From: Phreatobacter sp.
Lineage (GTDB): Bacteria; Pseudomonadota; Alphaproteobacteria; Rhizobiales; Phreatobacteraceae
Assembly: GCF_022843985.1 (NCBI RefSeq)
Contig: NZ_JALHMP010000011.1
Location: 57,532 to 121,531 of the forward strand
Length of the DNA: 64,000 bases
Direction: 5' to 3'
Part shown: piece after piece, positions 1-64,000 of the stretch
Numbering within the stretch: the first letter of the stretch is position 1
Layout of the letters: each line of letters begins with the position of its first letter
Position numbers and translations under genes: made by a program
The notes under the pieces: model-generated
Told to the model about the DNA's origin: nothing
Databases searched by the model: none
The model's input: the letters and a program-made list of their open reading frames with translations, nothing else

Positions 1-2
1 AC

Positions 3-209
3 TTTCCCCATGATGGCCGCTGGCTTGCGCCCGCGGCGGCCGGCCTCGGCTTCCGCGCCACGCTCGGCGGCTATCTCGGTCTCACCATCGGCTGGTACGA
101 GGGGCTGGAAATCAGCCTTTTCGGCGCGGTTCTCGGCCTCGACTTCCGCCGCCCGGCCATCAAGCTGCCGGCCATCGGCCGCATCGGCATGGGCGAGAGC
201 TTCGTCTAG
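3..209 (+). CDS. C-terminus of an unidentified protein (partial)
   Basis: An open frame enters from the left edge and ends at TAG 207-209. It encodes about 68 residues rich in Gly and hydrophobic residues, with GC-ending codons like its neighbours, and finishes in GMGESFV. I do not recognise the family. The stop overlaps the stop of the convergent YaiI-family gene by two bases, which is typical of tightly packed real genes. No start is visible in the window. Confidence 0.5.
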
Positions 210-682
210 CCGCCATAGCCCGCCCGCTTCAGCCGGTTCACCGTCAGGTCCATGGCCGAGAGAAAGGCCGAGCGGTCGCGGGCGGCAAAGGCCGGCGGAC
301 CGCGGGTCTGGCCGCCCGCCGAGCGGATGTCGTCCATGAGGTTGCGGGTGGCCAGCGCCATGCCGATCGAGCCGGCGTCGAAAATGCGGCCGTTCGGCGC
401 GAGCGTGGCGGCACCTGCCTTCACCGTCCGCGCCGCCAGCGGAATGTCGGCGGTGACGACGATGGCGCCGGCGCCGGCGCGCTCGGCGATCCAGTCGTCG
501 GCGACGTCGGGACCCTCGCTCACCACGACGCGCTCGATCCACGGCTCGCGCGGTACGGCGATCGGGCTGTTCGCCACCACCTTGACGGCGAGGCCGTAGC
601 GCTGGGCGACGCGGTAAACCTCGTCCTTCACCGGACAGGCATCGGCATCGACATAGACGACGATCGGACCGCCCGCCGTCAT
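206..682 (-). CDS. YaiI/YqxD family protein (UPF0178, DUF188)
   Basis: The 158-residue protein opens with [11 protein letters not shown], the acidic signature of the YaiI/YqxD (DUF188) family, which has a PIN-like fold. Its length matches the usual 150-160 residues. Conserved blocks such as [11 protein letters not shown] and the DLMDDIR-type segment ([11 protein letters not shown] here) are also present. Biochemical function is not established for the family; a nuclease-like role is only inferred from the fold. I chose ATG 682-680, just before the family domain. A longer reading would run into the helicase gene and gives Arg/Ser-rich shadow sequence. It lies 4 bp downstream of the helicase stop, so the two are probably cotranscribed. 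Confidence 0.85.
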
Positions 683-686
683 AGCG

Positions 687-2453
687 TCACTGGCGCTCGC
701 GATTCTTGCGGTGCTTGAAGCCGCCGCGCTCGGCCTTGCCCTTGGGCGAACCCGGCGGCGGGCGCTTCTTGGCATAGGGCTTGGCGTCGCGCGTCTCGCG
801 CCCCTCGTCCGGCCGCTGGCGGAAGCGCGGCGGCGGTGCGCCGCCCTCGCCCTCCTGGATCGGGGTGATGAACACGTCGTCCGCATTGGCCTTGCGGGCA
901 TTGACGATGAAGGTCTCGGCGAGGGCCGCCGACACCTGGAACTCCGTCGTCGTGTCATGGATGCGGATGGCACCGATATCGTCGCGCGTGACCTTGCCGC
1001 GGCGGCAGATCATCGGCAGCAGCCATTTCGGATCGGCGCGGTTCTGCCGGCCGACATCGGCGCGGAACCAGGCCATGTCGCCGGTCATCTTCAGGTCGCG
1101 CTCGGGCCGACCGCGCGGCCCGGCGGTGGCGCTGCGGGCGAAGCCCGGATCGGAGACCTCCTCCGGCTCGGGCAGGCGAGAGCGCAGCACCCGTGCCAGG
1201 GCGACGGCAATGTCCTCCGCCGACTTGCGCTCCATCAGCACCGCGGCGACCTGACGGTCCTCCTCGCTGGCCTCCTCGGTCAGCAGCGGGTCGGCGAAGA
1301 TGCGCTCGCGGTCGAGGGCGCGGATGTCGTCGGCGGTCGGCGGGCCGGTCCATTCGGCCCGGATGCCGGCTTCGGCGAGCAGGCTTTCGGCGCGGCGACG
1401 CCGCGTCGTGGGCACGAGGAGGACGCTGACGCCCTTGTTGCCGGCGCGGCCCGTGCGGCCGGAACGATGCTGCATCACCTCGGCGTCGTGCGGCAACTCG
1501 GCATGGATGACGAGGGCGAGGTTCGGCAGGTCGATGCCGCGCGCCGCGACATCGGTGGCGACGCAGATGCGGGCACGCCCGTCGCGCAGGGACTGCAGGG
1601 CGAGGTTGCGCTCGTGCTGGCCGAGTTCGCCCGACAGGAACACGGCGGAGAAGCCGCGCTCCACCAGCGTCGCCTGCAGGTGGCGCACGGCGTTGCGGGT
1701 ATTGGCGAAGACGATCGCCGTCTTCGGCTCGAGCTGGCGCAGCACGTTGACGACCGCGTGCTCGACCTCGTTCGGAAAGACCCGGATCACGCGGTAGTCG
1801 ATGTCCTGGTGGCCGCGTTCGCCGGCCCCGGATTCGATGCGCAGGGCCTGGCGCTGGTAGCGCTTGGCAAGGGTGGCGATGGCGGCGGGGATCGTCGCCG
1901 AGAACAGCAGGGTGCGGCGATCCTCGGGGGTGGCGTTGAGGATGAACTCGAGATCGTCGCGGAAGCCGAGATCGAGCATCTCGTCGGCCTCGTCCAGCAC
2001 CACGGCCTTGGCCTCGAACGGTTCGAGCGCGCCGCGTTCGATATGGTCGCGCAACCGGCCCGGCGTGCCGACGACGATATGGGCGCCGTCCTCGAGCAGG
2101 CGCCGCTCGCGGCGCGCGTCCATGCCGCCGACACAGGCGATGATGCGCGCCCCGGTATCGGCATAGAGCCAGGTCAGTTCGCGCTGCACCTGCAGCGCCA
2201 GTTCGCGCGTCGGCGCCACGACCAGCGCCAGCGGCGCGGCGGTGCGGTGCAGGCGCTCGGCATCCCCCATCAGGGTGTCGACGAGGGCCAGACCATAGGC
2301 GACCGTCTTGCCTGATCCCGTCTGGGCAGAGACAAGGAGGTCGCGGCCCGCGGCCGCGGGCGCCAGAACGGCGCTCTGGACCGGGGTGAGGTCGACATAG
2401 TCCCTGGCGGCGAGGGCCGCGGCCAGTTGCGATGGGATGATGGCTTCGGTCAC
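687..2453 (-). CDS. DEAD-box ATP-dependent RNA helicase with DbpA-type C-terminal domain
   Basis: From GTG 2453-2451 the product has 588 residues. All helicase motifs are visible: a Q-motif region near 10-28, AQTGSGKT (43-50), PTRELA (81-86), TPGR (130-133), DEAD (154-157), SAT (185-187), the TDVAARGID block near 300-308, and HRSGRTGR (329-336). A DbpA/CsdA-like RNA-binding domain follows (the [20 protein letters not shown] region). The tail is basic, rich in Lys, Arg and Pro, and ends in KHRKNRERQ. The protein should remodel structured RNA, probably in ribosome assembly or cold adaptation. The GTG start has an AGGA upstream and begins just before the Q motif. Longer in-frame readings would run into the divergent msrQ gene. 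Confidence 0.88.
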
Positions 2454-2709
2454 GTGGCGGAATGTCCTGAATGGTCCGAGCCGGCGGAAGGAAGGGCCGG
2501 TCAGGGATCGGCGGACATGGCGGCTTCGGAGGTTGGCCGTCTCCCTAGGCGCATCCGCGACAAAAATCCATGTTTTTCGCAGATGCGGTAGATCCCGCCA
2601 GCTCCGACGCGCCGGAGGCCCGGGCCTCACCGCAACGTGAGGGGCGATACAGTAACCTGTTGCGGTGCTCTCGCGTATGGCATGACATCGGGCCGTCAGG
2701 GGATCTTGC

Positions 2710-3567
2710 ATGCTGCCGTGGAACGACCGGGCGGGGAATCTCTCCGTTCTCAAGCTCATCGTCTTCCTGGGGATCCTTGCGCCTGGGGCGTGGATCGCCC
2801 TCCAGGCGGCGACGGGCTCGCTCGGCGCGAAACCGATCACCGCGGCTATTCACCAGTCCGGCGACTGGTCCCTGCGGCTGCTTCTGGTCGCCCTTCTGGT
2901 GACGCCGCTGCGTTTCATCGCCGACTGGCCGAAGCTGATCGCCGTGCGCCGCATGGTCGGCGTCGCCGCCGCGGCCTATGCGCTCGTCCATCTCCTCTTC
3001 TACGTGGTCGAACAGGCCTATGACCTGCAGAAGGTGGCGAGCGAGATCCTCCTGCGCTTCTATCTCACCATCGGCTTCGTCGGCGTCGTGGGGCTGCTCG
3101 TCCTCGCCGCGACCTCGACCGACGCCATGATCCGCCGGCTCGGCAGCACCGCCTGGAACCGGCTGCATCTGCTGACCTATCCGCTCACCTTCATCGCCAT
3201 CTGGCATTTCTTCCTGCAGACCAAGATCGACGTGTCGCAGCCGGCGCTGATGCTCGGCTTCTTCGTCTGGCTCATGGGATTCCGGCTGATGCGGCGCCGG
3301 GGGATCGCGCCGCGGCCGTTGCAACTCGCCGGTCTCGCCCTCATATCGGGGATCGCCACGGCCCTGCTCGAGGCGCTGTGGTACGCGACTATGACCGGTG
3401 TCATGGCCTCGCGCATCCTTCTCGCCAATCTCGACATCGCCTTCGGGGTGAGGCCGGCCCTGTGGGTGGTTCTGGCGGGCCTGGCGCTGGCGCTGGTCAG
3501 TCTCGTCCGGCTCCGTGCCCGGCGGGACGCGCCTGCCCCGCGTCGGGCAACCGCCGGCGCGCGATGA
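2710..3567 (+). CDS. msrQ: Heme-binding membrane subunit of methionine sulfoxide reductase, MsrQ
   Basis: The 285-residue integral membrane protein has about six hydrophobic segments of the ferric-reductase-like fold. Histidines suited to heme ligation lie at about 94 (ALVHLLFY), 153 (NRLHLLTYP) and 166 (IAIWHFF). MsrQ passes electrons through the inner membrane to periplasmic MsrP, which repairs oxidised methionine in envelope proteins. The usual partner msrP is not in this window. Instead the cytosolic-type msrB follows 16 bp downstream, so both genes here concern methionine sulfoxide repair. It is divergent from the helicase gene across a region of about 256 bp. Confidence 0.85.
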
Positions 3568-3583
3568 CAGGAGGGCCCAGGTC

Positions 3584-4045
3584 ATGGGACTTTTGCAGCA
3601 ACTGACCGCCCTGTTCGGAACGAAGGGAGACGACACGATGAATGTTGCCACCAAGACCTTTCCCGTCACCAAGACCGACGAGGAATGGCGCCGCATCCTG
3701 ACGGCCGAGCAGTATCAGGTGTTGCGCGGCCACGGCACGGAGCGGCCGGGCAGCTGCGCCCTCAACCACGAGAAGCGCGCCGGCACCTTCTCCTGTGCCG
3801 GCTGCGGACAGAAGCTCTTCGTGGCGGCCAAGAAATTCGAGAGCGGGACCGGCTGGCCGAGCTTCGACCAGCCCCTGCCGGGCGCGGTGGAGGAGACGGT
3901 CGACCGCTCGTGGGGCATGGTGCGTACCGAGGTGCACTGTTCCAGCTGCGGCGGCCATCTCGGCCATGTCTTCCCCGATGGCCCGCCGCCGACGGGCCTG
4001 CGCTACTGCATCAACGGCGTGGCGCTGACCTTCGAACCGGCCTGA
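3584..4045 (+). CDS. msrB: Peptide-methionine (R)-S-oxide reductase MsrB
   Basis: MsrB reduces the R epimer of methionine sulfoxide in proteins. The zinc cysteines are visible as CAGC (71-74) and CSSC (119-122), and the catalytic cysteine lies in RYCING (Cys142). The family blocks GWPSFDQP and [12 protein letters not shown] are intact. I chose ATG 3584 because an AGGAGG sits 9 bp upstream, giving 153 residues. A second start at ATG 3638, also behind a GGGAG, would give 135 residues and match the family length better. The extra 18 residues are not part of the known fold. It probably forms an operon with msrQ. Confidence 0.92.
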
Positions 4046-4142
4046 CACGGCGGCGGGCAACCGGGCATTAACGGGGCGATGCGATCATGATCCCGGACCC
4101 TCCGGACGGCCCTCTCCGGAGCCCATCGAACCGAGTGCCCGC

Positions 4143-4691
4143 ATGACCTCGCCCGCCGTCCCGCCGCCCTTCGACCGCGAGAGGGCCCTGATCGACGTGA
4201 CGCGGGTCATCGTCGCCAGCGCGCTGACCATCGGCTCGGTGATGCTCACCGCCTTCGGCTTCGTCGAGCGCGTCGTCGGCATCGACAAGATCGCCACCGA
4301 CCGCCGTTTCGCCCTGCTCGCGCTGATGCCCGGGGCGGCGGCGCTGGCCTTCCTTGCCAGCGGCCGGGCGCTCGGCGCGCTCTTCGACGTGAGCGTGCCG
4401 CCGCGCGCCGTCCCGGCCTGGCAGCGCGCCCTGTTGCGCTTTACGGACATATCGGGCGCCTATGGCCTCTTCGCCGTTGTCATTTCCGGCCTTGTCGGCG
4501 TCGCCACCTTCCTGTCCATCGCTCTGATGCTGGACCTGAGGTTCGTCATCCTGTCGAGCCTGAGCGGCATGCTCGCCTTCTGCGTGGCGCTGTCGGGCAT
4601 GCTGATGCGCTACTCGCCGCGCCGCCGACTGATCGACCTGGCATTGGCCGTATCGATCGTTGCAGCCATGGCGATCGACCAGTTCTTCTGA
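4143..4691 (+). CDS. Predicted membrane protein of unknown function
   Basis: This 182-residue product has about four hydrophobic segments (near 22-42, 60-78, 110-135 and 140-178) and a short cytoplasmic-type N-terminus (PPPFDRERALID). I do not recognise the family. Codon use and GC content match the neighbours. Its stop lies next to the stop of the convergent ABC ATPase gene, with no bases between them. The 97 bp upstream contain no obvious promoter. Confidence 0.6.
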   Translation: MTSPAVPPPFDRERALIDVTRVIVASALTIGSVMLTAFGFVERVVGIDKIATDRRFALLALMPGAAALAFLASGRALGALFDVSVPPRAVPAWQRALLRFTDISGAYGLFAVVISGLVGVATFLSIALMLDLRFVILSSLSGMLAFCVALSGMLMRYSPRRRLIDLALAVSIVAAMAIDQFF

Positions 4692-5789
4692 TCACAGCAC
4701 CATGCCTGCGGCATCGATGAGGTGCATGTGGTTGAGATTGGCAGCGAGGCGCATGGGCTGGCCATCGGCGGCCCCCGCATTGGGACTGACGCGCCCGCAC
4801 ATGGTATCTCCGCCAATGGTGAAATAGACCAGCGTCTCGTTGCCCATGGGCTCGATGACATCGAGCGTCATGGCGAAGGGCGCGACGCCCGGATCCATGG
4901 CCGCCGAGGTCTCGGTGATGTGCTCGGGGCGAAGGCCGAGGACCAGTCCCGCCTGGCCGGCAAAGCCCTTGTAGCGCTCCACCCGTGCCGGCGGCACCGG
5001 CAGCACGATGGAGCCGGTGATGAAAAGGTCGAGGCCGCCATCCGTCGCCAGCAATTGCACCGGGATGAAGTTCATCGCCGGCGAGCCGATGAAGCCGGCG
5101 ACGAAGCGGGTCCGCGGGTGGTGGTAGAGCTCGTTCGGCGGCCCGATCTGCTCGATCAGGCCGTGGTTCATCACCACCACGCGATCGGCGAGGGTCATCG
5201 CCTCGACCTGGTCGTGGGTCACGTAGACTGTGGTGGTGCGCACCTTGAGGTGGACCTTCTTGATCTCGGTGCGCATCTGCACGCGCAGCTTGGCATCGAG
5301 GTTCGACAGCGGCTCGTCGAAGAGGAAGACCTTGGGATTGCGCACGATGGCACGGCCCATGGCGACGCGCTGGCGCTGGCCGCCGGACAGCGCCTTGGGT
5401 TTGCGATCGAGCAGCTCCCGGATGTCGAGGATGCGCGCCGCCTCGTCCACACGGCTCTTGATCTCCGCCTTGGGATAGCGCTTCAGCCTGAGGCCGAAAC
5501 TCATGTTCTCGGCCACCGTCATATGCGGGTAGAGGGCATAGTTCTGGAACACCATGGCGATGTCCCGGTCCTTCGGCGGCACATCGTTGACCACGTCGCC
5601 GTCGATGGCGATGTCCCCGTCCGAAATGTCCTCCAGCCCGGCGATCATGCGCAGCGTCGTCGACTTGCCGCAGCCGGACGGGCCGACCAGCACCACGAAT
5701 TCCTCATCGGCGATGTCCAGGTTGATGCCGCGGACGGCCTCCACGTCTCCATAGCGCTTGACGACGTTCCTGAGGGTTACTCCTGCCAT
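4692..5789 (-). CDS. ABC transporter ATP-binding protein, MalK/UgpC type
   Basis: The 365-residue ATPase has Walker [10 protein letters not shown] (36-44), a Q-loop near FQNYALYP, the signature LSGGQRQ (134-140), a Walker B/D-loop ([15 protein letters not shown]) and the H-loop YVTHDQ. The C-terminal 130 residues resemble the OB-fold regulatory domain of MalK/UgpC ATPases (the LGLRPEHI block). It energises import through the two permeases encoded upstream. It is the last gene of a four-gene operon (binding protein, permease, permease, ATPase) and starts 14 bp after the second permease. The substrate is probably a sugar, polyol or glycerol-phosphate-like solute; sequence alone does not decide. 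Confidence 0.9.
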
Positions 5790-5803
5790 TGTCTGCTCTC
5801 CCG

Positions 5804-6721
5804 TCAGCCCTTGGTCGCGCCGGCTGTCAGGCCTGCGATGTAATAGTCCATGAGGAAGGCGTAGATGATCAGCGGCGGCAGGGCTCCGAGCAGCGCTCCC
5901 GTCATGATCTGGCCCCAGGCGAAGACGTCACCACGGATCAGCGTGGTGATGATCCCCACCGGCAGCACCAACTGATCCACTGACGTGGTGAAGGCCAGCG
6001 GGTAGAGGAACTGTGCCCAGCTCACCGTGAAGGCGAAGATGGTGGCGGCGATGATGCCGGGCAGGGCGACGGGAATGAAGATCCGCGTCAGGGTCTGGAA
6101 CCATGAGGCCCCGTCGATGATCGCCGCCTCGTCGAGCTCCTTCGGGATCGAGGCGAAATAGCCGATCATGATCCAGGTGCAGAAGGGCACGGTCAGCGTC
6201 GGATAGACGACGAGCAGCACCCACCAGCGGTTCAGCATCTGGATGCCGGTCCATTCGTGAAACACGGCGAACATCTTGAACAACGGGATGAAAAGCAGCG
6301 TGTCCGGAACGAGATAGGTGAGGAACACCCCCGTCGCGAGCGTCGCTGACCCCCAGAACCGCATGCGCGACAGGGCGAAGGCGGCGGGGATCGAGATCAG
6401 CATGGTGATCGTCACCACGAAGGTCGAGACGACCACCGAATTGCGGAAGAAGACGAGATATTCCGGCTTGGTCAGCAGTTCGACATAGTTCGACAGGGTG
6501 GGATTGTAGACCCACCACGGATTGGTCGCCGCTGAGATTTCCGCGCTGGTCTTCAGCGATGTGATGAACATGTAGATCGGCGGCAGCAGGAAGAAGGCGG
6601 CGAAGATGACGAGGAAGAAATAGGACCAGCGCAGCGCCCAGGTCCGGTCGCGGCTCATCGAGCCATAGGCCGTCTTGCGCCTCGGGGCGCCCTTGTCGGA
6701 CATGGTGGTCGCCGCGGTCAT
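5804..6721 (-). CDS. ABC transporter permease, carbohydrate type, MalG-like
   Basis: The 305-residue inner-membrane protein has six predicted transmembrane segments. It carries the cytoplasmic EAA loop ([21 protein letters not shown]) typical of MalG/UgpE permeases. The ATG at 6721 overlaps the TGA of the upstream permease gene by four bases (ATGA), indicating translational coupling. A longer in-frame reading up to 7288 is the shadow of the upstream gene. With its partner it would form the membrane channel of the importer. Confidence 0.9.
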
Positions 6722-7701
6722 GCCTCGTTCCCTCGCTGGTTGATGTCCCGCAGGATGAAGATCGCCGCGACCGCCAGGATCGGCACCATGAACAGCGACA
6801 CCGAGGCGCCGAGCGGGATGTCGCCGCCCTCGATGCCGAGCTTGAAGGCCCAGGTCGCGAAGAGATGGGTCTGGTCCAGCGGCCCGCCGGCCGTGAGCAC
6901 GCGGACGATGTCGAAATTGGCGAAGGTGACGATGGTGGAGAACAGCGCCGTGATGGCGATGATGTTGCGCATCATCGGCAGCGTCACGTACCAGATGCGC
7001 TGCCACCAATTGGCGCCGTCGATGGCGGCCGCCTCGTAGAGCTGGTCGGGCACCGATTTCAGCGCCGCCAGATACATGATCATGAAGAACGGCGCACCGA
7101 CCCAGATATTGACCAGGATCACCGCGAACCGCGCCCAGTTGGCGTCCCCCGTCCAGGGGATGCGGTCGAAGCCCGCGCCGGTCAGCACATAGTTGAAGGC
7201 GCTGTAGGAGGGGTCGAAGAGCCAGAGCCAGGCGAGCGTCGACATGGCCGGCGGAATGACCCAGGGGATCAGCAGCATGCCGCGCCACTTGCGCTGCCCC
7301 TTGGCGGGGATGTTGTGGACGAAATGGGCGAGGATGAAGCCCAGCAGCGCCTTGAAGATCACCGCCGTGATGGCGAAGAGGCAGGACTGGTAGACGACCT
7401 TCCAGAACGTCTCGCGGGTGAACAGGAACTGGATGTTGCCGAAGGGCAGGTGGGTGCAGATGATGTCGGGCAGCCAGGCGCAGTTGCGCATCCAGGCGAC
7501 GCTGGTCATCGATTTGCGGAGCGTCGACAGATAGACCGCATAGAAGGCCGGATAGATGACGAGGCCGAAGATCAGGATGATCAGCGGCAGGGCCATCAGG
7601 AAGGCGATGGTGGACTTGCGCTGGAAGAAGCGCCGGACCGCATTCGGGCGGGTGATGACGCGGCGCGCCGGGGGATCGGATGAAAGGACTGCATCTGCCA
7701 T
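6718..7701 (-). CDS. ABC transporter permease, carbohydrate type, MalF-like
   Basis: The product has 327 residues from ATG 7701, which is preceded by AAGGCGG. There is an N-terminal cytoplasmic segment, then about six membrane spans. The EAA loop reads YEAAAIDGANWWQRI. It pairs with the downstream permease. An alternative ATG at 7770 would add 23 residues that look non-coding. A stable hairpin precedes the gene (7795-7815), which may lower its expression relative to the binding protein. Confidence 0.88.
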   Translation of the reverse strand: MADAVLSSDPPARRVITRPNAVRRFFQRKSTIAFLMALPLIILIFGLVIYPAFYAVYLSTLRKSMTSVAWMRNCAWLPDIICTHLPFGNIQFLFTRETFWKVVYQSCLFAITAVIFKALLGFILAHFVHNIPAKGQRKWRGMLLIPWVIPPAMSTLAWLWLFDPSYSAFNYVLTGAGFDRIPWTGDANWARFAVILVNIWVGAPFFMIMYLAALKSVPDQLYEAAAIDGANWWQRIWYVTLPMMRNIIAITALFSTIVTFANFDIVRVLTAGGPLDQTHLFATWAFKLGIEGGDIPLGASVSLFMVPILAVAAIFILRDINQRGNEA

Positions 7702-7794
7702 CAGGTGTCGCCGCCTTGCGAGGGTGTCGGTCCGGGTGATCGGGTGATGCTGCCGCACGGCGGCCCGCATCGGCGCGCCGCCGTCATCGTCGCA

Positions 7795-7815
7795 GGGGGC
7801 GCCGCAAGCGCCCCC
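7795..7815. terminator. Intercistronic hairpin between binding-protein and permease genes
   Basis: A perfect 8-bp GC stem (7795-7802 with 7808-7815) encloses a 5-nt loop. There is no T-run, so it is more likely an mRNA-stabilising or attenuating hairpin than a full terminator. Such structures after the binding-protein gene are common in ABC importer operons and allow more binding protein than permease to be made. Confidence 0.5.
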
Positions 7816-7842
7816 TCGACCGGTGCGGGAAACCCGCGCGGA

Positions 7843-9180
7843 TCAGGTGCGCAGGAAGCCTTCCACCTCGCTCTCGGCCCAGGCCAGCGTGCGCTCCATG
7901 GGCTCGCCCTGCAGGTGCCGGACGATCATCTTCGTCAGCGTTCCCTGGCTGTAGATCTGCTGGGCGATCTTCGGCGGCGCCGGGGCGGCGGCGATCGAGA
8001 GGGTCTGGTGATTGTGCGGGTTGGGGTAGTGGTAGAGCGTGCCCTTCGGCGGCCCTTCCTCCGCCCAGGTCGGCAGGGTCGTCAGCTTCTCGAAGGAGGG
8101 AATGTCATAGCCGGCCGAGGCCGCCACGAATTTCGCGACGGCGTCCGGCTGCGACATCGCGACGAGCAGGCTCTTGGCGGCCGGCTTGTTCGGCGAGAAG
8201 GACCAGATGTTCCAGAAATAGGGCAGGAAGGGCGAGAAGCGCCCCCGCGGTCCCGCCGGCATGCCGTGGGTCCAGCACTGGGCCGCGATTTGCGGGGCGT
8301 CGCGCTTGGCCACCGCCCAGGCGCTCGGCGGGTTCATGATCAGCGCGCCGCGGCCGGAGACCAGCCAGCGGTTGTTCGAGCCGTCGTCCCAGGCCGGCGC
8401 GTCGGCGGGATAGAACCTCGCGACCTTGACGCAGTATTCCAGCGCCTGGCGCACGGCGTCCGACTTCACCGTCAGGTCGCCCTTGGCGTCGACCAGCGCC
8501 GCTCCGAAGGACTGGAAGAAGGCGCCGGCCGTATCGACCGAGTCGGTGGTGTCGCCGAGCCCGACGCCGAAGGGCACACCCGCCTTGTGGCAGGCTTCCG
8601 CCGCCTTGAGATAGGCGTCCATGGTCCAGGCATCGGCTTTCGGCGCGGAGCCGGCCGGATACATGGCCTGGATGTCGATGCCGGCATGCTGCTTCAGCAG
8701 GTCGATGCGCGAGCAGGGCCCCTTGATCTGCGAACCGATGGTAGCGGGCACGCCGAGCCACTTTTGGCCGGCACGCCCGAGATATTGCACCGTGCCGTTC
8801 ACCTGACCGTTCTGGCTGATGAGCTGGGTCATGATGTCGTTGCACGATTCCAGCTGGTCGGCATGGGCCTGCGGCCACCAGGTCGGCATGGCGAGCATGT
8901 CGTGGCCCGACCTCGCCTGCGCCTGGGCGGCGATGGTCAGGAGATTCTTGTTTCCCTGCGAGGGGATGTAGTCGATCGTCAGTTCGACCTTCTCTTTCGC
9001 AGCCCAGGCCTGTGCCACCTCGGTGGAGGCCCGGTTCGCCCCGGGGACCCAATGGTCCCAGAGCCCGATGGACAGCTTGCCGGCGGCATGGGCGCCGCGG
9101 ACGAAGGGCGTCGAAAGCGCCGCTGTGGTGATCGCCGTCGCTGCCAGGAACCGGCGGCGGCTCAGGGTCTGTCTGCGCAT
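7843..9180 (-). CDS. ABC transporter extracellular solute-binding protein with Tat signal
   Basis: The 445-residue protein starts at ATG 9180, preceded by GGGAGG. The N-terminus has a twin-arginine signal (LSRRRFLAATAIT) followed by a hydrophobic stretch and AHAA-type cleavage region. The mature part resembles family 1 (sugar-type) solute-binding proteins. It would capture the solute in the periplasm for the permeases encoded downstream. It is the first gene of the operon and is separated from the next gene by 141 bp containing a strong hairpin. Substrate unknown. Confidence 0.88.
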   Translation of the reverse strand: MRRQTLSRRRFLAATAITTAALSTPFVRGAHAAGKLSIGLWDHWVPGANRASTEVAQAWAAKEKVELTIDYIPSQGNKNLLTIAAQAQARSGHDMLAMPTWWPQAHADQLESCNDIMTQLISQNGQVNGTVQYLGRAGQKWLGVPATIGSQIKGPCSRIDLLKQHAGIDIQAMYPAGSAPKADAWTMDAYLKAAEACHKAGVPFGVGLGDTTDSVDTAGAFFQSFGAALVDAKGDLTVKSDAVRQALEYCVKVARFYPADAPAWDDGSNNRWLVSGRGALIMNPPSAWAVAKRDAPQIAAQCWTHGMPAGPRGRFSPFLPYFWNIWSFSPNKPAAKSLLVAMSQPDAVAKFVAASAGYDIPSFEKLTTLPTWAEEGPPKGTLYHYPNPHNHQTLSIAAAPAPPKIAQQIYSQGTLTKMIVRHLQGEPMERTLAWAESEVEGFLRT

Positions 9181-9308
9181 GGTGAATCCTCCCGAGGACG
9201 GTCGCGGCCGGATGGCCGCGCTGATGGACGCCGTGCCGAGCTCGTTAGCCAATCCAGCGACCCGGCCGCAGGGCCTGCCGCATGCATGTCAGCTTGGGCG
9301 TCGTCCGC

Positions 9309-9336
9309 AGTAAACGATAAAATTCGGCGGAGTCAA
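9309..9336 (-). promoter_or_regulatory. Candidate sigma-70 promoter of the ABC importer operon
   Basis: On the minus strand TTGACT (9336-9331) and TTTACT (9314-9309) are separated by 16 bp, about 130 bp upstream of the binding-protein start. This lies in the only AT-rich stretch of the 494-bp gap between 9181 and 9674. Nothing else in that gap looks coding. Confidence 0.35.
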
Positions 9337-9396
9337 AGATGCGGATACTACCGCACGTGAAGTGAATATTTCGCAGTCGCAAAATAATCGCTGAAA

Positions 9397-9416
9397 TGTA
9401 TGATACAAGTTGTGTA
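9397..9416. promoter_or_regulatory. Overlapping inverted repeats, possible operator
   Basis: TGTA-TGA-TACA (9397-9407), ACAA-G-TTGT (9405-9413) and TACA..TGTA (9404-9416) overlap in AT-rich DNA upstream of the candidate promoter. The first resembles GTAT-N-ATAC-type sites of GntR/FCD regulators. No GntR gene is in the window, so the assignment is tentative. Confidence 0.3.
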
Positions 9417-9674
9417 TTTGTTACAACAATCCCGCGGGTAAAAGCCGAAGTGATGGCGATCTGTCTGGTGTGCGTTGCAGCAAGTAGGTGATCATTGCTG
9501 CCGCGATGCAGCGTTCTGGGGTGGCCGGTGATCCGCAGGCCCCCGGGGGGATCACGCCCCGCCGGTTGCCACGCAACCCTGCCATCCGCACCGACCCGGC
9601 TTCTCGCCGCCGCGACGATCGTCCAGATTGGCGCCTGCGCCGCGCCGCAAGAGCGCGGGACGGGGAGTTCATCC

Positions 9675-10154
9675 ATGTTCGAATTCATCTGGCGGTCCAT
9701 CGTGCTCGGCGTCGCCGCCACCGCCCTGCTCGATCTCTGGGCCCTGTTCCTGCAGCGCGCCTTCGCCATCGCTCCGCCGAACTGGGCCATGGTCGGCCGC
9801 TGGGTCGGCCATCTGCCGCAGGGCCGGTTCATCCATGACGATATCGGCCGGGCCGCGCCGGTGGCGAACGAGCGCGCCATCGGCTGGATCTTCCACTATG
9901 CCGTCGGCATCGCCTTCGCCGCTGCCCTGCTGGCCATCTGGGGGGTCGGCTGGGCCCGGGTCCCAACCCTCGTTCCCGCGCTCATCGTCGGCTATGTGAC
10001 CATCGGCTGCGGCTGGTTCATCCTGCAGCCCGGCATGGGCGCCGGCATCGCCGCCTCCCGGCGTGACAATGCCATGCAGATCCGCATGCTCAACATCCTC
10101 GGCCACACCGTCTTCGGGCTCGGGCTCTACGTCGCCGCCCTTCTGACCCGCTGA
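9675..10154 (+). CDS. DUF2938 family membrane protein
   Basis: The 159-residue product has about four membrane spans and the family blocks PPNWAMVGRWVGHLP, GRFIHDDI and ILQPGMGAGIAASR. These fit DUF2938, small integral membrane proteins of unknown function. I start at ATG 9675. The in-frame extension back to 9495 is rich in Pro/Arg and precedes the conserved region. The last 28 bp overlap the 3' end of the convergent LysR gene. Confidence 0.75.
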   Translation: MFEFIWRSIVLGVAATALLDLWALFLQRAFAIAPPNWAMVGRWVGHLPQGRFIHDDIGRAAPVANERAIGWIFHYAVGIAFAAALLAIWGVGWARVPTLVPALIVGYVTIGCGWFILQPGMGAGIAASRRDNAMQIRMLNILGHTVFGLGLYVAALLTR

Positions 10155-11059
10155 GGCGCCTCCACCTTTGCACGGTCGGCCGCCATCTCCTCGGTGATCC
10201 AGGTGACGAAGGCCTCGATCTGCTGACGCGCCCGGTCCTCGCGCCGGTAGACGAGCCGGTGCGCGACGGCGGTGACCCCGAGAGGGCCGAATGGCGCGAT
10301 GAGTTCCCCCGCCGCCAGCATTCCGCCGGCCTGGAGGGTCGATTCCAGCATCAGCCCGAGCCCGTCGCGCGCCGCCATCAGCCCGAGATAGGCGCGGTCG
10401 AAAGTCATCCCGCGGCGTGCCAACATGACATGCGGCGCATGGCGGGCGATCCACTGGTCCCACTGCACGACGCTGCGGACGGAATGGATGAGCGGCACGG
10501 CGCTGATGTCCTCCACCCGCGTCAGGTGGTGGCGCGCCACGAAATCCGGGCTGGCCAGCGGCATGACCGTCTCCTCGCACAGCACCAGCCCCTCGCAGGC
10601 CTCGGGCACGGGGCGGTTGTACTGGATGTCGATCATGAAGCCGTCGTCGCCGAGCTTTGCCGGTTCGTGGCCGGCGAACAGCGTCAGGTCGATCTCCGGG
10701 TGTCGGGCGCGGAAGGCGGAAAGCCGCGGCACCAGCCAGAGCGTCGCGAGGCTCGGCGCCGAATGCAGCATCAGGCGCAGGACCGATCCCTCGGACGCGA
10801 AGCGGCTGGTGGCGACCGCGATGCGGGTGAAGCTCTCGCCGAGGGCACTGGCATAGGCCACGGCGTCCTCGGTCGGCTGCACCGTCCGGTTGCGGCGTAC
10901 GAAGAGCGGCTTGCCGAGAATGTCCTCCAGCATGCGGATCTGGTGGCTGACCGCCGACGGCGTCACGTTGAGCTGCCCTGCGGCGCCCGCGAAACTGCCC
11001 GTCTCCATGACCGCCGTGAAGGTCTGGAGGCACTTCAGGGGCGGCATGCCTCCGATCAT
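10127..11059 (-). CDS. LysR family transcriptional regulator, GcvA-like
   Basis: The 310-residue regulator has an N-terminal winged helix-turn-helix (residues about 7-65, with GSFAGAAGQLNVTPSAVSHQI) and a C-terminal substrate-binding domain. The start ATG 11059 has GAGGAG nine bases upstream. It is divergent from the oxidoreductase/TRAP/SDR operon, the usual arrangement for a LysR activator of a catabolic operon. A perfect 12-bp palindrome in the shared intergenic region is a candidate binding site. The ligand is probably the substrate or an intermediate of that pathway. Confidence 0.9.
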   Translation of the reverse strand: MIGGMPPLKCLQTFTAVMETGSFAGAAGQLNVTPSAVSHQIRMLEDILGKPLFVRRNRTVQPTEDAVAYASALGESFTRIAVATSRFASEGSVLRLMLHSAPSLATLWLVPRLSAFRARHPEIDLTLFAGHEPAKLGDDGFMIDIQYNRPVPEACEGLVLCEETVMPLASPDFVARHHLTRVEDISAVPLIHSVRSVVQWDQWIARHAPHVMLARRGMTFDRAYLGLMAARDGLGLMLESTLQAGGMLAAGELIAPFGPLGVTAVAHRLVYRREDRARQQIEAFVTWITEEMAADRAKVEAPQRVRRAAT

Positions 11060-11097
11060 CGGTGAAATCTCCTCGTCGATTTCATCAGTTTATTTCG

Positions 11098-11109
11098 TTT
11101 TCATGAAAA
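11098..11109. promoter_or_regulatory. Palindrome TTTTCATGAAAA, candidate LysR operator
   Basis: This perfect 12-bp palindrome lies 39 bp upstream of the LysR start, in the 265-bp divergent region to the oxidoreductase operon. The surrounding DNA is AT-rich, unlike the genes on either side. It is a plausible regulator binding site, but binding is not shown by sequence. Confidence 0.4.
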
Positions 11110-11324
11110 TCATATCCTTGTTAGCGTTCTCTCAAGATACGTCGACGGCCCGGTCAACAGGGTCGCGGGGAGGAAGCCATCAGGTCGCCGCACGGGATGC
11201 GGCTGCACCGGCGCGGATGCGGCCTTCAGGCTGCCGCGCGGCCTTGTCTGCCCGCAATCTGGCCAGTCCCCGACGGTCCCGGCGCCGCTGCGCCGACGTG
11301 AAACTGTCAGAGGACGACCGTCGC

Positions 11325-12683
11325 ATGAACCTCCATCGGATGCTTCTCGAACGGCAGGCGGCCGGCAAGCCCGTGACCGTCGGTCTCATCGGCGCCGGCA
11401 AGTTCGGCACCATGTTCGCCAGCCAGTGCCGCCTGACCGAGGGCATGCATCTCGTCGGCGTCGCCGATCTCAACCCCGACCGCGCCCGCTCCCAGCTGAA
11501 GGCCGGCTCCTGGCCGGAGGAGCAATATGCCGCCTCGTCCATCGACGACGCGCTGCGCACCGGCCGCACCGCCATCCTCGACAATGCCGATCTTCTCGTC
11601 ACCCATCCCGCCATCGAGGTCATCATCGAGGCGACGGGTGATCCCGGCGCCGGCATCCGCTTCGCCATCAAGGCGATCGACAACGGCAAGCATATCGTCA
11701 TGGTCAATGTCGAGGCCGATGCCGTGGCCGGTCCCATCCTCGCCCGCAAGGCCAAGGCTGCCGGCGTCGTCTATTCGCTCGCCTGGGGCGACCAGCCCGC
11801 CCTCATCGCCGACCATGTCGACTGGGCTCGCGCCTGCGGCTTCCGCGTCGTCGCCGCCGGCAAGGGCACCCGCTACCACCCGACCTACCACCAGTCGACG
11901 CCCGACACGGTCTGGGACATCCTCGACAAATACATGAAGATCCGGGACCGGAACTCCATCAATCCGAAGATGTTCAACTCCTTCGTCGACGGCACCAAGT
12001 CCGGCATCGAGATGACGGCGGTCTGCAATGCCACCGGCCTCCATGCCCAGTCGGAAGGCCTGTCCTTTCCGCCGGCGACCCGCTTCGAACATGCCGAGAT
12101 CTGCAAGCCCCGCTCCGCCGGCGGCGTGCTGGAAAAGGCAGGCGTCACCGAGGTGACCTCGTCGGTCTATCGTGACGGGACGGACGTTCCCCATTCCCTG
12201 GTCATGGGCACCTATGTCGTCTTCGAGAGCGACAGCGCCTACAGCCAGGAATGTTTCCGCGAATATTCCATGCTGCAGGATTCCTCGGGCAAATATGCCT
12301 GCCTCTACCGCCCGATCCACATGATCGGCCTCGAACTCGGCTATTCCGTCGCTTCCGCCGCCCTGCGCAAGGAGCCGACCGGCGCGCCGATCTGCTTCAA
12401 TTCCGACGTCGTCGCCACCGCCAAGCGCGACCTCAAGGCCGGCGAGATGCTCGACGGCGAGGGTGGCTTCTGCGTCTGGGGCAAGCAGACCCCGGCCGAG
12501 GCCTCCCTTGATCAGGGCTATTTGCCGCTCGGACTTGCGCATAACGTCAAGCTCAAGACCGACGTGAAGCTCGGCCAGCGGCTGAAGTGGAGCGACGTCG
12601 CCTATGACGCCGACAGCCTCGCCGTGAAGGTCCGGCGGGAGATGGAGGCGGCCTTCGCCAAGCCCAACGCCAAGGTGGCGTGA
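11325..12683 (+). CDS. Predicted homoserine dehydrogenase-like oxidoreductase with SAF domain
   Basis: The 452-residue protein has an N-terminal Rossmann fold with GLIGAGKFGTMFASQ near residue 20. The middle resembles the homoserine dehydrogenase-like catalytic region. The C-terminal SAF-like domain includes TAKRDLKAGEMLDGEGG. This fits COG4091-type NAD(P)-dependent oxidoreductases, whose substrates are mostly unknown. I start at ATG 11325, behind AGAGGAC; a longer frame to 10890 reads through the LysR gene and is spurious. It heads an operon with a TRAP transporter and an SDR, so it probably oxidises or reduces the imported acid. Confidence 0.75.
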   Translation: MNLHRMLLERQAAGKPVTVGLIGAGKFGTMFASQCRLTEGMHLVGVADLNPDRARSQLKAGSWPEEQYAASSIDDALRTGRTAILDNADLLVTHPAIEVIIEATGDPGAGIRFAIKAIDNGKHIVMVNVEADAVAGPILARKAKAAGVVYSLAWGDQPALIADHVDWARACGFRVVAAGKGTRYHPTYHQSTPDTVWDILDKYMKIRDRNSINPKMFNSFVDGTKSGIEMTAVCNATGLHAQSEGLSFPPATRFEHAEICKPRSAGGVLEKAGVTEVTSSVYRDGTDVPHSLVMGTYVVFESDSAYSQECFREYSMLQDSSGKYACLYRPIHMIGLELGYSVASAALRKEPTGAPICFNSDVVATAKRDLKAGEMLDGEGGFCVWGKQTPAEASLDQGYLPLGLAHNVKLKTDVKLGQRLKWSDVAYDADSLAVKVRREMEAAFAKPNAKVA

Positions 12684-12699
12684 GGGCCGATCCGACAGC

Positions 12700-12724
12700 G
12701 TCGCGCCCGGCCACCGGGCGCGAC
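12700..12724. repeat. Intercistronic hairpin before the TRAP genes
   Basis: An 11-bp perfect GC-rich stem (12700-12710 with 12714-12724) closes a 3-nt loop in the gap between the oxidoreductase and TRAP binding-protein genes. There is no T-run. It may stabilise an mRNA end or reduce readthrough. Confidence 0.5.
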
Positions 12725-12846
12725 ATGCAGGCATAGAGATGACCGGACAACCGGTCCGCCAAAATCAGACCGGCCTCAGGCCGGCACCCGAGGAAACGAT
12801 CGTCAGAGCCCGCCAAACGGGCCCCACCCCACCGAGGAGGACCACC

Positions 12847-13842
12847 ATGACCACATTCGAGACCAAGAGTGCATCCCGTCGCCTGGTGCTCGGCGGCCTC
12901 GCTGCCGGTACGGCGCTCGTGGCCATGCCGGCCGTGCTGCGCGCCCAGCGGCTGAACTGGATCGGCGCCAGCGCCACAGCCCAGGCCGACTTCATCGGTC
13001 AGAGCCTTGACTTCTTCGCAAAGCGCGTCGGCGAACTGACACAGGGCCAGATCGTCATCACGGCCCATCACGGAGGCTCCCTCGGCGGTGAACGGGAGCA
13101 TATCGAGGCGGTGCAGCAGGGTGCTATCCAGGTTGCCACGCCCGGTCAGGGCGTGCTCGCCGGCGTTTATCGGCCCGCAGAGGTCTGGACCCATCCCTAT
13201 CTGTTCAAGGACGTCGCCCACAAGGATCGGGTCTGGGACACGATCCGTGCCGAATATCAGGACGACGTCGCAAGGAATGCCCGGATCCGGCCCCTCGGCG
13301 CGATTCCCCGCATGCCGCGCCAGCTCTCGTCCAATCGTCTGGTGCGTGTGCCTGCCGACCTCCGGGGCCTTAAAATTCGCGTGCCGGAAACAGCGCTCTG
13401 GCGGCGCACCTTCGAGCTTTTCGGCGCATCCCCGACCCCGATGCCGTGGCCGGAGGTCTTCCAGGCTCTGAAGTCCAGGGTCATCGACGGCCAGGAGAAC
13501 CCGACGGCGCTGTCGTTCAACTCCGGCATCTTCGATGCCAACACCCATCTCGCCCTGACCGAGCATATGATGCAGGACAATTGCATCCTTGTTTCCCAGT
13601 CGACCTACCAGGGGCTGGCTCCGGCCCTCCAGCAGGCGCTCGACCAGGCCGCACGCGACATGGAGGCCCATATCCGGCCCCGTGTCATCGCAGAGGACAC
13701 CGATATCCTTGCCAAGGTGAAGGCGAAGGGCATCGTCGTCACCGAGGTCGACAAGGCCGCCTTCACGCAGTCCGTTCGGAACCTCATCACGGAGTTCCCT
13801 GCCGGCAAGCGGTGGGCTGACCGGATGGCCCAGGTCGCCTGA
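12847..13842 (+). CDS. TRAP transporter solute-binding protein, DctP family
   Basis: The 331-residue periplasmic protein has an RR-containing signal (SRRLVLGGLAAG) ending near AMPAVLRAQR. The DctP-family core includes LKIRVPETALWRRTFELFG, with the conserved arginine expected to bind a carboxylate, and VIDGQENP. It captures an organic acid for the membrane subunits encoded next. ATG 12847 follows GAGGAGG; an in-frame ATG at 12739 precedes the signal peptide and is unlikely. Two alternative hairpins separate it from dctQ. Confidence 0.88.
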   Translation: MTTFETKSASRRLVLGGLAAGTALVAMPAVLRAQRLNWIGASATAQADFIGQSLDFFAKRVGELTQGQIVITAHHGGSLGGEREHIEAVQQGAIQVATPGQGVLAGVYRPAEVWTHPYLFKDVAHKDRVWDTIRAEYQDDVARNARIRPLGAIPRMPRQLSSNRLVRVPADLRGLKIRVPETALWRRTFELFGASPTPMPWPEVFQALKSRVIDGQENPTALSFNSGIFDANTHLALTEHMMQDNCILVSQSTYQGLAPALQQALDQAARDMEAHIRPRVIAEDTDILAKVKAKGIVVTEVDKAAFTQSVRNLITEFPAGKRWADRMAQVA

Positions 13843-13859
13843 CCTTGGGCTCCACCTCG

Positions 13860-13921
13860 CCCATGGCCGGCTTAGGCGGGCCATGGGTGCCTTCGCGGCG
13901 GGCGCACCCGCCCAAGCCGGC
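13860..13921. promoter_or_regulatory. Two mutually exclusive hairpins between dctP and dctQ
   Basis: A 9-bp stem (13860-13868 with 13879-13887) shares its loop and arms with a longer 15-nt pairing (13866-13880 with 13907-13921, one mismatch). Only one can form at a time. The gap is 127 bp, unusually long within this operon. It may tune expression of the binding protein against the membrane subunits. Confidence 0.35.
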
Positions 13922-13969
13922 TGACCGTCCGCCACTGCCTGGCGGGCGGCATCGTTTGGCACGAGGTCC

Positions 13970-14470
13970 ATGACCGCAATCATCAGCAGGACGTCCCATT
14001 GGGTGACCGAGGTGGCGAAAGTCTTCCTCGGAATCTGGGTCGCCGCGATCGTCCTCATCACGCTGGCGGCCGTCTGGTGGCGCTATGTGATGAACTCGCC
14101 GATCTCCTGGATCGAGCAGGTGTCGAACATCCTGTTCATCTGGATCACCTTTGTTGGTGCGGCCGTACTCTATCGGCAGAAACTCCATATCGGGGTTGAC
14201 ATGTTCATCGATATGCTACGCGGTCGCGCCAAGCAGATCATGTTTTGGGTCATTGAGTTGGCCAATCTATTGTTCATCATTGTCTTGTTTATCTATAGTT
14301 TGAAGCTCTCCATCGATGTTTTGCCGAACACATATGGGGCCCTCGACATATCGCCGGCCTATTTCTATTTCGCCGCACCGGTGGCTTGCGCGATGATGAT
14401 GCTCTACTTCCTGGAGAAGATCGTCGATCCGTCGAAGCGTCGCCCCGAGGGCTCGGTGGGGGACTTCTGA
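13970..14470 (+). CDS. TRAP transporter small membrane subunit, DctQ family
   Basis: The 166-residue protein has four membrane spans and the typical DctQ features WWRYVMNSPISWIEQVS and WITFVGAAVLYRQKLHIGVD. It joins DctP and the large permease DctM. GC content falls in its central part (about 14200-14330) compared with flanking genes. Its TGA overlaps the ATG of dctM by one base. Confidence 0.88.
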   Translation: MTAIISRTSHWVTEVAKVFLGIWVAAIVLITLAAVWWRYVMNSPISWIEQVSNILFIWITFVGAAVLYRQKLHIGVDMFIDMLRGRAKQIMFWVIELANLLFIIVLFIYSLKLSIDVLPNTYGALDISPAYFYFAAPVACAMMMLYFLEKIVDPSKRRPEGSVGDF

Positions 14471-15762
14471 TGGGCACGGTCCTGATCGGCGTTTTCTTCC
14501 TTCTCCTCGCGGTCTCCGTCCCCATCGGCTTCGCCATGGGCCTTGCAACCATGGCGGCGATCTGGACCCACGGCAGCCTGCCCATGTCGCTGCTCGCTCA
14601 GCGCACGCTGGTCGGCGCAGACAGCTATGCGCTCCTCGCCATTCCCTTCTTCATCCTCGCCGGCAACCTGATGAATGGCGGCGGCATTACCGAGCAGATC
14701 ATCCGCCTCGCCAATGCCATGGTCGGCCGCTTCCGCGGCGGCCTGGCGCTGACCTCCATCACCGCCGCCATGATCTTCTCCGGGCTCTCCGGTTCAGCTG
14801 CGGCGGATGCCTCGGCGCTCGGCAAGGTGCTCATCCCCGCCATGAAGAAGCAGGGCTATGGCGGCGGCTTCGCGGCGGCGCTCATGGCCTCCGCCTGCGT
14901 CAACGGGCCGATCATCCCACCCTCGATCCCCCTTGTCATCTACGGCCTCTCCGCCGGCAAGGGGGTCTCCATCATCGCGCTCTTTCTCGGCGGCATCGTC
15001 CCCGGCATTCTCCTCGGTGTCTCGCTGATGGTGGCTGCCTATGTCATCGCAGTGAAGCGTCGCTATCCCGTCTCGGAGGCCGTGCCGCTGCGCGAGATCC
15101 CGCGTCTCATCGGCCCCGCCATGTGGGCGCTGATGATGCCGGTCATCATCCTCGTTGGCGTCACCGGCGGTGTGGTGACGGTCACCGAGAGCGCCACCAT
15201 CGCCGTGGTCTACGCGGCCTTCGTCGGCTTCTTCATCTATCGCGTGCTCAACTGGCGCACGGTCTGGCCGATCCTCGTCCAGACGGCCCTCGACACGGCG
15301 CTGGTCATGTTCATCATCGCGCTGTCGTCGGGGTTCGGCTGGCTCCTCGCGGTTTCCGGCATCCCGCGTGCCGCTGCGACCTGGATTGCCTCGGTTTCCA
15401 CCGACCCGACCATCGTCCTGATGATGATCAACGTCTTCCTGCTGGTCATTGGCATCTTCATGGAGCCGCTGCCGGCGCTGTTCATCCTGATCCCGGTTCT
15501 CGTCCCGGTGGTCCAGGCGGTCGGCATCGACCTCGTCCATTTCGGCCTGGTCATGGTGTTCAACCTCTGCCTCGGCCTCATCACACCACCGGTCGGCATC
15601 CTCCTCTACATCTGCGCCAACTTTGCCGGCGTGAAGCTGGAGGAGGAGAGCCGCGAGCTCGGGCCGTTCCTGCTCGCCGGCCTCGTCGTCCTCGCGATCA
15701 TCTCCTTCTTCCCATCGACGGTTCTTTGGTTGCCGCGCGTCCTCGTCGGCTACACGGGTTGA
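14470..15762 (+). CDS. TRAP transporter large permease, DctM family
   Basis: This 430-residue protein has about twelve hydrophobic segments and the DctM blocks IPFFILAGNLMNGGGI, GLSGSAAADASALGK and NGPIIPPSIPLVIYG. It forms the sodium-coupled transport pathway for the solute delivered by DctP. I chose ATG 14470, which overlaps the dctQ stop (TGATG), rather than the upstream in-frame ATG at 14386 inside dctQ. An SDR gene follows after 4 bp, so the operon continues. Confidence 0.92.
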   Translation: MGTVLIGVFFLLLAVSVPIGFAMGLATMAAIWTHGSLPMSLLAQRTLVGADSYALLAIPFFILAGNLMNGGGITEQIIRLANAMVGRFRGGLALTSITAAMIFSGLSGSAAADASALGKVLIPAMKKQGYGGGFAAALMASACVNGPIIPPSIPLVIYGLSAGKGVSIIALFLGGIVPGILLGVSLMVAAYVIAVKRRYPVSEAVPLREIPRLIGPAMWALMMPVIILVGVTGGVVTVTESATIAVVYAAFVGFFIYRVLNWRTVWPILVQTALDTALVMFIIALSSGFGWLLAVSGIPRAAATWIASVSTDPTIVLMMINVFLLVIGIFMEPLPALFILIPVLVPVVQAVGIDLVHFGLVMVFNLCLGLITPPVGILLYICANFAGVKLEEESRELGPFLLAGLVVLAIISFFPSTVLWLPRVLVGYTG

Positions 15763-15766
15763 GACC

Positions 15767-16564
15767 ATGACAGTGAACAGACTCGCAGACCGCGTGGCTC
15801 TCGTCTTCGGCGCCGGTTCCGTCGGCCCGGGCTGGGGCAACGGCAAGGCCTCGGCCGTCGCCTATGCGCGGGCCGGCGCCAAGGTCGTCTGCGTCGACAT
15901 CAACCGTTCGGCGGCCGAGGAAACCGTCGGCATCATCCGCGGCGAGGGCGGCAGTGCCGAGGCGCTCGCCTGCGACGTCACCAAGCTCATGGAGGTGGAG
16001 GACGTCGTGGCCCGCACCACCGCGCTGTTCGGTCCGGTCGACATCCTCCACAACAATGTCGGTCACGCCAAGATGGGCGGCCCTCCGGACCTCACCGAGG
16101 ACGAGTGGCGCCGCGAGATGGACCTCAACGTCACCGGCATGTTCCTCGCCTGCAAGGTGGTGATCCCGACCATGGTGGCGCGCCGCCGGGGCGTCATCAC
16201 CAATATCTCGTCCTCGGCCGGCATCCGCTATGTCGGCTATCCCTATACGAGCTACTATGCGGCCAAGGGCGCGGTGAACCAGTTCACCGTCGGCGTGGCG
16301 CTGCAATATGCGCGCGACGGCATCCGCTGCAATGCCATCCTGCCCGGACTCATGGACACGCCGCTGATCTACCAGCAGATCACCGTTCAATATGCCTCGC
16401 CCGACGATATGGTGAAGGCCCGTCACGAGGCGACGCCCATGGGGCGCATGGGCACCGGCTGGGATGTGGCCAACGCCGCCGTCTTTCTCGCCAGCGACGA
16501 GGCCAGCTACATCAATGCCGTCTGCCTGCCGGTGGACGGCGGCTTCACCGCCCGCTGCGCCTGA
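15767..16564 (+). CDS. Short-chain dehydrogenase/reductase in the TRAP operon
   Basis: The 265-residue SDR has an N-terminal nucleotide-binding motif (ALVFGAGSVGPGWGNG), NNVG near residue 100, a catalytic Ser in ISSSAG and the Tyr-Lys pair in SYYAAKGAV. The glycine-rich loop carries a short insertion compared with the classical TGxxxGIG. It lies 4 bp behind dctM and probably oxidises the imported hydroxy acid or alcohol. Together with the COG4091-type enzyme it suggests a two-step oxidation. Confidence 0.85.
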   Translation: MTVNRLADRVALVFGAGSVGPGWGNGKASAVAYARAGAKVVCVDINRSAAEETVGIIRGEGGSAEALACDVTKLMEVEDVVARTTALFGPVDILHNNVGHAKMGGPPDLTEDEWRREMDLNVTGMFLACKVVIPTMVARRRGVITNISSSAGIRYVGYPYTSYYAAKGAVNQFTVGVALQYARDGIRCNAILPGLMDTPLIYQQITVQYASPDDMVKARHEATPMGRMGTGWDVANAAVFLASDEASYINAVCLPVDGGFTARCA

Positions 16565-16677
16565 GGCCGCGCCACGGCCGCCGGGTTCCGGTCCGGATGG
16601 CTTTTTGCGAATGCGAAACGGATGCATGAACCCTTCCGACAGGCTAAGGAGCCCCGTCAGTCCGGGAGGGAACAGCC

Positions 16678-17496
16678 ATGGCAGGGTCGCAGGTCGTTCT
16701 GGTCACCGGGGCCTCGTCCGGGATTGGCCGCGCCACGGCCGACCTCCTCCAGGCCCGCGGCCATCGCGTCATCGGCACCAGCCGCCGGGCGAGCCCGGGC
16801 GCGGCGCCCTGGACCTGGGCGCGGCTCGACGTCACCGATGACGCCTCGGTTACCGCCTGCGTCGCCGGCGTGCTCGCTTCCGAAGGCCGCATCGACGTGG
16901 TGGTGAACAATGCCGGCCTGGTGATGGCCGGCGCCGTCGAGGACACGGCCATCGAGGAGGCGCGCCGCAGCCTCGAGACCAACGTCCTCGGCGCCATGCG
17001 CCTTGCCAGGGCGGTGCTGCCGGGGATGCGGGAACGCGGCTCGGGCACCATCGTCAATATGGGCTCGCTCGCCGGCCGCGTGGGCATGCCGTTCCAGGGG
17101 ATCTACTCCGCCAGCAAGTTCGCGCTGGAGGGCCTGACGGAGGCCCTTGCCCAGGAAGTGGCCGGCTTCGGCATCAATGTGGCGCTGGTGGCCCCGGGCG
17201 ACACCGCGACGTCCGTCGTCGACAACCGCGTCCGGGCGGTCGCCTCGCAGGATCCGGCCTCGCCCTATGCGGCCGCCTGTGCCCGGATCGTCGCCATGTA
17301 CGAGGCGGACGAACGGGCCGGCGCACCGGCGACCGGCGTCGCAACGCTGGTGGCCGACCTCGTCGAGGGCCGCAGGCGCGGGCCGCGCTATGCCGTCGGC
17401 CCTGTCGGGCAGCGCGTCATGGTGGCTGCGCGCGGCATGGTTCCCGGAGGCGTATTCAGGTGGGGCATGTCACGTTACTTTGGCCTGCGGAGATGA
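16678..17496 (+). CDS. Short-chain dehydrogenase/reductase, classical type
   Basis: The 272-residue protein shows TGASSGIGRA (residues 10-19), NNAG near 80, a catalytic Ser in NMGSLAGR and YSASKFALEG. It therefore has the complete classical SDR active site. Substrate is unknown. It stands 113 bp after the TRAP-operon SDR, with its own GGGAGG ribosome site. Its position just before the serine palmitoyltransferase gene raises the possibility of a lipid-related role, but nothing in the sequence proves it. Confidence 0.8.
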   Translation: MAGSQVVLVTGASSGIGRATADLLQARGHRVIGTSRRASPGAAPWTWARLDVTDDASVTACVAGVLASEGRIDVVVNNAGLVMAGAVEDTAIEEARRSLETNVLGAMRLARAVLPGMRERGSGTIVNMGSLAGRVGMPFQGIYSASKFALEGLTEALAQEVAGFGINVALVAPGDTATSVVDNRVRAVASQDPASPYAAACARIVAMYEADERAGAPATGVATLVADLVEGRRRGPRYAVGPVGQRVMVAARGMVPGGVFRWGMSRYFGLRR

Positions 17497-17713
17497 TCAG
17501 CCGGCCGGCGGGATCGGCACCGTCGCCGGCCTGCCTCGGGGCGGCTGCTACGCGCTGATTTCACGGGCGAATTGGCCCAGCCCGGTGGGTCGCTCCGGTC
17601 GGCGGGAGCGGGGTGCGGTTTTGGCCCGAGGCTTGCCCGCAATCGCCAACCAAACTATAGCCTCTGCATCACCTCTCTGACGGTTTGGTGACCCTTGAAA
17701 GCAAAGCTGCTCC

Positions 17714-18967
17714 ATGTCCGATAGTACGGTGCATCCCGAAGGCGGTTCGCAACCGGTCGCCGCGACCGCCCAGCTCACCGGGATTTTGCGCCGCGTGGCA
17801 ACTGTCGGAGACATTCTGGAGCGGTCGGTCGGCGATGCGACCCATCCACTGAAGATCCAGATCCAGCGTTTCGACAGCCCGGTCCAGGCGGTGATCGACG
17901 GCCGGCAGACCACGCTCTTCGGCACCAACAGCTATCTCGGCCTCAATTTCGATCCGCGCTGCATCGCGGCGGCGGAAACGGCCCTGCGCACCTGGGGCAC
18001 CGGCTCCACCGCCTCGCGTGTCGCCAGCGGCAACCAGGCCGGCCATGCCGAACTCGAGCGCACCATCGCCGCCTATTACGGGCGGCCGGATGCCATCGTC
18101 TTCTCCACCGGCTTCATGGCCAATCTCGGCGCGATCGGCGGCCTCGCCGCCGAGGGCGACCTCATCCTCTACGATGCCTTCTGCCATGCCAGCATCATCG
18201 ATGCCTGCCGGGCGAGCGGCGCGACCTTCAAGTCCTTCCGCCACAACGATCCCGCCGACCTCGACCGCATGCTGACGGAGGCCACCGTGCCGCCGTCGCG
18301 CACCCTGGTCGTGCTCGAGGGCCTCTATTCGGTCTGGGGCGACCTCGGCGCAGTGAAGGATCTCGCCACCGTCGCCAAGCAGCACGGCGCGCTGGTTCTG
18401 GTCGATGAGGCCCATGGTCTCGGCCTCTACGGCGCCACTGGCCGCGGCGTCACCGAGGCCCAGGGCGCCGAGCATCTGGTCGATGCCGTCGTCGGCACCT
18501 TCTCGAAGTCGGTCGGCGTCATCGGCGGCTATTGCGTCACCAGCCATCCGGCCCTGAAGGCGCTGCGCTTCCTCGCCCGCGCCTATCTCTACACCGCCTC
18601 GCTGCCGCCCGCCGTCGTCGCCTCGGCCCGCACGGCGATCGGGATCATCGCCAGCGAGCCCGAGCGGCGCGCCGACCTCTGGCGCAAGGCCGAGCGCTTC
18701 TGCGCCGGCGTCGAGGCGCTCGGCTATTCCCTCTGCGCCGCGCCAGGTCCGGTCGGCGCCATCAAGATGCGCGGCCTCGTCCAGGGTCTCGGCTTCTGGC
18801 GGGAACTGCTCGAGCGCGGCATCTATGTGAACATCCTCGTGCCCCCGGCGACGCCGAGCGGCGAGGTGCTGCTGCGCTATTCCGTCTCGGCCGCCCATGC
18901 CGATGCCGATATCGACCTCTTCCTGGCGGTCCTGGCCGACCTCTCGAAAGTGGCACAGACCGCCTGA
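17714..18967 (+). CDS. spt: Serine palmitoyltransferase-like alpha-oxoamine synthase
   Basis: The 417-residue protein is a PLP-dependent alpha-oxoamine synthase. The cofactor lysine is in GTFSKSVG (Lys265). The PLP-stacking His is in FCHAS (about 158) and the Asp in LVDEAHG (231). The family blocks TNSYLGLNFD and ASGNQAGHAELE are present. The fold is shared by BioF, KBL, HemA and SPT. I favour SPT, condensing serine with an acyl thioester to 3-oxo-sphinganine, because the neighbouring genes encode an acyl carrier protein, a CerR-like reductase, an acyltransferase and inositol-lipid enzymes. It is probably the first committed step of sphingolipid synthesis. Confidence 0.78.
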   Translation: MSDSTVHPEGGSQPVAATAQLTGILRRVATVGDILERSVGDATHPLKIQIQRFDSPVQAVIDGRQTTLFGTNSYLGLNFDPRCIAAAETALRTWGTGSTASRVASGNQAGHAELERTIAAYYGRPDAIVFSTGFMANLGAIGGLAAEGDLILYDAFCHASIIDACRASGATFKSFRHNDPADLDRMLTEATVPPSRTLVVLEGLYSVWGDLGAVKDLATVAKQHGALVLVDEAHGLGLYGATGRGVTEAQGAEHLVDAVVGTFSKSVGVIGGYCVTSHPALKALRFLARAYLYTASLPPAVVASARTAIGIIASEPERRADLWRKAERFCAGVEALGYSLCAAPGPVGAIKMRGLVQGLGFWRELLERGIYVNILVPPATPSGEVLLRYSVSAAHADADIDLFLAVLADLSKVAQTA

Positions 18968-19003
18968 CTCCTCCGGCCGGGCTGCCTGCCGGGCCCGTCG
19001 CCT

Positions 19004-19417
19004 TCAGAACAGGACGACCGCCTCGGCGAGCGCCACCGCCTTGCCGGCCTCGTCCTTGATGAAGATGCGCAGCGTCGCCCGTGCCCGGCCGTCGGCATGG
19101 TCGGCCCGCACGACGCGCCCCGATACGGTCACAGCGGCGCCCACCGGCACCGGCAGGGCGAAGCGCGTCGACAGCTTGGCGCAGGTGGCGTCCGGCAGCC
19201 AGCCGCCGAGCGCCGTATCGGCGAGGCCCATCAGCAGCATGCCCTGGACGATCGGATCGGCGAGGCCGATGGACCGTGCCGCGGCGGCATCCACATGGAT
19301 CGGGTTATCGTCCCCGGAGGCCGCCGCATAGCGGCGCACCATGGCCATGTCGACCGATGGAAACGGCCGGTCGGGCAGGATCGTGCCGAGCGGCAGGGGG
19401 TGGTCGGGTGGCGTCAC
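19004..19417 (-). CDS. MaoC-like hotdog dehydratase
   Basis: The 137-residue hotdog protein carries the hydratase-2 signature YAAASGDDNPIHVD (about 30-43), which contains the catalytic Asp/His pair. It would dehydrate 3-hydroxyacyl or hydrate enoyl thioesters. The start is GTG 19417, overlapping the TGA of the preceding hotdog gene (GTGA). It is the last gene of an ACP - ketoacyl synthase - hotdog - MaoC operon, so its substrates are probably bound to the private ACP. Confidence 0.82.
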   Translation of the reverse strand: MTPPDHPLPLGTILPDRPFPSVDMAMVRRYAAASGDDNPIHVDAAAARSIGLADPIVQGMLLMGLADTALGGWLPDATCAKLSTRFALPVPVGAAVTVSGRVVRADHADGRARATLRIFIKDEAGKAVALAEAVVLF

Positions 19418-19785
19418 GGCACCAGCCTCAGAACGGCGTGCAGGCGCGCTATCGGCGTGTCGGAGTGGCTGATCGCGACGTCGAGTGCGAGGTGGATCGC
19501 ATCCGTCCGCCTGACCTCGGCCACCAGGGACAGCGGCGTGTCGAGGGGCAGGGCGGCAAGCATCTCCACCGTCTGCAATTCATGCACCGGCAGCGAGTCC
19601 GGCCGGTCGGCGGCCAGCGCCCTGACGAGGTTCACCACCTCGGGCCGTGTCAGCCAGCGGATCGGATAGGTCGTCGGCAGGCGTGTGCCGCCGGTGGCCC
19701 CGACACTGGCTGCGAACGCCGCCACATCGGCGCCGGTGGCGATCACCGTGCAGCTGGCGCGGCGCATGTCGCCGGCCTGGCTCAC
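19414..19785 (-). CDS. Hotdog-fold protein, probable partner of the MaoC dehydratase
   Basis: This 123-residue protein resembles the non-catalytic half of double-hotdog dehydratases: it has the TYPIRWLTRPEVV and ELQTVEMLAALPLD segments but lacks the D..NPIH motif. The start codon is GTG 19785, overlapping the ketoacyl synthase stop by four bases (GTGA); ATG 19767 is an alternative. Encoded between the synthase and the MaoC gene, it probably forms a heteromeric dehydratase with MaoC. The function is inferred from context. Confidence 0.65.
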   Translation of the reverse strand: MSQAGDMRRASCTVIATGADVAAFAASVGATGGTRLPTTYPIRWLTRPEVVNLVRALAADRPDSLPVHELQTVEMLAALPLDTPLSLVAEVRRTDAIHLALDVAISHSDTPIARLHAVLRLVP

Positions 19786-20996
19786 GCAGCCCGACCGATG
19801 GCCAGGGACGCGTTGATGCCGCCGAAAGCGAAGGAATTGGTCAGCGCGACGCCGAAGTCATGGTCCCGCCCGACATTGGCCACGCAGTCGATGGGACAGG
19901 CCGGATCCGCCTCCAGGAAGTTGATCGTCGGCGGAACGAAGCCCTCTTCCAGCGCACGGATCGTGACGACCGCTTCGATCGCGCCAGCCGCCCCCAGCGT
20001 GTGGCCGTGGATCGGCTTGGTCGAACTGACGGGCACGGCGGCGAGCCGGTCGCCGAAGATCCGGCCGAGGGCTTCGCTCTCGGTGGAATCGTTGAGGATG
20101 GTGGCGGTGCCATGGGCGTTGACATAACCCACGGCATCAGCCGAGAGACCGGCATCGGCGAGGGCCAGCGCCATGGCCTCCGCGGCACCTCCGACATCCG
20201 GCTTCAGCATGTCCTTGGCGTCGCTGGTCGTCCCGTAGCCGAGGATGCGCGCGCGGGCGCGGGCGCCGCGCGCCTGCGCGACCTCCTCCGCCTCGATGAC
20301 GAGAGCGGCCGAGCCCTCGCCCAGCAGCAATCCGTTGCGCCCGCGGGAGAAGGGACGGCAGAGCTGCGGCGACAGCACGCGCAGCATCTCCCAGGCCTTC
20401 ATGCCGCCCGGCGTGACGATGGCCTCGGCACCGACGACGATGGCCCGGTCGGTCATCCCGGCGCGCACCATCTGGAAGGCGATGCCAAGGGCCTGCGCGG
20501 AGGAGGCGCAGGCGCTCGACACCACGAACGTCGTGCCGGTGCAGCCATAGATCAGCCCGACATTGGAGGCCGAGGCGCTGATCATCGCCCGCGGCACGGT
20601 CAGGGGGTCCGGCCGCTTCTGGGTCAGCGTCATGTTGCGCGTGGCTTCCTCGATCGTGCCGAGGCTGGCAATGCCGGTGCCGACGATCACCGAGGTCCGC
20701 GGTCCGAGCGGCAGGGCGTCGGAGAGGCCGGCGTCCTTCACGGCCTCCTCGGCGGCGATCAGCGCCATCAGCGTGACACGGTCGAAGAAGGAGGTCTTCA
20801 GATGCGGGAAGAAACGTTCGAGGGCGAAGTCCTGGACCTGGGCGGCGATGCGCAGGTTGTTGCCCATCTCGTAGTCCAGCACGATCTGCTTGACGCCGGA
20901 CACGCCGCCGGCAGCCGCACGCCACAGGGCGTCGACGCCCGGGCCGGCCGTGGTGAGCGCACCGAGGCCGGTGACGACAACGTTGCGGGGCGTCAC
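19782..20996 (-). CDS. Beta-ketoacyl-ACP synthase, FabF-like
   Basis: The 404-residue condensing enzyme has the nucleophile in SSACASSA (Cys163) and the active-site histidines in NAHGTAT (His295) and HGHTLGAAG (His332). It elongates an acyl chain with malonyl-ACP. It starts with GTG 20996, two bases after the stop of the ACP gene, and overlaps the hotdog gene. Because it is encoded with its own ACP and dehydratases it is not the housekeeping FabF. It probably prepares or modifies the acyl chain used in sphingolipid assembly. Confidence 0.88.
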   Translation of the reverse strand: MTPRNVVVTGLGALTTAGPGVDALWRAAAGGVSGVKQIVLDYEMGNNLRIAAQVQDFALERFFPHLKTSFFDRVTLMALIAAEEAVKDAGLSDALPLGPRTSVIVGTGIASLGTIEEATRNMTLTQKRPDPLTVPRAMISASASNVGLIYGCTGTTFVVSSACASSAQALGIAFQMVRAGMTDRAIVVGAEAIVTPGGMKAWEMLRVLSPQLCRPFSRGRNGLLLGEGSAALVIEAEEVAQARGARARARILGYGTTSDAKDMLKPDVGGAAEAMALALADAGLSADAVGYVNAHGTATILNDSTESEALGRIFGDRLAAVPVSSTKPIHGHTLGAAGAIEAVVTIRALEEGFVPPTINFLEADPACPIDCVANVGRDHDFGVALTNSFAFGGINASLAIGRAA

Positions 20997-20998
20997 GA

Positions 20999-21277
20999 TC
21001 AGGCCTTCTGAGCTTTCTGGATATGCTCCTTGAGGACGGCGATCAGGCCGCCGACGTCCTTGACCTGGGCGAGGCTCTCGTCCATCGGCACATAGACCTG
21101 GAACTTCTCCTCGATGGCGGCGAGGATCATCATGTAATCCACGCTGGCGATGTTCAGCGATTCGAGCGTCGTTTCCGGCCCGACGCCGTTCAGATCGACC
21201 ATGCCTTCCTTTGCGATAACCTCGACGAGGTCGCGCGTCAGCTGGTCGTCACCGAAAGCGGATGCGGTATCGGTCAT
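20999..21277 (-). CDS. Acyl carrier protein, specialised
   Basis: The 92-residue acidic helical protein resembles ACP, and the phosphopantetheine serine is Ser45 in LNIASVDYMM. The canonical Asp before this serine (DSL) is replaced by Ala, which is unusual and may tune recognition by a dedicated transferase. The start ATG 21277 follows AGAAGG. The Rhizobiales sphingolipid pathway needs its own ACP to feed serine palmitoyltransferase, and this gene is well placed for that role. It leads the operon with the ketoacyl synthase and hotdog genes. Confidence 0.8.
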   Translation of the reverse strand: MTDTASAFGDDQLTRDLVEVIAKEGMVDLNGVGPETTLESLNIASVDYMMILAAIEEKFQVYVPMDESLAQVKDVGGLIAVLKEHIQKAQKA

Positions 21278-21507
21278 TCCGTGGCCTTCTTGTTTCTTCT
21301 CGCCGTCGGTCGGGCCTGGCACCGGCACGCTAAGCGTTTCCGGCGCGCGCGCCAAGTGCTCGGCGGCCGCCGTGAGTGCCGGCGTCCCGACCGACGCGTG
21401 GTGCCTTCCTAACCTCTTCTTTCCGTCCTATCTAGCGTCCAGTTGCACTGGATGTGATCCCGAGGGCCCGTCCGGTCATATTCAGGATGTTTCGCGAGGC
21501 TGCCTCC

Positions 21508-22116
21508 ATGACGTTTTCCCGCCGAGGGCTGCTTGCCGCAGCCGCCCTGCTCGCGCCGACGGCATCGGCACAGGCCCAGGACCGTCTGCCGCCCGTCAGC
21601 ATCCGCCGGTCCGAAGTGTCAGTGTCACGCACCCTCACCATCGCACGTCCGGACCTTCCCGTTCCGACCGATCGCGGCATGCTGTTCTATGTCCAGCACG
21701 CCATCAACCGGAATGTCCTTGTCTACGCCGCCCGTCAGCGCCCCGATGGCGGCCTCGATCCGCAGCGGCCGGTGGAGGTGTTCTGGCGCCGCTTCGGCGA
21801 CGAAAACGGCAACCGCCGTGAACTGTCCTTCTTCGAGCGCGTCTTCGCCTTCGGCATCAGCACCCAGTCCATCGACCAGGCGCGCCACTCGGCCCGCATC
21901 GCTGGCTACCGCGAGCGCGATGCGGTGATCGATGTCGGCTCCGACGGCACGCCGCGCGCGCTCATGACCGTCGGCGCGCGCACCATGCGGATCGTCTATG
22001 CCTATGCCGAGGCCGAGGACCGCCGGTTCATCCCGAAGATCCACCATATCGACATCCACGGCATCGACATTGCCAGCGGCGAGGCTTTGCGGGAGCGTGT
22101 GCGCCTCGACATGTAG
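21508..22116 (+). CDS. Exported DUF4833-like protein
   Basis: The 202-residue protein has an RR-containing signal peptide (FSRRGLLAAAALLAPTASAQAQ). The body pattern includes FYVQHAINRNVLVYAAR, PVEVFWRRFGDENGN and LSFFERVFAFGI, which I recall from the DUF4833 family. That family is known mainly from Bacteroidetes and has no firm function. It is divergent from the ACP operon and lies inside the sphingolipid/inositol-lipid locus, so a role at the periplasmic side of lipid handling is possible. I start at ATG 21508; an ATG at 21487 would lengthen the N-terminus by seven residues. Confidence 0.6.
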   Translation: MTFSRRGLLAAAALLAPTASAQAQDRLPPVSIRRSEVSVSRTLTIARPDLPVPTDRGMLFYVQHAINRNVLVYAARQRPDGGLDPQRPVEVFWRRFGDENGNRRELSFFERVFAFGISTQSIDQARHSARIAGYRERDAVIDVGSDGTPRALMTVGARTMRIVYAYAEAEDRRFIPKIHHIDIHGIDIASGEALRERVRLDM

Positions 22117-22122
22117 GCGGGG

Positions 22123-22893
22123 TCAGCGCGCCGGGGAGCCCCAGCCGAAATCGTGCCAAAGCCCACGTGGAAACGGGTTTGGCAGGCGGTGGCGCTCGAT
22201 GATCTGGCGCATCAGCGGCGGCTTTGGCCGTTTCGGCTTCCAGGCGCCGTCGAAATGGTGGCAGAAATGGATGTGGCGTGAGAGCAGCGGCTTGCCCGAA
22301 TAGAGCCCGGGCGGCACCCAGTAGATCTGTTCCAGCACCGCCACATCCCGCGGCTTCAATGTGTAGAACAGCCGGGTGAGCGCCTTCGGGCCGGTGGCGT
22401 CCTCGACATCGTCGGTGGAGACGATCGGCCGGCGGGCGACATTCTCCACCATGCGGTCGATGAAGGCCTTGAAGAAGGGATGGCGCGGGGGCGCGCCGAA
22501 CATGCAGTTGGCAAGCTGGAAGGGCTGGTCATAGCCGAGCTCGCGCTGGCGCTGCGGCATCAGCTGGGCCTCGATGGCGAAGACGGCGGTGTCGGTGGCA
22601 CGGAAGATGTCGATCGGCCGCAGGCATTCCATGTCGAGATCGGCGTAGAAGCCGCCGTCGACATAGACGGCGACGACCCTCCAGAAATCGGCCTCGGCGA
22701 CACCGAGTTTCAGCCTGTCGAAGGTCGGCAGAAGATCGGGACAGTGCTGCGCGACATAGGCGCGCCGCGCCCGTGAATCGTAGAAGCGGATGGCAAGTCC
22801 CGGGTTCTTGTCGCGGATCGAGCGCTGGAAGGGCACGAGATGGCCCGGGATATCGGCACTCTCCCATGTCTGGTGCACGATGGCCGGTATCAT
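22123..22893 (-). CDS. Glycosyltransferase family 32 (DXD sugar-binding type)
   Basis: The 256-residue enzyme begins IPAIVHQTWES and carries AVYVDGGFYADLDME, with the DXD motif at about 85-87. This is the Gly_transf_sug/GT32 signature. GT32 contains yeast Och1 and, importantly, the Sur1/Csh1 catalytic subunits that mannosylate inositol phosphorylceramide. Its place between a DUF4833-like gene and LptG/LptF-like genes suggests it glycosylates the lipid head group made by this locus. The donor sugar cannot be read from sequence. Confidence 0.82.
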   Translation of the reverse strand: MIPAIVHQTWESADIPGHLVPFQRSIRDKNPGLAIRFYDSRARRAYVAQHCPDLLPTFDRLKLGVAEADFWRVVAVYVDGGFYADLDMECLRPIDIFRATDTAVFAIEAQLMPQRQRELGYDQPFQLANCMFGAPPRHPFFKAFIDRMVENVARRPIVSTDDVEDATGPKALTRLFYTLKPRDVAVLEQIYWVPPGLYSGKPLLSRHIHFCHHFDGAWKPKRPKPPLMRQIIERHRLPNPFPRGLWHDFGWGSPAR

Positions 22894-22931
22894 CTGTCCC
22901 CGTCACCCCGAAGAAATCTGTGTCGCCGGGG

Positions 22932-24116
22932 TCAGTCCCGGCCGGCCCGTTCCATGCGCATCATCAGACCCAGAGCGGTGACGATCATGGCCAGCGGCAT
23001 CAACCACGCGGCGAGCAACGGTGGTAGTTGCCCATATTCTCCCAGCCAGACAACGATATTGTTGGTGACATAGAGGAAATAGCCGGCGAGCCCGATGAGG
23101 ATCATCGGTCTGAACAGGGTCCGCTGGGCCAGCAGCGTCATCGCCAGGGCGGAGGCCATCAGCATCATGCCGAGCGGCAGCACCGCCTGGGCGATCCTGA
23201 CGTGCCACCAGGCCTGGTAGGAGGGCTCGTTCAGCCCCTTGATGCTGGCGAGCTGGGACAGTGTCGGTTGCGGCAGGTAGCGGGCGTCGATCCCGAGATT
23301 GGCGAGCCAGAGCGGCTCCAGCGGCAGGGCGATCCGCTCTTCGGCGAAGCGCCGCGCCGTGCCGGTCCCTTGCGCCGGGCTCGGGGCGCCCTCGGCCGGC
23401 GCCGTCCAGCGGCTGCCGTTTCGGAAGATCCAGATCCCCGGAACATCGGCCGGGACGGCACTGGCGGCCGCCATGCGACCCGCGAGGCGACCGGCCTCCG
23501 ACAGTTCGAACAGTTGCACATCGACAAGGGTCCGGTTGCGGTAGTCGATCCGCGCCTGGACCATGTGGTTCGGCAGGACGATCCAGCGCCGCTCTTCCGG
23601 CTTCAGCTGTCGGTCGAACCACTCGCCATGGCCGCCGAGCTGGGTCTCGATCTGGATGCCGACGGCGGTTGGCCGCAGGACCGCGAGCGCGGTCACCTGG
23701 AGCGCCCCCAGCAGCACCCCGAGAACGGCGATGGGCATCAGCGACTGCAGCGGCGAGCGTCCCCCGTTCCAGATGACGATCCGCTCGCGCGACTGTGTCA
23801 GCGTGATCTCCGACCAGAACAGGCCCATGAAACAGGCGAGCGGCAGCAGATTGCCGATCAGGTCGCAGATGCGCAGCAGCAAGTACCAGCCCATGTGCAG
23901 AATGAGCCCCGGAACGCCGCCGCTGGCCTGGGCCACGACCTGGTTGGCCCGCGCGGCGAGATCCAGCGTCAGCGCGACGATGAGCAGGGCGGCGACGACG
24001 GTGCCGATATGGCTCGCATGGGCGAGGGTGAGCGTGCGCGTATAGGTGCCGAAGGCGACGAGCCCGAAGTGGCGCCCCTTGGCATCGGCCGGAACGGGGG
24101 TCTGGAGGGCGGTCAC
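22932..24116 (-). CDS. LptG-like permease of an LPS-type ABC exporter (second copy)
   Basis: The 394-residue protein starts at GTG 24116, overlapping the stop of the LptF-like gene (GTGA). It has about three N-terminal and three C-terminal membrane spans around a large periplasmic domain (about 135-290), the LptF/LptG layout. LptFG extract a lipid from the inner membrane and pass it to a periplasmic bridge. Being encoded in a sphingolipid locus and not next to LPS genes, it is probably a paralogue that exports the lipid made here. Confidence 0.75.
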   Translation of the reverse strand: MTALQTPVPADAKGRHFGLVAFGTYTRTLTLAHASHIGTVVAALLIVALTLDLAARANQVVAQASGGVPGLILHMGWYLLLRICDLIGNLLPLACFMGLFWSEITLTQSRERIVIWNGGRSPLQSLMPIAVLGVLLGALQVTALAVLRPTAVGIQIETQLGGHGEWFDRQLKPEERRWIVLPNHMVQARIDYRNRTLVDVQLFELSEAGRLAGRMAAASAVPADVPGIWIFRNGSRWTAPAEGAPSPAQGTGTARRFAEERIALPLEPLWLANLGIDARYLPQPTLSQLASIKGLNEPSYQAWWHVRIAQAVLPLGMMLMASALAMTLLAQRTLFRPMILIGLAGYFLYVTNNIVVWLGEYGQLPPLLAAWLMPLAMIVTALGLMMRMERAGRD

Positions 24117-25333
24117 GAGCGGCTGAGCCCCGGTCTGGCGATCGCCGAGGAGCGCAGCGCCACCGCCGTGATGAGCGCCGACCCGATGGCGAGGCCGCCG
24201 CCGGCCACCAGCAGCAGCACCGGCCACAGACCCATCCACAACAGGCCGGCCAGAACCGAGGTGCCGGCGATCTCCATGGCCATCAGTCCCGCGCAGGCCA
24301 GCGGCAGCACGAAGGCCTGGTTGGCGCGGGTCGTGAAGGACAGGGCAAGAAGGGCGATCAGCGGCGCGATCAGGCAGAGGAGGCTGCGCCCGATCCGCTT
24401 GGCCAGTTCCAGCCTTTCCGGGGCCCGCTCCATGGCGCCGACGAACAGTTCCGGCAGGATCAGTTCCGAGATGTTGCGCCCGCGCGGGTCGAAGGGGACG
24501 ACATCGTTGAAGACGAGGCTCTGCTGGGTCGCCGTTCCGCGCAGCGAGGAGGCCGGCGCGACGGGCACGCGCTGGGCCCCGTCGGCGGCTGCCCCCGGCT
24601 GCGGTGCCGGGAAGTCATCGATGGCGAAATCGTAGAGGTGCAGCGCCACCCGGCCGTTGATGTCGGGACCGATCAGGCGGGTGCCGTTGGCGACCACGAC
24701 GCGCTCACCGCCGCCCTCGGTCGGCTGCCGCACGAAGAGGCGCGGCGCCGGCACGCCGTCGGACCGCGGGATCACCGCGACCGTGCCGATCTTCGTCTCG
24801 AACAGGCGGTTGGCCGTCACCGTTCCGCCGGTGAGGGCGTGATACTGGGCGGAGAACATCACCAGCCGGAAGGCATAGCGCGACAGCGGGTCGACCAGGC
24901 CCCCCACCGCCAGCGCGGCGATCTGGGCGACGAGGCCGATGCGGATGACGAGGCGGATCAGGCCGTGCGGCGGAATGCCGAGGCTCGACAGCATGAGGAA
25001 CTCGCGCTCTTCCCTGAGGCCGAGCGCCACCCTGTACACCGCGATGAGGATCGCGGTCGGCAGCGCCAGTTCGAACACCTGGGGCAGCATGGTCGCCATC
25101 ATCGCGATGGTCTTGGCCAGCGACGCGCGGATCTTCAGCACCTCCTCCAGCAGGCCGGAGATGAGCTGTTCGGCGACGAAGATGCTCTCGATCAGCAGGA
25201 GGACGAGGGCGACCTGGACGGTGACGTCGCGCATGATCCGCCCCGCCTGCTGGCTCGGGAAGCGGCGGGCCCGCCCGGACAGATCCAGTTGCGAGACAAG
25301 CCGCCGCTTCAGGGCGAAGAGGGTCCTCACCAC
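24113..25333 (-). CDS. LptF-like permease of an LPS-type ABC exporter (second copy)
   Basis: The protein has up to 406 residues with six predicted membrane spans and a periplasmic domain of about 170 residues, as in LptF. The coupling region reads LREEREFLMLSSLGIPPHGLIR, matching the cytoplasmic loop that contacts LptB. The start is uncertain: GTG 25333 and GTG 25330 are adjacent, and a Met at residue 34 is nearer to the first span. It is translationally coupled to the LptG-like gene. Together with the LptB-like gene at 27336 it could form a complete inner-membrane exporter. Confidence 0.75.
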   Translation of the reverse strand: MVRTLFALKRRLVSQLDLSGRARRFPSQQAGRIMRDVTVQVALVLLLIESIFVAEQLISGLLEEVLKIRASLAKTIAMMATMLPQVFELALPTAILIAVYRVALGLREEREFLMLSSLGIPPHGLIRLVIRIGLVAQIAALAVGGLVDPLSRYAFRLVMFSAQYHALTGGTVTANRLFETKIGTVAVIPRSDGVPAPRLFVRQPTEGGGERVVVANGTRLIGPDINGRVALHLYDFAIDDFPAPQPGAAADGAQRVPVAPASSLRGTATQQSLVFNDVVPFDPRGRNISELILPELFVGAMERAPERLELAKRIGRSLLCLIAPLIALLALSFTTRANQAFVLPLACAGLMAMEIAGTSVLAGLLWMGLWPVLLLVAGGGLAIGSALITAVALRSSAIARPGLSRS

Positions 25334-25439
25334 GCCGGATGCCCTGTGCTGGCATCGGCCGGCGCCACGGTGTAGACAGCGCAGACCCTAGGCAGTCGGA
25401 ACGGCGGCGGGCAGCCGCGCCCATCGGGGACGAATTCGG

Positions 25440-26576
25440 TTGCAGATTGCTGAAGCACGGTCACGGCGCGATTTTAGACGCTTCATCCGCCTCCCGCGAC
25501 AACTCTATTCGGGAATGCCCGGATTTCAGCCGCCGCTCGATCTGGAGCGGTTCCTGCTGCTCGATCCGCGCGTGGCCCCCTTCTTCACCCATGGGGAGGC
25601 GGCCTTCTTCATCGCCCGCGATGCAGCCGGCCGGCCCCTCGGTCGCATCTCCGCCCAGTGCGACCGGCTGGCGCCGGCCGATCGCGCCGCGACCGGGCAT
25701 TTCGGCTGTCTCGACGCGGTGGACGATCCCGCCGTCGTGGCGGGTCTCATCGCCGCCGCCCGCCGCTGGCATGCCGAGCGTGGCCGCCACCGCATCGAGG
25801 GCCCCTTCACCTATTCCATTAACGAGGAGGTCGGCATCCAGATCTCCGGCCAGGATCGCGGCGACATGGTGCTGATGCCCTGGCATCCGCCCTATCTGGG
25901 CGCCCATGTCGAGGCCGCGGGCCTCGTCCCGGTCAAGGATCTTCTCGCCTATAGCGTGCCGCTCGCCCGGGGCGCGCAATGGCGCGGCGTGCGCTTCGCG
26001 CAATTGCCCGAAGGAAGCCCGATCAAAGTCCGCCAGCTCGACCTCGGCAACCTTGCCGGCGAGGCCGCCATCATGACCGAGCTCTACAACGCCTCCTGGC
26101 GCGACAATTGGGGCTTCATCCCCCTGGCGGCGGCCGAACTCACCACGCTACTCCGGGTGATACGGCCGATCCTCAAGCCGGCCCATGCGGTCTTCCTCGA
26201 ACATGACGGGCGGGCGGTCGCCTTCGCCTTCATCATGCCCAATGGCTACGAGCTGTTCCGCGGCTTCCGTGGCCGGCTCTTGCCCTTCAACTGGGCGCGG
26301 CTCCTGTGGCGCATCTTCACCCATCGCTTCGCCGCCAAGCGGGTGACGCTGCTCGGCGTCAGGACCGACCTGCGCGACACGATTCTCGGCGCGCGCCTGC
26401 CCATTGTCGCCATCGCCAGGCTCATCGCCGCCAATCCGGAGCCGGCCGAGATCGAGATGAGCTGGATTCTTGACGACAATCTGCGTATGCGCCGTATCAT
26501 CGAAGGCGCGGGCGGAACCATATCCAAGCGCTACCGGGTCTATGCCGATCCGGAACCGACGGGCGAGGGGCCATGA
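25440..26576 (+). CDS. GNAT-like N-acyltransferase, candidate bacterial ceramide synthase
   Basis: The roughly 378-residue protein resembles large GNAT-superfamily proteins that open with R.F.R.P..LY....F.PPLDLE (seen here from residue 12 on). From memory, the ceramide synthase described in Caulobacter belongs to this type and N-acylates the sphingoid base. The start is uncertain; TTG 25440 follows GGGGA, and no ATG lies close to the conserved N-terminus. Its stop overlaps the PgpA-like start (ATGA), so the two are translated together. Context with spt and a CerR-like gene supports the ceramide synthase assignment, which remains an inference. Confidence 0.62.
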   Translation: MQIAEARSRRDFRRFIRLPRQLYSGMPGFQPPLDLERFLLLDPRVAPFFTHGEAAFFIARDAAGRPLGRISAQCDRLAPADRAATGHFGCLDAVDDPAVVAGLIAAARRWHAERGRHRIEGPFTYSINEEVGIQISGQDRGDMVLMPWHPPYLGAHVEAAGLVPVKDLLAYSVPLARGAQWRGVRFAQLPEGSPIKVRQLDLGNLAGEAAIMTELYNASWRDNWGFIPLAAAELTTLLRVIRPILKPAHAVFLEHDGRAVAFAFIMPNGYELFRGFRGRLLPFNWARLLWRIFTHRFAAKRVTLLGVRTDLRDTILGARLPIVAIARLIAANPEPAEIEMSWILDDNLRMRRIIEGAGGTISKRYRVYADPEPTGEGP

Positions 26577-27082
26577 GCACGGCAGGCAGTACGGGCGGTC
26601 TCGCCCCGGTGGACGCCGCCTTTCTGGTGAGTCACCCGGCGCCGCTGGTGGCGCTGGTCGGCGGCGCCGGCCTCTTCCCCTATGGACCGGGAACGCTCGG
26701 CGCCCTGGTCGGCATCCCGCTCGGCCTGGCCTTGCAGGCGGCACCGGCCGCCGTCGCGCTTGCCCTGGTCGCGGCGACCTTTGCCTTCGGGGTCTGGGCC
26801 TGCGGTGTCACCGCGCTGCGCTCCGGCGTCCACGACCATCCCGCCATCGTCTTCGACGAGACCTGGGCCATGGCCGCCGTCATCGCCTTTTCGCCGCCGG
26901 GTCTCAGGGCCGTGCTGGTCGGTTTTCTCGCCTTCCGCCTCTTCGACATCCTCAAACCCTGGCCGATCGGTCACATCGACCAGAACGTCGCGGCCGGCTT
27001 TGGCATCATGCTGGATGATGCGGTCGCGGCGGTCTTCGCCCTCGCGCTCGTCTTCGGGCTGTCGCGCCTCGGCTGGCTCTAG
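26573..27082 (+). CDS. PgpA-like phosphatase, possibly phosphatidylinositol-phosphate phosphatase
   Basis: The 169-residue membrane protein shows the PgpA motifs GLFPYGPGTLGAL, IVFDETW, FRLFDILKPWPI and GIMLDDAVAAVFA. PgpA normally dephosphorylates phosphatidylglycerophosphate. In the inositol-lipid cluster of Bacteroides a PgpA-like enzyme acts on phosphatidylinositol phosphate. The presence here of inositol-3-phosphate synthase and a CDP-alcohol transferase makes the same role likely. It is translationally coupled to the acyltransferase gene. A housekeeping role in phosphatidylglycerol synthesis cannot be excluded from sequence. Confidence 0.82.
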   Translation: MSTAGSTGGLAPVDAAFLVSHPAPLVALVGGAGLFPYGPGTLGALVGIPLGLALQAAPAAVALALVAATFAFGVWACGVTALRSGVHDHPAIVFDETWAMAAVIAFSPPGLRAVLVGFLAFRLFDILKPWPIGHIDQNVAAGFGIMLDDAVAAVFALALVFGLSRLGWL

Positions 27083-27118
27083 GCGGTCGCGCCCGCGGTC
27101 CGGCTGGCGCCCGCCGGC

Positions 27119-27241
27119 TCACACGCCGGCGATCACCCGCATGGTGAGCAGGCCGCAGGCCAGCGCGATGGCGATCCCCAGTCCATCGAAAAGTTGCATC
27201 CGCGTGATCCCGTCGTGACGGGAGTCATCATGGAACAACAT
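27119..27241 (-). CDS. Possible small membrane protein (40 residues)
   Basis: An ORF with GC-ending codons in its 3' half encodes a short hydrophilic N-terminus (MLFHDDSRHDG) and one hydrophobic segment (LGIAIALACGLLTMRVIAGV). It sits downstream of the LptB-like gene, in the gap before the convergent PgpA-like gene. There is no good ribosome site, so it may be spurious. If it is real, a one-span accessory subunit would fit. Confidence 0.25.
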   Translation of the reverse strand: MLFHDDSRHDGITRMQLFDGLGIAIALACGLLTMRVIAGV

Positions 27242-27335
27242 GATGAATGAACCGTGTTGCAAGAACGGCCGCTTCGTTGCGGGATCGTGTCGACGACGCG
27301 GCACTCTGGCGGTGCTGGCCAGGCCTAGGCCGCCG

Positions 27336-28052
27336 TCAGAGCACGAAATCCGTGCCCAGATAGACCGCCTTGACCCGGGGATCGGCAACGATGTGCTCGA
27401 CCGAGCCGGAGGCCAGGATCAGGCCGCCGTCAAGAATATAGGCACGATCGACCAGGCTGAGCGTCTCGCGGACATTGTGGTCGGTCACCAGCACGCCGAT
27501 GCCCCGCGCCGAGAGCTTGCGCACGAGGATGCGCACCTCCGACACCGCGATGGGGTCGACGCCGGCGAAGGGCTCGTCCAGCAGGATGAAGGAGGGCTCG
27601 CTCGCCAGGGTCCGGGCGATCTCCAGCCGCCGTCGCTCGCCGCCCGAGAGGGACCCGGCCTTGGAGCGGCGCACATGGGTGATGCCGAACTCCTCCAGCA
27701 GGCCATCCAGCCGCCGGCCGCGCGCCTTCCGGTCGCCGATGAGCGATTCCAGCACGATGAGGATATTCTCCTCCACCGAGGAGCCGCGGAAGATCGACGC
27801 CTCCTGCGGCAGGTAGCCGAGCCCCATGCGCGCGCGCATGAACAGCGGCAGCCGCGTGATGTTCTTGTCGTCCAGCATGACGACGCCACTGTCGGGCACC
27901 TGCATGCCCGCGATCATCGAGAAGGTGGTGGTCTTGCCCGCCCCGTTGGGCCCAAGCAGGCCGACGACCTCGCCGCGTCGCAGCGCCAGGTCCACCCCGC
28001 GCACCGTGGGGCGGCCGTCATGGGACTTGACCAGCCGTCGCGCGATCAGCAT
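27336..28052 (-). CDS. LptB-like ABC transporter ATPase (second copy)
   Basis: The 238-residue ATPase has Walker A GPNGAGKTT (34-42), LPQEASIFRG (81-90, typical of LptB), the signature LSGGE (135-139) and Walker B LLDEPFAGVDP. LptB powers LptFG. In Alphaproteobacteria the housekeeping lptB is normally beside lptA and rpoN, which are absent here. This copy lies behind inositol-phosphate synthase and near LptF/LptG-like genes, so it is probably the motor of a dedicated lipid exporter. Confidence 0.85.
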   Translation of the reverse strand: MLIARRLVKSHDGRPTVRGVDLALRRGEVVGLLGPNGAGKTTTFSMIAGMQVPDSGVVMLDDKNITRLPLFMRARMGLGYLPQEASIFRGSSVEENILIVLESLIGDRKARGRRLDGLLEEFGITHVRRSKAGSLSGGERRRLEIARTLASEPSFILLDEPFAGVDPIAVSEVRILVRKLSARGIGVLVTDHNVRETLSLVDRAYILDGGLILASGSVEHIVADPRVKAVYLGTDFVL

Positions 28053-28104
28053 GGCGCGGACCCTTCCGGCAGCGCAGACCTCGGGTTCGCCGCCCGAACG
28101 GCCC

Positions 28105-29184
<1,080 letters not shown>

Positions 29185-29269
29185 GAACTATCTCCAGGCG
29201 CTCGGGCCGGAATCCACCGGCTGCGCGCGGCTCCTTATACTTCATTGTTTCGTCATTTGAAGTGCTCCC

Positions 29270-30238
29270 ATGTTGATGGTCACAGGCGCCGCAGGGCTGC
29301 TGGGCAACAGCCTCGTGCGGGCCACCGCCGCGCGGGGGCTGGCTGTCACCGCATGGCTGCGCAACAGGGCCGGAGAACGGACGCTGGCGGGGCTGGACGT
29401 GCCGGTCGTCTTCGCCGATCTGGCAGGCGAGGGGCTCGAAAAGCGGGTCGAAAGTGCTGATGTGGTGGTCCACTGTGCTGCGCGGGTGGGAATCGGCCGC
29501 ACCGATGCAGCGGGCTTCCACCGCGACAATGTCCTCGCGACGCAACGTCTGGCGACGGCCTGCCGTGCCGTCGGCGCACGCCTCGTTCATGTCTCGACGG
29601 TGGACACGCTGGTCTGGGGAACGCGCGAAAAACCGGGCGACGAGACCCCTGCCGCGCCGCATCCACGTGATACCACTTATGCGGCATCCAAGCGCCTCGC
29701 CGAGGCCGCAGTGCTCGCCGAGATGGACCGGGGGCTCGACGCGACCATCGTCCATCCCGGCTTTCTGCTCGGCCCCTGGGACTGGAAACCCTCATCCGGC
29801 CGCATGATCCTCGCCGCCGCGCGCGGACCCTTCACCGTGGCCCCGCCCGGAGGCAACGATTTCTGCCATGCCGGGGCCGTCGCCGAAGCGCTGCTCGCCC
29901 TCGCGCAAAGGCGCCCGCCCGCCGACCGCTATGTCCTCTCCGGCGAGGCCCTGACCTATGCGCAGGCCTTTCGGCTGATGCGGCAGGCGGCCGGCCGTCC
30001 GGCGCGCGTCGTCACCGCGCCGGCGGCTGCCGTCCGGGCGGCGGGAGCTGCCGGCGACCTCCTGGGGCGGCTGTCGGGCCGCGAACCGGCCCTCAACAGC
30101 GCCGCTGCCGCCATCGCCTGCCAGCCGCACCATTTCTCCTCGGCCCGCGCCATCGCGGAGATCGGCTACCGTCCGCGCCCGGCCATCGAGGCCATGCGCG
30201 AAGCGTGGACATGGTTCGTCGAACGCGGCTATGCGTGA
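29270..30238 (+). CDS. NAD-dependent epimerase/dehydratase, CerR-like
   Basis: The 322-residue extended SDR has TGAAGLLGNSLVRA (5-18) and the active-site Tyr-Lys in TTYAASKRLAEA. Such proteins are often annotated as HpnA-like or NAD-dependent epimerases. CerR, which reduces the 3-oxo group of the sphingoid base in Caulobacter, belongs to this superfamily. With spt, ACP and a GNAT-like acyltransferase nearby, 3-oxo-sphinganine (or 3-oxo-ceramide) reductase is the best guess. A sugar-nucleotide epimerase for the glycosyltransferases here is the alternative. Confidence 0.65.
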   Translation: MLMVTGAAGLLGNSLVRATAARGLAVTAWLRNRAGERTLAGLDVPVVFADLAGEGLEKRVESADVVVHCAARVGIGRTDAAGFHRDNVLATQRLATACRAVGARLVHVSTVDTLVWGTREKPGDETPAAPHPRDTTYAASKRLAEAAVLAEMDRGLDATIVHPGFLLGPWDWKPSSGRMILAAARGPFTVAPPGGNDFCHAGAVAEALLALAQRRPPADRYVLSGEALTYAQAFRLMRQAAGRPARVVTAPAAAVRAAGAAGDLLGRLSGREPALNSAAAAIACQPHHFSSARAIAEIGYRPRPAIEAMREAWTWFVERGYA

Positions 30239-30274
30239 CCGACCGCCGCTCCATCCTTCGATGAAAGCTCCGTC

Positions 30275-31384
30275 GTGAAGATCGCACTCGTGAGCGACTG
30301 GTTCGCCCCGCGCCTCGGCGGCATCGAGCTGCAGATGCGCGATCTCGCCGTGGCGCTGCGCGACCGCGGCCACGCGGTCCGGGTCATCTGCGGGGTTCCC
30401 GGCGACCCTGACGTCGACGGCATTCCGGTCGAGCGCCTGCCAGGGCCACGCTTGGCCGGTTTCGGTATCGCCTTCACCCCCGCCGTCTTCGCGTCTCTGC
30501 GGGCCGCCATCGATGCCGGTGGCGACGAGGTCGTCCACATCCATTGCGGCAATGTCGCGCCGCTCGCCCATCATGCCGTCCAGCACTGCATCCGCCGCGG
30601 CATCCCGGCGGTCGCGACCTTCCATTCGGTGCTGAAATATTACGACCTGCCGCTGATGGTGCTCGACGCCCTGCATGGCTATGCGCGCTCCGCCGTCCGC
30701 TTCACCGCGGTCTCGACGGTTGCCGGCGCGGCGCTGCGCCCGCTGCTGCGCGACACGCCCGTCAGCGCCATCCCCAACGGGATCGACCTCGCCTGGTGGC
30801 GCCGGCCGGATGATCGCGCGCCGCGCCCGCCGGGGCCGGTCGAATTCATCTCGGTGACGCGGCTGCAGAAGCGCAAGCGGGCGCGCTGGCTGGTCAGGGC
30901 CTTTGCCGCGGCGGTGGCGCATTTGCCACGCGAGGCCGCGCGCCTGACCATCGTCGGCGACGGCGACGAGAAGGCCGCCATCGCCGCCATCATCCGGCGG
31001 GCCGGCATGGAGGACCGCATACGGCTCGCCGGGCGCGAGACCCGCGAGGCGATCCGCGACCGGCTCCATCGCTCCGACGTCTTTCTGCTGGCCTCGCGGC
31101 TGGAGGCCTTCGGCATCGCCGCCCTGGAGGCCCGCGCCGCCGGCCTGCCCGTCATCACCATGGCGCAGTCCGGCGCCCGCGACTTTCTCCATGACGGCGA
31201 GGACGCGGTCCTCGCCGCCGATGACGACGCGCTGGCCGATGCGATCCGCCGGCTCGCGGGGGCCCCGGCGTTGCGCCTGCGGATGATCGCCGCAGCGGCG
31301 GTGCCGCCGGCCGGCGTCGACTGGCGCGAGGTCGCGCCGCGCTACGAGGCGGAATATGCGGCGGCACAGGCCGCGGTCACCTGA
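30275..31384 (+). CDS. Glycosyltransferase family 4
   Basis: The 369-residue GT-B enzyme has the N-terminal acceptor-side loop (SDWFAPRLGGIE near 8-19) and the C-terminal donor-site block EAFGIAALEARAAG with the E-x7-E pattern. The start is GTG 30275. The family includes retaining enzymes that act on phosphatidylinositol, such as PIG-A and mycobacterial PimA/PimB, and on inositol phosphate (MshA). In this locus an inositol lipid acceptor is plausible. The gene ends directly at the convergent UPF0104 gene. Confidence 0.85.
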   Translation: MKIALVSDWFAPRLGGIELQMRDLAVALRDRGHAVRVICGVPGDPDVDGIPVERLPGPRLAGFGIAFTPAVFASLRAAIDAGGDEVVHIHCGNVAPLAHHAVQHCIRRGIPAVATFHSVLKYYDLPLMVLDALHGYARSAVRFTAVSTVAGAALRPLLRDTPVSAIPNGIDLAWWRRPDDRAPRPPGPVEFISVTRLQKRKRARWLVRAFAAAVAHLPREAARLTIVGDGDEKAAIAAIIRRAGMEDRIRLAGRETREAIRDRLHRSDVFLLASRLEAFGIAALEARAAGLPVITMAQSGARDFLHDGEDAVLAADDDALADAIRRLAGAPALRLRMIAAAAVPPAGVDWREVAPRYEAEYAAAQAAVT

Positions 31385-32383
31385 TCAGGGCTGGTCGAGG
31401 CGCCGCGCGCCACTCTCGTCCCGCGGCAGCGCCCAGCCGAGATAGCCGAGGCCGACCAGCGAGGCGCCGAAGAGCGCGCCGTGATGGATCAGCGCCGCGG
31501 CGGTGGCGACAGGCAGCGGCACGCCGAGATATTGGTAGCAGAGGATGACCGTGGCTTCGAAGACGCCGAGATGGCCCGGCGAGACCGGGGCTATGGTGGC
31601 GAGGTCGAGCGCCGCGACGACGAGCACCGCGGCGGCGACCGACGGCGCGATGCCCACCGCGACCTGCACGGTCATGACCAACAGCACCTCGACGCCCGCC
31701 TTGGCGAAGGCCAGGGCCAGCACCGCCGCCGTCAGGAGCGGGCTGCGCAGGGGCTCGAGATGGTCGACGAAATCGGCGACATGGCTGATGAGCCGTGCCG
31801 GGCGCGCGCCAAGGCCGATGCCAAGGCGCCGCAACCTTTGGCCACCATGGGCGGCCACGAGCAGCGCCACCGTGACCAGCGCCATGATCCCCGAGAGGGT
31901 GAGAAGCCCCGAGCGGATCCAGTCCGGCACGGGGACCAGGAGCGCCGCCAGCGCCAGCGTCGCCACCTTGCCGATGCCGGTCATCAACTGGTCCACGGTG
32001 TAGACCGAGGCGGCGGCGGAGGGCGGCAGCCGGCCGCGCACGATCAGGAACCCCACCGAGGCAACCACGCCGGTCATCGGCAGCGAGGTATTGGCCGCAC
32101 CGCTCAGCGCCGTCACCTGGGCCATGCGGGAAAAGCTCGGACGATGCGCCTTCGGCGCCAGCAGCTGCCATTGCAGGATCCAGAAAGGCCATCCTGCCAG
32201 CGACACGAAGACGGCGAGGAGCGCCCAGTGCCACTGCGCCCCGGCAAGCGCCGTAAGGACATCGGCCCAGGGCAGCGCATAGGCGGCGATGCCCGCGAAG
32301 AGCACCAGCACGCACCAGCCGAGGATCCACCACATCCGCCGCGAGGGCGTCGCCGCGCCCTCCGTGGTGGTCGGGCCGTTCAT
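31385..32383 (-). CDS. UPF0104 / lysylphosphatidylglycerol synthase-like membrane protein
   Basis: The 332-residue protein has about eight to nine membrane spans and the block VAALDLATIAPVSPGHLGVFEA, typical of the UPF0104/LPG_synthase_TM family. It lacks the soluble aminoacyl-transfer domain of MprF. Members of this family are often encoded with glycosyltransferases, and some are thought to flip lipids. It is translationally coupled to the deacetylase gene (ATGA). A role in moving or modifying the glycolipid is an inference. Confidence 0.78.
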   Translation of the reverse strand: MNGPTTTEGAATPSRRMWWILGWCVLVLFAGIAAYALPWADVLTALAGAQWHWALLAVFVSLAGWPFWILQWQLLAPKAHRPSFSRMAQVTALSGAANTSLPMTGVVASVGFLIVRGRLPPSAAASVYTVDQLMTGIGKVATLALAALLVPVPDWIRSGLLTLSGIMALVTVALLVAAHGGQRLRRLGIGLGARPARLISHVADFVDHLEPLRSPLLTAAVLALAFAKAGVEVLLVMTVQVAVGIAPSVAAAVLVVAALDLATIAPVSPGHLGVFEATVILCYQYLGVPLPVATAAALIHHGALFGASLVGLGYLGWALPRDESGARRLDQP

Positions 32384-33120
32384 GCGGCGCGGCCTCTCGC
32401 CTGGGCGCCGAGCTCGCGCATGGTCATGAAGCTGGCGCCGCGGCCCTTGAAGTAGGAGATGACGGAGGCGAGCGCGTCGAGCGCCGGCTGGCCGGTGCGG
32501 AAACGGCAGTCATAGCGCAGGTTGGAGGCGCGGAAGTCGACAAATTCCCAGGGGTGGACGAAGAGCACCACCGGATCGGGCAGCCGGCCGAGGAGATATT
32601 CCCGCAGGAGCCGGGGAATGCGCAGCGCGCTGGAGGTGATGGAGGCGGGAATGCGCACCAGGCCCGGCGCGTTCTCCTTGCCCGGCACGTCCTTCTTGTA
32701 GCGCGCCTGCGAGGAATCGAGATCGAAGCCCTCGTCCTGCAGCAGGTCGAGATAATGGCCGGGAAAGCGCAGATAGGGCGCGCGGAACGAGGTGATCGTG
32801 GAAAAGTCGCGCAGCCGCCGGGTCGAGTCCTGGATCTCCCAGCGGGCGCTGTCCTTCGACATCCAGTCGAAGCGCTGGTGGGAGACGCCGTGGCAGGCGA
32901 GCTCGTGTCCGCCGTCGACCACCGCGGTCACGGCGCCGGGATGCAGGCGCGCCGTCTCGCCGGTGGTGAACCAGGTGACCGGCACCGCCTCGCGGGCGAA
33001 GAGGTCGAGCAGCCGCGGCGCACCCTCCGTCACGCCCCGCCACGTCCACAGGAAGGGCGGGCAGTCCGGTTCCATGTCGACGGTGAGCGCGACGCGCAGG
33101 GGCGGAGAGGCAGCGGTCAT
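32380..33120 (-). CDS. Polysaccharide deacetylase (NodB homology domain)
   Basis: The 246-residue protein begins VALTVDMEPDCPPF, with a metal-type Asp near 15, and has ELACHGVSH, with histidines near 77 and 81. This fits the NodB-type deacetylase fold. It may remove an acetyl group from an N-acetylhexosamine on the lipid head group, giving a basic sugar. It is coupled to the UPF0104 gene and followed upstream by a glycosyltransferase. No signal peptide is seen, so it would act on the cytoplasmic side. Confidence 0.82.
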   Translation of the reverse strand: MTAASPPLRVALTVDMEPDCPPFLWTWRGVTEGAPRLLDLFAREAVPVTWFTTGETARLHPGAVTAVVDGGHELACHGVSHQRFDWMSKDSARWEIQDSTRRLRDFSTITSFRAPYLRFPGHYLDLLQDEGFDLDSSQARYKKDVPGKENAPGLVRIPASITSSALRIPRLLREYLLGRLPDPVVLFVHPWEFVDFRASNLRYDCRFRTGQPALDALASVISYFKGRGASFMTMRELGAQARGRAA

Positions 33121-33186
33121 GGCCGCGCTCTTAGAGCATTTCGCCGGCGAGGGGGAGGGGCCTCGGCATCCGGGTAAGCGTGCCCG

Positions 33187-34023
33187 CTACCACCAGTCCT
33201 TGAAGGCCGCGATGGCGGCGAGGTCATTGGCGCCGGACCGGTTCGGGCCGAAGGTCAGGGCGGCGAGATCGGAGGCTTCCGTCTCGATCGGCAGGCCGCG
33301 GCCGGGAATGACGACCCGCGGCACACCGCGCTTCGCCAGATGGCCGGCGAACCAGACGTCGTCGACGAAGCGCAGGCCGGGCGCCTGGCCGGCAAAGTCG
33401 TGCACCGCCGCGTCGAAGGCGCCGGGCGGCACCAGATAGCCCCAGGTCCCCAGCAGGATGTCGACCGGCTCGGGAGCGGTGAGGGCGGTGGCGAAGATAT
33501 GCGGAAACCGCTTGGGATGGGCGCCCGGCACGATGCGCCAGCCGCGCCATCCGATCGCCGTCCCCGGCAGCCGGCGATGCCAGGCGAGCAGCTGTTCGAT
33601 GAAATCGGCGGGATAGATGACGTCGTCATCGACGACGATGATGGCCGCGGCGGGTTCGGCGAGGAGCGCCGGCAGCAGCTTGGTGGCCGGCCCCTCGTCC
33701 ACCGTGTCGAGCACGTCGATCCCCGGAAAGGGCGGGTCGAGCCGCGGATAGGGCAGGCCCGAGCGCCGCGACACGTCCGGCCGGGCGAGAATGATGCGGT
33801 CGGCCGCCACGGTCTGGTCCATGAGGCTGCGGAACACCGGCGCCAGCCGGTCCATGCGCTCGGGAACGGTCGTCAGCGTCACCACGATCCGCTCCGGCCG
33901 CGCCGGCGCGGCCGGCCGGGCCGGCGCCGTCCCATGCATCAATTTGCGTGCGCGGGCATGATCCTGATAGAGCCTAGCCGGCGTCATGCGCCGGAAGCGC
34001 ATCAGCGCGTTGCGGATCTTCAT
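33187..34023 (-). CDS. Glycosyltransferase, GT-A type
   Basis: The 278-residue protein has VVTLTTVPERMDRL near 47-60 and IIVVDDDVIYP with acidic metal-binding residues near 135-140, typical of a GT-A fold. The RFVDDVWFAGHLAKRGV segment resembles the acceptor/catalytic region of some eukaryote-like GT-A enzymes. The exact family is not recognised. It is divergent from the CDP-alcohol transferase gene and probably forms an operon with the deacetylase and UPF0104 genes. Confidence 0.68.
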   Translation of the reverse strand: MKIRNALMRFRRMTPARLYQDHARARKLMHGTAPARPAAPARPERIVVTLTTVPERMDRLAPVFRSLMDQTVAADRIILARPDVSRRSGLPYPRLDPPFPGIDVLDTVDEGPATKLLPALLAEPAAAIIVVDDDVIYPADFIEQLLAWHRRLPGTAIGWRGWRIVPGAHPKRFPHIFATALTAPEPVDILLGTWGYLVPPGAFDAAVHDFAGQAPGLRFVDDVWFAGHLAKRGVPRVVIPGRGLPIETEASDLAALTFGPNRSGANDLAAIAAFKDWW

Positions 34024-34134
34024 GGCCGGTGGGCCGGGGCGGTCCGGAAAGTGGGGCGCATCTCGACCTCGGCTCTCTCACGGGATGAGGACGGGCTCAA
34101 TAGCACCGCACGCGGCAAACGGGGAGCCGGGTTG

Positions 34135-34833
34135 ATGTCGGAAAGCTGGGTCTCGCGGCTTCTCGCGAGCCTTGAACGGGGGGCCTCGCTGCAGGACATC
34201 GCCCGCAGTGCATCCTTCGCCGGAGCCCTGGCGAAAGCGGCGGCGCTGCTGGCGCGGACCGGCGTCACGCCTAACAGTCTGACGCTCCTGTCGCTGGTGC
34301 CGGCCCTCCTGTCGGGCCTTTTCGCCGCCTACGGGGCCTTCGGCTGGGCGACCCTGTTCCTGCTCCTGTCCGGGGTCGTCGACATGCTCGACGGGCCGCT
34401 CGCCCGTTCCACCGGGACGGTCAGCCGTTTCGGCGCCCTGCTCGATTCGACCATCGACCGCATCACCGATGCCGCGCCGCTGCTCGGCCTCATCGTCTAC
34501 TACGCGCCATCCGGCTGGATGGTCGTCATTCCCGGCTTCACACTCCTGACCGCCTATACGGTCTCCTATGTCCGTGCCCGCTGCGAGGGACTGGAGGTGC
34601 AGCTGCCGCCGCTGTGGATGCGCCGGGGCGACCGCATGGTGCTGATCGCGCTGTCCCTGCTCCTCGGCCTGTGGTCGCCCGCCCTCACGCTGGCCTGTAT
34701 CGGCCTGGTCGGTGTCCTCAGCCTCCTCGCCTCGGCCGACGCGCTGCGCGTCGCACGCCAGGTCATTGACTCCCGGCTGCCGGACGCGCGCGCCGCGTCG
34801 GACGCACCGGCGAGCCGCGACACCGCGATCTGA
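34135..34833 (+). CDS. CDP-alcohol phosphatidyltransferase, candidate phosphatidylinositol-phosphate synthase
   Basis: The 232-residue membrane enzyme contains the complete CDP-alcohol phosphotransferase signature, with Asp83, Asp86, Gly87, Ala90-Arg91, Gly100, Asp104 and Asp108. It transfers a phosphatidyl group from CDP-diacylglycerol to an alcohol. The nearby inositol-3-phosphate synthase makes inositol 3-phosphate the likely acceptor, as in mycobacterial and Bacteroides PIP synthases. ATG 34135 follows GGGGAG; the longer in-frame reading is antisense to the upstream glycosyltransferase. The PAP2/Aur1-like gene begins 7 bp after its stop. Confidence 0.85.
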   Translation: MSESWVSRLLASLERGASLQDIARSASFAGALAKAAALLARTGVTPNSLTLLSLVPALLSGLFAAYGAFGWATLFLLLSGVVDMLDGPLARSTGTVSRFGALLDSTIDRITDAAPLLGLIVYYAPSGWMVVIPGFTLLTAYTVSYVRARCEGLEVQLPPLWMRRGDRMVLIALSLLLGLWSPALTLACIGLVGVLSLLASADALRVARQVIDSRLPDARAASDAPASRDTAI

Positions 34834-34840
34834 GACTCCC

Positions 34841-35788
34841 ATGATCGACAAAGCCCGGACCCATCTGACCGGCCTGTGGGGCCGCTGGTGGCTCGCCCCG
34901 CTCGCCCCCGCCATCTATGCCCTCGCCATGATCCCGGCAGGTCAGTTCAGGCCGGAACATGCCGTCATCGCAGGCCTGGTTCTCGGCCTCGGCCTGTTCA
35001 ACCGGACGACCCAGCGCCTCACCGCCGCGCTCTATCCCGGCGTGCTGGTGGCCGTCGCCTCCGATGCGATGCGTTTCGTCGTGCCGGTCTTCGTCACGCC
35101 CGAACGGGTCCATGCCTGCGACCTGCGGGCCCTCGAACTGACGCTCTTCGCCGTTGCGCCCGACACGACCCCGGGCGACTGGCTGCAGCGGCATACGGCG
35201 CCGTTCTGGGATGTGTTCTTCGCCATTCCCTACGCCGCCTTCCTCTATGTCGTGCCGGTCTATGCGCTCTATCTCTTCGTCCGCGACCGGGAACGCATGG
35301 CGCTCTATCTCTGGGCCTTCGCCATCGCCCATGTCATCGGCTACACCCTGTGGCTGATCGTGCCGGCGGCCCCGCCCTGGTATGTGCGGCTGAACGGCTG
35401 CGCGGTCGATGTGAAGGCCGCGGCCAATGCGGCGGGCCTGCTGCGCGTCGACGACCTCTTCGGCATGAGCTATTTCCAGCAGTTCTACGCCCGCGCCGCC
35501 AATGCCTTCGGCGCCGTGCCCTCCATGCATGTCGCCTTCCCGCTGATCGCGCTCTTCGCCGCCATGGGCCGCGCCACCTGGCGCACCTGGCCGCTGCATA
35601 TCGGCTACGCGACAGCCATGTTCATCGGCAGCGTCTATCTCGACCACCACTGGATCGTCGACGGGATCGCCGGTGCGGCGGTCGCCCTGGCCGCCGTGTG
35701 GATCGCCGCCCGCCTGCTCGGCCTGCCCTGGCCCTGGCCGCCGCGGGCGCTGCCCCCGGCGGAGGGTGCGCACCCGCCCAAGCCGTGA
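34841..35788 (+). CDS. PAP2/Aur1-like membrane enzyme, candidate inositol phosphorylceramide synthase
   Basis: The 315-residue protein has about six to eight membrane spans. Its phosphatase-type motifs are FGAVPSMHVAFP (about 223-234) and YLDHHWIVDGIAG (about 266-278), which supply two histidines and an Asp. The length and the APPWY segment before the first motif match the PAP2_3/Aur1 branch that moves phosphoinositol from phosphatidylinositol to ceramide. It directly follows the candidate PIP synthase. In Bacteroides an equivalent gene pair makes inositol phosphorylceramide. A lipid phosphatase is the alternative. Confidence 0.72.
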   Translation: MIDKARTHLTGLWGRWWLAPLAPAIYALAMIPAGQFRPEHAVIAGLVLGLGLFNRTTQRLTAALYPGVLVAVASDAMRFVVPVFVTPERVHACDLRALELTLFAVAPDTTPGDWLQRHTAPFWDVFFAIPYAAFLYVVPVYALYLFVRDRERMALYLWAFAIAHVIGYTLWLIVPAAPPWYVRLNGCAVDVKAAANAAGLLRVDDLFGMSYFQQFYARAANAFGAVPSMHVAFPLIALFAAMGRATWRTWPLHIGYATAMFIGSVYLDHHWIVDGIAGAAVALAAVWIAARLLGLPWPWPPRALPPAEGAHPPKP

Positions 35789-35846
35789 AACGCCAGCGGC
35801 CCGGCCTGGACCGGGCCGTCGTCGTCACGCCTCCGCGTGCGGGGAC

Positions 35847-38069
35847 CTATTCCAGGCAGTCGAGCGGCACCACCGACGGATCGGCGTTCTGCAGGATGTC
35901 GCTGGTCGGCAGGCTCTGTCCCGGCTCGCCCTCCGCCGGTGTGACGCTGTTGGCGGCCAGGAACTGGCGCACCAGGTCGAGCTTGATGCCGAAATTGATG
36001 TTCTGGGCGGTGCGCTCGCCCGAGATCTTGTCGATCTGCGAGACGACCACGCCAACGACGAGACCGGAGGCATCCAGAACCGGGCCACCGGAATTGCCCG
36101 GCTGGGTCGGTGCCGTGTACTGGAACCGGCTCTGGTCGCCGAGCGCGCCGCGCAGACCGGAGACGATGCCCTCGGTGACATTGACGCCGCCGAGCTGCGA
36201 GCGGGCGGGATAGCCGACCAGCACGACCCTCTCGCCGCCGCGGACATTGACGCCAGCCCCGTTGCGCAGCCGCAGCGGCGTGGTGGAGGCGTTCTCCTGC
36301 ACCAGCACGGCGAGGTCAGCCCCCTCGTCGGCGCCGATCAGGCGCAGCGGCACGCGCTGCCCGCCCGGCCGGGCGATCGCCACGGTCGAGCAGCCGTCGA
36401 TGACATGGTGGTTGGTCAGGACATGGCCGCTCTCGTTGATGTAGAAGCCGGTTCCGGTGGACGCGACCTGGCCCGGCCGGCCGGCCCGGCCGATGGCCAT
36501 TTCCGGCGATGAGCACAGGTCCTGGTCGCGCTTTTCCATCGACTGCCCCCCCTCATAGACCACCCTGAGGTCCCAGCGGCAGCCGGCTTCGGTCGGCAGC
36601 CGGAGTTCGAGCCGGAAGCGGCGCGGCATCAGTTCCGACCCGAGACGGTCATCGCCCCAATGCGTGTCCGAGACGGGGGTCAGATAGACCTCCCGGACAT
36701 CGCCGCGGCCGTTATTGGTGAAGACGACCCGCCGGCCATTGTCCGGCCCGCCCCCATCGATCCGGAAGGCATTGGCGCCGCCAAAGGCGATCTCCTGGCG
36801 CTGGCAGAGGTTCTGCCGCATCCGGCGCTCCTCGCGGCCGCCCTGGTAGACGATCCGCAGGTCGTAATTGCACTGGTCGTCCCGTTCCACCCGCGCGGTG
36901 AAACGTGCGCCCGGCTGGATGCGGACCTCCGGGTTCAGCATGTCGTCGCCCCAGGAGGACACCTTGGACGAGGAGATGAACAGCGATTCGATCGGGCGGT
37001 CGCCTTCGTTGATGACGACGATCTGCGCAATGGACGGCTGGGCTGCCCGCTCCGTCGGGCGCTGCTTGCGGTCGCCGCGGCCGGCGACGATGGCCGGGCC
37101 GTTGACGACGAATTCCGTGGTCTCGCACAGGTTGACCCCGTTGCGGACCTCCTCGCGATCATTGTCGAAGCGCACCCTCACGTCATAGTCGCAGCCCCGG
37201 CGGGGCATGGTGACCTGGAAGGAGCCGCGCGCGGCGATCGTATCGCTGCCCAGGCGGTCCTCGCCCCAGGCATTGGTGCCGCGGGGGCGGATATAGAGAT
37301 ACTGGATCGGTATGGCCCCGCGGTTCTGGACAACGAAAGACAGCGGTTCACCGGTGGTGGGCGTGGTCCGCTCGCGATCCTCGCCGCGGCGGGCCTGCCC
37401 TCCCGGCGCATCGGCCTCGGCACCGAAGATCACCTCGCGCGCCGTGCACAGATTGCGGCCCGCGATCCGCCGATCGCCGGCGCCATCGAAGGTCGCCACG
37501 ACGTCGTAGATGCAGCCGGCGGTGCGGCGGAAACGCCCCGTGAAGGTCTGGCCATTCTCGACCACTGTCGAGCCGAGGACGTCCTCACTCTCATCGCCGC
37601 CGGGCGAGACGAGCTTGAGGACCTGCAGGGTCTGGCCGGACCTGTTGCGCACGACATAGAGGGCCACCGGTCCCTGGCGCTGCAGGTCGGTGTTGGAGGT
37701 CTGGGTGCGGCCGTTGAGGGCGACCTCCGGACGGTTGCACAGGTCGAGTCCGAACCGGGTCTCCTCGCGGCCGCTCTCATAGACGGCGCGCAGGTCATGA
37801 CGGCACTGGCCGGCCTCGATGGTGAAGGAATGGCTGCGGTTGCGGGCGACCGTGTCGCTGCCGAGGCGGTCTTCGCCCCAGGACACTTCGCCCACCGGCG
37901 TCACATAGAGATATTGCAGCGTCGCGCCGGCGCGGTTCTGGATCGTCACCTCGGTGGGTTCGGCGGCCGGCGACCGCCGCCGCTGCGCTTCCGCATCGGT
38001 CGCCTGCAGGAACATCAGGCAGGCGGCGGCGAGCGCCAGCGGCGCCGGGTGGCGGATGAACAGCGGCAT
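35847..38069 (-). CDS. Secreted trypsin-like serine protease with five tandem repeat domains
   Basis: The 740-residue protein has a signal peptide (about 1-29), then five repeats of about 95 residues. Each repeat carries an N-R/Q-N...YLY/LFI...WGEDRLGSD-like block, two spaced cysteines (C-x-YDLR and NLC) and a short linker. The C-terminal 220 residues form an HtrA/trypsin-like protease with His near 555 (NHHVID), Asp near 585 (GADLAVL) and Ser near 660 (GNSGGPV). No PDZ domain is visible. Repeat 2 has a degenerate motif. The repeats are probably binding domains placed in the periplasm or outside the cell; target unknown. Confidence 0.82.
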   Translation of the reverse strand: MPLFIRHPAPLALAAACLMFLQATDAEAQRRRSPAAEPTEVTIQNRAGATLQYLYVTPVGEVSWGEDRLGSDTVARNRSHSFTIEAGQCRHDLRAVYESGREETRFGLDLCNRPEVALNGRTQTSNTDLQRQGPVALYVVRNRSGQTLQVLKLVSPGGDESEDVLGSTVVENGQTFTGRFRRTAGCIYDVVATFDGAGDRRIAGRNLCTAREVIFGAEADAPGGQARRGEDRERTTPTTGEPLSFVVQNRGAIPIQYLYIRPRGTNAWGEDRLGSDTIAARGSFQVTMPRRGCDYDVRVRFDNDREEVRNGVNLCETTEFVVNGPAIVAGRGDRKQRPTERAAQPSIAQIVVINEGDRPIESLFISSSKVSSWGDDMLNPEVRIQPGARFTARVERDDQCNYDLRIVYQGGREERRMRQNLCQRQEIAFGGANAFRIDGGGPDNGRRVVFTNNGRGDVREVYLTPVSDTHWGDDRLGSELMPRRFRLELRLPTEAGCRWDLRVVYEGGQSMEKRDQDLCSSPEMAIGRAGRPGQVASTGTGFYINESGHVLTNHHVIDGCSTVAIARPGGQRVPLRLIGADEGADLAVLVQENASTTPLRLRNGAGVNVRGGERVVLVGYPARSQLGGVNVTEGIVSGLRGALGDQSRFQYTAPTQPGNSGGPVLDASGLVVGVVVSQIDKISGERTAQNINFGIKLDLVRQFLAANSVTPAEGEPGQSLPTSDILQNADPSVVPLDCLE

Positions 38070-38217
38070 CGACGGTATTTCCCTGTCTCGCGGCCCGCCC
38101 CGGGGCAGGCCATGGGTAGCCTATAGCGAGGGGCGGTTTCCGCAAGACTTCGCGCGGGGGTGGCTTTGACCTGGCAGCCCGACGGCCCAGCAATAACGCT
38201 GAAACGTTCCGCCGTCG

Positions 38218-39459
38218 TCAGCCCATGAGGTGACGGGCCACCGCCATATAGGCCGGCAGCGACACGGGGTCGTTGGCGACATTGCCGGCGACGGGATGCG
38301 AGGCATAGCGGGCAATCACCATCTCGGCTTTCGGATCAATGTAGAGCGCCTGTCCGAAGACGCCGCGCGCCATATAGGCCCCGTGGGCGTTGTGGCTCAC
38401 CCACCACTGGTTCCGGTAGGACCAGCCGGGCAGGGTGGCATAGCCCGCCGGCGCAAATTTGCCGGGGTCGCCGCCCCTGGCGATGGCGTCGGCGACGCCT
38501 GCCGGGAAGATCTGCCGGCCGTTGAAGGCGCCACGGTTGCGCATCACCTCGCCGAAGCGGGCGAGATCGCGCGTCGTCGTGTTGAGGCCGCCCCCGCCGC
38601 TTTCGATGCCGAGCCGGTCGACATGGTAATAGGCATCCTCCTCCGCTCCCATCGGCTGCCAGATGCGGGTCGACAGCAAGTCGCTCAGCGACTGGCCGCT
38701 GACCCGCCGCAGAATCCAGGCGAGGACGTCGGTATTGACCGTCTTGTAGGCGAAGACCCGGCCATGCTCGCCTTGCTTGCCGATGGTGGTGAGATAGTCG
38801 AGCAGCGAGAGCTGCGGCGTGCCGGGCAGCGGCGGGGCCATGCCGTTGGCGCGGCGCAGCGCGAAAATGTCCGAACTGGGATCGGTATAGATCTCCGAAT
38901 AGGCGAGCCCGGTGGTCATGTCCATGACCTCGCCCACCGTGGCGTCGCCGAAGCCGCCGGCGGCAAGTTCGGGGACATAGTGGGTCACCGGTGCCGCCGG
39001 ATCGATGAGCCCCTCGGCCACGAGGATGCCGGCGAGCGTGCCGGTGAAGGACTTGGTCACGGACATGCCGATATGCGGCTGATGCGGCTTGAGGGCGCCG
39101 AAATAGCGCTCATAGACGAGCTTGCCGCGGTGCAGGACGACGACACCGTCGGCATAGGTCTCGGCCAGGGCCGCGGCGAAGCTGATCGCCCGGCCATCCA
39201 TGGTGGTGACCGCGACCGGCCCCAGGTCGGTCTCGGCGCGGGGCAGGGGGGAGGCGGGGCCGGCGCCGCGCCAGACATTCACCGTCGGCACGATCTGGCG
39301 CACATGGCTCCACGACCAGCGCGATTGCGGGAAGGCGCGGAAGGAACCGTCGGCATAGGTGATGGCCTTGTCGGCCGGCGGCGGGAAACCCGTCATCCAG
39401 CCGCGTGCGACCGGGTCGCTCGCGGCGGCATCGGGTGTTTCTGTCCGGGCGTCGGTCAT
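38218..39459 (-). CDS. Serine hydrolase, beta-lactamase/EstB family
   Basis: The 413-residue protein has the class C/EstB SxxK motif in SVTKS (Ser133, Lys136) and a Tyr-containing motif in FAYKTVNTD. It resembles penicillin-binding-protein-like esterases and 6-aminohexanoate-dimer hydrolases more than true beta-lactamases. No signal peptide is evident, so it is probably cytosolic. It might cleave small amide or ester compounds. It stands alone, 148 bp from the protease gene and 288 bp from the amidohydrolase operon, which runs the other way. Confidence 0.82.
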   Translation of the reverse strand: MTDARTETPDAAASDPVARGWMTGFPPPADKAITYADGSFRAFPQSRWSWSHVRQIVPTVNVWRGAGPASPLPRAETDLGPVAVTTMDGRAISFAAALAETYADGVVVLHRGKLVYERYFGALKPHQPHIGMSVTKSFTGTLAGILVAEGLIDPAAPVTHYVPELAAGGFGDATVGEVMDMTTGLAYSEIYTDPSSDIFALRRANGMAPPLPGTPQLSLLDYLTTIGKQGEHGRVFAYKTVNTDVLAWILRRVSGQSLSDLLSTRIWQPMGAEEDAYYHVDRLGIESGGGGLNTTTRDLARFGEVMRNRGAFNGRQIFPAGVADAIARGGDPGKFAPAGYATLPGWSYRNQWWVSHNAHGAYMARGVFGQALYIDPKAEMVIARYASHPVAGNVANDPVSLPAYMAVARHLMG

Positions 39460-39747
39460 GGAAGGGCTCCTGCGCGAGTGATGCGGTGCGAACGGACGAC
39501 CAACCCATGAGCGGTCGGCGGGGCTCTATTCGTTCCGCGATGCGATACGGTCGTGCCAAAACATATTGAAGCCGAAGAAGATTGCTGCTCATTCTACCGG
39601 CGCGGGCGAAATGAAGGTCACCGACCATAACGGCGGTGGGCAACAAATCCACCCCGCGCAATGGAGAGGTGCCCGGCACCGGCGTGGCTTGTCGATGCAA
39701 AAACAGGCATGCCACGATGCTGGGCAGATTGTATGCGAGGTTTGTTG

Positions 39748-41385
39748 ATGCCGATCCTGCCCAGGGCGGATGTCGTGTTGCGCGGCGGCCGTGTTTTCGT
39801 GGCCTATGGCGAGCCGGTCGCCGAGGCGATCGCGCTATGGTCGGGCAAGGTTCTGGCGGTGGGCTCCTCCGCCGACATGGAGCCGCTGATCGGTCCGGCG
39901 ACCCGGGTCGTGGAATTGCGCGGACGGCTCGCCACTCCGGGCCTGTTCGAGGCGCATGCCCATCTCCTGCCCATGGGCCTGTCCATGGCCGAGGTCGATG
40001 CGCGGCCGCAGAAGGCCGACACGCTCGATGCCCTGCTCGATCTCATCCGCGCCGCTGCGGCGACCAAGAGGCCCGGCGAGTGGATCCTGGCGCGCGGCTA
40101 TGACGATTCCAAGCTCGACATCCGTCGCCACCCGCACCGCACCGAACTCGATCTCGCGGCGCCGGACCACCCCGTCTATCTCGTGCGCACCTGCGGCCAT
40201 CTCGCCGTCGCCAACACCCTGGCGCTGAAGATCGCCGGCGTGACGACCAGGAGCCCGGTGCCCGCCGGCGGGGCCATCGAACAGGTCAATGGCGAACTCA
40301 CCGGCCTGATGGCCGAGAACGGCCGCCAGGCGGTCCAGGCGGTGTTGCCCGCCTATACCGACGAGGACCATGTCGCCGCCATCGAGCGCGGCGCGAAATA
40401 CATGAACACGTTCGGCATCACCTCGACCATGGATGCCGCCGTCGGCATGCGCTCCGGCTACCGGGAGATCGTCTCCTACCGCAACGCCGTCCGCACCGGC
40501 CGCCAGCCGATCCGCGTGACCCAGTGCCTGCTCGATAGTCCCGGCGGCATTCTCGATCGCTGCTACGAGGAAGGGCTGGTCACCGGTGCGGGCGACGACA
40601 TGCTGCGCATCGGCCCGGTGAAGATCTTCACCGACGGCTCCGCCGGCGGCAAGACCGCGGCGATGACCGCGCCCTATGCCGGCGAGGAGGAGACCCACGG
40701 CATCTATTGCCTGACCGACAAGGAGATGGAGGAGGCGACCCTGGCGGTCCATGCCAGGGGTTACCAGCTCGCCGTCCACGCCATCGGCGACGGCGCCATC
40801 GAGCAGACCCTCGTCGCCATGGAGAAGGCTCTGGCGAAATATCCCGACGCCGACCGCCGTCACCGCATCGAACATTGCGGCTTCAACACCATGGACCAGA
40901 TGAAGCGCATGCGGGCCGCCGGCATCGAGCCGGTGCCGCAGCCGGTCTTCATCTACGATTTCGGTGAACTCTACCGGCAGGTCATGCCGGATGCCCGCCC
41001 GGAAACCAGCTATCCCATGAAGACCTGGATCGACATGGGCTTCCAGCCGGCCGCCTCGACCGACGCGCCGGTCTGCGATGCCAATGTCTGGCCGAACTTC
41101 TTCACCATGCTGACGCGCAAGACCCACAAGGGTTCGGTGATCGGTGCCGGCGAGGCGATCTCCATGGCGCGCGCCATCCAGGCCTATACCGCCTTCGGCG
41201 CCTATGTGAACAAATGCGAGGACCATCGCGGCACGCTGAAGCCGGGCATGGCCGCCGATGTCGCAGTCTTCTCGCGCGACTTGCTCACCGCCGCGCCAGA
41301 GGCAATCCTGTCGGACACGCGCTGCGACCTCACCATTCTCGGCGGCGCCTGCGTCCATGACGCGACTGGTGAGTGGAAGGGCTGA
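39748..41385 (+). CDS. Amidohydrolase family 3, YtcJ-like
   Basis: The 545-residue protein has the metal-binding FEAHAHL near residue 70, HAIGDGAIEQ, RIEHCG and STDAPVCDAN, typical of the amidohydrolase_3 (YtcJ) subgroup. These enzymes hydrolyse N-acyl or formamide-type substrates. I start at ATG 39748, preceded by GAGG. A peptide-type permease gene follows 5 bp later, so it is probably the first gene of the operon. The imported compound is probably its substrate or a precursor. Confidence 0.85.
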   Translation: MPILPRADVVLRGGRVFVAYGEPVAEAIALWSGKVLAVGSSADMEPLIGPATRVVELRGRLATPGLFEAHAHLLPMGLSMAEVDARPQKADTLDALLDLIRAAAATKRPGEWILARGYDDSKLDIRRHPHRTELDLAAPDHPVYLVRTCGHLAVANTLALKIAGVTTRSPVPAGGAIEQVNGELTGLMAENGRQAVQAVLPAYTDEDHVAAIERGAKYMNTFGITSTMDAAVGMRSGYREIVSYRNAVRTGRQPIRVTQCLLDSPGGILDRCYEEGLVTGAGDDMLRIGPVKIFTDGSAGGKTAAMTAPYAGEEETHGIYCLTDKEMEEATLAVHARGYQLAVHAIGDGAIEQTLVAMEKALAKYPDADRRHRIEHCGFNTMDQMKRMRAAGIEPVPQPVFIYDFGELYRQVMPDARPETSYPMKTWIDMGFQPAASTDAPVCDANVWPNFFTMLTRKTHKGSVIGAGEAISMARAIQAYTAFGAYVNKCEDHRGTLKPGMAADVAVFSRDLLTAAPEAILSDTRCDLTILGGACVHDATGEWKG

Positions 41386-41390
41386 CGAGC

Positions 41391-42332
41391 ATGGGAGTCC
41401 ATCTCTTACACCGTGCCCTTCTGTCGGTCCCCGTCCTGTTCGGCGTGCTGCTTCTGGGCTTCATGCTGCTGCAGCTGGTGCCCGGTGATGTCGCCCAGGT
41501 CATTGCCGGCCCGCAAGCCACGCCGGAGGTCATTGAACAGATCCGCCGGGATCTCGGCCTCGACCGCTCGCTGGTCATCCAGTTCTTCATCTACATCACG
41601 CGGGTGATGCAGGGCGATCTCGGCTATTCGATGATCAACAACACGCCCGTCATCCAAGAGCTCGGCGAGGCCATTGGCCCGACCTTCGAGCTGATGCTGG
41701 GCTCGCTGCTCTTCTCCGTGCCGATTGGCATCGCGCTTGGCACCATCGCCGCCGTCAACCGCGGCCGCGCCCTCGACCGGATCATCATCGCCATCTCGGT
41801 CTTCGGCGTCTCCATGCCGGTCTTCTTCATCGGCCTGATGCTGATCATGTATGTCGGCTTCCATTGGCAGTTGCTGCCCTTCCTCGGCCGCGCCGGCCCG
41901 CTCTGGACCCTCGACGGCCTCGCCCATGCGGCGCTCCCCTCGCTGACCCTCGGCCTCATCTTCATCGGTCCCGTGGCGCGCATGACGCGGACCGCCGCCC
42001 TCGAGGTGATGAATGCCGACTATGTCCGCACCGCCCGGGCCAAGGGCCTCGCCGAGCACACGGTCATCATCCGCCACGTGCTGCGCAACGCGCTGATCCC
42101 GGTCGTCACCCTCATCGGCCTGCAGGCCGGCTTCCTGCTCGGCGGCGCCGTCGTCACCGAGACCATCTTCTCCTGGCCGGGTGTCGGGCGCCTCGCGGTC
42201 GGCGCCATCCTGGCGCGCGACCTGCCCCTCGCCCAGGGCTCCATCCTGATCCTCGCGGTGTCCTTCATCGTGATCAATCTCTTCGTCGACGTCCTCTACG
42301 GCATCCTCGATCCCAGGGTGGGCAAGCGATGA
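41391..42332 (+). CDS. Peptide/nickel-type ABC permease, DppB-like
   Basis: The 313-residue inner-membrane protein has the DppB/OppB layout: one N-terminal span, a periplasmic loop and five further spans. The cytoplasmic loop reads ADYVRTARAKGLAE. Its TGA overlaps the ATG of the next permease (ATGA). Together they form a transport channel for an oligopeptide-like or other small solute. Confidence 0.9.
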   Translation: MGVHLLHRALLSVPVLFGVLLLGFMLLQLVPGDVAQVIAGPQATPEVIEQIRRDLGLDRSLVIQFFIYITRVMQGDLGYSMINNTPVIQELGEAIGPTFELMLGSLLFSVPIGIALGTIAAVNRGRALDRIIIAISVFGVSMPVFFIGLMLIMYVGFHWQLLPFLGRAGPLWTLDGLAHAALPSLTLGLIFIGPVARMTRTAALEVMNADYVRTARAKGLAEHTVIIRHVLRNALIPVVTLIGLQAGFLLGGAVVTETIFSWPGVGRLAVGAILARDLPLAQGSILILAVSFIVINLFVDVLYGILDPRVGKR

Positions 42333-43219
42333 CCGCCGTGACCGCCAACGAGCCCGTCGTGACTCCCCGCCGCTTCGGCAACCTGCGCCGCCTGTTCCGC
42401 GACAAGCTGGCGATCACCGCCGCCGTTCTCCTTGTCCTGCTCATCCTCGCCGCCCTGCTGGCGCCCTGGCTCGCCCCCAACGATCCCTATCTGACCAATA
42501 CGCGGCTGCGCATGCTTCCCCCCGTCTGGGAGGCGCGCGGGCGCTGGGAGTTCCTGATGGGCACCGACGGCCTCGGCCGCTGCATGCTCTCGCGCCTGCT
42601 CTACGGCCTGCGCGCCACCTTGATGATGGGCGTCGTCGCCACCGCCATCGGCGGCTCGATCGGCCTGCTCCTCGGCCTCTTCGCCGCCTTCTACCGGCGG
42701 CTCGACGGCCTGATCATGCACCTGTCGGACATCCTGCTGTCCTTCCCGGCCATTCTCCTCGGCCTTTCCTTCGCCGCCGTCGTCGGGCCGGGCATGACCG
42801 CGGTCGTGATCTCCCTCGCCGTGGCGACCATCCCCACCGTGGTGCGTGTCACCCGCGCCTCCGCCCTGGTCGTCATGGGCCAGGACTTCATCGAGGCCGG
42901 GCGCTCGATCGGCCTCAACGACCGCACGCTGCTGGTCCGCTATCTCGCGCTCAACTGCATCTCGTCGGTCTTCGTCTACATGACGCTGCGCTTCGGCCAG
43001 GTGATCCTCTTGGGATCGGCCCTGTCCTTCCTCGGCCTCGGCGCCCAGCCGCCGGTCGCCGAACTCGGCACCATGGCCTCGGCCGGGCGCAACGAGCTCT
43101 TCCTCGCTCCGCATATCGCTGTCATGCCGAGCCTCGTCATCGTCGTGCTGGTGCTCTGTGCCAACGTCCTCGGCGATGCCCTGCGCGACATGCTCGATCC
43201 GCGGCTCAGGCACACATGA
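42329..43219 (+). CDS. Peptide/nickel-type ABC permease, DppC-like
   Basis: The 296-residue protein has the DppC signature MGTDGLGRCMLSRLLYG and the loop QDFIEAGRSIGLNDRTLL. It partners the DppB-like permease. Unusually, no oppD/oppF-type ATPase genes follow; the next genes are the binding protein and an amidohydrolase. The ATPases must come from elsewhere in the genome. Confidence 0.9.
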   Translation: MTAVTANEPVVTPRRFGNLRRLFRDKLAITAAVLLVLLILAALLAPWLAPNDPYLTNTRLRMLPPVWEARGRWEFLMGTDGLGRCMLSRLLYGLRATLMMGVVATAIGGSIGLLLGLFAAFYRRLDGLIMHLSDILLSFPAILLGLSFAAVVGPGMTAVVISLAVATIPTVVRVTRASALVVMGQDFIEAGRSIGLNDRTLLVRYLALNCISSVFVYMTLRFGQVILLGSALSFLGLGAQPPVAELGTMASAGRNELFLAPHIAVMPSLVIVVLVLCANVLGDALRDMLDPRLRHT

Positions 43220-43289
43220 GCCGCCGATAGCCAAGGGCCCGGATCAACACGGGCCGGAACAGAACCCAGGTCTCCAGAGGAGTTGGAAG

Positions 43290-44885
43290 ATGAGTATGAA
43301 ACGACTTGCATTGCTGGCCACCGCCATCGCCGGCGGCCTCGCCATGGCGACGCCCGCCCTGGCGCAGGCGCAGAACACGCTGACCATCGTCCGCGAGGTC
43401 GATTCCGACCGCTATGATCCGCATCGCTCGACGGCGCGCGCCGCCTCCGAGGTGCTGTTCATGCTCGCCGACACGCTGGTATCGCTCGACCATGACATGA
43501 CCACCATCAAGCCGGGCCTCGCCGAGAGCTGGACCGTCTCGCCCGACGGCAAGGTCTACACCTTCAAGCTGCGCTCCGACGTGAAGTTCTGCGACGGCAA
43601 GGCGATGACCGCCGACGACGTGGTCTATTCGCTGAAGCGCTGGATCGACCCGGCCACCCGCTCGCCGGTGCGCTGGCGTGCCGGCCCGGTCGAGGACATC
43701 ATCGCCAAGGATGCGACGACGGTCGAGTATCGCCTGACGGCGCCCTTCTCCGAGCTCCTCTACCAGCTCACCCAGAGCTTCGCCGTCGTCATCGACAAGG
43801 CCAATGTGGAAGCCCTCGGCGCCGATTTCGGCGTGCGCGGTTTCAACGGCACCGGCCCCTATTGCTGGGGCGAATGGCGTCCGCGCAACGACATGCGCCT
43901 GCGCCGCCATGATGCCTATCGCTGGGGCCCGCCGATCTACGAGAACCGCGGCCCGGCCCATATCCAGGAGATCGTCTGGCGCATCGTGCCGGAGGAGAAC
44001 ACCCGCCTCGCCGCCGTGCTGACCGGCCAGAGCCAGGCCACCCAGTATGTGCCCTATTCGGGCATGGCGCAGATCCGCGCCAACCGGAACCTGCGCATCG
44101 TCGACAATCCGGCCGCCTTCTGGACCTATTTCATCGGCTTCAAGGTCGACAAGGCCGGCGTCGACGATCCCGTTGTCCGGCGCGCCATGGTCATGGCCGT
44201 CGATCAGGAGGCGATCTCCCGCGACATCAATTTCGGTGAGACGGAGCCGGCCTTTTCCTACATCCACCAGTCGGCCACCGACTGGAACAGGGCGGTCGAC
44301 TCGCGCCTGATCCGCACCAATGTCGCCGAAGCCAACCGCCTCCTCGACGAGGCCGGCTGGGTGCGCGGCGCCGACGGCTTCCGTTCGAAGAACGGCGTCC
44401 GTCTGTCGCCGCTGGCCTATGGCTTCACCGGCTCGACCTGGCAGAAGCTGATGGAGACCGTGCAGGGCGACCTGCGCAAGATCGGCGTCGACCTGCGCAT
44501 CCAGCTCTTCGATGCGACGGTGGCCTGGGGCAAGCTCGCCACGCAGGAATTCGACCTGTTCGGCATGTCCTTCCCCTACATCACCGCCGGCGATGCGCTG
44601 AACCTCTACTTCCGCTCGACCAACGCGCCGACGCCCAACCGCATGAACTGGAAGAACGCCGACACCGACCGTCTGCTGCAGACCGGCATGACCGCTGTCG
44701 ACGCCGCCCAGCGCGCCGCGGCCTATGGCGAGGTGCTCCAGCAGGTGCATGACGCGGCCGTCTGGATCCCGCTCTACCACGAGCCGATGAAGGTGGCGGC
44801 CTCCGCGCGCCTCGCTCCCTTCAAGGCCCACAACATCTATGGTTGCGGTTTCTACAAGGGCCTCGACCTGCGCTTCACGCGCTGA
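43290..44885 (+). CDS. ABC transporter substrate-binding protein, family 5
   Basis: The 531-residue periplasmic protein has a Sec signal (MKRLALLATAIAGGLAMATPALAQAQ) and the family 5 body (DPHRSTARAASEVL, GLAESWTVSPDGKVYTFKL). It delivers the solute to the two permeases encoded upstream. ATG 43290 is preceded by AGAGGAG. The gene follows the permeases and precedes a second amidohydrolase. Confidence 0.9.
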   Translation: MSMKRLALLATAIAGGLAMATPALAQAQNTLTIVREVDSDRYDPHRSTARAASEVLFMLADTLVSLDHDMTTIKPGLAESWTVSPDGKVYTFKLRSDVKFCDGKAMTADDVVYSLKRWIDPATRSPVRWRAGPVEDIIAKDATTVEYRLTAPFSELLYQLTQSFAVVIDKANVEALGADFGVRGFNGTGPYCWGEWRPRNDMRLRRHDAYRWGPPIYENRGPAHIQEIVWRIVPEENTRLAAVLTGQSQATQYVPYSGMAQIRANRNLRIVDNPAAFWTYFIGFKVDKAGVDDPVVRRAMVMAVDQEAISRDINFGETEPAFSYIHQSATDWNRAVDSRLIRTNVAEANRLLDEAGWVRGADGFRSKNGVRLSPLAYGFTGSTWQKLMETVQGDLRKIGVDLRIQLFDATVAWGKLATQEFDLFGMSFPYITAGDALNLYFRSTNAPTPNRMNWKNADTDRLLQTGMTAVDAAQRAAAYGEVLQQVHDAAVWIPLYHEPMKVAASARLAPFKAHNIYGCGFYKGLDLRFTR

Positions 44886-44974
44886 TCTGACGACCTTTGC
44901 GGCCGGGCGCCCCGTGCGCCCGGCCGTTGCCTCGCGCCGGCCAGAAGAACCCGACACGCCCCGAGAGAACGCTC

Positions 44975-46426
44975 ATGCCCGTCACCCTGATCAAGAACGC
45001 TTCCTGGGTCGTCGCCTTCGATGGCCGCAAGCACACCTATATGCAGGGGGCCGACGTCGCCTTCGAGGACGACAAGATCATCCATGTCGGCCCGGGCTTT
45101 GCCGGCAAGGCCGCGACGACCATCGACGGTGCGGGCATGCTGGTCATGCCGGGCCTCGTCAACGTCCATTCCCATCCGGCCTCCGAGCCGATGGCCAAGG
45201 GCTGGAACGACGAACTCGGTTCGCCGCGGCTCTACCAGTCCGCTCTCTATGAATTCATGCCGCTGTTCCGCGCTGATTCCGGCGGTGCTCCCGACATGGA
45301 GGCCATTCCCGCCTCCGCCACCGTCGCCTATTCCGAACTCCTGCTCTCCGGCGTCACCACGCTGGTCGACATGTCGGTCGCCTGGGACGGCTGGCTCGAC
45401 ACCTTCGCCGCCTCCGGCCTGCGCGGCGTCCTGTCGCCCATGTATCGCTCGGCCCGCTGGTTCACGAGGAACGGCCACGTCGTCGAGTACGAATGGGCCA
45501 AGGACGAGGGCATCCCCGCCATGGAGGCGGCGATGAAGGTGCTCGAGAGCGCGGCGAAGCACCCCTCGGGGCGCATGTCCGGCATGGTCTCACCGAGCCA
45601 GATCGACACCTGCACCCCCGGTCTCATCAAGGCGAGCTTCGCCGAGGCCAAGAAGCGCAAGCTGCCCTTCCAGATCCACGCCGCGCAGTCGGTGGTCGAG
45701 TTCCACGAGATCACCCGCCGCCATGGCATGACGCCGGTCGAATGGCTCGGCTCGCTGGGCGTCCTCTCCGACCGCTCGCTCATCGGCCACGGCATCTTCA
45801 TGGACCACCACACCTCGGCCCACTGGCCGCGCCGCGACGATCTTCAGGATCTGGTGGATAGCGGCACCACGGTGGCCCATTGCCCGACCGTGTTCCAGCG
45901 CCGCGGCATCGCGCTGCAGACCTTCGGCGAATATGTCCGTCGCGGCGTCAACATGGCCATCGGCACCGACACCTATCCCCACAACATGATCGAGGAGATG
46001 CGCCACGTCGCCATCATGTCGCGCGTCGTCGGCGAGGACGTCTATGACGTCCGCTCCACCGACGTCTTCAATGCCGCGACCCTCGGCGGCGCCAAGGCGC
46101 TGGGCCGCAAGGATATCGGCCGGCTCGCCGTCGGCGCCAAGGCCGACATCGTGCTGGTCGACGTCACCCACGCCTCCATGCGGCCGCTGCGCGATCCCGT
46201 CCGCTCGATGATCTATTCGGCGGCCGAGCGCGCCATCCGCACCGTCTTCGTCGACGGTCAGAAGGTGGTCGATGGCGGCAAGGTCCTGACCATGGACCTC
46301 GACGCCGCCTCGGAGAAGCTGGAGGCGGCCCAGCGCCGCGCCGAAGCCGGCGTCAAGGCGCTCGACTGGGCCAAGCGCGACCACATGAAGATCTCGCCGC
46401 TGATGTTCCCGCCGGCGAAGGGGTGA
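44975..46426 (+). CDS. Amidohydrolase, chlorohydrolase/deaminase type
   Basis: The 483-residue metal-dependent hydrolase has NVHSHPAS near residue 60, IHAAQSVVEFHE, GHGIFMDHH and IGTDTYPHN, the metal and catalytic blocks of the TrzA/AtzB/SsnA subgroup. It may deaminate or dechlorinate a heterocycle or cleave a C-N bond. It ends the operon that begins with the YtcJ-like gene. Two different amidohydrolases around one transporter suggest a stepwise catabolic pathway. Confidence 0.85.
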   Translation: MPVTLIKNASWVVAFDGRKHTYMQGADVAFEDDKIIHVGPGFAGKAATTIDGAGMLVMPGLVNVHSHPASEPMAKGWNDELGSPRLYQSALYEFMPLFRADSGGAPDMEAIPASATVAYSELLLSGVTTLVDMSVAWDGWLDTFAASGLRGVLSPMYRSARWFTRNGHVVEYEWAKDEGIPAMEAAMKVLESAAKHPSGRMSGMVSPSQIDTCTPGLIKASFAEAKKRKLPFQIHAAQSVVEFHEITRRHGMTPVEWLGSLGVLSDRSLIGHGIFMDHHTSAHWPRRDDLQDLVDSGTTVAHCPTVFQRRGIALQTFGEYVRRGVNMAIGTDTYPHNMIEEMRHVAIMSRVVGEDVYDVRSTDVFNAATLGGAKALGRKDIGRLAVGAKADIVLVDVTHASMRPLRDPVRSMIYSAAERAIRTVFVDGQKVVDGGKVLTMDLDAASEKLEAAQRRAEAGVKALDWAKRDHMKISPLMFPPAKG

Positions 46427-46449
46427 GGCTCAACGGGTCAGCGCCTGGG

Positions 46450-46605
46450 AAGGCCCCACCCGCACCCTCCCCGCTCCGCGGGGAGGGGGACTACCACGTC
46501 TCTCCTTGTCGCGACGGTCGCGCCAGGCTCCTCCCGGCAAGATGACCCGCGAGGTCGAAGTCCCCCTCTCCTCGCGTGAGCAAGGGGAGGGTGCGGGTGG
46601 GGCCT
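46450..46605. repeat. Intergenic palindromic element with 23-bp inverted ends
   Basis: The ends 46450-46472 and 46583-46605 are perfect 23-bp inverted repeats, and each arm is followed inward by its own GC hairpin. Between the stops of two convergent genes it could act as a bidirectional terminator. Its form is that of the dispersed palindromes common in Rhizobiales genomes. Confidence 0.6.
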
Positions 46606-46638
46606 TCAAGGCCTTGGCGAGGGTCTGAACGTGACGCC

Positions 46639-47769
46639 CTATCCCCACACCTCGCGCGCCACGTCGACGATCATCTCCAGCTTCCGCCACTGCTCGTCCT
46701 CGGCCAGCGTGTTGCCCTCCTCGGTCGAGGCGAAGCCGCATTGCGGCGACAGGCAGAGCTGCTCCAGCGGAACGAATTTCGCCGCCTCGTCGATCCGCCG
46801 GATGATGTCGTCCTTCTTCTCCAGGACGCCGGTCTTCGAGGTGACCAGGCCGAGCACCGCCGCCTTGCCCTTGGGCAGGAAGCGCAGCGGCTCGAAGCCA
46901 CCGGCCCGCTCGGTGTCCCACTCCATGAAATAGGCATCCACCGGCATGGTGTTGAACAGCAGTTCGGCGATCGGCTCGTAGCCGCCGGAGGCGACGAAGG
47001 TGGAGCGGAAATTGCCGCGGCACAGATGCATGGTGATGGCGAGGTCCTTTGGCCGACCGCCGATGGCCGCCGTCACCATCGCCGCATAGATGCCACCCTG
47101 CGCCTCGGGATCGTCGCCGCGCTCGGCCAGCATCTGCTTCTGCGCGGGGTCGCAGAGATAGGCGAAGGAGACGTCGTCGAGCTGCAGGTAGCGGCAGCCG
47201 GCGTCGTAGAAGGCATGCACCGCCTGGCGGTAGGCCTGGCCGAGATCCTCGTAATAGTCGGCCATGTCGGGATAGAGTCCCATCGTGATGAGCTTCCGCC
47301 CGCCCCGGTAATGCAGCATCGACGGCGAGGGGATGGTCATCTTAGCCGTGCGCGTCGTGTTCGCCTTCAGGAACTTGAAGTGCTCGATGAAGGGGTGGGT
47401 CGAGAAGCCGATCTTACCGGTGACCCGCGGTGCCTCGGCCTTGGTCTGCACCCCGGCGAACTGGATGCCCTGGTCGAGCGCCACCCGGGACACGCCGTCG
47501 AGCTGCCAGAGGAAATCATAGTGCCACCAGGAGCGGCGGTATTCGCCGTCGGTGATCGCCTGCAGCCCGATCGCCTCCTGCCTGGCGATGAGTGTCTTGA
47601 TCTCGGCGTCCTCCACCGTCCTGAGCCCGAGCGCGTCGAGCGAGCCGGCGGCATAGGCGGCGCGGGCCTCCTTCAGCGGCTGCGAGCGCAAGAGCGATCC
47701 CACCTGGTCGGCGCGATAGGGTCCCGCCTTGCCGGGCAGCACGGGGGCGGGTGTGGTGGCGATGCTCAT
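46639..47769 (-). CDS. MetE-like cobalamin-independent methyltransferase domain protein
   Basis: The 376-residue protein resembles the C-terminal catalytic half of MetE. It has the DGEYRRSWWHYDFLW block, a Cys near HLCRGN and a second near LSPQCGF as zinc ligands. Length fits the single-domain 5-methyltetrahydropteroyltriglutamate-homocysteine methyltransferase-like family (related to coenzyme M-dependent lyases), not full-length MetE of about 750. It may methylate homocysteine or another thiol. I start at ATG 47769; a longer in-frame start at 47979 gives Arg/Pro-rich sequence. Confidence 0.8.
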   Translation of the reverse strand: MSIATTPAPVLPGKAGPYRADQVGSLLRSQPLKEARAAYAAGSLDALGLRTVEDAEIKTLIARQEAIGLQAITDGEYRRSWWHYDFLWQLDGVSRVALDQGIQFAGVQTKAEAPRVTGKIGFSTHPFIEHFKFLKANTTRTAKMTIPSPSMLHYRGGRKLITMGLYPDMADYYEDLGQAYRQAVHAFYDAGCRYLQLDDVSFAYLCDPAQKQMLAERGDDPEAQGGIYAAMVTAAIGGRPKDLAITMHLCRGNFRSTFVASGGYEPIAELLFNTMPVDAYFMEWDTERAGGFEPLRFLPKGKAAVLGLVTSKTGVLEKKDDIIRRIDEAAKFVPLEQLCLSPQCGFASTEEGNTLAEDEQWRKLEMIVDVAREVWG

Positions 47770-48011
47770 CGGTCCTGTCTCCCTGGCGAGCCCCTGTCCC
47801 GGCCCCTCACGGCCGGCGGCTTTCTTCCGTATCGCCACAATAGGATGGAACCCGGCGGCCGGCCATGCCGCGCCGGCGCGTCGGTGGCGCGGGCATCGGC
47901 GCAAGCCCGGCTTGCGGCACGGCCCGCGCGGCCCCCTTGCCTGGCGGCGACTTCCGGCCGATCTAGGCGACAACGCCATGCGGCCTGCGCCGCGTCATGC
48001 GAGGACGAGCC

Positions 48012-48962
48012 ATGACCCCCGCTCTTACCGGCATCCACCACCTGACGGCTGTCTCGGCCAATGCGCCGGGCAACCACGCCTTCTACACCCGCGTGCTCGG
48101 CATGCGCCTTGTCAAGCGCACGGTGAACCAGGACGACACCTCCGCCTATCACCTCTTCTACGGCGACGGCGTGGCCAGCCCCGGCTCGGACATCACCTTC
48201 TTCGAATGGCCCGTGGCGCCCGAGCGGCGCGGCACCAATGCGATCATCCGCTCGGCGCTGCGCGTCTCGGGCGAGGCGACCATCCGCTGGTGGGCGGCCC
48301 GCTTCGCCGAGAAGGGCGTCAAGCACGACGCCCCGGTGCTGCGCGACGGTCGCCTGACCCTCGATTTCGAGGACCCGGAGGGCCAGCGCCTCGCCCTGAT
48401 CGACGATGGTGGCGTGGGCGAGGCCCATCCCTGGGACCAGAGCCCCGTGCCGGCCGAACACCAGATCCGCGGCCTCGGCCCCATCACCGCCAGCGTCCCC
48501 GTGCTGGAGACCACCGATCTCGTCCTCACCCACGTGCTCGGCATGCGCAAGGTCCGTGACTACACCCTGCCCAGCGCCTCGCCCGTCCATGTCTATGCCA
48601 TGGGCGCCGGCGGACCGGCCGCCGAGTACCATGTCGCGGTCGAGCCGCATCTGCCGCAGGCGCGCCAGGGCGCCGGCGCGGTCCACCATGTCGCCTTCCG
48701 CACCCCTGACGAGACCGAATATGCCGGCTGGATCGCGCGGCTGAACGGGTTGCGCATCCCCAGCTCCGGCGCCGTCGACCGCTACTATTTCCGCAGCCTC
48801 TATTTCCGCGAGCCCAACGGCATCCTCTTCGAGATCGCCACCGACGGCCCCGGCTTCGATGTCGACGAGCCCCTGGCGACCATCGGCGAGAGCCTTGCCC
48901 TGCCGCCCTTCCTCGAGCCGCAGCGCGCCGCCATCGCGCGCGGGCTGAAGCCCCTCGGCTAG
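48012..48962 (+). CDS. VOC family ring-cleaving dioxygenase
   Basis: The 316-residue protein has two tandem vicinal-oxygen-chelate modules. Metal ligands are visible as His in IHHLTAVS (about 8-9), His in VHHVAFRT and Glu in [12 protein letters not shown]. It resembles MhqO/LinE-type enzymes that act on hydroquinones or glyoxalase substrates. The stop overlaps the convergent hydrolase stop by four bases. Substrate is not known. Confidence 0.85.
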
Positions 48963-49852
48963 GGGCCGGCGCGACGTTCTCCGAGAACCCGCGCCAGGAA
49001 GGCGATGACGGGCGGTGCCACCGCCCCGGCATGTTCCTCATAGGCGGAGAGCTTGCCCTCGCCGACCACCACGTCCTCGATCCCTGCGAGGCTGGCGAGC
49101 GCCGCCATCTCCGCCCCTGACTTGCGCGGGGTGGCGGCGGCACGCACCACCTGGACAGGGACGGCGGCCTGTCCCGCCGCCGCCAGCATCGCCTCGCGGC
49201 TGTCGAACGGATCGAGTTCGCCGGTGACGAATCGGAACGAGGCGTGGCGGGCGCCGGGGGCCTCCGTCACCGTGAGCTTCTCCTGCATCAGCTCCGGCGT
49301 CACGAAGGCGGGATCGGCATAGACGTGGCCGCGCATCATCATGCCGATCACCGGGCGGTTGACGTTGAGCCGGTAGAAGGCCGTCCCGACGACGGGCAGG
49401 TCGACCGCCTGCGCCAGCGCCCGGAACAGCCGCAGCCGTCGGCCGGTCATGGTCGGCAGCGGCCCCCGCCAGGTCGGGGAGAGCAGGCTCAGCGCCCCGA
49501 GCGCGCGCGGCGTCGCGGCCGCCTCGGCGAGGGCGTAGCCTGCCGCATGGCCGGCGGCGACGGTGGCGGCCGGGCGCAGCCTCACCGCCAGTTCGTGAAG
49601 GAAGGCCTTGAGATCCTCCGGTCGCCAGTTGCGAGCGGGTCGCGGCAGCGTGCCGAAGCCCGGCCAGTCGACGCTGACGGTAGCGGCATGCGGCGCCAGC
49701 AGCCTCTGCAGCGGGAGCAGTTCCGCGCGGGTGGAAATGGAGCTCAGGGCCGGCAGCAGCAGCACCGTTTCGCCCGAGCCCATGCGGGTCATGCCGAGGC
49801 GGATGTCGACGCCCTCGTGGTGCCAGCTGAACTCCTCGTCGTGTCGTTCCAT
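48959..49852 (-). CDS. Alpha/beta-hydrolase-fold protein lacking the nucleophile serine
   Basis: The 297-residue protein starts at ATG 49852, preceded by GGAGG. It has the oxyanion-side motif [11 protein letters not shown] and the elbow GHAAG (about 101-105), where the nucleophile should be. The usual GxSxG serine is Ala103, so a classical hydrolase activity is unlikely unless another residue serves. A candidate acid is in GELDPFD. It may be a non-catalytic binding member or a different activity, and may have arisen by loss of function. Confidence 0.75.
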
Positions 49853-50010
49853 GGTCGATCCTCCGGCAGTCGCCGCATACGGGCGAAATGTGTCACGTCC
49901 TGTCCGGTTGTCCACTGCGATCGTGGCCACCCTGCCCCGGGGCGCGCTTGTGAGGCGCAGACGGCGCCGCCTAGTATCCGGCCATCGATTCGTGACTGTC
50001 GGGGCCCGCC

Positions 50011-50355
50011 ATGATCCGCCTGAGCCTGCTTGCTGCCTTCGCCGCCTTCGGCCTCGCCGCCTGCCAGGCGACGACGGCCCAGGCGCCGGCGCCCCAGCCC
50101 GTGGCCACCGCCACCCCGTCCTATGTGACGCGGCCCGATTTCCGCCTTCCCGAAGGCGCCGGCTGCGCCGGCGAGATCGCCCGGTTCCGCGCCGTGATGG
50201 ACAATGATCTGGCGACCGGCCATGTCACCCGCGAGGTCCATGGCCGTGTCATCGCCGACCTCCGGGGCCCCGAGGGCGCCTGTTCCGCCGGCCGTGACGG
50301 CGAGGCGCGCGGCGCTCTCACCGCCGTCAAGCGGCGCTATGGCTATCCCGGCTGA
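50011..50355 (+). CDS. Small predicted lipoprotein of unknown function
   Basis: The 114-residue product has a lipoprotein signal peptide with LAAC as the lipobox (Cys18). It continues with an Ala/Pro/Gln-rich linker and a domain of about 70 residues with two cysteines (GCAGEIARF and GACSAG). I do not recognise the family. It is probably anchored in the outer membrane. The 3' end overlaps the convergent nudix gene by 13 bp. Confidence 0.6.
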   Translation: MIRLSLLAAFAAFGLAACQATTAQAPAPQPVATATPSYVTRPDFRLPEGAGCAGEIARFRAVMDNDLATGHVTREVHGRVIADLRGPEGACSAGRDGEARGALTAVKRRYGYPG

Positions 50356-51068
50356 GCCGCCGGGCCGCCGGCCAGCCACCATTGCGCATAGGCGAGCTGG
50401 AAGGGCGGCATCAGGTCGGGCCTCAGGTCATCGGCGGTGCGCAGGATATGGATGCCGGCAAGTTCCGGCTCGGCCTGTCGCGCCAGGCGCTCCAGAATGG
50501 CCCCGCGCAGCGCCTCCGCGGTGAGGCGCGTGCGGACGACCTTGATGAAGGCGGAGCGCTTCTCGTCCTCGTGCAGCCAGAACCCCTGGTCGAAGGCCAG
50601 TTCCTCCGCCGTCAGCCCCGTCTCCTCGGCAAGCTCGCGCACCACGCTGCCGTCGAGGTCGACCCGGCCGTCGACCACGTCGGCGGGATCGGGCGTGCCT
50701 CCGGGGAAGTAGATCCTGCCGGCATTCGCCGTATGCCCGCCCATGATCCCCATCACCAGCGCGCCGTCGGCACTGGTCAGCCCGGCGACGGCGAAGCCGT
50801 TGCGGCTCACGCCGTCCGGCTCAGCGTGCCGCATATAGTGGAGGAACTGCGCATAGCGCACCTGCCGGTAGCGGGCCTCGAAGACATCGCCTGCCACCTT
50901 GCGCTCGGCGATGACCAGGACCGGCCCGTCAAACAGCGCGGGATTGGCTGCGGTGGCCGTCCGCCAGGCGGCGTCGATCGCCTCGGCATGGGTTTCGGCA
51001 TAGTCCCAGGCGCGATCCTCGACCGTGGCGCGAATGTGGCGGATGTGGCGGAACCTGTAGGGCGTCAA
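50343..51068 (-). CDS. Nudix hydrolase domain protein
   Basis: The 241-residue protein has a nudix box of the form GG..P(x)n-REL-EETGL (IYFPGGTPDPAD, then VVRELAEETGLT), expected to hydrolyse a nucleoside diphosphate linked to another moiety. I choose TTG 51068 because AGGA is seven bases upstream; ATG 51158 would add 30 residues of unlikely sequence. Substrate not readable from sequence. Confidence 0.75.
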   Translation of the reverse strand: MTPYRFRHIRHIRATVEDRAWDYAETHAEAIDAAWRTATAANPALFDGPVLVIAERKVAGDVFEARYRQVRYAQFLHYMRHAEPDGVSRNGFAVAGLTSADGALVMGIMGGHTANAGRIYFPGGTPDPADVVDGRVDLDGSVVRELAEETGLTAEELAFDQGFWLHEDEKRSAFIKVVRTRLTAEALRGAILERLARQAEPELAGIHILRTADDLRPDLMPPFQLAYAQWWLAGGPAAQPG

Positions 51069-51242
51069 GACGTTGTCCTCGCGCGATGTCCTTCGACCCG
51101 GAGGTCCATGGGTCCACGGTGTCGTGTCTCTTGAGGCACGGCCTTTGACCGACCTCAAGGTTGGTGGACTTGCAGCTTGGCAAATGGCACGACGGTCACC
51201 TATGGTCCACCCTGGGTCGGGGGCCTGCAGGAGGGAATACCC

Positions 51243-51509
51243 ATGTTGAAGAAATTGGCTTTGGTCGGCGCTGCCGCTCTGATGATCGGTGCCTGCACCC
51301 CGCGCGAAGAGCGTGCCGTGGCCGGCGGTGCCATCGGCGCAGGCGCCGGCGCCCTGATCGGTGGCCTCGCCACCGGCACGGGGGGCGGCGCATTGGCCGG
51401 CGCCGCGATCGGCGGTGTTGCCGGTGCGGTGATCGGTGCCGAGACCACGCCGCGTCGCCGCTGCTGGATCAACAGCTACGGCGAGCGTATCTGCCGCTAC
51501 CGTCGCTGA
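51243..51509 (+). CDS. Glycine-zipper lipoprotein
   Basis: The 88-residue product has a lipoprotein signal with the lipobox IGAC (Cys18). The mature part is a run of Gly/Ala repeats (GAIGAGAGALIGGLATG-type), the glycine-zipper pattern, and it ends in a basic segment with two Cys. Such proteins, like OmpA/YmgG-type ones, associate with membranes. Ribosome site CAGGAGGGA precedes ATG 51243. A Rho-independent terminator follows. Confidence 0.7.
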   Translation: MLKKLALVGAAALMIGACTPREERAVAGGAIGAGAGALIGGLATGTGGGALAGAAIGGVAGAVIGAETTPRRRCWINSYGERICRYRR

Positions 51510-51531
51510 TCGCAGGCGACAGCGAGATCAG

Positions 51532-51559
51532 ACCCGCCGGCGCCAGCCGGCGGGTTTTT
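51532..51559 (+). terminator. Rho-independent terminator after the glycine-zipper gene
   Basis: A perfect 10-bp stem (51532-51541 with 51546-51555) with a 4-nt loop is followed by five Ts (51555-51559). It lies 23 bp after the stop codon. It may also serve the convergent PhzF gene. Confidence 0.75.
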
Positions 51560-51607
51560 CTGTGGCCGTTCCGGCGCAACGACGGCAGGCCTAGAGAAAC
51601 GGCAGGC

Positions 51608-52534
51608 CTAGAGAAGAAGCCGGCCCTCGCTGACCAGCACCGCCCCGCCGCCGATGGTGACGGTCTCGACGGTGCCGCGCGCCAGCGTCAGGCCGAGGGT
51701 GATGCGGCTCGGTCGCCCCATCGCGAATCCCTGCTCGATGATGATCTGGTGTGTGCCATCGGCGAGGCCCTCCTGCGCGGCCAGGACGCCGGCGAAGGCG
51801 GCGGCAGCCGCGCCCGTGGCGGGGTCCTCCGCGATCCCGAGGCCGGGCGCGAACATGCGCGCATGGAATCCCGCTGCCGGATCGACGGTCTCGCGGCTAT
51901 AGGCGAAGATCGCGGGATGGTTGTCGCCGATGGCGGCGAAGGTTTCCGCGAACCAGCGCGTGTCGACGCGGATGCGGTCCATGGCCGCGCGCGTCCGGAC
52001 CGGCACGTAGCAGAACGATACCGGCGCGCCATAGCGGCTCGGACGGTGGCGATCGAAGCCGATGTCGCGGATGTCGAGCCCCAGCACGCCCGCGAGCTGC
52101 GCGGGGTCGGGCGCAGGGCCCAGATCCGCCGGCTTGCGCGGGGCCACGAAGGTCGCCGTGTAGCGCCCGTCCATGTCGCGCCGCACGCGGCAGGGGACCG
52201 GCCCGGCCTTCTCGCCGAGGATGAAGGCGGTCTCTGCGCCCGGCGCGAGGCCGTCGAGGACGGCGAGGAGAACGGCCGTGCCCACCGTCGGATGGCCGGC
52301 GAAGGGCAGTTCCGCGCCGGGGGTGAAGATGCGGATGTCGGCGCGGTGGCCGGCCGCCGTCGCGGGCAGAACGAACACCGTCTCCGACAGGTTGAACTCG
52401 CCGGCGATCCTCAGCATGGCGGCGGTGTCCAGCCCGGCGGAATCATGGACGACGGCGAGCGGGTTCCCGGCCAGGGCCTCGTGCGTGAACACGTCGAGCG
52501 TATGAATGCGGCGGGCGGGGGACGCTGGCGTCAT
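51608..52534 (-). CDS. PhzF family isomerase-like protein
   Basis: The 308-residue protein begins HTLDVFTHEALAGNPLAVV (about 11-29) and has the conserved Glu in FNLSETVFV (about Glu51), as in PhzF. C-terminal repeats include the AEDPATGAAAAAFAG block. The family has two similar half-domains. It may isomerise a small cyclic or acidic metabolite. I start at ATG 52534 rather than the long in-frame reading, which crosses pdxY. Confidence 0.85.
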   Translation of the reverse strand: MTPASPARRIHTLDVFTHEALAGNPLAVVHDSAGLDTAAMLRIAGEFNLSETVFVLPATAAGHRADIRIFTPGAELPFAGHPTVGTAVLLAVLDGLAPGAETAFILGEKAGPVPCRVRRDMDGRYTATFVAPRKPADLGPAPDPAQLAGVLGLDIRDIGFDRHRPSRYGAPVSFCYVPVRTRAAMDRIRVDTRWFAETFAAIGDNHPAIFAYSRETVDPAAGFHARMFAPGLGIAEDPATGAAAAAFAGVLAAQEGLADGTHQIIIEQGFAMGRPSRITLGLTLARGTVETVTIGGGAVLVSEGRLLL

Positions 52535-52542
52535 GGCGGCTC

Positions 52543-53394
52543 TCAGGCGATCGGTTCGGGGGAGAACAGGCGCGACGGCGCGACGAACTCGTCCTGCGCC
52601 GCGACGGTGAGGATTTCGCGCGAGCCGGCTTCTTCCGTGCGCTTCAGCAGGCCGAAGACCGAGGAGGCCGCGCGCGAGACCGCGAAGGCCTCGTCGCCGG
52701 TCGTCGCGGCATGGACGAAGAACAGCGCCGCGATGGCATCCCCCGCCCCGTTGACCGAGACCGAGAGCCGCGGCGTGCGCACGCGGAAGCGGCCATTCGG
52801 CCCGCAGGCGAGGAGATCCATGGCGTCGGCGGGCGTGTCCTCGGTCATCAGGCTGGTGACGAGAACGGTCTTGGGGCCCGTCGCGCGGATGGCGTCGACC
52901 GCCGCCACCGCATCGGCGATGGTGGTGATGGATCGCCCGGAGAGATATTCCAGCTCGAACTGGTTCGGCGTGATGATGTCGGCGGCCGGCACCGCCTGGT
53001 CGCGCATGAATTCCGGAATGCCGGGCCGGACAAAGACGCCCCGTCCGACATCGCCGATCACTGGATCGCAGCAATAGAGCGCTGAGGGATTGAGGGCGCG
53101 CACGCGCTTGACGGCGGCCATGATGGCCGAGCCGATATCCGACGAGCCCATATAGCCGGACAGCACGCCGTCGCAGGTTGCGAGAACGCCGCGGTCGGCG
53201 ATCCCCTCGACCAGTTCGTCGATCATCGGCCCGTCATAGACCCGGCCCTTCCAGGCGCCATATCCCGTATGGTTGGAGAACTGCACCGTGTGGATCGCCC
53301 AGACCTCGTGGCCGAGCCGCTGCATCGGAAAGACCGCCGAGGCATTGCCGACATGGCCGTAGGAAACCCAGGACTGGATGGACAGGATATTCAT
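52543..53394 (-). CDS. pdxY: Pyridoxal kinase PdxY
   Basis: The 283-residue ribokinase-fold kinase matches PdxY: ILSIQSWVSYGHVGNASAVFP at the N-terminus, CDPVIGD, PNQFELEYLSG and GAGDAIAALF. It phosphorylates pyridoxal in the vitamin B6 salvage pathway. It lies 8 bp upstream of the PhzF gene on the same strand. pdxJ of the de novo pathway is about 4 kb away, and the PLP-dependent serine palmitoyltransferase in this window needs the product. Confidence 0.92.
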   Translation of the reverse strand: MNILSIQSWVSYGHVGNASAVFPMQRLGHEVWAIHTVQFSNHTGYGAWKGRVYDGPMIDELVEGIADRGVLATCDGVLSGYMGSSDIGSAIMAAVKRVRALNPSALYCCDPVIGDVGRGVFVRPGIPEFMRDQAVPAADIITPNQFELEYLSGRSITTIADAVAAVDAIRATGPKTVLVTSLMTEDTPADAMDLLACGPNGRFRVRTPRLSVSVNGAGDAIAALFFVHAATTGDEAFAVSRAASSVFGLLKRTEEAGSREILTVAAQDEFVAPSRLFSPEPIA

Positions 53395-53480
53395 GGTGTG
53401 CTCCGTCGCGCCAGCCTAGCGCGCGCCTGTGGCACTGCACCAATTCCGTTCCGTGAACCGAGGCATCAGTCCTTTGCGGG

Positions 53481-53933
53481 TCAGGCGATCTTGACGCGTC
53501 CGCGGGCGATGGCGATCCCGCCGGTATCGTAGAAATGCGTCAGCTCGACGATGAGCCCGTCGCGGACGCGCAGGTGGTCAAGGATCTCGTAGGTGCCGGA
53601 GCGTCCGTTGTCGAGAAAGCGCACCTCGGCGCTCCAGCGCACGACCACATGGTCGCCCTCGGTGACGATGTCGTCGATCCGATGGCTGAGATAGGCGTTG
53701 TTGTCGTGCAATTGCTGCAGGTAGCGCCCGATGTCCTCGCGGCCGAGCCGCATGCCGGCCGCCGGGCTGAGGGCCGGATTGCCGATCACGGTGAGCCGCG
53801 CATCCGCGGCGAAATAGGACACGAACTCGTCCACCGCTCCGGCCATGCGGGCGGCATAGAGGGCGTGCACCGCCTCGGTGATCGCCTGGCTGTGCTTCTT
53901 GCGCTCTGCGGAAGTCGAAGGGGACTTCGCCAT
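53481..53933 (-). CDS. SnoaL-like NTF2-fold protein
   Basis: The 150-residue protein has the NTF2-like SnoaL pattern (EAVHALYAARMAGAVDEFVSYFAADARLTV; DHLRVRDGLIVELTHFYD). Such proteins are cyclases, dehydratases or isomerases, or bind small molecules. Start ATG 53933 lies just after the stop of a second SnoaL-like gene. The gene pair is probably one transcription unit. Confidence 0.75.
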   Translation of the reverse strand: MAKSPSTSAERKKHSQAITEAVHALYAARMAGAVDEFVSYFAADARLTVIGNPALSPAAGMRLGREDIGRYLQQLHDNNAYLSHRIDDIVTEGDHVVVRWSAEVRFLDNGRSGTYEILDHLRVRDGLIVELTHFYDTGGIAIARGRVKIA

Positions 53934-53935
53934 GG

Positions 53936-54370
53936 TCAGATACGACCCGAAAGAACCGCCAGCGAGGCGGTGTCGATGAACGTGGAGAACTCGACGATCT
54001 GGCCGTTCTCGAAGCGGATGAAATCCGCCATGTCGAAATCGGCAACCGAACCGGTCGCGGTGCAACGCAGGGTCAAATGGCGGCGCGTGACCGCGATGTC
54101 GAAATCGGCAATGACATCCACCACCAGCCCGTCGACATATTCATAGCGGTTGCACCATTGCCGCACCCCCTTGGCGATGGCGGCCCGCCCGCGAAAGGGC
54201 CCCGCCTCGGGGACCAGACGGCTGTCGGCCACCATCCGCATGAAACCGTCTTCGGCGAAACCGGCGGCGAACTGGTCCGCATCGCCGCTGCGGCCGGCCG
54301 CATAGACTTCCGCGAGCCGTTCCTTAAGGTAGGGCAATCCCGAGATCAGGCGCAGGCTCGGTTGCGACAT
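53936..54370 (-). CDS. Second SnoaL-like NTF2-fold protein
   Basis: The 144-residue product shares the pattern of the downstream gene (VYAAGRSGDADQFAAGFAEDGFM; FIRFENGQIVEFSTFIDT). The pair probably arose by duplication and may form a heterodimer. Function unknown. It lies 2 bp upstream of the first SnoaL-like gene. Confidence 0.75.
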   Translation of the reverse strand: MSQPSLRLISGLPYLKERLAEVYAAGRSGDADQFAAGFAEDGFMRMVADSRLVPEAGPFRGRAAIAKGVRQWCNRYEYVDGLVVDVIADFDIAVTRRHLTLRCTATGSVADFDMADFIRFENGQIVEFSTFIDTASLAVLSGRI

Positions 54371-54673
54371 GAATTTTCTGACCCCGCCTCTCGCCGGACA
54401 AGTCCTCGTAAGCCCCTTTGCGTGTCACGCCAAGGTATTTTGATACACGCTGCGACATGCCTGATGAGTGGAACATGAACCCCCATCCGATCGCAAGATT
54501 GCATCCGTAAAGTCACGCCCATCAAATGGGCGGATTGCCGCCCCTGTCGCCGCTCCCCGCCGCAGCCTCCTGACCCGGCCGGAGCTTAGGGATGGACGCT
54601 GCATCCGGCAAAGCATGTTGCCCGCGACCTTGCGACACGGGAGCCGATGCTGGTGATCCACGCGGCACCTCAG

Positions 54674-54703
54674 AGAAAAGGGCGGCCGACGCCGCCCTTT
54701 TCT
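54674..54703 (-). terminator. Terminator after ilvC
   Basis: A perfect 13-bp stem (54674-54686 with 54691-54703) with a 4-nt loop has A- and T-rich outer ends. It can work on either strand and lies 63 bp after the ilvC stop. The rest of the 396-bp gap 54371-54766 shows no coding sequence or other structure I can recognise. Confidence 0.7.
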
Positions 54704-54766
54704 GGAATTCCGCGGGTGTCACCAGGCTGGTGCATTCTCACCCGTCGGTCGGTCGCGCAGCGCGTC

Positions 54767-56514
<1,748 letters not shown>

Positions 56515-56537
56515 GGGAGGCGAGGTGAGGAAGCCGT

Positions 56538-56552
56538 ACCGTACGTTACGGT
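56538..56552. promoter_or_regulatory. Inverted repeat ACCGTA-CGT-TACGGT, candidate TetR operator
   Basis: A perfect 6-bp inverted repeat with a 3-bp spacer lies 23 bp upstream of the TetR start codon. It extends imperfectly on both sides. Location and symmetry fit autoregulation by a TetR repressor. Confidence 0.55.
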
Positions 56553-56597
56553 TCGGTGGTCTAGCGCAGCGCGATCATCGACGCAAGTCGCCTCAGA

Positions 56598-57016
56598 TCA
56601 ATGCCTCAAGCCAGGGCGGCTCAGCGGGGCGGGGTCCGGCCATGAGGGGTCATTCGGCATCCTTCCAGCCTGGGCCGATGATTTCAAAGAGCTTGCGCGG
56701 ACGGCTGACAGGAGTTCCGGTGAGATACGCCCTGCAAAGCGGAAGCCGCGCGATGCACGATGAAGGCTGCGAACCTGGTCGACCAGCACGGCACCTTCGA
56801 TCTCGGGCTCATCAACCATGACGATCTTGGTTGGCCATGGCCTCGTGTTGCGCGTGATCGGCACACGACGACCAGATCGGACCGTCGGTTGTACTCGACA
56901 TCGGATATGACCAGTGCGGGGCGGGCCCCAGCCTGTTCGCTGCCGTTGGTCGGATCGAAATCGACCCAGTAAACATCACCGGCGTGGATCAGCGGACGCC
57001 CGTCATCGCCTGTCAT
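56598..57016 (-). pseudogene. MazF-type toxin gene with a frameshift
   Basis: From ATG 57016 the first part reads as MazF (VYWVDFDPTNGSEQAGARPALVISD, then RRSDLVVVC). Around 56858-56862 the reading must shift by one base to continue as PITRNTRPWPTKIV and VLVDQVRSL, which also fit MazF. One C appears to be missing between TGC and CGA. A second shift near 56690 may restore another frame ending at 56650. Toxin activity is probably lost, unless the shift is a sequencing error. It overlaps the end of the antitoxin gene. Confidence 0.7.
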
Positions 57017-57275
57017 CGACGATCTCGTCTCCGCGATCCGGTCCCCAGTCGACGACTTCCGGCCGGCCGTCCGGACCGAGCCGGTCCATTTCCGCCACCA
57101 TGTCGGCAAGGCTCATGGACGGATAGCGGGGCGCGATCGGCCGGCGGATGTTCAGCCCGCCCGGCACCGCAACAATCTCCAGGTCCTCGCCGGGTTTCAG
57201 GTCAATCGTCTCCGCCACGGAGCGCGGCACGCGGACGGCAATGCTGTTGCCCCATCGAGCCGATTTGGCGCGCAC
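57003..57275 (-). CDS. MazE/AbrB-type antitoxin
   Basis: The 90-residue protein has an N-terminal AbrB/MazE DNA-binding fold (RWGNSIAVRVPRSVAETIDLKPGEDLEIV) and an acidic tail that would bind the toxin (VVDWGPDRGDEIVDD). The start is GTG 57275 with GGAGG seven bases upstream. It precedes and overlaps the frameshifted mazF, so it may be an orphan antitoxin. Confidence 0.8.
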   Translation of the reverse strand: MRAKSARWGNSIAVRVPRSVAETIDLKPGEDLEIVAVPGGLNIRRPIAPRYPSMSLADMVAEMDRLGPDGRPEVVDWGPDRGDEIVDDRR

Positions 57276-57372
57276 GGTCAGGCCTCCATCACCAGCCCCG
57301 GATATCCGACGTATATCCCAAGCGTGGCGAGGCGCAAACGCGGCCGCCGCCAATCCGGATAGGGTCAGGCCG

Positions 57373-58110
57373 TCAGCCGCCGCAGGCCTGGCGATAGAGC
57401 CGCACGGTCTCCGCCATGCCGTGGATCAGCGCATCGGCGGTCAGCGCATGGCCGATCGACACCTCGGCGATATCAGGCGCGGCGGCGATGAGCTTCGGCA
57501 GGTTGTCGAGGGTGAGGTCATGGCCGGCATTGACGCCGAGGCCCGCCGCGACCGCGGCCGCCGTCGTCGCCACCAGCTTGGCGAGCTCCGCCGCCTGGAC
57601 CGCCGCATCGCCGGCATGGCCATAGGGCCCGGTATAGAGCTCGATGCGGTCGGTGCCCGTGGCCCTGGCGCCCGCCACCAGCGCCGGATCGGCGTCGAGG
57701 AAGATCGACACCCGCATGCCGCCCGCCTTCAGCCGGGCGATGGACTGTTTCAGGAGATCGGCGTCCCGGTGGACGTCCCAGCCGTGGTCGGAGGTCGCCT
57801 GCGCTGGATCGTCCGGCACCAGCGTCACCTGGTCGGGCTTCGCCGCCTCGCAGAGGGCGAGGAAGCGTTCGTCGGGATAGCCCTCGATGTTGAACTCGGC
57901 GGCCGGAAACTCCGCCCGCAGCAGGCCCGCGAGGTCGAAGACGTCGTGGCGGCGGATATGCCGCTCGTCGGGCCGCGGATGCACGGTGATGCCCGCCGCC
58001 CCCGCCTCCAGCGCGATGCGGGCGAGGCCCGTCACGCTCGGCCAGGGCAGGTTGCGCCGGTTGCGCAGCTGCGCGATGGCGTTGACGTTGACGGAGAGAT
58101 GCGTCGGCAT
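57373..58110 (-). CDS. pdxJ: Pyridoxine 5'-phosphate synthase PdxJ
   Basis: The 245-residue TIM-barrel enzyme begins [15 protein letters not shown] and contains [35 protein letters not shown] and [11 protein letters not shown], all typical of PdxJ. It makes pyridoxine 5'-phosphate in the DXP-dependent pathway. It lies downstream of ilvN on the same strand with about 40 bp between. Confidence 0.96.
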
Positions 58111-58149
58111 GGCTTCGGCCTCGGGCGGGCGAACTTAACGGACGCGCAT

Positions 58150-58728
58150 TCAGCGTCCCTGCGCGCCATCCGGCAAGGCTGCTTCCTGCATGCCTTCCGC
58201 GCCGCGGCTCATGGCGGCGATGCCGGTGCGCGACACCTCGACCAGGCCGACCACGCCCATCAGGCGGATGAAGCGCTCGACCTCCTCCGTCGTCCCCGTC
58301 AGCTCGAAGACGAAGGAGTTGAGCGTGGCGTCCAGCGTCCGCGCGCCGAAGGCCCCGGCGAGGCGCAGCGCCTCGACGCGCGAGTCGCCCTTGCCGCGCA
58401 CCTTGACGAGGCAGAGCTCGCGCTCCAGCGCCGAGCCCTGGACGGTCAGGTCCACCACCCGGTGGACGGGCACGAGGCGGTCGAGCTGGGTCTTGATCTG
58501 CTCGATCACCTTCTCCGTGCCGGTGGTGACGATGGTGATGCGCGAGACATGCTTCTCGTGCTCGGTCTCCGAGACCGTCAGGCTCTCGATATTGTAGCCG
58601 CGGCCGGAGAACATGCCGGCGATGCGGGCGAGAACCCCGGGCTCGTTGTCGACCAGCACGGCGAGCGTGTGGCGGCGCTCGGCATGGATGGCGTCGGAGA
58701 GGAAATAGGCGGACTGGGACTGGGTCAT
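58150..58728 (-). CDS. ilvN: Acetolactate synthase small (regulatory) subunit IlvN/IlvH
   Basis: The 192-residue subunit has an N-terminal ACT domain (VLVDNEPGVLARIAGMFSGRGYNIESL, about 24-50) for valine feedback and a C-terminal activation domain. It regulates the large subunit. The gene should follow ilvI directly, but a VapBC-type module (58750-59426) lies in between. Confidence 0.95.
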   Translation of the reverse strand: MTQSQSAYFLSDAIHAERRHTLAVLVDNEPGVLARIAGMFSGRGYNIESLTVSETEHEKHVSRITIVTTGTEKVIEQIKTQLDRLVPVHRVVDLTVQGSALERELCLVKVRGKGDSRVEALRLAGAFGARTLDATLNSFVFELTGTTEEVERFIRLMGVVGLVEVSRTGIAAMSRGAEGMQEAALPDGAQGR

Positions 58729-58749
58729 GGTGGTGGGTGTCGCAACAGG

Positions 58750-59142
58750 CTAGGCCAGCGAGACTGGCGTGGGAGTGGCAAGCCGCTGCGCGCGGCGCAC
58801 GAGCGGGACGTCGAGGGTGACAAAGCGGCGCGCCGGCGCCGCCGTCGAGAGGTGAAGGGCGTCGGCAAAATCGAGGCCGGCGCGCAGGAGGTTCAGGGCC
58901 GTGTGGATCGCCTCGGGCATCGGGGTCTCCACCTCGGGAAGGCCGAGGAAGGCGGTGAGGCTGTCGGCGACGGCCTCACGGTCGAGCCCGTAGCGGTCGC
59001 GCAGGACCCACTCGGCCTCCAGTAGCACGGTCGTCGGAACCAGGATGGGACCTGACGACAGCACCTTGGCCGCGCGCTGGTACATGGCCTCGTCGTCGCG
59101 GATGACGATGCGGACGAGGATGTTGGCGTCGATCGCGTCCAT
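58750..59142 (-). CDS. PIN-domain toxin, VapC family
   Basis: The 130-residue PIN protein has the acidic residues expected of an endoribonuclease: Asp5 (AIDANILV), a central Glu (LEAEWVLR), DFADALHL and a C-terminal TLD. It follows the AbrB-type antitoxin after 2 bp. The pair sits inside the ilvI-ilvN operon, in the same orientation. Confidence 0.85.
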   Translation of the reverse strand: MDAIDANILVRIVIRDDEAMYQRAAKVLSSGPILVPTTVLLEAEWVLRDRYGLDREAVADSLTAFLGLPEVETPMPEAIHTALNLLRAGLDFADALHLSTAAPARRFVTLDVPLVRRAQRLATPTPVSLA

Positions 59143-59144
59143 GG

Positions 59145-59426
59145 TCAGGAGCCGCTTTCGTCATATTCGCGACCCCACCGGCGGCGCTTCGCGGCATCCA
59201 CCGCCGGCTGCCACTCGCTCTCGGGGATAGCAGGGCCGGAGTACCAGCGCCGCCCCATGCCACCGACCGCCTCCAGCGACGTACGTGGGAACGGCTGCGC
59301 CGCCTCCATGACGATGCGGCGGCCTTCCATCGTCACCTTGAGCTTGGCGCCGGCCTCGATCCCGAGTTCGTCGCGGATGCTCTTGGGAATGATGACCTGC
59401 CCCTTGGTGGAAACGGTCGTGTCCAT
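59145..59426 (-). CDS. AbrB/VapB-type antitoxin
   Basis: The 93-residue protein starts MDTTVSTKGQVIIPKSIRDELG, the SpoVT/AbrB DNA-binding fold. A longer C-terminal tail would neutralise the PIN toxin. ATG 59426 follows GGAGGG; the in-frame start at 59495 is less likely. It lies 65 bp after the ilvI stop. Confidence 0.85.
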   Translation of the reverse strand: MDTTVSTKGQVIIPKSIRDELGIEAGAKLKVTMEGRRIVMEAAQPFPRTSLEAVGGMGRRWYSGPAIPESEWQPAVDAAKRRRWGREYDESGS

Positions 59427-59491
59427 GGCTCCCTCCGGCCGGGCGGTAAGACGACGGTAAGATAACATCCCGCCGCCGTCTCCGCCAGGCC

Positions 59492-61252
59492 TCACACCAG
59501 CTGCTTGCCCTTGGCGTCGATGATGTCGCCGGTCTGGCCGGCGAAATCGGCGAGGATCATCTCGTTATGCGCCTTGCCCGAGGGGATCATCGGGAAGCAG
59601 TTCTCTTCCTTGGCCACCAGGCAGTCGAAGATTACCGGTCCGGGATAGTCGAGCATCTCCTTGATGGCGTCATCGAGCTTGGCCGGATCATCGCAGCGGA
59701 TGCCCTTGGCGTGATAGGCCTCGGCGAGCTTCACGAAGTCCGGCAGCGCCGCCGAATAGCTCTCCGAATAGCGCCCGCCATGCAGCAGCTCCTGCCACTG
59801 GCGCACCATGCCCATATATTCGTTGTTGAGGATGAAGATCTTCACCGGCAGGCGATACTGCGCCGCCGTCGACATCTCCTGCATGTTCATCAGCACCGAG
59901 GCCTCGCCCGCCACGCAGATGACGAGGTCCTTGGGATGGGCGAGCTGCACGCCCACCGCCGCCGGCAGGCCATAGCCCATCGTGCCGAGGCCTCCGCTCG
60001 TCATCCAGCGGTTCGGGTCGTCGAAATGGAGATATTGCGCCGCCCACATCTGGTGCTGGCCGACCTCCGTGGTGATGAAGCGCTTGCGGTGCTTGGTCAG
60101 CGCCTCCAGCCGCTCCAGCGCATATTGCGGCTTGATGATCGTCTCGGAATTCGCATAGGCGAGCGACTTGCGCGCCCGCCAGCCCTCGATCTGCAGCCAC
60201 CAGGCCTTGATCGCCGGCTTGTCGACCTGCCCCGCCACGTCCTTCCACAGCCGCACCATGTCCTCGAGCACATGGGCGCAGTCGCCGACAATGCCGATAT
60301 CGACCTTGACGTTCTTGTTGATGGACGAGGGATCGATGTCGATATGGATCTTCTTCGACCCCGGCGAGAAGGCGTCGAGCCGCCCGGTGATGCGATCATC
60401 GAACCGCGCGCCGATATTCACCATGAGGTCGCAGCCATGCATGGCGAGATTGGCCTCGTAGGTGCCGTGCATGCCGAGCATGCCCAGCCATTGCGGGTCA
60501 TGGGCCGGATAGGCGCCAAGCCCCATCAGCGTCGAGGTCACGGGATAGCCGGTGGCGCGGACGAGCTCGCGCAGCAGCTGCGAGGCCTGCGGCCCGGCAT
60601 TGATGACGCCGCCGCCGGTGTAGAACACCGGGCGCTTGGCCTTGGCGATCATCTCCACCGCCGCCTTGATCTTGGCGAGGTCGCCCTTGATCTGGGGACG
60701 ATAGGTCTTGTGCTGGTTGTCGCGCGGCTTCTCGTATTTGCCGCTCTTGAACTGGATGTCCTTGGGGATGTCGATGACGACCGGCCCCGGACGGCCGTTC
60801 TGCGCCACATAGAAGGCCTCGTGCAGGATGCGCGGCAGGTCCTCGATGTTCTTCACCAGGTAGTTGTGCTTGGTGCAGTGGCGGGTGATGCCGACCGTAT
60901 CGGCCTCCTGGAACGCGTCCGAGCCGATCAGATGGGTCGGCACCTGGCCGGTGAAACAGACGAGCGGGATCGAATCCATCAGCGCGTCGGTGAGGCCGGT
61001 GACCGCATTGGTCGCGCCGGGGCCGGAGGTGACCAGCACCACGCCGACCTTGCCGGAGGAGCGGGCATAGCCTTCCGCCGCATGGACCGCGCCCTGTTCG
61101 TGGCGGACGAGCACATGCTTGACGCTGTCCTGCTGGAAGAGCGCGTCATAGATCGGCAGCACGGCGCCGCCGGGATAGCCGAAGATCGTGGAGACGCCCT
61201 GGTCGATCAGGGTCTGCACCACCATTTCGGCGCCGGTCATCTCGCGGGACAT
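59492..61252 (-). CDS. ilvI: Acetolactate synthase large subunit IlvI/IlvB
   Basis: The 586-residue ThDP enzyme has the catalytic Glu near RHEQGAVHAAEGYARSSGK, the PGATNAVTGLTDA segment, the FAD-binding region and the ThDP motif GEASVLMNMQEMSTA..NN. It condenses two pyruvates, or pyruvate with 2-oxobutyrate. I choose ATG 61252 (AAGGA upstream) rather than ATG 61273. An attenuator with leader peptide lies immediately upstream. Confidence 0.96.
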   Translation of the reverse strand: MSREMTGAEMVVQTLIDQGVSTIFGYPGGAVLPIYDALFQQDSVKHVLVRHEQGAVHAAEGYARSSGKVGVVLVTSGPGATNAVTGLTDALMDSIPLVCFTGQVPTHLIGSDAFQEADTVGITRHCTKHNYLVKNIEDLPRILHEAFYVAQNGRPGPVVIDIPKDIQFKSGKYEKPRDNQHKTYRPQIKGDLAKIKAAVEMIAKAKRPVFYTGGGVINAGPQASQLLRELVRATGYPVTSTLMGLGAYPAHDPQWLGMLGMHGTYEANLAMHGCDLMVNIGARFDDRITGRLDAFSPGSKKIHIDIDPSSINKNVKVDIGIVGDCAHVLEDMVRLWKDVAGQVDKPAIKAWWLQIEGWRARKSLAYANSETIIKPQYALERLEALTKHRKRFITTEVGQHQMWAAQYLHFDDPNRWMTSGGLGTMGYGLPAAVGVQLAHPKDLVICVAGEASVLMNMQEMSTAAQYRLPVKIFILNNEYMGMVRQWQELLHGGRYSESYSAALPDFVKLAEAYHAKGIRCDDPAKLDDAIKEMLDYPGPVIFDCLVAKEENCFPMIPSGKAHNEMILADFAGQTGDIIDAKGKQLV

Positions 61253-61328
61253 GGGTCGGTTTCCTTGTGGCATCGTCTTGGTCTGGTGTTGCAGCGAGGC
61301 GATAGGCGGAGAGGTCGTTCAGGGCAAC

Positions 61329-61352
61329 AAAAAAGGCCCCGTGAGGGACCTT
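61329..61352 (-). terminator. Attenuator terminator in the ilvI leader
   Basis: On the minus strand an 8-bp stem (61352-61345 with 61340-61333, one G-U) with a 4-nt loop is followed by six Ts (61334-61329). It lies about 77 nt upstream of the ilvI start and 36 nt after a short leader ORF with Ile-Leu-Ile-Val codons. The combination is characteristic of ribosome-mediated attenuation. Confidence 0.85.
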
Positions 61353-61388
61353 GTGTTGAGCGCCACCGTTCGGCCGCCGTGTGATGTC

Positions 61389-61436
61389 TCACACGTCCGT
61401 CGATGGCGCCCCGGATACAATAAGGATGAAACGCAC
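61389..61436 (-). CDS. ilvI leader peptide (15 residues, Ile-Leu-Ile-Val)
   Basis: The ORF starts at GTG 61436 with GGAG about nine bases upstream and encodes MRFILIVSGAPSTDV. It contains consecutive Ile, Leu, Ile and Val codons, the control codons expected for branched-chain attenuation. Ribosome stalling there under starvation would prevent the terminator hairpin and allow ilvI transcription. Confidence 0.8.
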   Translation of the reverse strand: MRFILIVSGAPSTDV

Positions 61437-61466
61437 GGCGTGCGGCTCCGATTGGTGAGGGTCGGG

Positions 61467-61496
61467 ACCATAGGGGAGGGGGGAGGCGGGTGTCAA
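61467..61496 (-). promoter_or_regulatory. Candidate promoter of the ilvI leader
   Basis: TTGACA (61496-61491) is a perfect -35 box. TATGGT (61472-61467) follows after 18 bp. Transcription would start around 61460, just before the leader ORF. Confidence 0.65.
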
Positions 61497-61536
61497 GCGG
61501 TTGGGGGGCGGATGCGCCAGTAGCCCGGTGCTTACC

Positions 61537-62307
61537 TCATCCTCCAGGTGCGTTCTCATGCTCAGGCGCAGATTGCATAGCCGACGGCAAAGGTGCCGCG
61601 CCTTCTAACGTTTCGCGCAACGCTTGTGCAAAACAGGTCATCATTCGAATATCAGTTTCGATCTGTTGCGGTCCGTTAGATTTTTGCGCACTCAACGCAT
61701 GTGCAATATCATTTCGTCTTTCGAAAAAATCATTGAAACTAGAGAAAAATTTCTTTCCAAGGTTAGAATTGTCATCTTCGCCGTAGAAAGAACGCATAAT
61801 CGGCTTTTCGTAGCACAAACGGCAGACATTCCCAAGGCCAGATACATTAAATAACTCATTTAATTGATCGGGACGCATATTTCTTTCGTTGTGAATAAGC
61901 TCACGATAGATGTCTTTGCTAAGGTCGCCCCTGCAAAAATCATAGACGATCGAAAAGCGGCTTTGAGCAGAGCCAAACGCGTCGCTTAAGCCATTCTCAG
62001 ATTTATCGAATTTTATGCGGCCTAGACCATCCATCGTCCGCTTCCAGGCGGTCGCGGTCATTTTCTTCGGCAAGTTATCAACCGAGGATGCACTGAGAAC
62101 TACTGCGCGTGCAAATTCGCGCGCCATCTCCCTTACAAACTCCTCGAAGGTTGCGGCTAGAAGCAAAGTAGAAGAATTTGCCGCCGCAATTCGCGCCTTG
62201 ATTGGATGACTGGACGCGCCAAATGTGCCGACCAAAGCCGCGATTGCCCCAAGATCATCGAGGAAATCGTCCGTAATTGCCTCAAAAACTGTTGTCATTG
62301 CTGTCAC
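61537..62307 (-). CDS. HEPN-domain protein, probable ribonuclease or its partner
   Basis: The 256-residue protein is mostly helical and has ERRNDIAH (Arg198...His203), the R-x4-6-H motif of HEPN ribonucleases, in its C-terminal part. It starts with GTG 62307, overlapping the stop of the DUF262 gene (GTGA). GC content is far lower than in the window overall, a sign of recent transfer. The exact HEPN subfamily (RiboL-PSP-HEPN type is likely) needs a profile search. Confidence 0.68.
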   Translation of the reverse strand: MTAMTTVFEAITDDFLDDLGAIAALVGTFGASSHPIKARIAAANSSTLLLAATFEEFVREMAREFARAVVLSASSVDNLPKKMTATAWKRTMDGLGRIKFDKSENGLSDAFGSAQSRFSIVYDFCRGDLSKDIYRELIHNERNMRPDQLNELFNVSGLGNVCRLCYEKPIMRSFYGEDDNSNLGKKFFSSFNDFFERRNDIAHALSAQKSNGPQQIETDIRMMTCFAQALRETLEGAAPLPSAMQSAPEHENAPGG

Positions 62308-63491
62308 GCGCCAGAGAGTATCGACCGTAGCAGGCTAATGCGATCCTTGACCGCCTGCGCGGTGTTGCCCTGACCAGTAAGGACGGCAAGGAGCTGCGGG
62401 TCCGATACGGATTGATGCATGCGAAGTCGAACATTCGCACTGTCAGCCAGTATCAGATCGCGTCGATCCCACAGCTGATCAATTGCTACCATGGAGGCAT
62501 CATAAATTGCCGCAGATATCCGCTCGCGCCCCTTTTCGTCAGGAGGCAGCAAGAACGGCTTTCCATCAAAGAGTCTATATAGGAAAGAAAATCTATCGAC
62601 GAATTCACTTTTGAGCGCATCTGCCTCAACATTGCTTATCTTCAGCTCCATTGCGCGATCAAGCATTGACTTCATGGAACCGCGAATGTTTAGGTCGTTC
62701 TTTAACGCAAAATATCGCAATACAAGTTGGCAATCGCCCATGCTTGAATAAAGAAGATTCTTCTGGCGCTCAGGATTCTCATAATAATCATTTGGATCCG
62801 CTTCAATATAAGGCGGTATGTCAAAAACCTCAGTAAAAAGATCATATCGAGTAAGTTCGATAATAATGCGATTGAAGGGGCCTGGGTTTAGGGCGTTTCG
62901 GATTTCTTGGGGATTCAGCTTCGTCCCACCCGTATTCAGGCGATCAAAGATAAAACGCCTGATATCAGTCATCGTGAGGCGATTCTGTGTGTTCTCGGCC
63001 TCGCTTTCCAAGAGCAAAACGATAGCGGATAGGCTCGACCTATCGAGAGCCCGCTTGATCCTGGGTGGGCAGCGCGAATAGCGAATGCCGTTCAGGGGTT
63101 TTAGGACGGTCAGCGACGAAAGAGAAAAATCGCCAGCAATAAATTCCTTGACTGCATTAAGGCGCTGCTGCCCGTCCATTACCTCGTATCTGGCGGCATC
63201 TGTTTCGTATAGAAAAACAGGGGGCACTGGTATATTAAGTAATAATGACTCAATCAGTTTAGATTTCTGAGGGGTCGACCAGCGGAGGCGGCGTTGATAC
63301 TCAGGCCGAAGGTTAAGAACCTCGCCGTTTTCAATGAGATCGCGAATCTGCGGAAGAAAGAAATTGTTCGTCTGGTAGACAATACGAAATGCGTGTTTGG
63401 CAAAAAACTCGTCCGGATCAACGGGCCGTTCTTCAGGAACGATTCCATCTGCTTCTTCCTCATAGCCGTCGATTACGACTTCTTTAATCAT
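62304..63491 (-). CDS. DUF262 (ParB-fold) protein
   Basis: The 395-residue protein has the DUF262 signature: RPEYQRRLRW (about 62-71), then YEVMDGQQRLNAVKEF with DGQQR at about 106-110, and RRFIFDRLNTGGTKL. The fold is ParB/Srx-like and occurs in GmrS/GmrD enzymes and several anti-phage systems. It is coupled to a HEPN gene by a four-base overlap. Low GC content and codon use differ from the rest of the window. Confidence 0.85.
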   Translation of the reverse strand: MIKEVVIDGYEEEADGIVPEERPVDPDEFFAKHAFRIVYQTNNFFLPQIRDLIENGEVLNLRPEYQRRLRWSTPQKSKLIESLLLNIPVPPVFLYETDAARYEVMDGQQRLNAVKEFIAGDFSLSSLTVLKPLNGIRYSRCPPRIKRALDRSSLSAIVLLLESEAENTQNRLTMTDIRRFIFDRLNTGGTKLNPQEIRNALNPGPFNRIIIELTRYDLFTEVFDIPPYIEADPNDYYENPERQKNLLYSSMGDCQLVLRYFALKNDLNIRGSMKSMLDRAMELKISNVEADALKSEFVDRFSFLYRLFDGKPFLLPPDEKGRERISAAIYDASMVAIDQLWDRRDLILADSANVRLRMHQSVSDPQLLAVLTGQGNTAQAVKDRISLLRSILSGA

Positions 63492-63579
63492 CTAGATCGG
63501 CCCTTAAACGAGAGGTTGTATGATAGCGCTATGGGTTCAATTAGTCGAGGCAAGCCGTCGTGCCTTCCACGTCGAGAAC

Positions 63580-63771
63580 TCACCGCAACCGCCCCTCCGC
63601 ATCCCACGCCACCACCCTCTGCGTCTCCCCGCCCCACTGCCACAGCACCAGATTCCGCATCCCCTCCGTCGCCCCTGTGGCAAAGCTCGGCACCACCACC
63701 CCGGCGGCCCCGGCCGCGACGAGCCGCTTCGTCAGCGTCCATGTGGGCGGTGTCCGCCCCTCGGCCCGCTC
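63580..63771 (-). pseudogene. 3' fragment of a RES-domain toxin gene
   Basis: On the minus strand the frame ending at TGA 63582-63580 encodes TPPTWTLTKRLVAAGAAGVV, followed by PSFATG and LVLWQWGGET..VVAWDAEGRL, which is the C-terminus of a RES-domain toxin. Upstream in the same frame a TGA stops it near 63772. Only about 60 residues remain, so the gene is truncated. Confidence 0.6.
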
Positions 63772-63798
63772 TCAGACCTATCGCCACCTCTCCGCGTC

Positions 63799-63883
63799 AT
63801 GCCCGCCCTTGTGGCGGGCATCCACGACTTGACCACCGCAGCTTGAAGAGAAGTCGTGGATGCCAGGGCCAAGCCCGGGCATG
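63799..63883. repeat. Rhizobiales-type intergenic palindrome
   Basis: Two imperfect inverted arms (63799-63830 and about 63851-63883) with a core of about 20 bp. The arms contain ATGCCCG and the ATCCACGACTT / AAGTCGTGGAT pair. The pattern matches a dispersed palindrome I know from Bradyrhizobium and Bosea genomes. Confidence 0.6.
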
Positions 63884-63888
63884 TCAAT

Positions 63889-63932
63889 CGGCGTCCAAAG
63901 TTGACCCCTTTTCGGCGTCCAAAGTTGACCCC
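63889..63932. mobile_element. Tandem direct repeat resembling the end of an IS21-type element
   Basis: Two identical 20-bp copies (63889-63908 and 63913-63932) lie 24 bp apart, each ending in GTTGACCCC. Terminal repeats of this kind, with GTCCAAA..TTGACCC, mark the ends of IS21-family elements in Rhizobiales. The element would extend beyond the right edge, so transposase genes are not visible. From 63933 to the end I see nothing further. Confidence 0.45.
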
Positions 63933-64000
63933 CTTGCAGTCCGGCAGCGGACGCCCCGACGCAGCTGGTCGGGATTGCGCAGTCGGGGCGACCGCGGTTT

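What the first reader, a model, noticed from the sequence alone, without database searches (positions are those of the whole stretch)
17714..35788. Candidate complete pathway for glycosylated inositol phosphorylceramide in an alphaproteobacterium
Twenty adjacent genes cover ceramide synthesis (SPT, ACP, ketoacyl synthase, two hotdog dehydratases, CerR-like reductase, GNAT-like acyltransferase) and inositol lipid synthesis (inositol-3-phosphate synthase, CDP-alcohol transferase with an intact signature, PgpA-like phosphatase, PAP2/Aur1-like enzyme). Seen: domains, motifs and several coupled overlaps. Known: Bacteroides makes inositol phosphorylceramide with a MIPS, PIP synthase, PgpA-like phosphatase and PAP2/Aur1-like set, while Caulobacter makes ceramide with SPT, CerR and a GNAT-type CerS. 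Inference: both modules are joined here, so the lipid would be phosphoinositol-ceramide, further glycosylated. I am not aware of this combination being described in Alphaproteobacteria.
Basis: partly seen in the sequence, partly recalled or inferred. Interest (0 to 1): 0.93.

Follow-up and report, generated by a model that had tools for sequence, protein, structure and literature searches.

The report
Phreatobacter inositol-sphingolipid gene cluster
A gene cluster kept in all twelve examined genomes of the bacterial genus Phreatobacter encodes relatives of the enzymes that make ceramide and of the yeast-type enzyme AUR1 that puts inositol phosphate on ceramide, so these bacteria are predicted to make, and likely to sugar-coat and export, a fungus- and plant-like membrane lipid.

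Summary
Window 17714-35788 carries 20 genes with, in the main, the described domains; a KdsR-like reductase upstream (16678-17496) and a 26-residue membrane peptide (27122-27199) extend it. The genus is Phreatobacter. The PAP2 protein matches only AUR1 inositol phosphorylceramide (IPC) synthases among solved structures; the SPT is far closer to SPTs than to BioF/KBL/ALAS; the CDP-alcohol protein is closest to PIP synthases; the GNAT-like protein models as a tandem GNAT. All 21 genes keep order and strand in 11 of 11 other Phreatobacter genomes. Four alphaproteobacterial MAGs outside the genus carry rearranged versions. A second LptF/LptG/LptB set lies in the cluster. Predicted product: IPC, probably glycosylated and moved to the outer membrane. 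Corrections: the likelier 3-ketosphinganine reductase is the SDR beside SPT, not the epimerase called CerR-like; DUF4833, the Lpt2 set and a CE4 deacetylase belong to the set. No lipid was measured, and SPT, MIPS, PIP synthase and PAP2 fall below NCBIfam equivalog cut-offs. Verdict: real, probably right, a new variant of known pathways. A PI-ceramide-like lipid was already tentatively reported from one alphaproteobacterium, without genes.

The parts
16678..17496 (+).
   Evidence: best NCBIfam NF049977 3-ketodihydrosphingosine reductase 245 bits, under its cut-off 400, runner-up 230.6; directly upstream of SPT in 11 of 11 other Phreatobacter; a related SDR overlaps the SPT gene in L038
17714..18967 (+). 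serine palmitoyltransferase
   Evidence: best PDB match an SPT, 348.7 bits, vs at most 196.4 for BioF/KBL/ALAS; NF047599 SPT 469.8 bits, cut-off 500, bioF 323.9; PLP lysine motif GTFSKS
19004..19417 (-). MaoC/HadB-like hydroxyacyl-ACP dehydratase
   Evidence: PF01575 E 3e-17; G-D-x-N-P-x-H motif
19414..19785 (-). small partner of the dehydratase (probable non-catalytic hotdog; no family match)
   Evidence: no Pfam or NCBIfam match; overlaps its neighbours by 4 bases; in L038 the MaoC domain is the C-terminal part of a 268-aa protein
19782..20996 (-). beta-ketoacyl-ACP synthase (FabF-like)
   Evidence: PF00109/PF02801; Cys-His-His motifs
20999..21277 (-). acyl carrier protein
   Evidence: PF00550 22.7 bits, cut-off 20.8
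21508..22116 (+). DUF4833 protein with an N-terminal signal-like segment
   Evidence: PF16117 E 6.8e-25; fused to CDP-alcohol phosphotransferases in Bacteroidota
22123..22893 (-). glycosyltransferase with DXD motif
   Evidence: PF04488 E 1.2e-10
22932..24116 (-). second LptG-like permease (LptG2); start approximate
   Evidence: PF03739; TIGR04408 119.6 bits, cut-off 240; higher-scoring pair elsewhere on C26
24113..25333 (-). second LptF-like permease (LptF2)
   Evidence: PF03739; TIGR04407 67 bits, cut-off 230
25440..26576 (+). bacterial ceramide synthase candidate, tandem GNAT fold
   Evidence: AF2 model pLDDT 84.9, best Foldseek 7q3a tandem GNAT E 1.9e-13; relatives lie near SPT in 12 of 20 class loci
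26573..27082 (+). PgpA-like phosphatase, predicted PIP phosphatase
   Evidence: PF04608 118.5 bits; overlaps the ceramide synthase gene; the only PgpA of the genome; 12 of 12 Phreatobacter but 3 of 49 other genomes of the order
27122..27199 (-). conserved 26-residue membrane peptide (stop codon 27119-27121)
   Evidence: best-match scan finds it beside the ABC gene in 12 of 12 Phreatobacter loci, 13 to 26 of 26 residues identical, codon-position differences 50/12/110
27336..28052 (-). second LptB-like ATPase (LptB2)
   Evidence: TIGR04406 328.7 bits, cut-off 240; another LptB on C7 scores 379.1
28105..29184 (-). inositol-3-phosphate synthase
   Evidence: best PDB 1gr0 498 bits; TIGR03450 554.6 bits, cut-off 638; sole PF01658 match in 12 of 12 Phreatobacter genomes
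29270..30238 (+). NAD-dependent epimerase/dehydratase; role open (CerR-like reductase or sugar epimerase)
   Evidence: PF01370; best NCBIfam HpnA 169.5 bits, cut-off 367.65
30275..31384 (+). GT4 glycosyltransferase
   Evidence: PF00534; best PDB BshA-type 69.7 bits, PimA 60 bits
31385..32383 (-). LPG_synthase_TM / flippase-like membrane protein
   Evidence: PF03706 94.1 bits
32380..33120 (-). CE4 polysaccharide deacetylase-like protein
   Evidence: PF01522 62.6 bits; best PDB peptidoglycan deacetylase 3qbu 47.8 bits
33187..34023 (-). conserved probable GT2-type glycosyltransferase
   Evidence: only a sub-threshold PF00535 match, E 0.063; homologue in 11 of 11 Phreatobacter and in 4 of 4 other alphaproteobacterial loci
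34135..34833 (+). CDP-alcohol phosphatidyltransferase, predicted PIP synthase
   Evidence: [quoted passage not shown] NF040950 121.6 (cut-off 180), NF045883 98, pgsA 38.9
34841..35788 (+). AUR1-family PAP2 protein, predicted IPC synthase
   Evidence: the only PDB matches at E <= 0.001 are AUR1 9vj3/9ivc, E 1e-19; the only NCBIfam match is NF052609 PI-dihydroceramide synthase 137.5 bits, cut-off 480; His-His-Asp motifs

Best explanation
The locus encodes relatives of serine palmitoyltransferase, inositol-3-phosphate synthase, PIP synthase and AUR1 beside a second Lpt transport set, and is predicted to make inositol phosphorylceramide that is likely glycosylated and likely carried to the outer membrane. 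Predicted order of steps. (1) SPT would join serine to an acyl chain and the SDR beside it likely reduces 3-ketosphinganine. (2) The tandem-GNAT protein likely N-acylates the base; the dedicated ACP, ketoacyl synthase and dehydratase pair would supply or extend an acyl chain. (3) The inositol-3-phosphate synthase would make inositol phosphate, the CDP-alcohol enzyme would join it to CDP-diacylglycerol as PIP, and the PgpA-like enzyme would remove the spare phosphate to give phosphatidylinositol. (4) The AUR1-like enzyme would move phosphoinositol onto ceramide. (5) The GT4, DXD and GT2-like glycosyltransferases and the CE4 deacetylase would add and de-acetylate sugars. (6) LptB2-LptF2-LptG2 would extract the lipid and send it outward, with DUF4833 acting outside the inner membrane. 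Shown: genes, similarity, conservation, synteny. Inferred: every reaction, the order, and the product.
For: SPT 348.7 bits to its best SPT structure vs at most 196.4 to BioF/KBL/ALAS; its two strong paralogues in the genome score as ALA synthases. AUR1 is the only PDB family matched at E <= 0.001 and PI-dihydroceramide synthase the only NCBIfam model. PIP synthase is the best match of the CDP-alcohol protein. MIPS and PgpA are sole copies located in the cluster (PgpA in 3 of 49 other genomes of the order). All 21 genes in the same order and strand in 11 of 11 other Phreatobacter. Four other alphaproteobacterial loci (L038, L039, L041, L042) combine AUR1-like, CDP-alcohol, MIPS, ceramide-synthase-like, KAS, GT2-like and flippase-like genes in other orders; three of them hold an SPT-like gene, and L039 and its near relative L041 add a desaturase, shown for L039 to match a sphingolipid desaturase domain. 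The genome has a further, higher-scoring LptF/LptG pair and LptB elsewhere. Relatives of the ceramide synthase candidate lie within about 10 kb of SPT in 12 of 20 class loci.
Against: No lipid or enzyme was measured. SPT, MIPS, PIP synthase, PAP2, the two Lpt permeases and the SDR all fall below the NCBIfam equivalog cut-offs. The SPT-like proteins of L038, L039 and L041 score a little higher with the bioF model than with SPT models. PgpA is the only copy in the genome, so it could be the ordinary PGP phosphatase. No LptC or LptA domain was found among the genes. GT4 resembles BshA as much as PimA. 69 of the 80 AUR1-like loci show no SPT match in the stretch held, so the AUR1-like/CDP-alcohol pair is often not beside ceramide genes. 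The published outline of the Phreatobacteraceae (PMC7179689, passages seen) gives no lipid data of its own. Fold search gave nothing for DUF4833.
Confidence: 0.72

Rival explanations
1. The inositol module makes only phosphatidylinositol on diacylglycerol, or an inositol-phosphate cap on a polysaccharide, and the PAP2 protein does another phosphotransfer; ceramide is decorated separately by the glycosyltransferases.
For: PIP synthase and PgpA alone would suffice for PI; the Myxococcota loci held show no SPT match in the stretch, though most have CDP-alcohol and AUR1-like genes together. Heaver et al. found small amounts of inositol in the B. thetaiotaomicron capsule that depended on MIPS (PMC9246714, passages).
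Against: The only PDB and NCBIfam matches of the PAP2 protein are IPC/PI-dihydroceramide synthases, and SPT and ceramide-synthase-like genes are in the same conserved block.
Confidence: 0.13
2. The epimerase at 29270-30238, not the SDR at 16678-17496, is the ceramide reductase (CerR), acting after N-acylation as proposed for Caulobacter.
For: Epimerase-family proteins near SPT in 8 of 20 class loci give weak matches to it; it is kept in 11 of 11 Phreatobacter; CerR was localised to the periplasm of Caulobacter (PMC11087976, passages including the abstract).
Against: Its best NCBIfam model is HpnA (169.5 of 367.65); no match to it in L038, L039, L041 or L042 at E <= 1e-3; the SDR has KdsR as best model and sits next to SPT in 11 of 11, and an SDR overlaps SPT in L038.
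Confidence: 0.3
3. The second Lpt set moves another lipid (for example a variant LPS), and the glycosyltransferases belong to a surface polysaccharide that merely sits in the block.
For: The genome still has LpxC, so LPS is likely present; L039 and L041 carry a polysaccharide-export-type gene in their clusters.
Against: LptF2 or LptG2 homologues also lie near ceramide-synthase-like genes in 11 of 20 class loci (LptF2 9, LptG2 4) and in L042, and the Caulobacter LptC2/F2/G2 genes lie in its sphingolipid region (PMC11324152, section 8 part 1 and section 9).
Confidence: 0.15

Closest known systems
Bacteroides thetaiotaomicron BT_1522-1526 inositol lipid operon (Heaver 2022 PMC9246714, section 10 and passages read; Sartorio 2022 PMC8791184, abstract and outline seen)
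   Same: MIPS, PIP synthase, PgpA-like PIP phosphatase and AUR1-like PI-dihydroceramide synthase in one cluster; a protein annotated as lysylphosphatidylglycerol synthase nearby (BT_1521)
   Different: Here the MIPS scores best with the mycothiol-type Ino1 model, the AUR1-like protein falls with Myxococcota, ceramide genes, glycosyltransferases, a deacetylase and a second Lpt set are in the same block, and the host is an alphaproteobacterium
Caulobacter crescentus CC_1152-1168 phosphosphingolipid region (Olea-Ozuna 2024 PMC11324152, abstract, section 8 part 1, section 9 and passages read)
   Same: SPT, dedicated ACP, ceramide synthase, second LptF/LptG genes, in one region of an alphaproteobacterium
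   Different: Caulobacter builds ceramide phosphoglycerate through a ceramide kinase; here no lipid kinase domain appears among the 20 genes and the headgroup enzymes are inositol-phosphate enzymes. The comparison is by gene content, not by sequence
Fungal AUR1 IPC synthase and fungal/plant glycosyl inositol phosphorylceramides (pathway recalled; PDB match)
   Same: Predicted reaction (PI + ceramide to IPC + DAG) and PAP2-type catalytic His-His-Asp; predicted later glycosylation
   Different: Shorter bacterial protein, with a bacterial-type PIP synthase and phosphatase; sugars and linkage unknown
Novosphingobium acidiphilum PI-DHC-like lipid (PMC9246714, section 10)
   Same: Inositol-phosphoceramide-like lipid in an alphaproteobacterium
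   Different: Tentative mass-spectral assignment; the authors found no homologues of either Bacteroidetes cluster there
B. thetaiotaomicron 3-ketosphinganine reductase BT_0972 (PMC9278070, abstract and outline seen)
   Same: A bacterial 3-ketosphinganine reductase; the NCBIfam KdsR model is the best match of the SDR at 16678-17496
   Different: Here it lies next to the SPT gene; score below the equivalog cut-off; BT_0972 itself was not aligned

Membership tests
AUR1 / PI-dihydroceramide synthase | sequence relationship to solved IPC synthases | tested here: met
   9vj3, 9ivc E 1e-19, no other PDB family at E <= 0.001
AUR1 / PI-dihydroceramide synthase | PAP2 catalytic His...His...Asp | tested here: met
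   both motifs in 12 of 12 Phreatobacter copies; in the 4 other alphaproteobacterial loci the second motif 4 of 4, the first 2 of 4 with the pattern used, L039 and L041 reading PSVH, His kept
NF052609 equivalog (BT_1522 type) | score above curated cut-off | tested here: not met
   137.5 of 480 bits; so not filed as an equivalog, only as an AUR1-family protein
serine palmitoyltransferase | closer to SPT than to other alpha-oxoamine synthases | tested here: met
serine palmitoyltransferase, NF047599 equivalog | score above curated cut-off | tested here: not met
   469.8 of 500 bits
PIP synthase | CDP-alcohol signature and closest to inositol-phosphate-accepting members | tested here: met
PIP synthase NF045883 / NF040950 equivalogs | score above curated cut-off | tested here: not met
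   98 of 170; 121.6 of 180
inositol-3-phosphate synthase | Pfam PF01658 above its cut-off | tested here: met
   127.5 bits, cut-off 27
inositol-3-phosphate synthase, TIGR03450 equivalog | score above curated cut-off | tested here: not met
   554.6 of 638
bacterial ceramide synthase (bCerS) | direct similarity to the Caulobacter enzyme CC_1154 | not tested
   the named sequence was not at hand; relatives lie near SPT in 12 of 20 unnamed class loci
LptB | score above the TIGR04406 cut-off | tested here: met
   328.7 bits, cut-off 240
LptF/LptG LPS exporters | score above the TIGR04407/04408 cut-offs | tested here: not met
   67 of 230 and 119.6 of 240; Pfam LptF_LptG cut-off met by both
KdsR NF049977 | score above curated cut-off | tested here: not met
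   245 of 400, though the best model
CerR | close relationship to ceramide reductase | tested here: inconclusive
   best model HpnA below cut-off; weak matches in 8 of 20 class loci; no named CerR sequence compared
inositol phosphorylceramide producer | the lipid itself | not testable with these tools
   needs mass spectrometry

The most novel reading that the evidence does not exclude
Phreatobacter makes a bacterial counterpart of the glycosyl inositol phosphorylceramides of plants and fungi: an amino-sugar-bearing inositol phosphorylceramide, finished by the CE4 deacetylase and shipped to the outer leaflet beside LPS by its own LptB2F2G2 machine with DUF4833 and a 26-residue membrane peptide as parts; the pathway was assembled by gene transfer from an alphaproteobacterial ceramide cluster and a myxobacterial inositol-lipid cluster.
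Probability: 0.3. Interest if true: 0.82.

Novelty: new variant of a known kind. Interest (0 to 1): 0.64.

Why it matters
It would give Alphaproteobacteria a genetic route to inositol sphingolipids and a named species (P. stygius carries the block) in which to test it. Nearly all predicted parts, from acyl supply through headgroup and sugars to export, lie in one locus, so the open question of how bacterial sphingolipids reach the outer membrane becomes testable gene by gene. The fusion of DUF4833 to PIP-synthase-like enzymes in Bacteroidota links a family of unknown function to inositol lipids. It would also bear on how often AUR1-type chemistry moved between bacteria, and whether the eukaryotic pathway has bacterial roots.

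Tried and rejected

Organism names given to PDB entries (Sphingomonas for the SPTs, Mycobacterium for 6h53 and 1gr0) are recalled; the calls name the molecules only.

Full report
WHAT IS THERE. The 64 kb window is G000:C11:57532-121531 of a 4.33 Mb genome. Gene calling and Pfam confirm 20 genes from 17714 to 35788. One more gene upstream (SDR, 16678-17496) and a 26-residue conserved peptide (27122-27199, minus strand) belong to it on conservation grounds.

CONSERVATION. I fetched 20 kb around the PAP2 gene in all 11 other genomes that one search gave as same genus, then the SPT side of the seven where it was missing or cut. A final count over these stretches finds all 21 genes (the 20 and the SDR) in 11 of 11, in the same order and relative strand. 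In P. stygius (G008) 33.8 kb separate PgpA from the ABC gene. Outside the genus, 2 of 49 genomes of the order gave only weak PAP2 matches (E about 6e-4), and in a class sample only the window's own genome matched at E <= 1e-10 (1 of 385).

ENZYME IDENTITIES. SPT: the best solved structures are SPTs (348.7 bits; Sphingomonas, recalled); BioF, KBL and ALAS reach 196.4 at most. The best NCBIfam SPT model gives 469.8 bits against a cut-off of 500, bioF 323.9. The two strong paralogues in the genome score as ALA synthases, 663.5 and 584.7 bits. PAP2: a profile of 12 Phreatobacter proteins finds only AUR1 in the PDB at E <= 0.001 (E 1e-19), and the only NCBIfam match is PI-dihydroceramide synthase (137.5 of 480 bits). 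CDP-alcohol enzyme: best PDB match 6h53, named CDP-diacylglycerol--inositol 3-phosphatidyltransferase; the inositol-type models (121.6, 98, 82.6 bits) exceed pgsA (38.9). MIPS: 498 bits to 1gr0, inositol-3-phosphate synthase, sole PF01658 match in 12 of 12 Phreatobacter genomes. PgpA: sole copy in the genome, in 12 of 12 Phreatobacter but 3 of 49 others of the order, which fits a dedicated role but also leaves it as the possible PGP phosphatase. The GNAT-like protein has no Pfam match; its AlphaFold2 model (pLDDT 84.9) matches tandem GNATs (E 1.9e-13). Among 385 class genomes 51, the window's own included, have a relative. Of the other 50 I fetched 20, chosen for long contigs: 12 of 20 have an SPT match in the 20 kb held and 8 an epimerase-family match as well, 11 an LptF2 or LptG2 match, 4 a CDP-alcohol match; none of the 20 shows a PAP2, MIPS or PgpA match to the window.

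REDUCTASE. The SDR at 16678-17496 has 3-ketodihydrosphingosine reductase as its best NCBIfam model (245 of 400 bits; the next, a generic oxidoreductase, 230.6). It sits directly upstream of SPT in 11 of 11 Phreatobacter, and in L038 another SDR overlaps the SPT gene. The L038 SDR itself scores best with a generic SDR model, so this is a lead and not proof. The epimerase at 29270-30238 is conserved too, so both may matter.

OTHER ALPHAPROTEOBACTERIA. A scan of named genomes with the PAP2 profile kept the best 80 of at least 561 loci. 64 of the 80 have a CDP-alcohol match, 33 a PgpA match, 13 a MIPS match and 11 an SPT match in the stretch held, two of the 80 being Phreatobacter genomes already seen. 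L038 (Hyphomicrobiales MAG), L039 and L041 (Rhizobiales MAGs) and L042 (Rhodobacteraceae MAG) carry most of the set in other orders. L042 has no SPT match, and L038, L039 and L041 no LptF2/LptG2 match, in the stretches held. Next to PAP2, L039 and L041 have 75% identical desaturase genes, of which the L039 one matches Lipid_DES, a sphingolipid desaturase domain. The SPT-like proteins of L038, L039 and L041 score slightly higher with bioF (316-335) than with their best SPT models (272-309), a result against a simple reading of those three. The AUR1-like proteins of Phreatobacter and these four form one clade (98/98) among Myxococcota.

EXPORT AND SUGARS. The cluster's LptF-like and LptG-like genes and LptB (above its cut-off) are second copies. 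This echoes the Caulobacter region with LptC2, LptF2 and LptG2 (PMC11324152, section 8 part 1). The glycosylation step rests on a GT4 with BshA and PimA types as best structures, a DXD glycosyltransferase, a conserved GT2-like protein with only a sub-threshold Pfam match and a CE4 deacetylase. The motif check on the deacetylase was loose and is not evidence of activity.

DUF4833. It lies in 18 of the 80 PAP2 loci by a tblastn with the window's protein. In seven Bacteroidota loci it is the C-terminal part of the CDP-alcohol protein; in a protein search with one such fusion, 119 of the 120 proteins listed (of 1572 found) carry both Pfam domains (the search drew on candidates of similar length, so unfused ones are under-sampled). 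The linker of the fusion I read has a signal-like hydrophobic stretch, and the Phreatobacter protein has a signal-like N-terminus, so a place outside the inner membrane is inferred. No fold match and no paper naming it.

PRIOR WORK AND NOVELTY. The pathway logic is known from Bacteroides (PMC9246714, section 10 and passages; PMC8791184, abstract) and ceramide plus Lpt2 from Caulobacter (PMC11324152, sections; PMC11087976, passages). A tentative PI-ceramide-like lipid is known in Novosphingobium (PMC9246714, section 10). Databases already label at least one copy, that of P. stygius, with a name beginning 'Inositol phosphorylceramide synt'. What I did not find in print is the joined locus in Alphaproteobacteria. 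I rate it a new variant of a known kind.

Noticed in passing
window 27122-27199 (-): 26-27-residue membrane peptide (MQLFDG...) found beside the second LptB gene in 12 of 12 Phreatobacter loci (13 to 26 of 26 residues identical) with codon-position differences 50/12/110; a possible small subunit.
   Followed up: partly
window 21508-22116; L075, L076, L080, L087, L090, L101, L109: DUF4833 (PF16117) is fused to CDP-alcohol phosphatidyltransferase in Bacteroidota, which ties a family of unknown function to inositol lipid synthesis.
   Followed up: partly
L039 10294-11253; L041 11005-11964: Desaturase genes next to the AUR1-like gene in two Rhizobiales MAGs; the L039 protein matches the sphingolipid delta-4 desaturase domain Lipid_DES.
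   Followed up: no
window 35847-38069 (-): 740-aa protein with repeated units and a C-terminal trypsin-like domain, next to the cluster in 10 of 11 Phreatobacter loci searched; no link to lipids seen.
   Followed up: no
L023 4033-7724; L024 4012-7712: An insert of about 3.7 kb between the GT2-like and deacetylase genes in two Phreatobacter genomes, content not examined.
   Followed up: no
G000:C20 and G000:C16 (L002, L003): The genome has two genes scoring above the ALA synthase cut-off.
   Followed up: no
window 61537-63491: Two genes called at the right end of the window have low third-position G+C (0.47 and 0.51) unlike the rest, suggesting foreign DNA.
   Followed up: no
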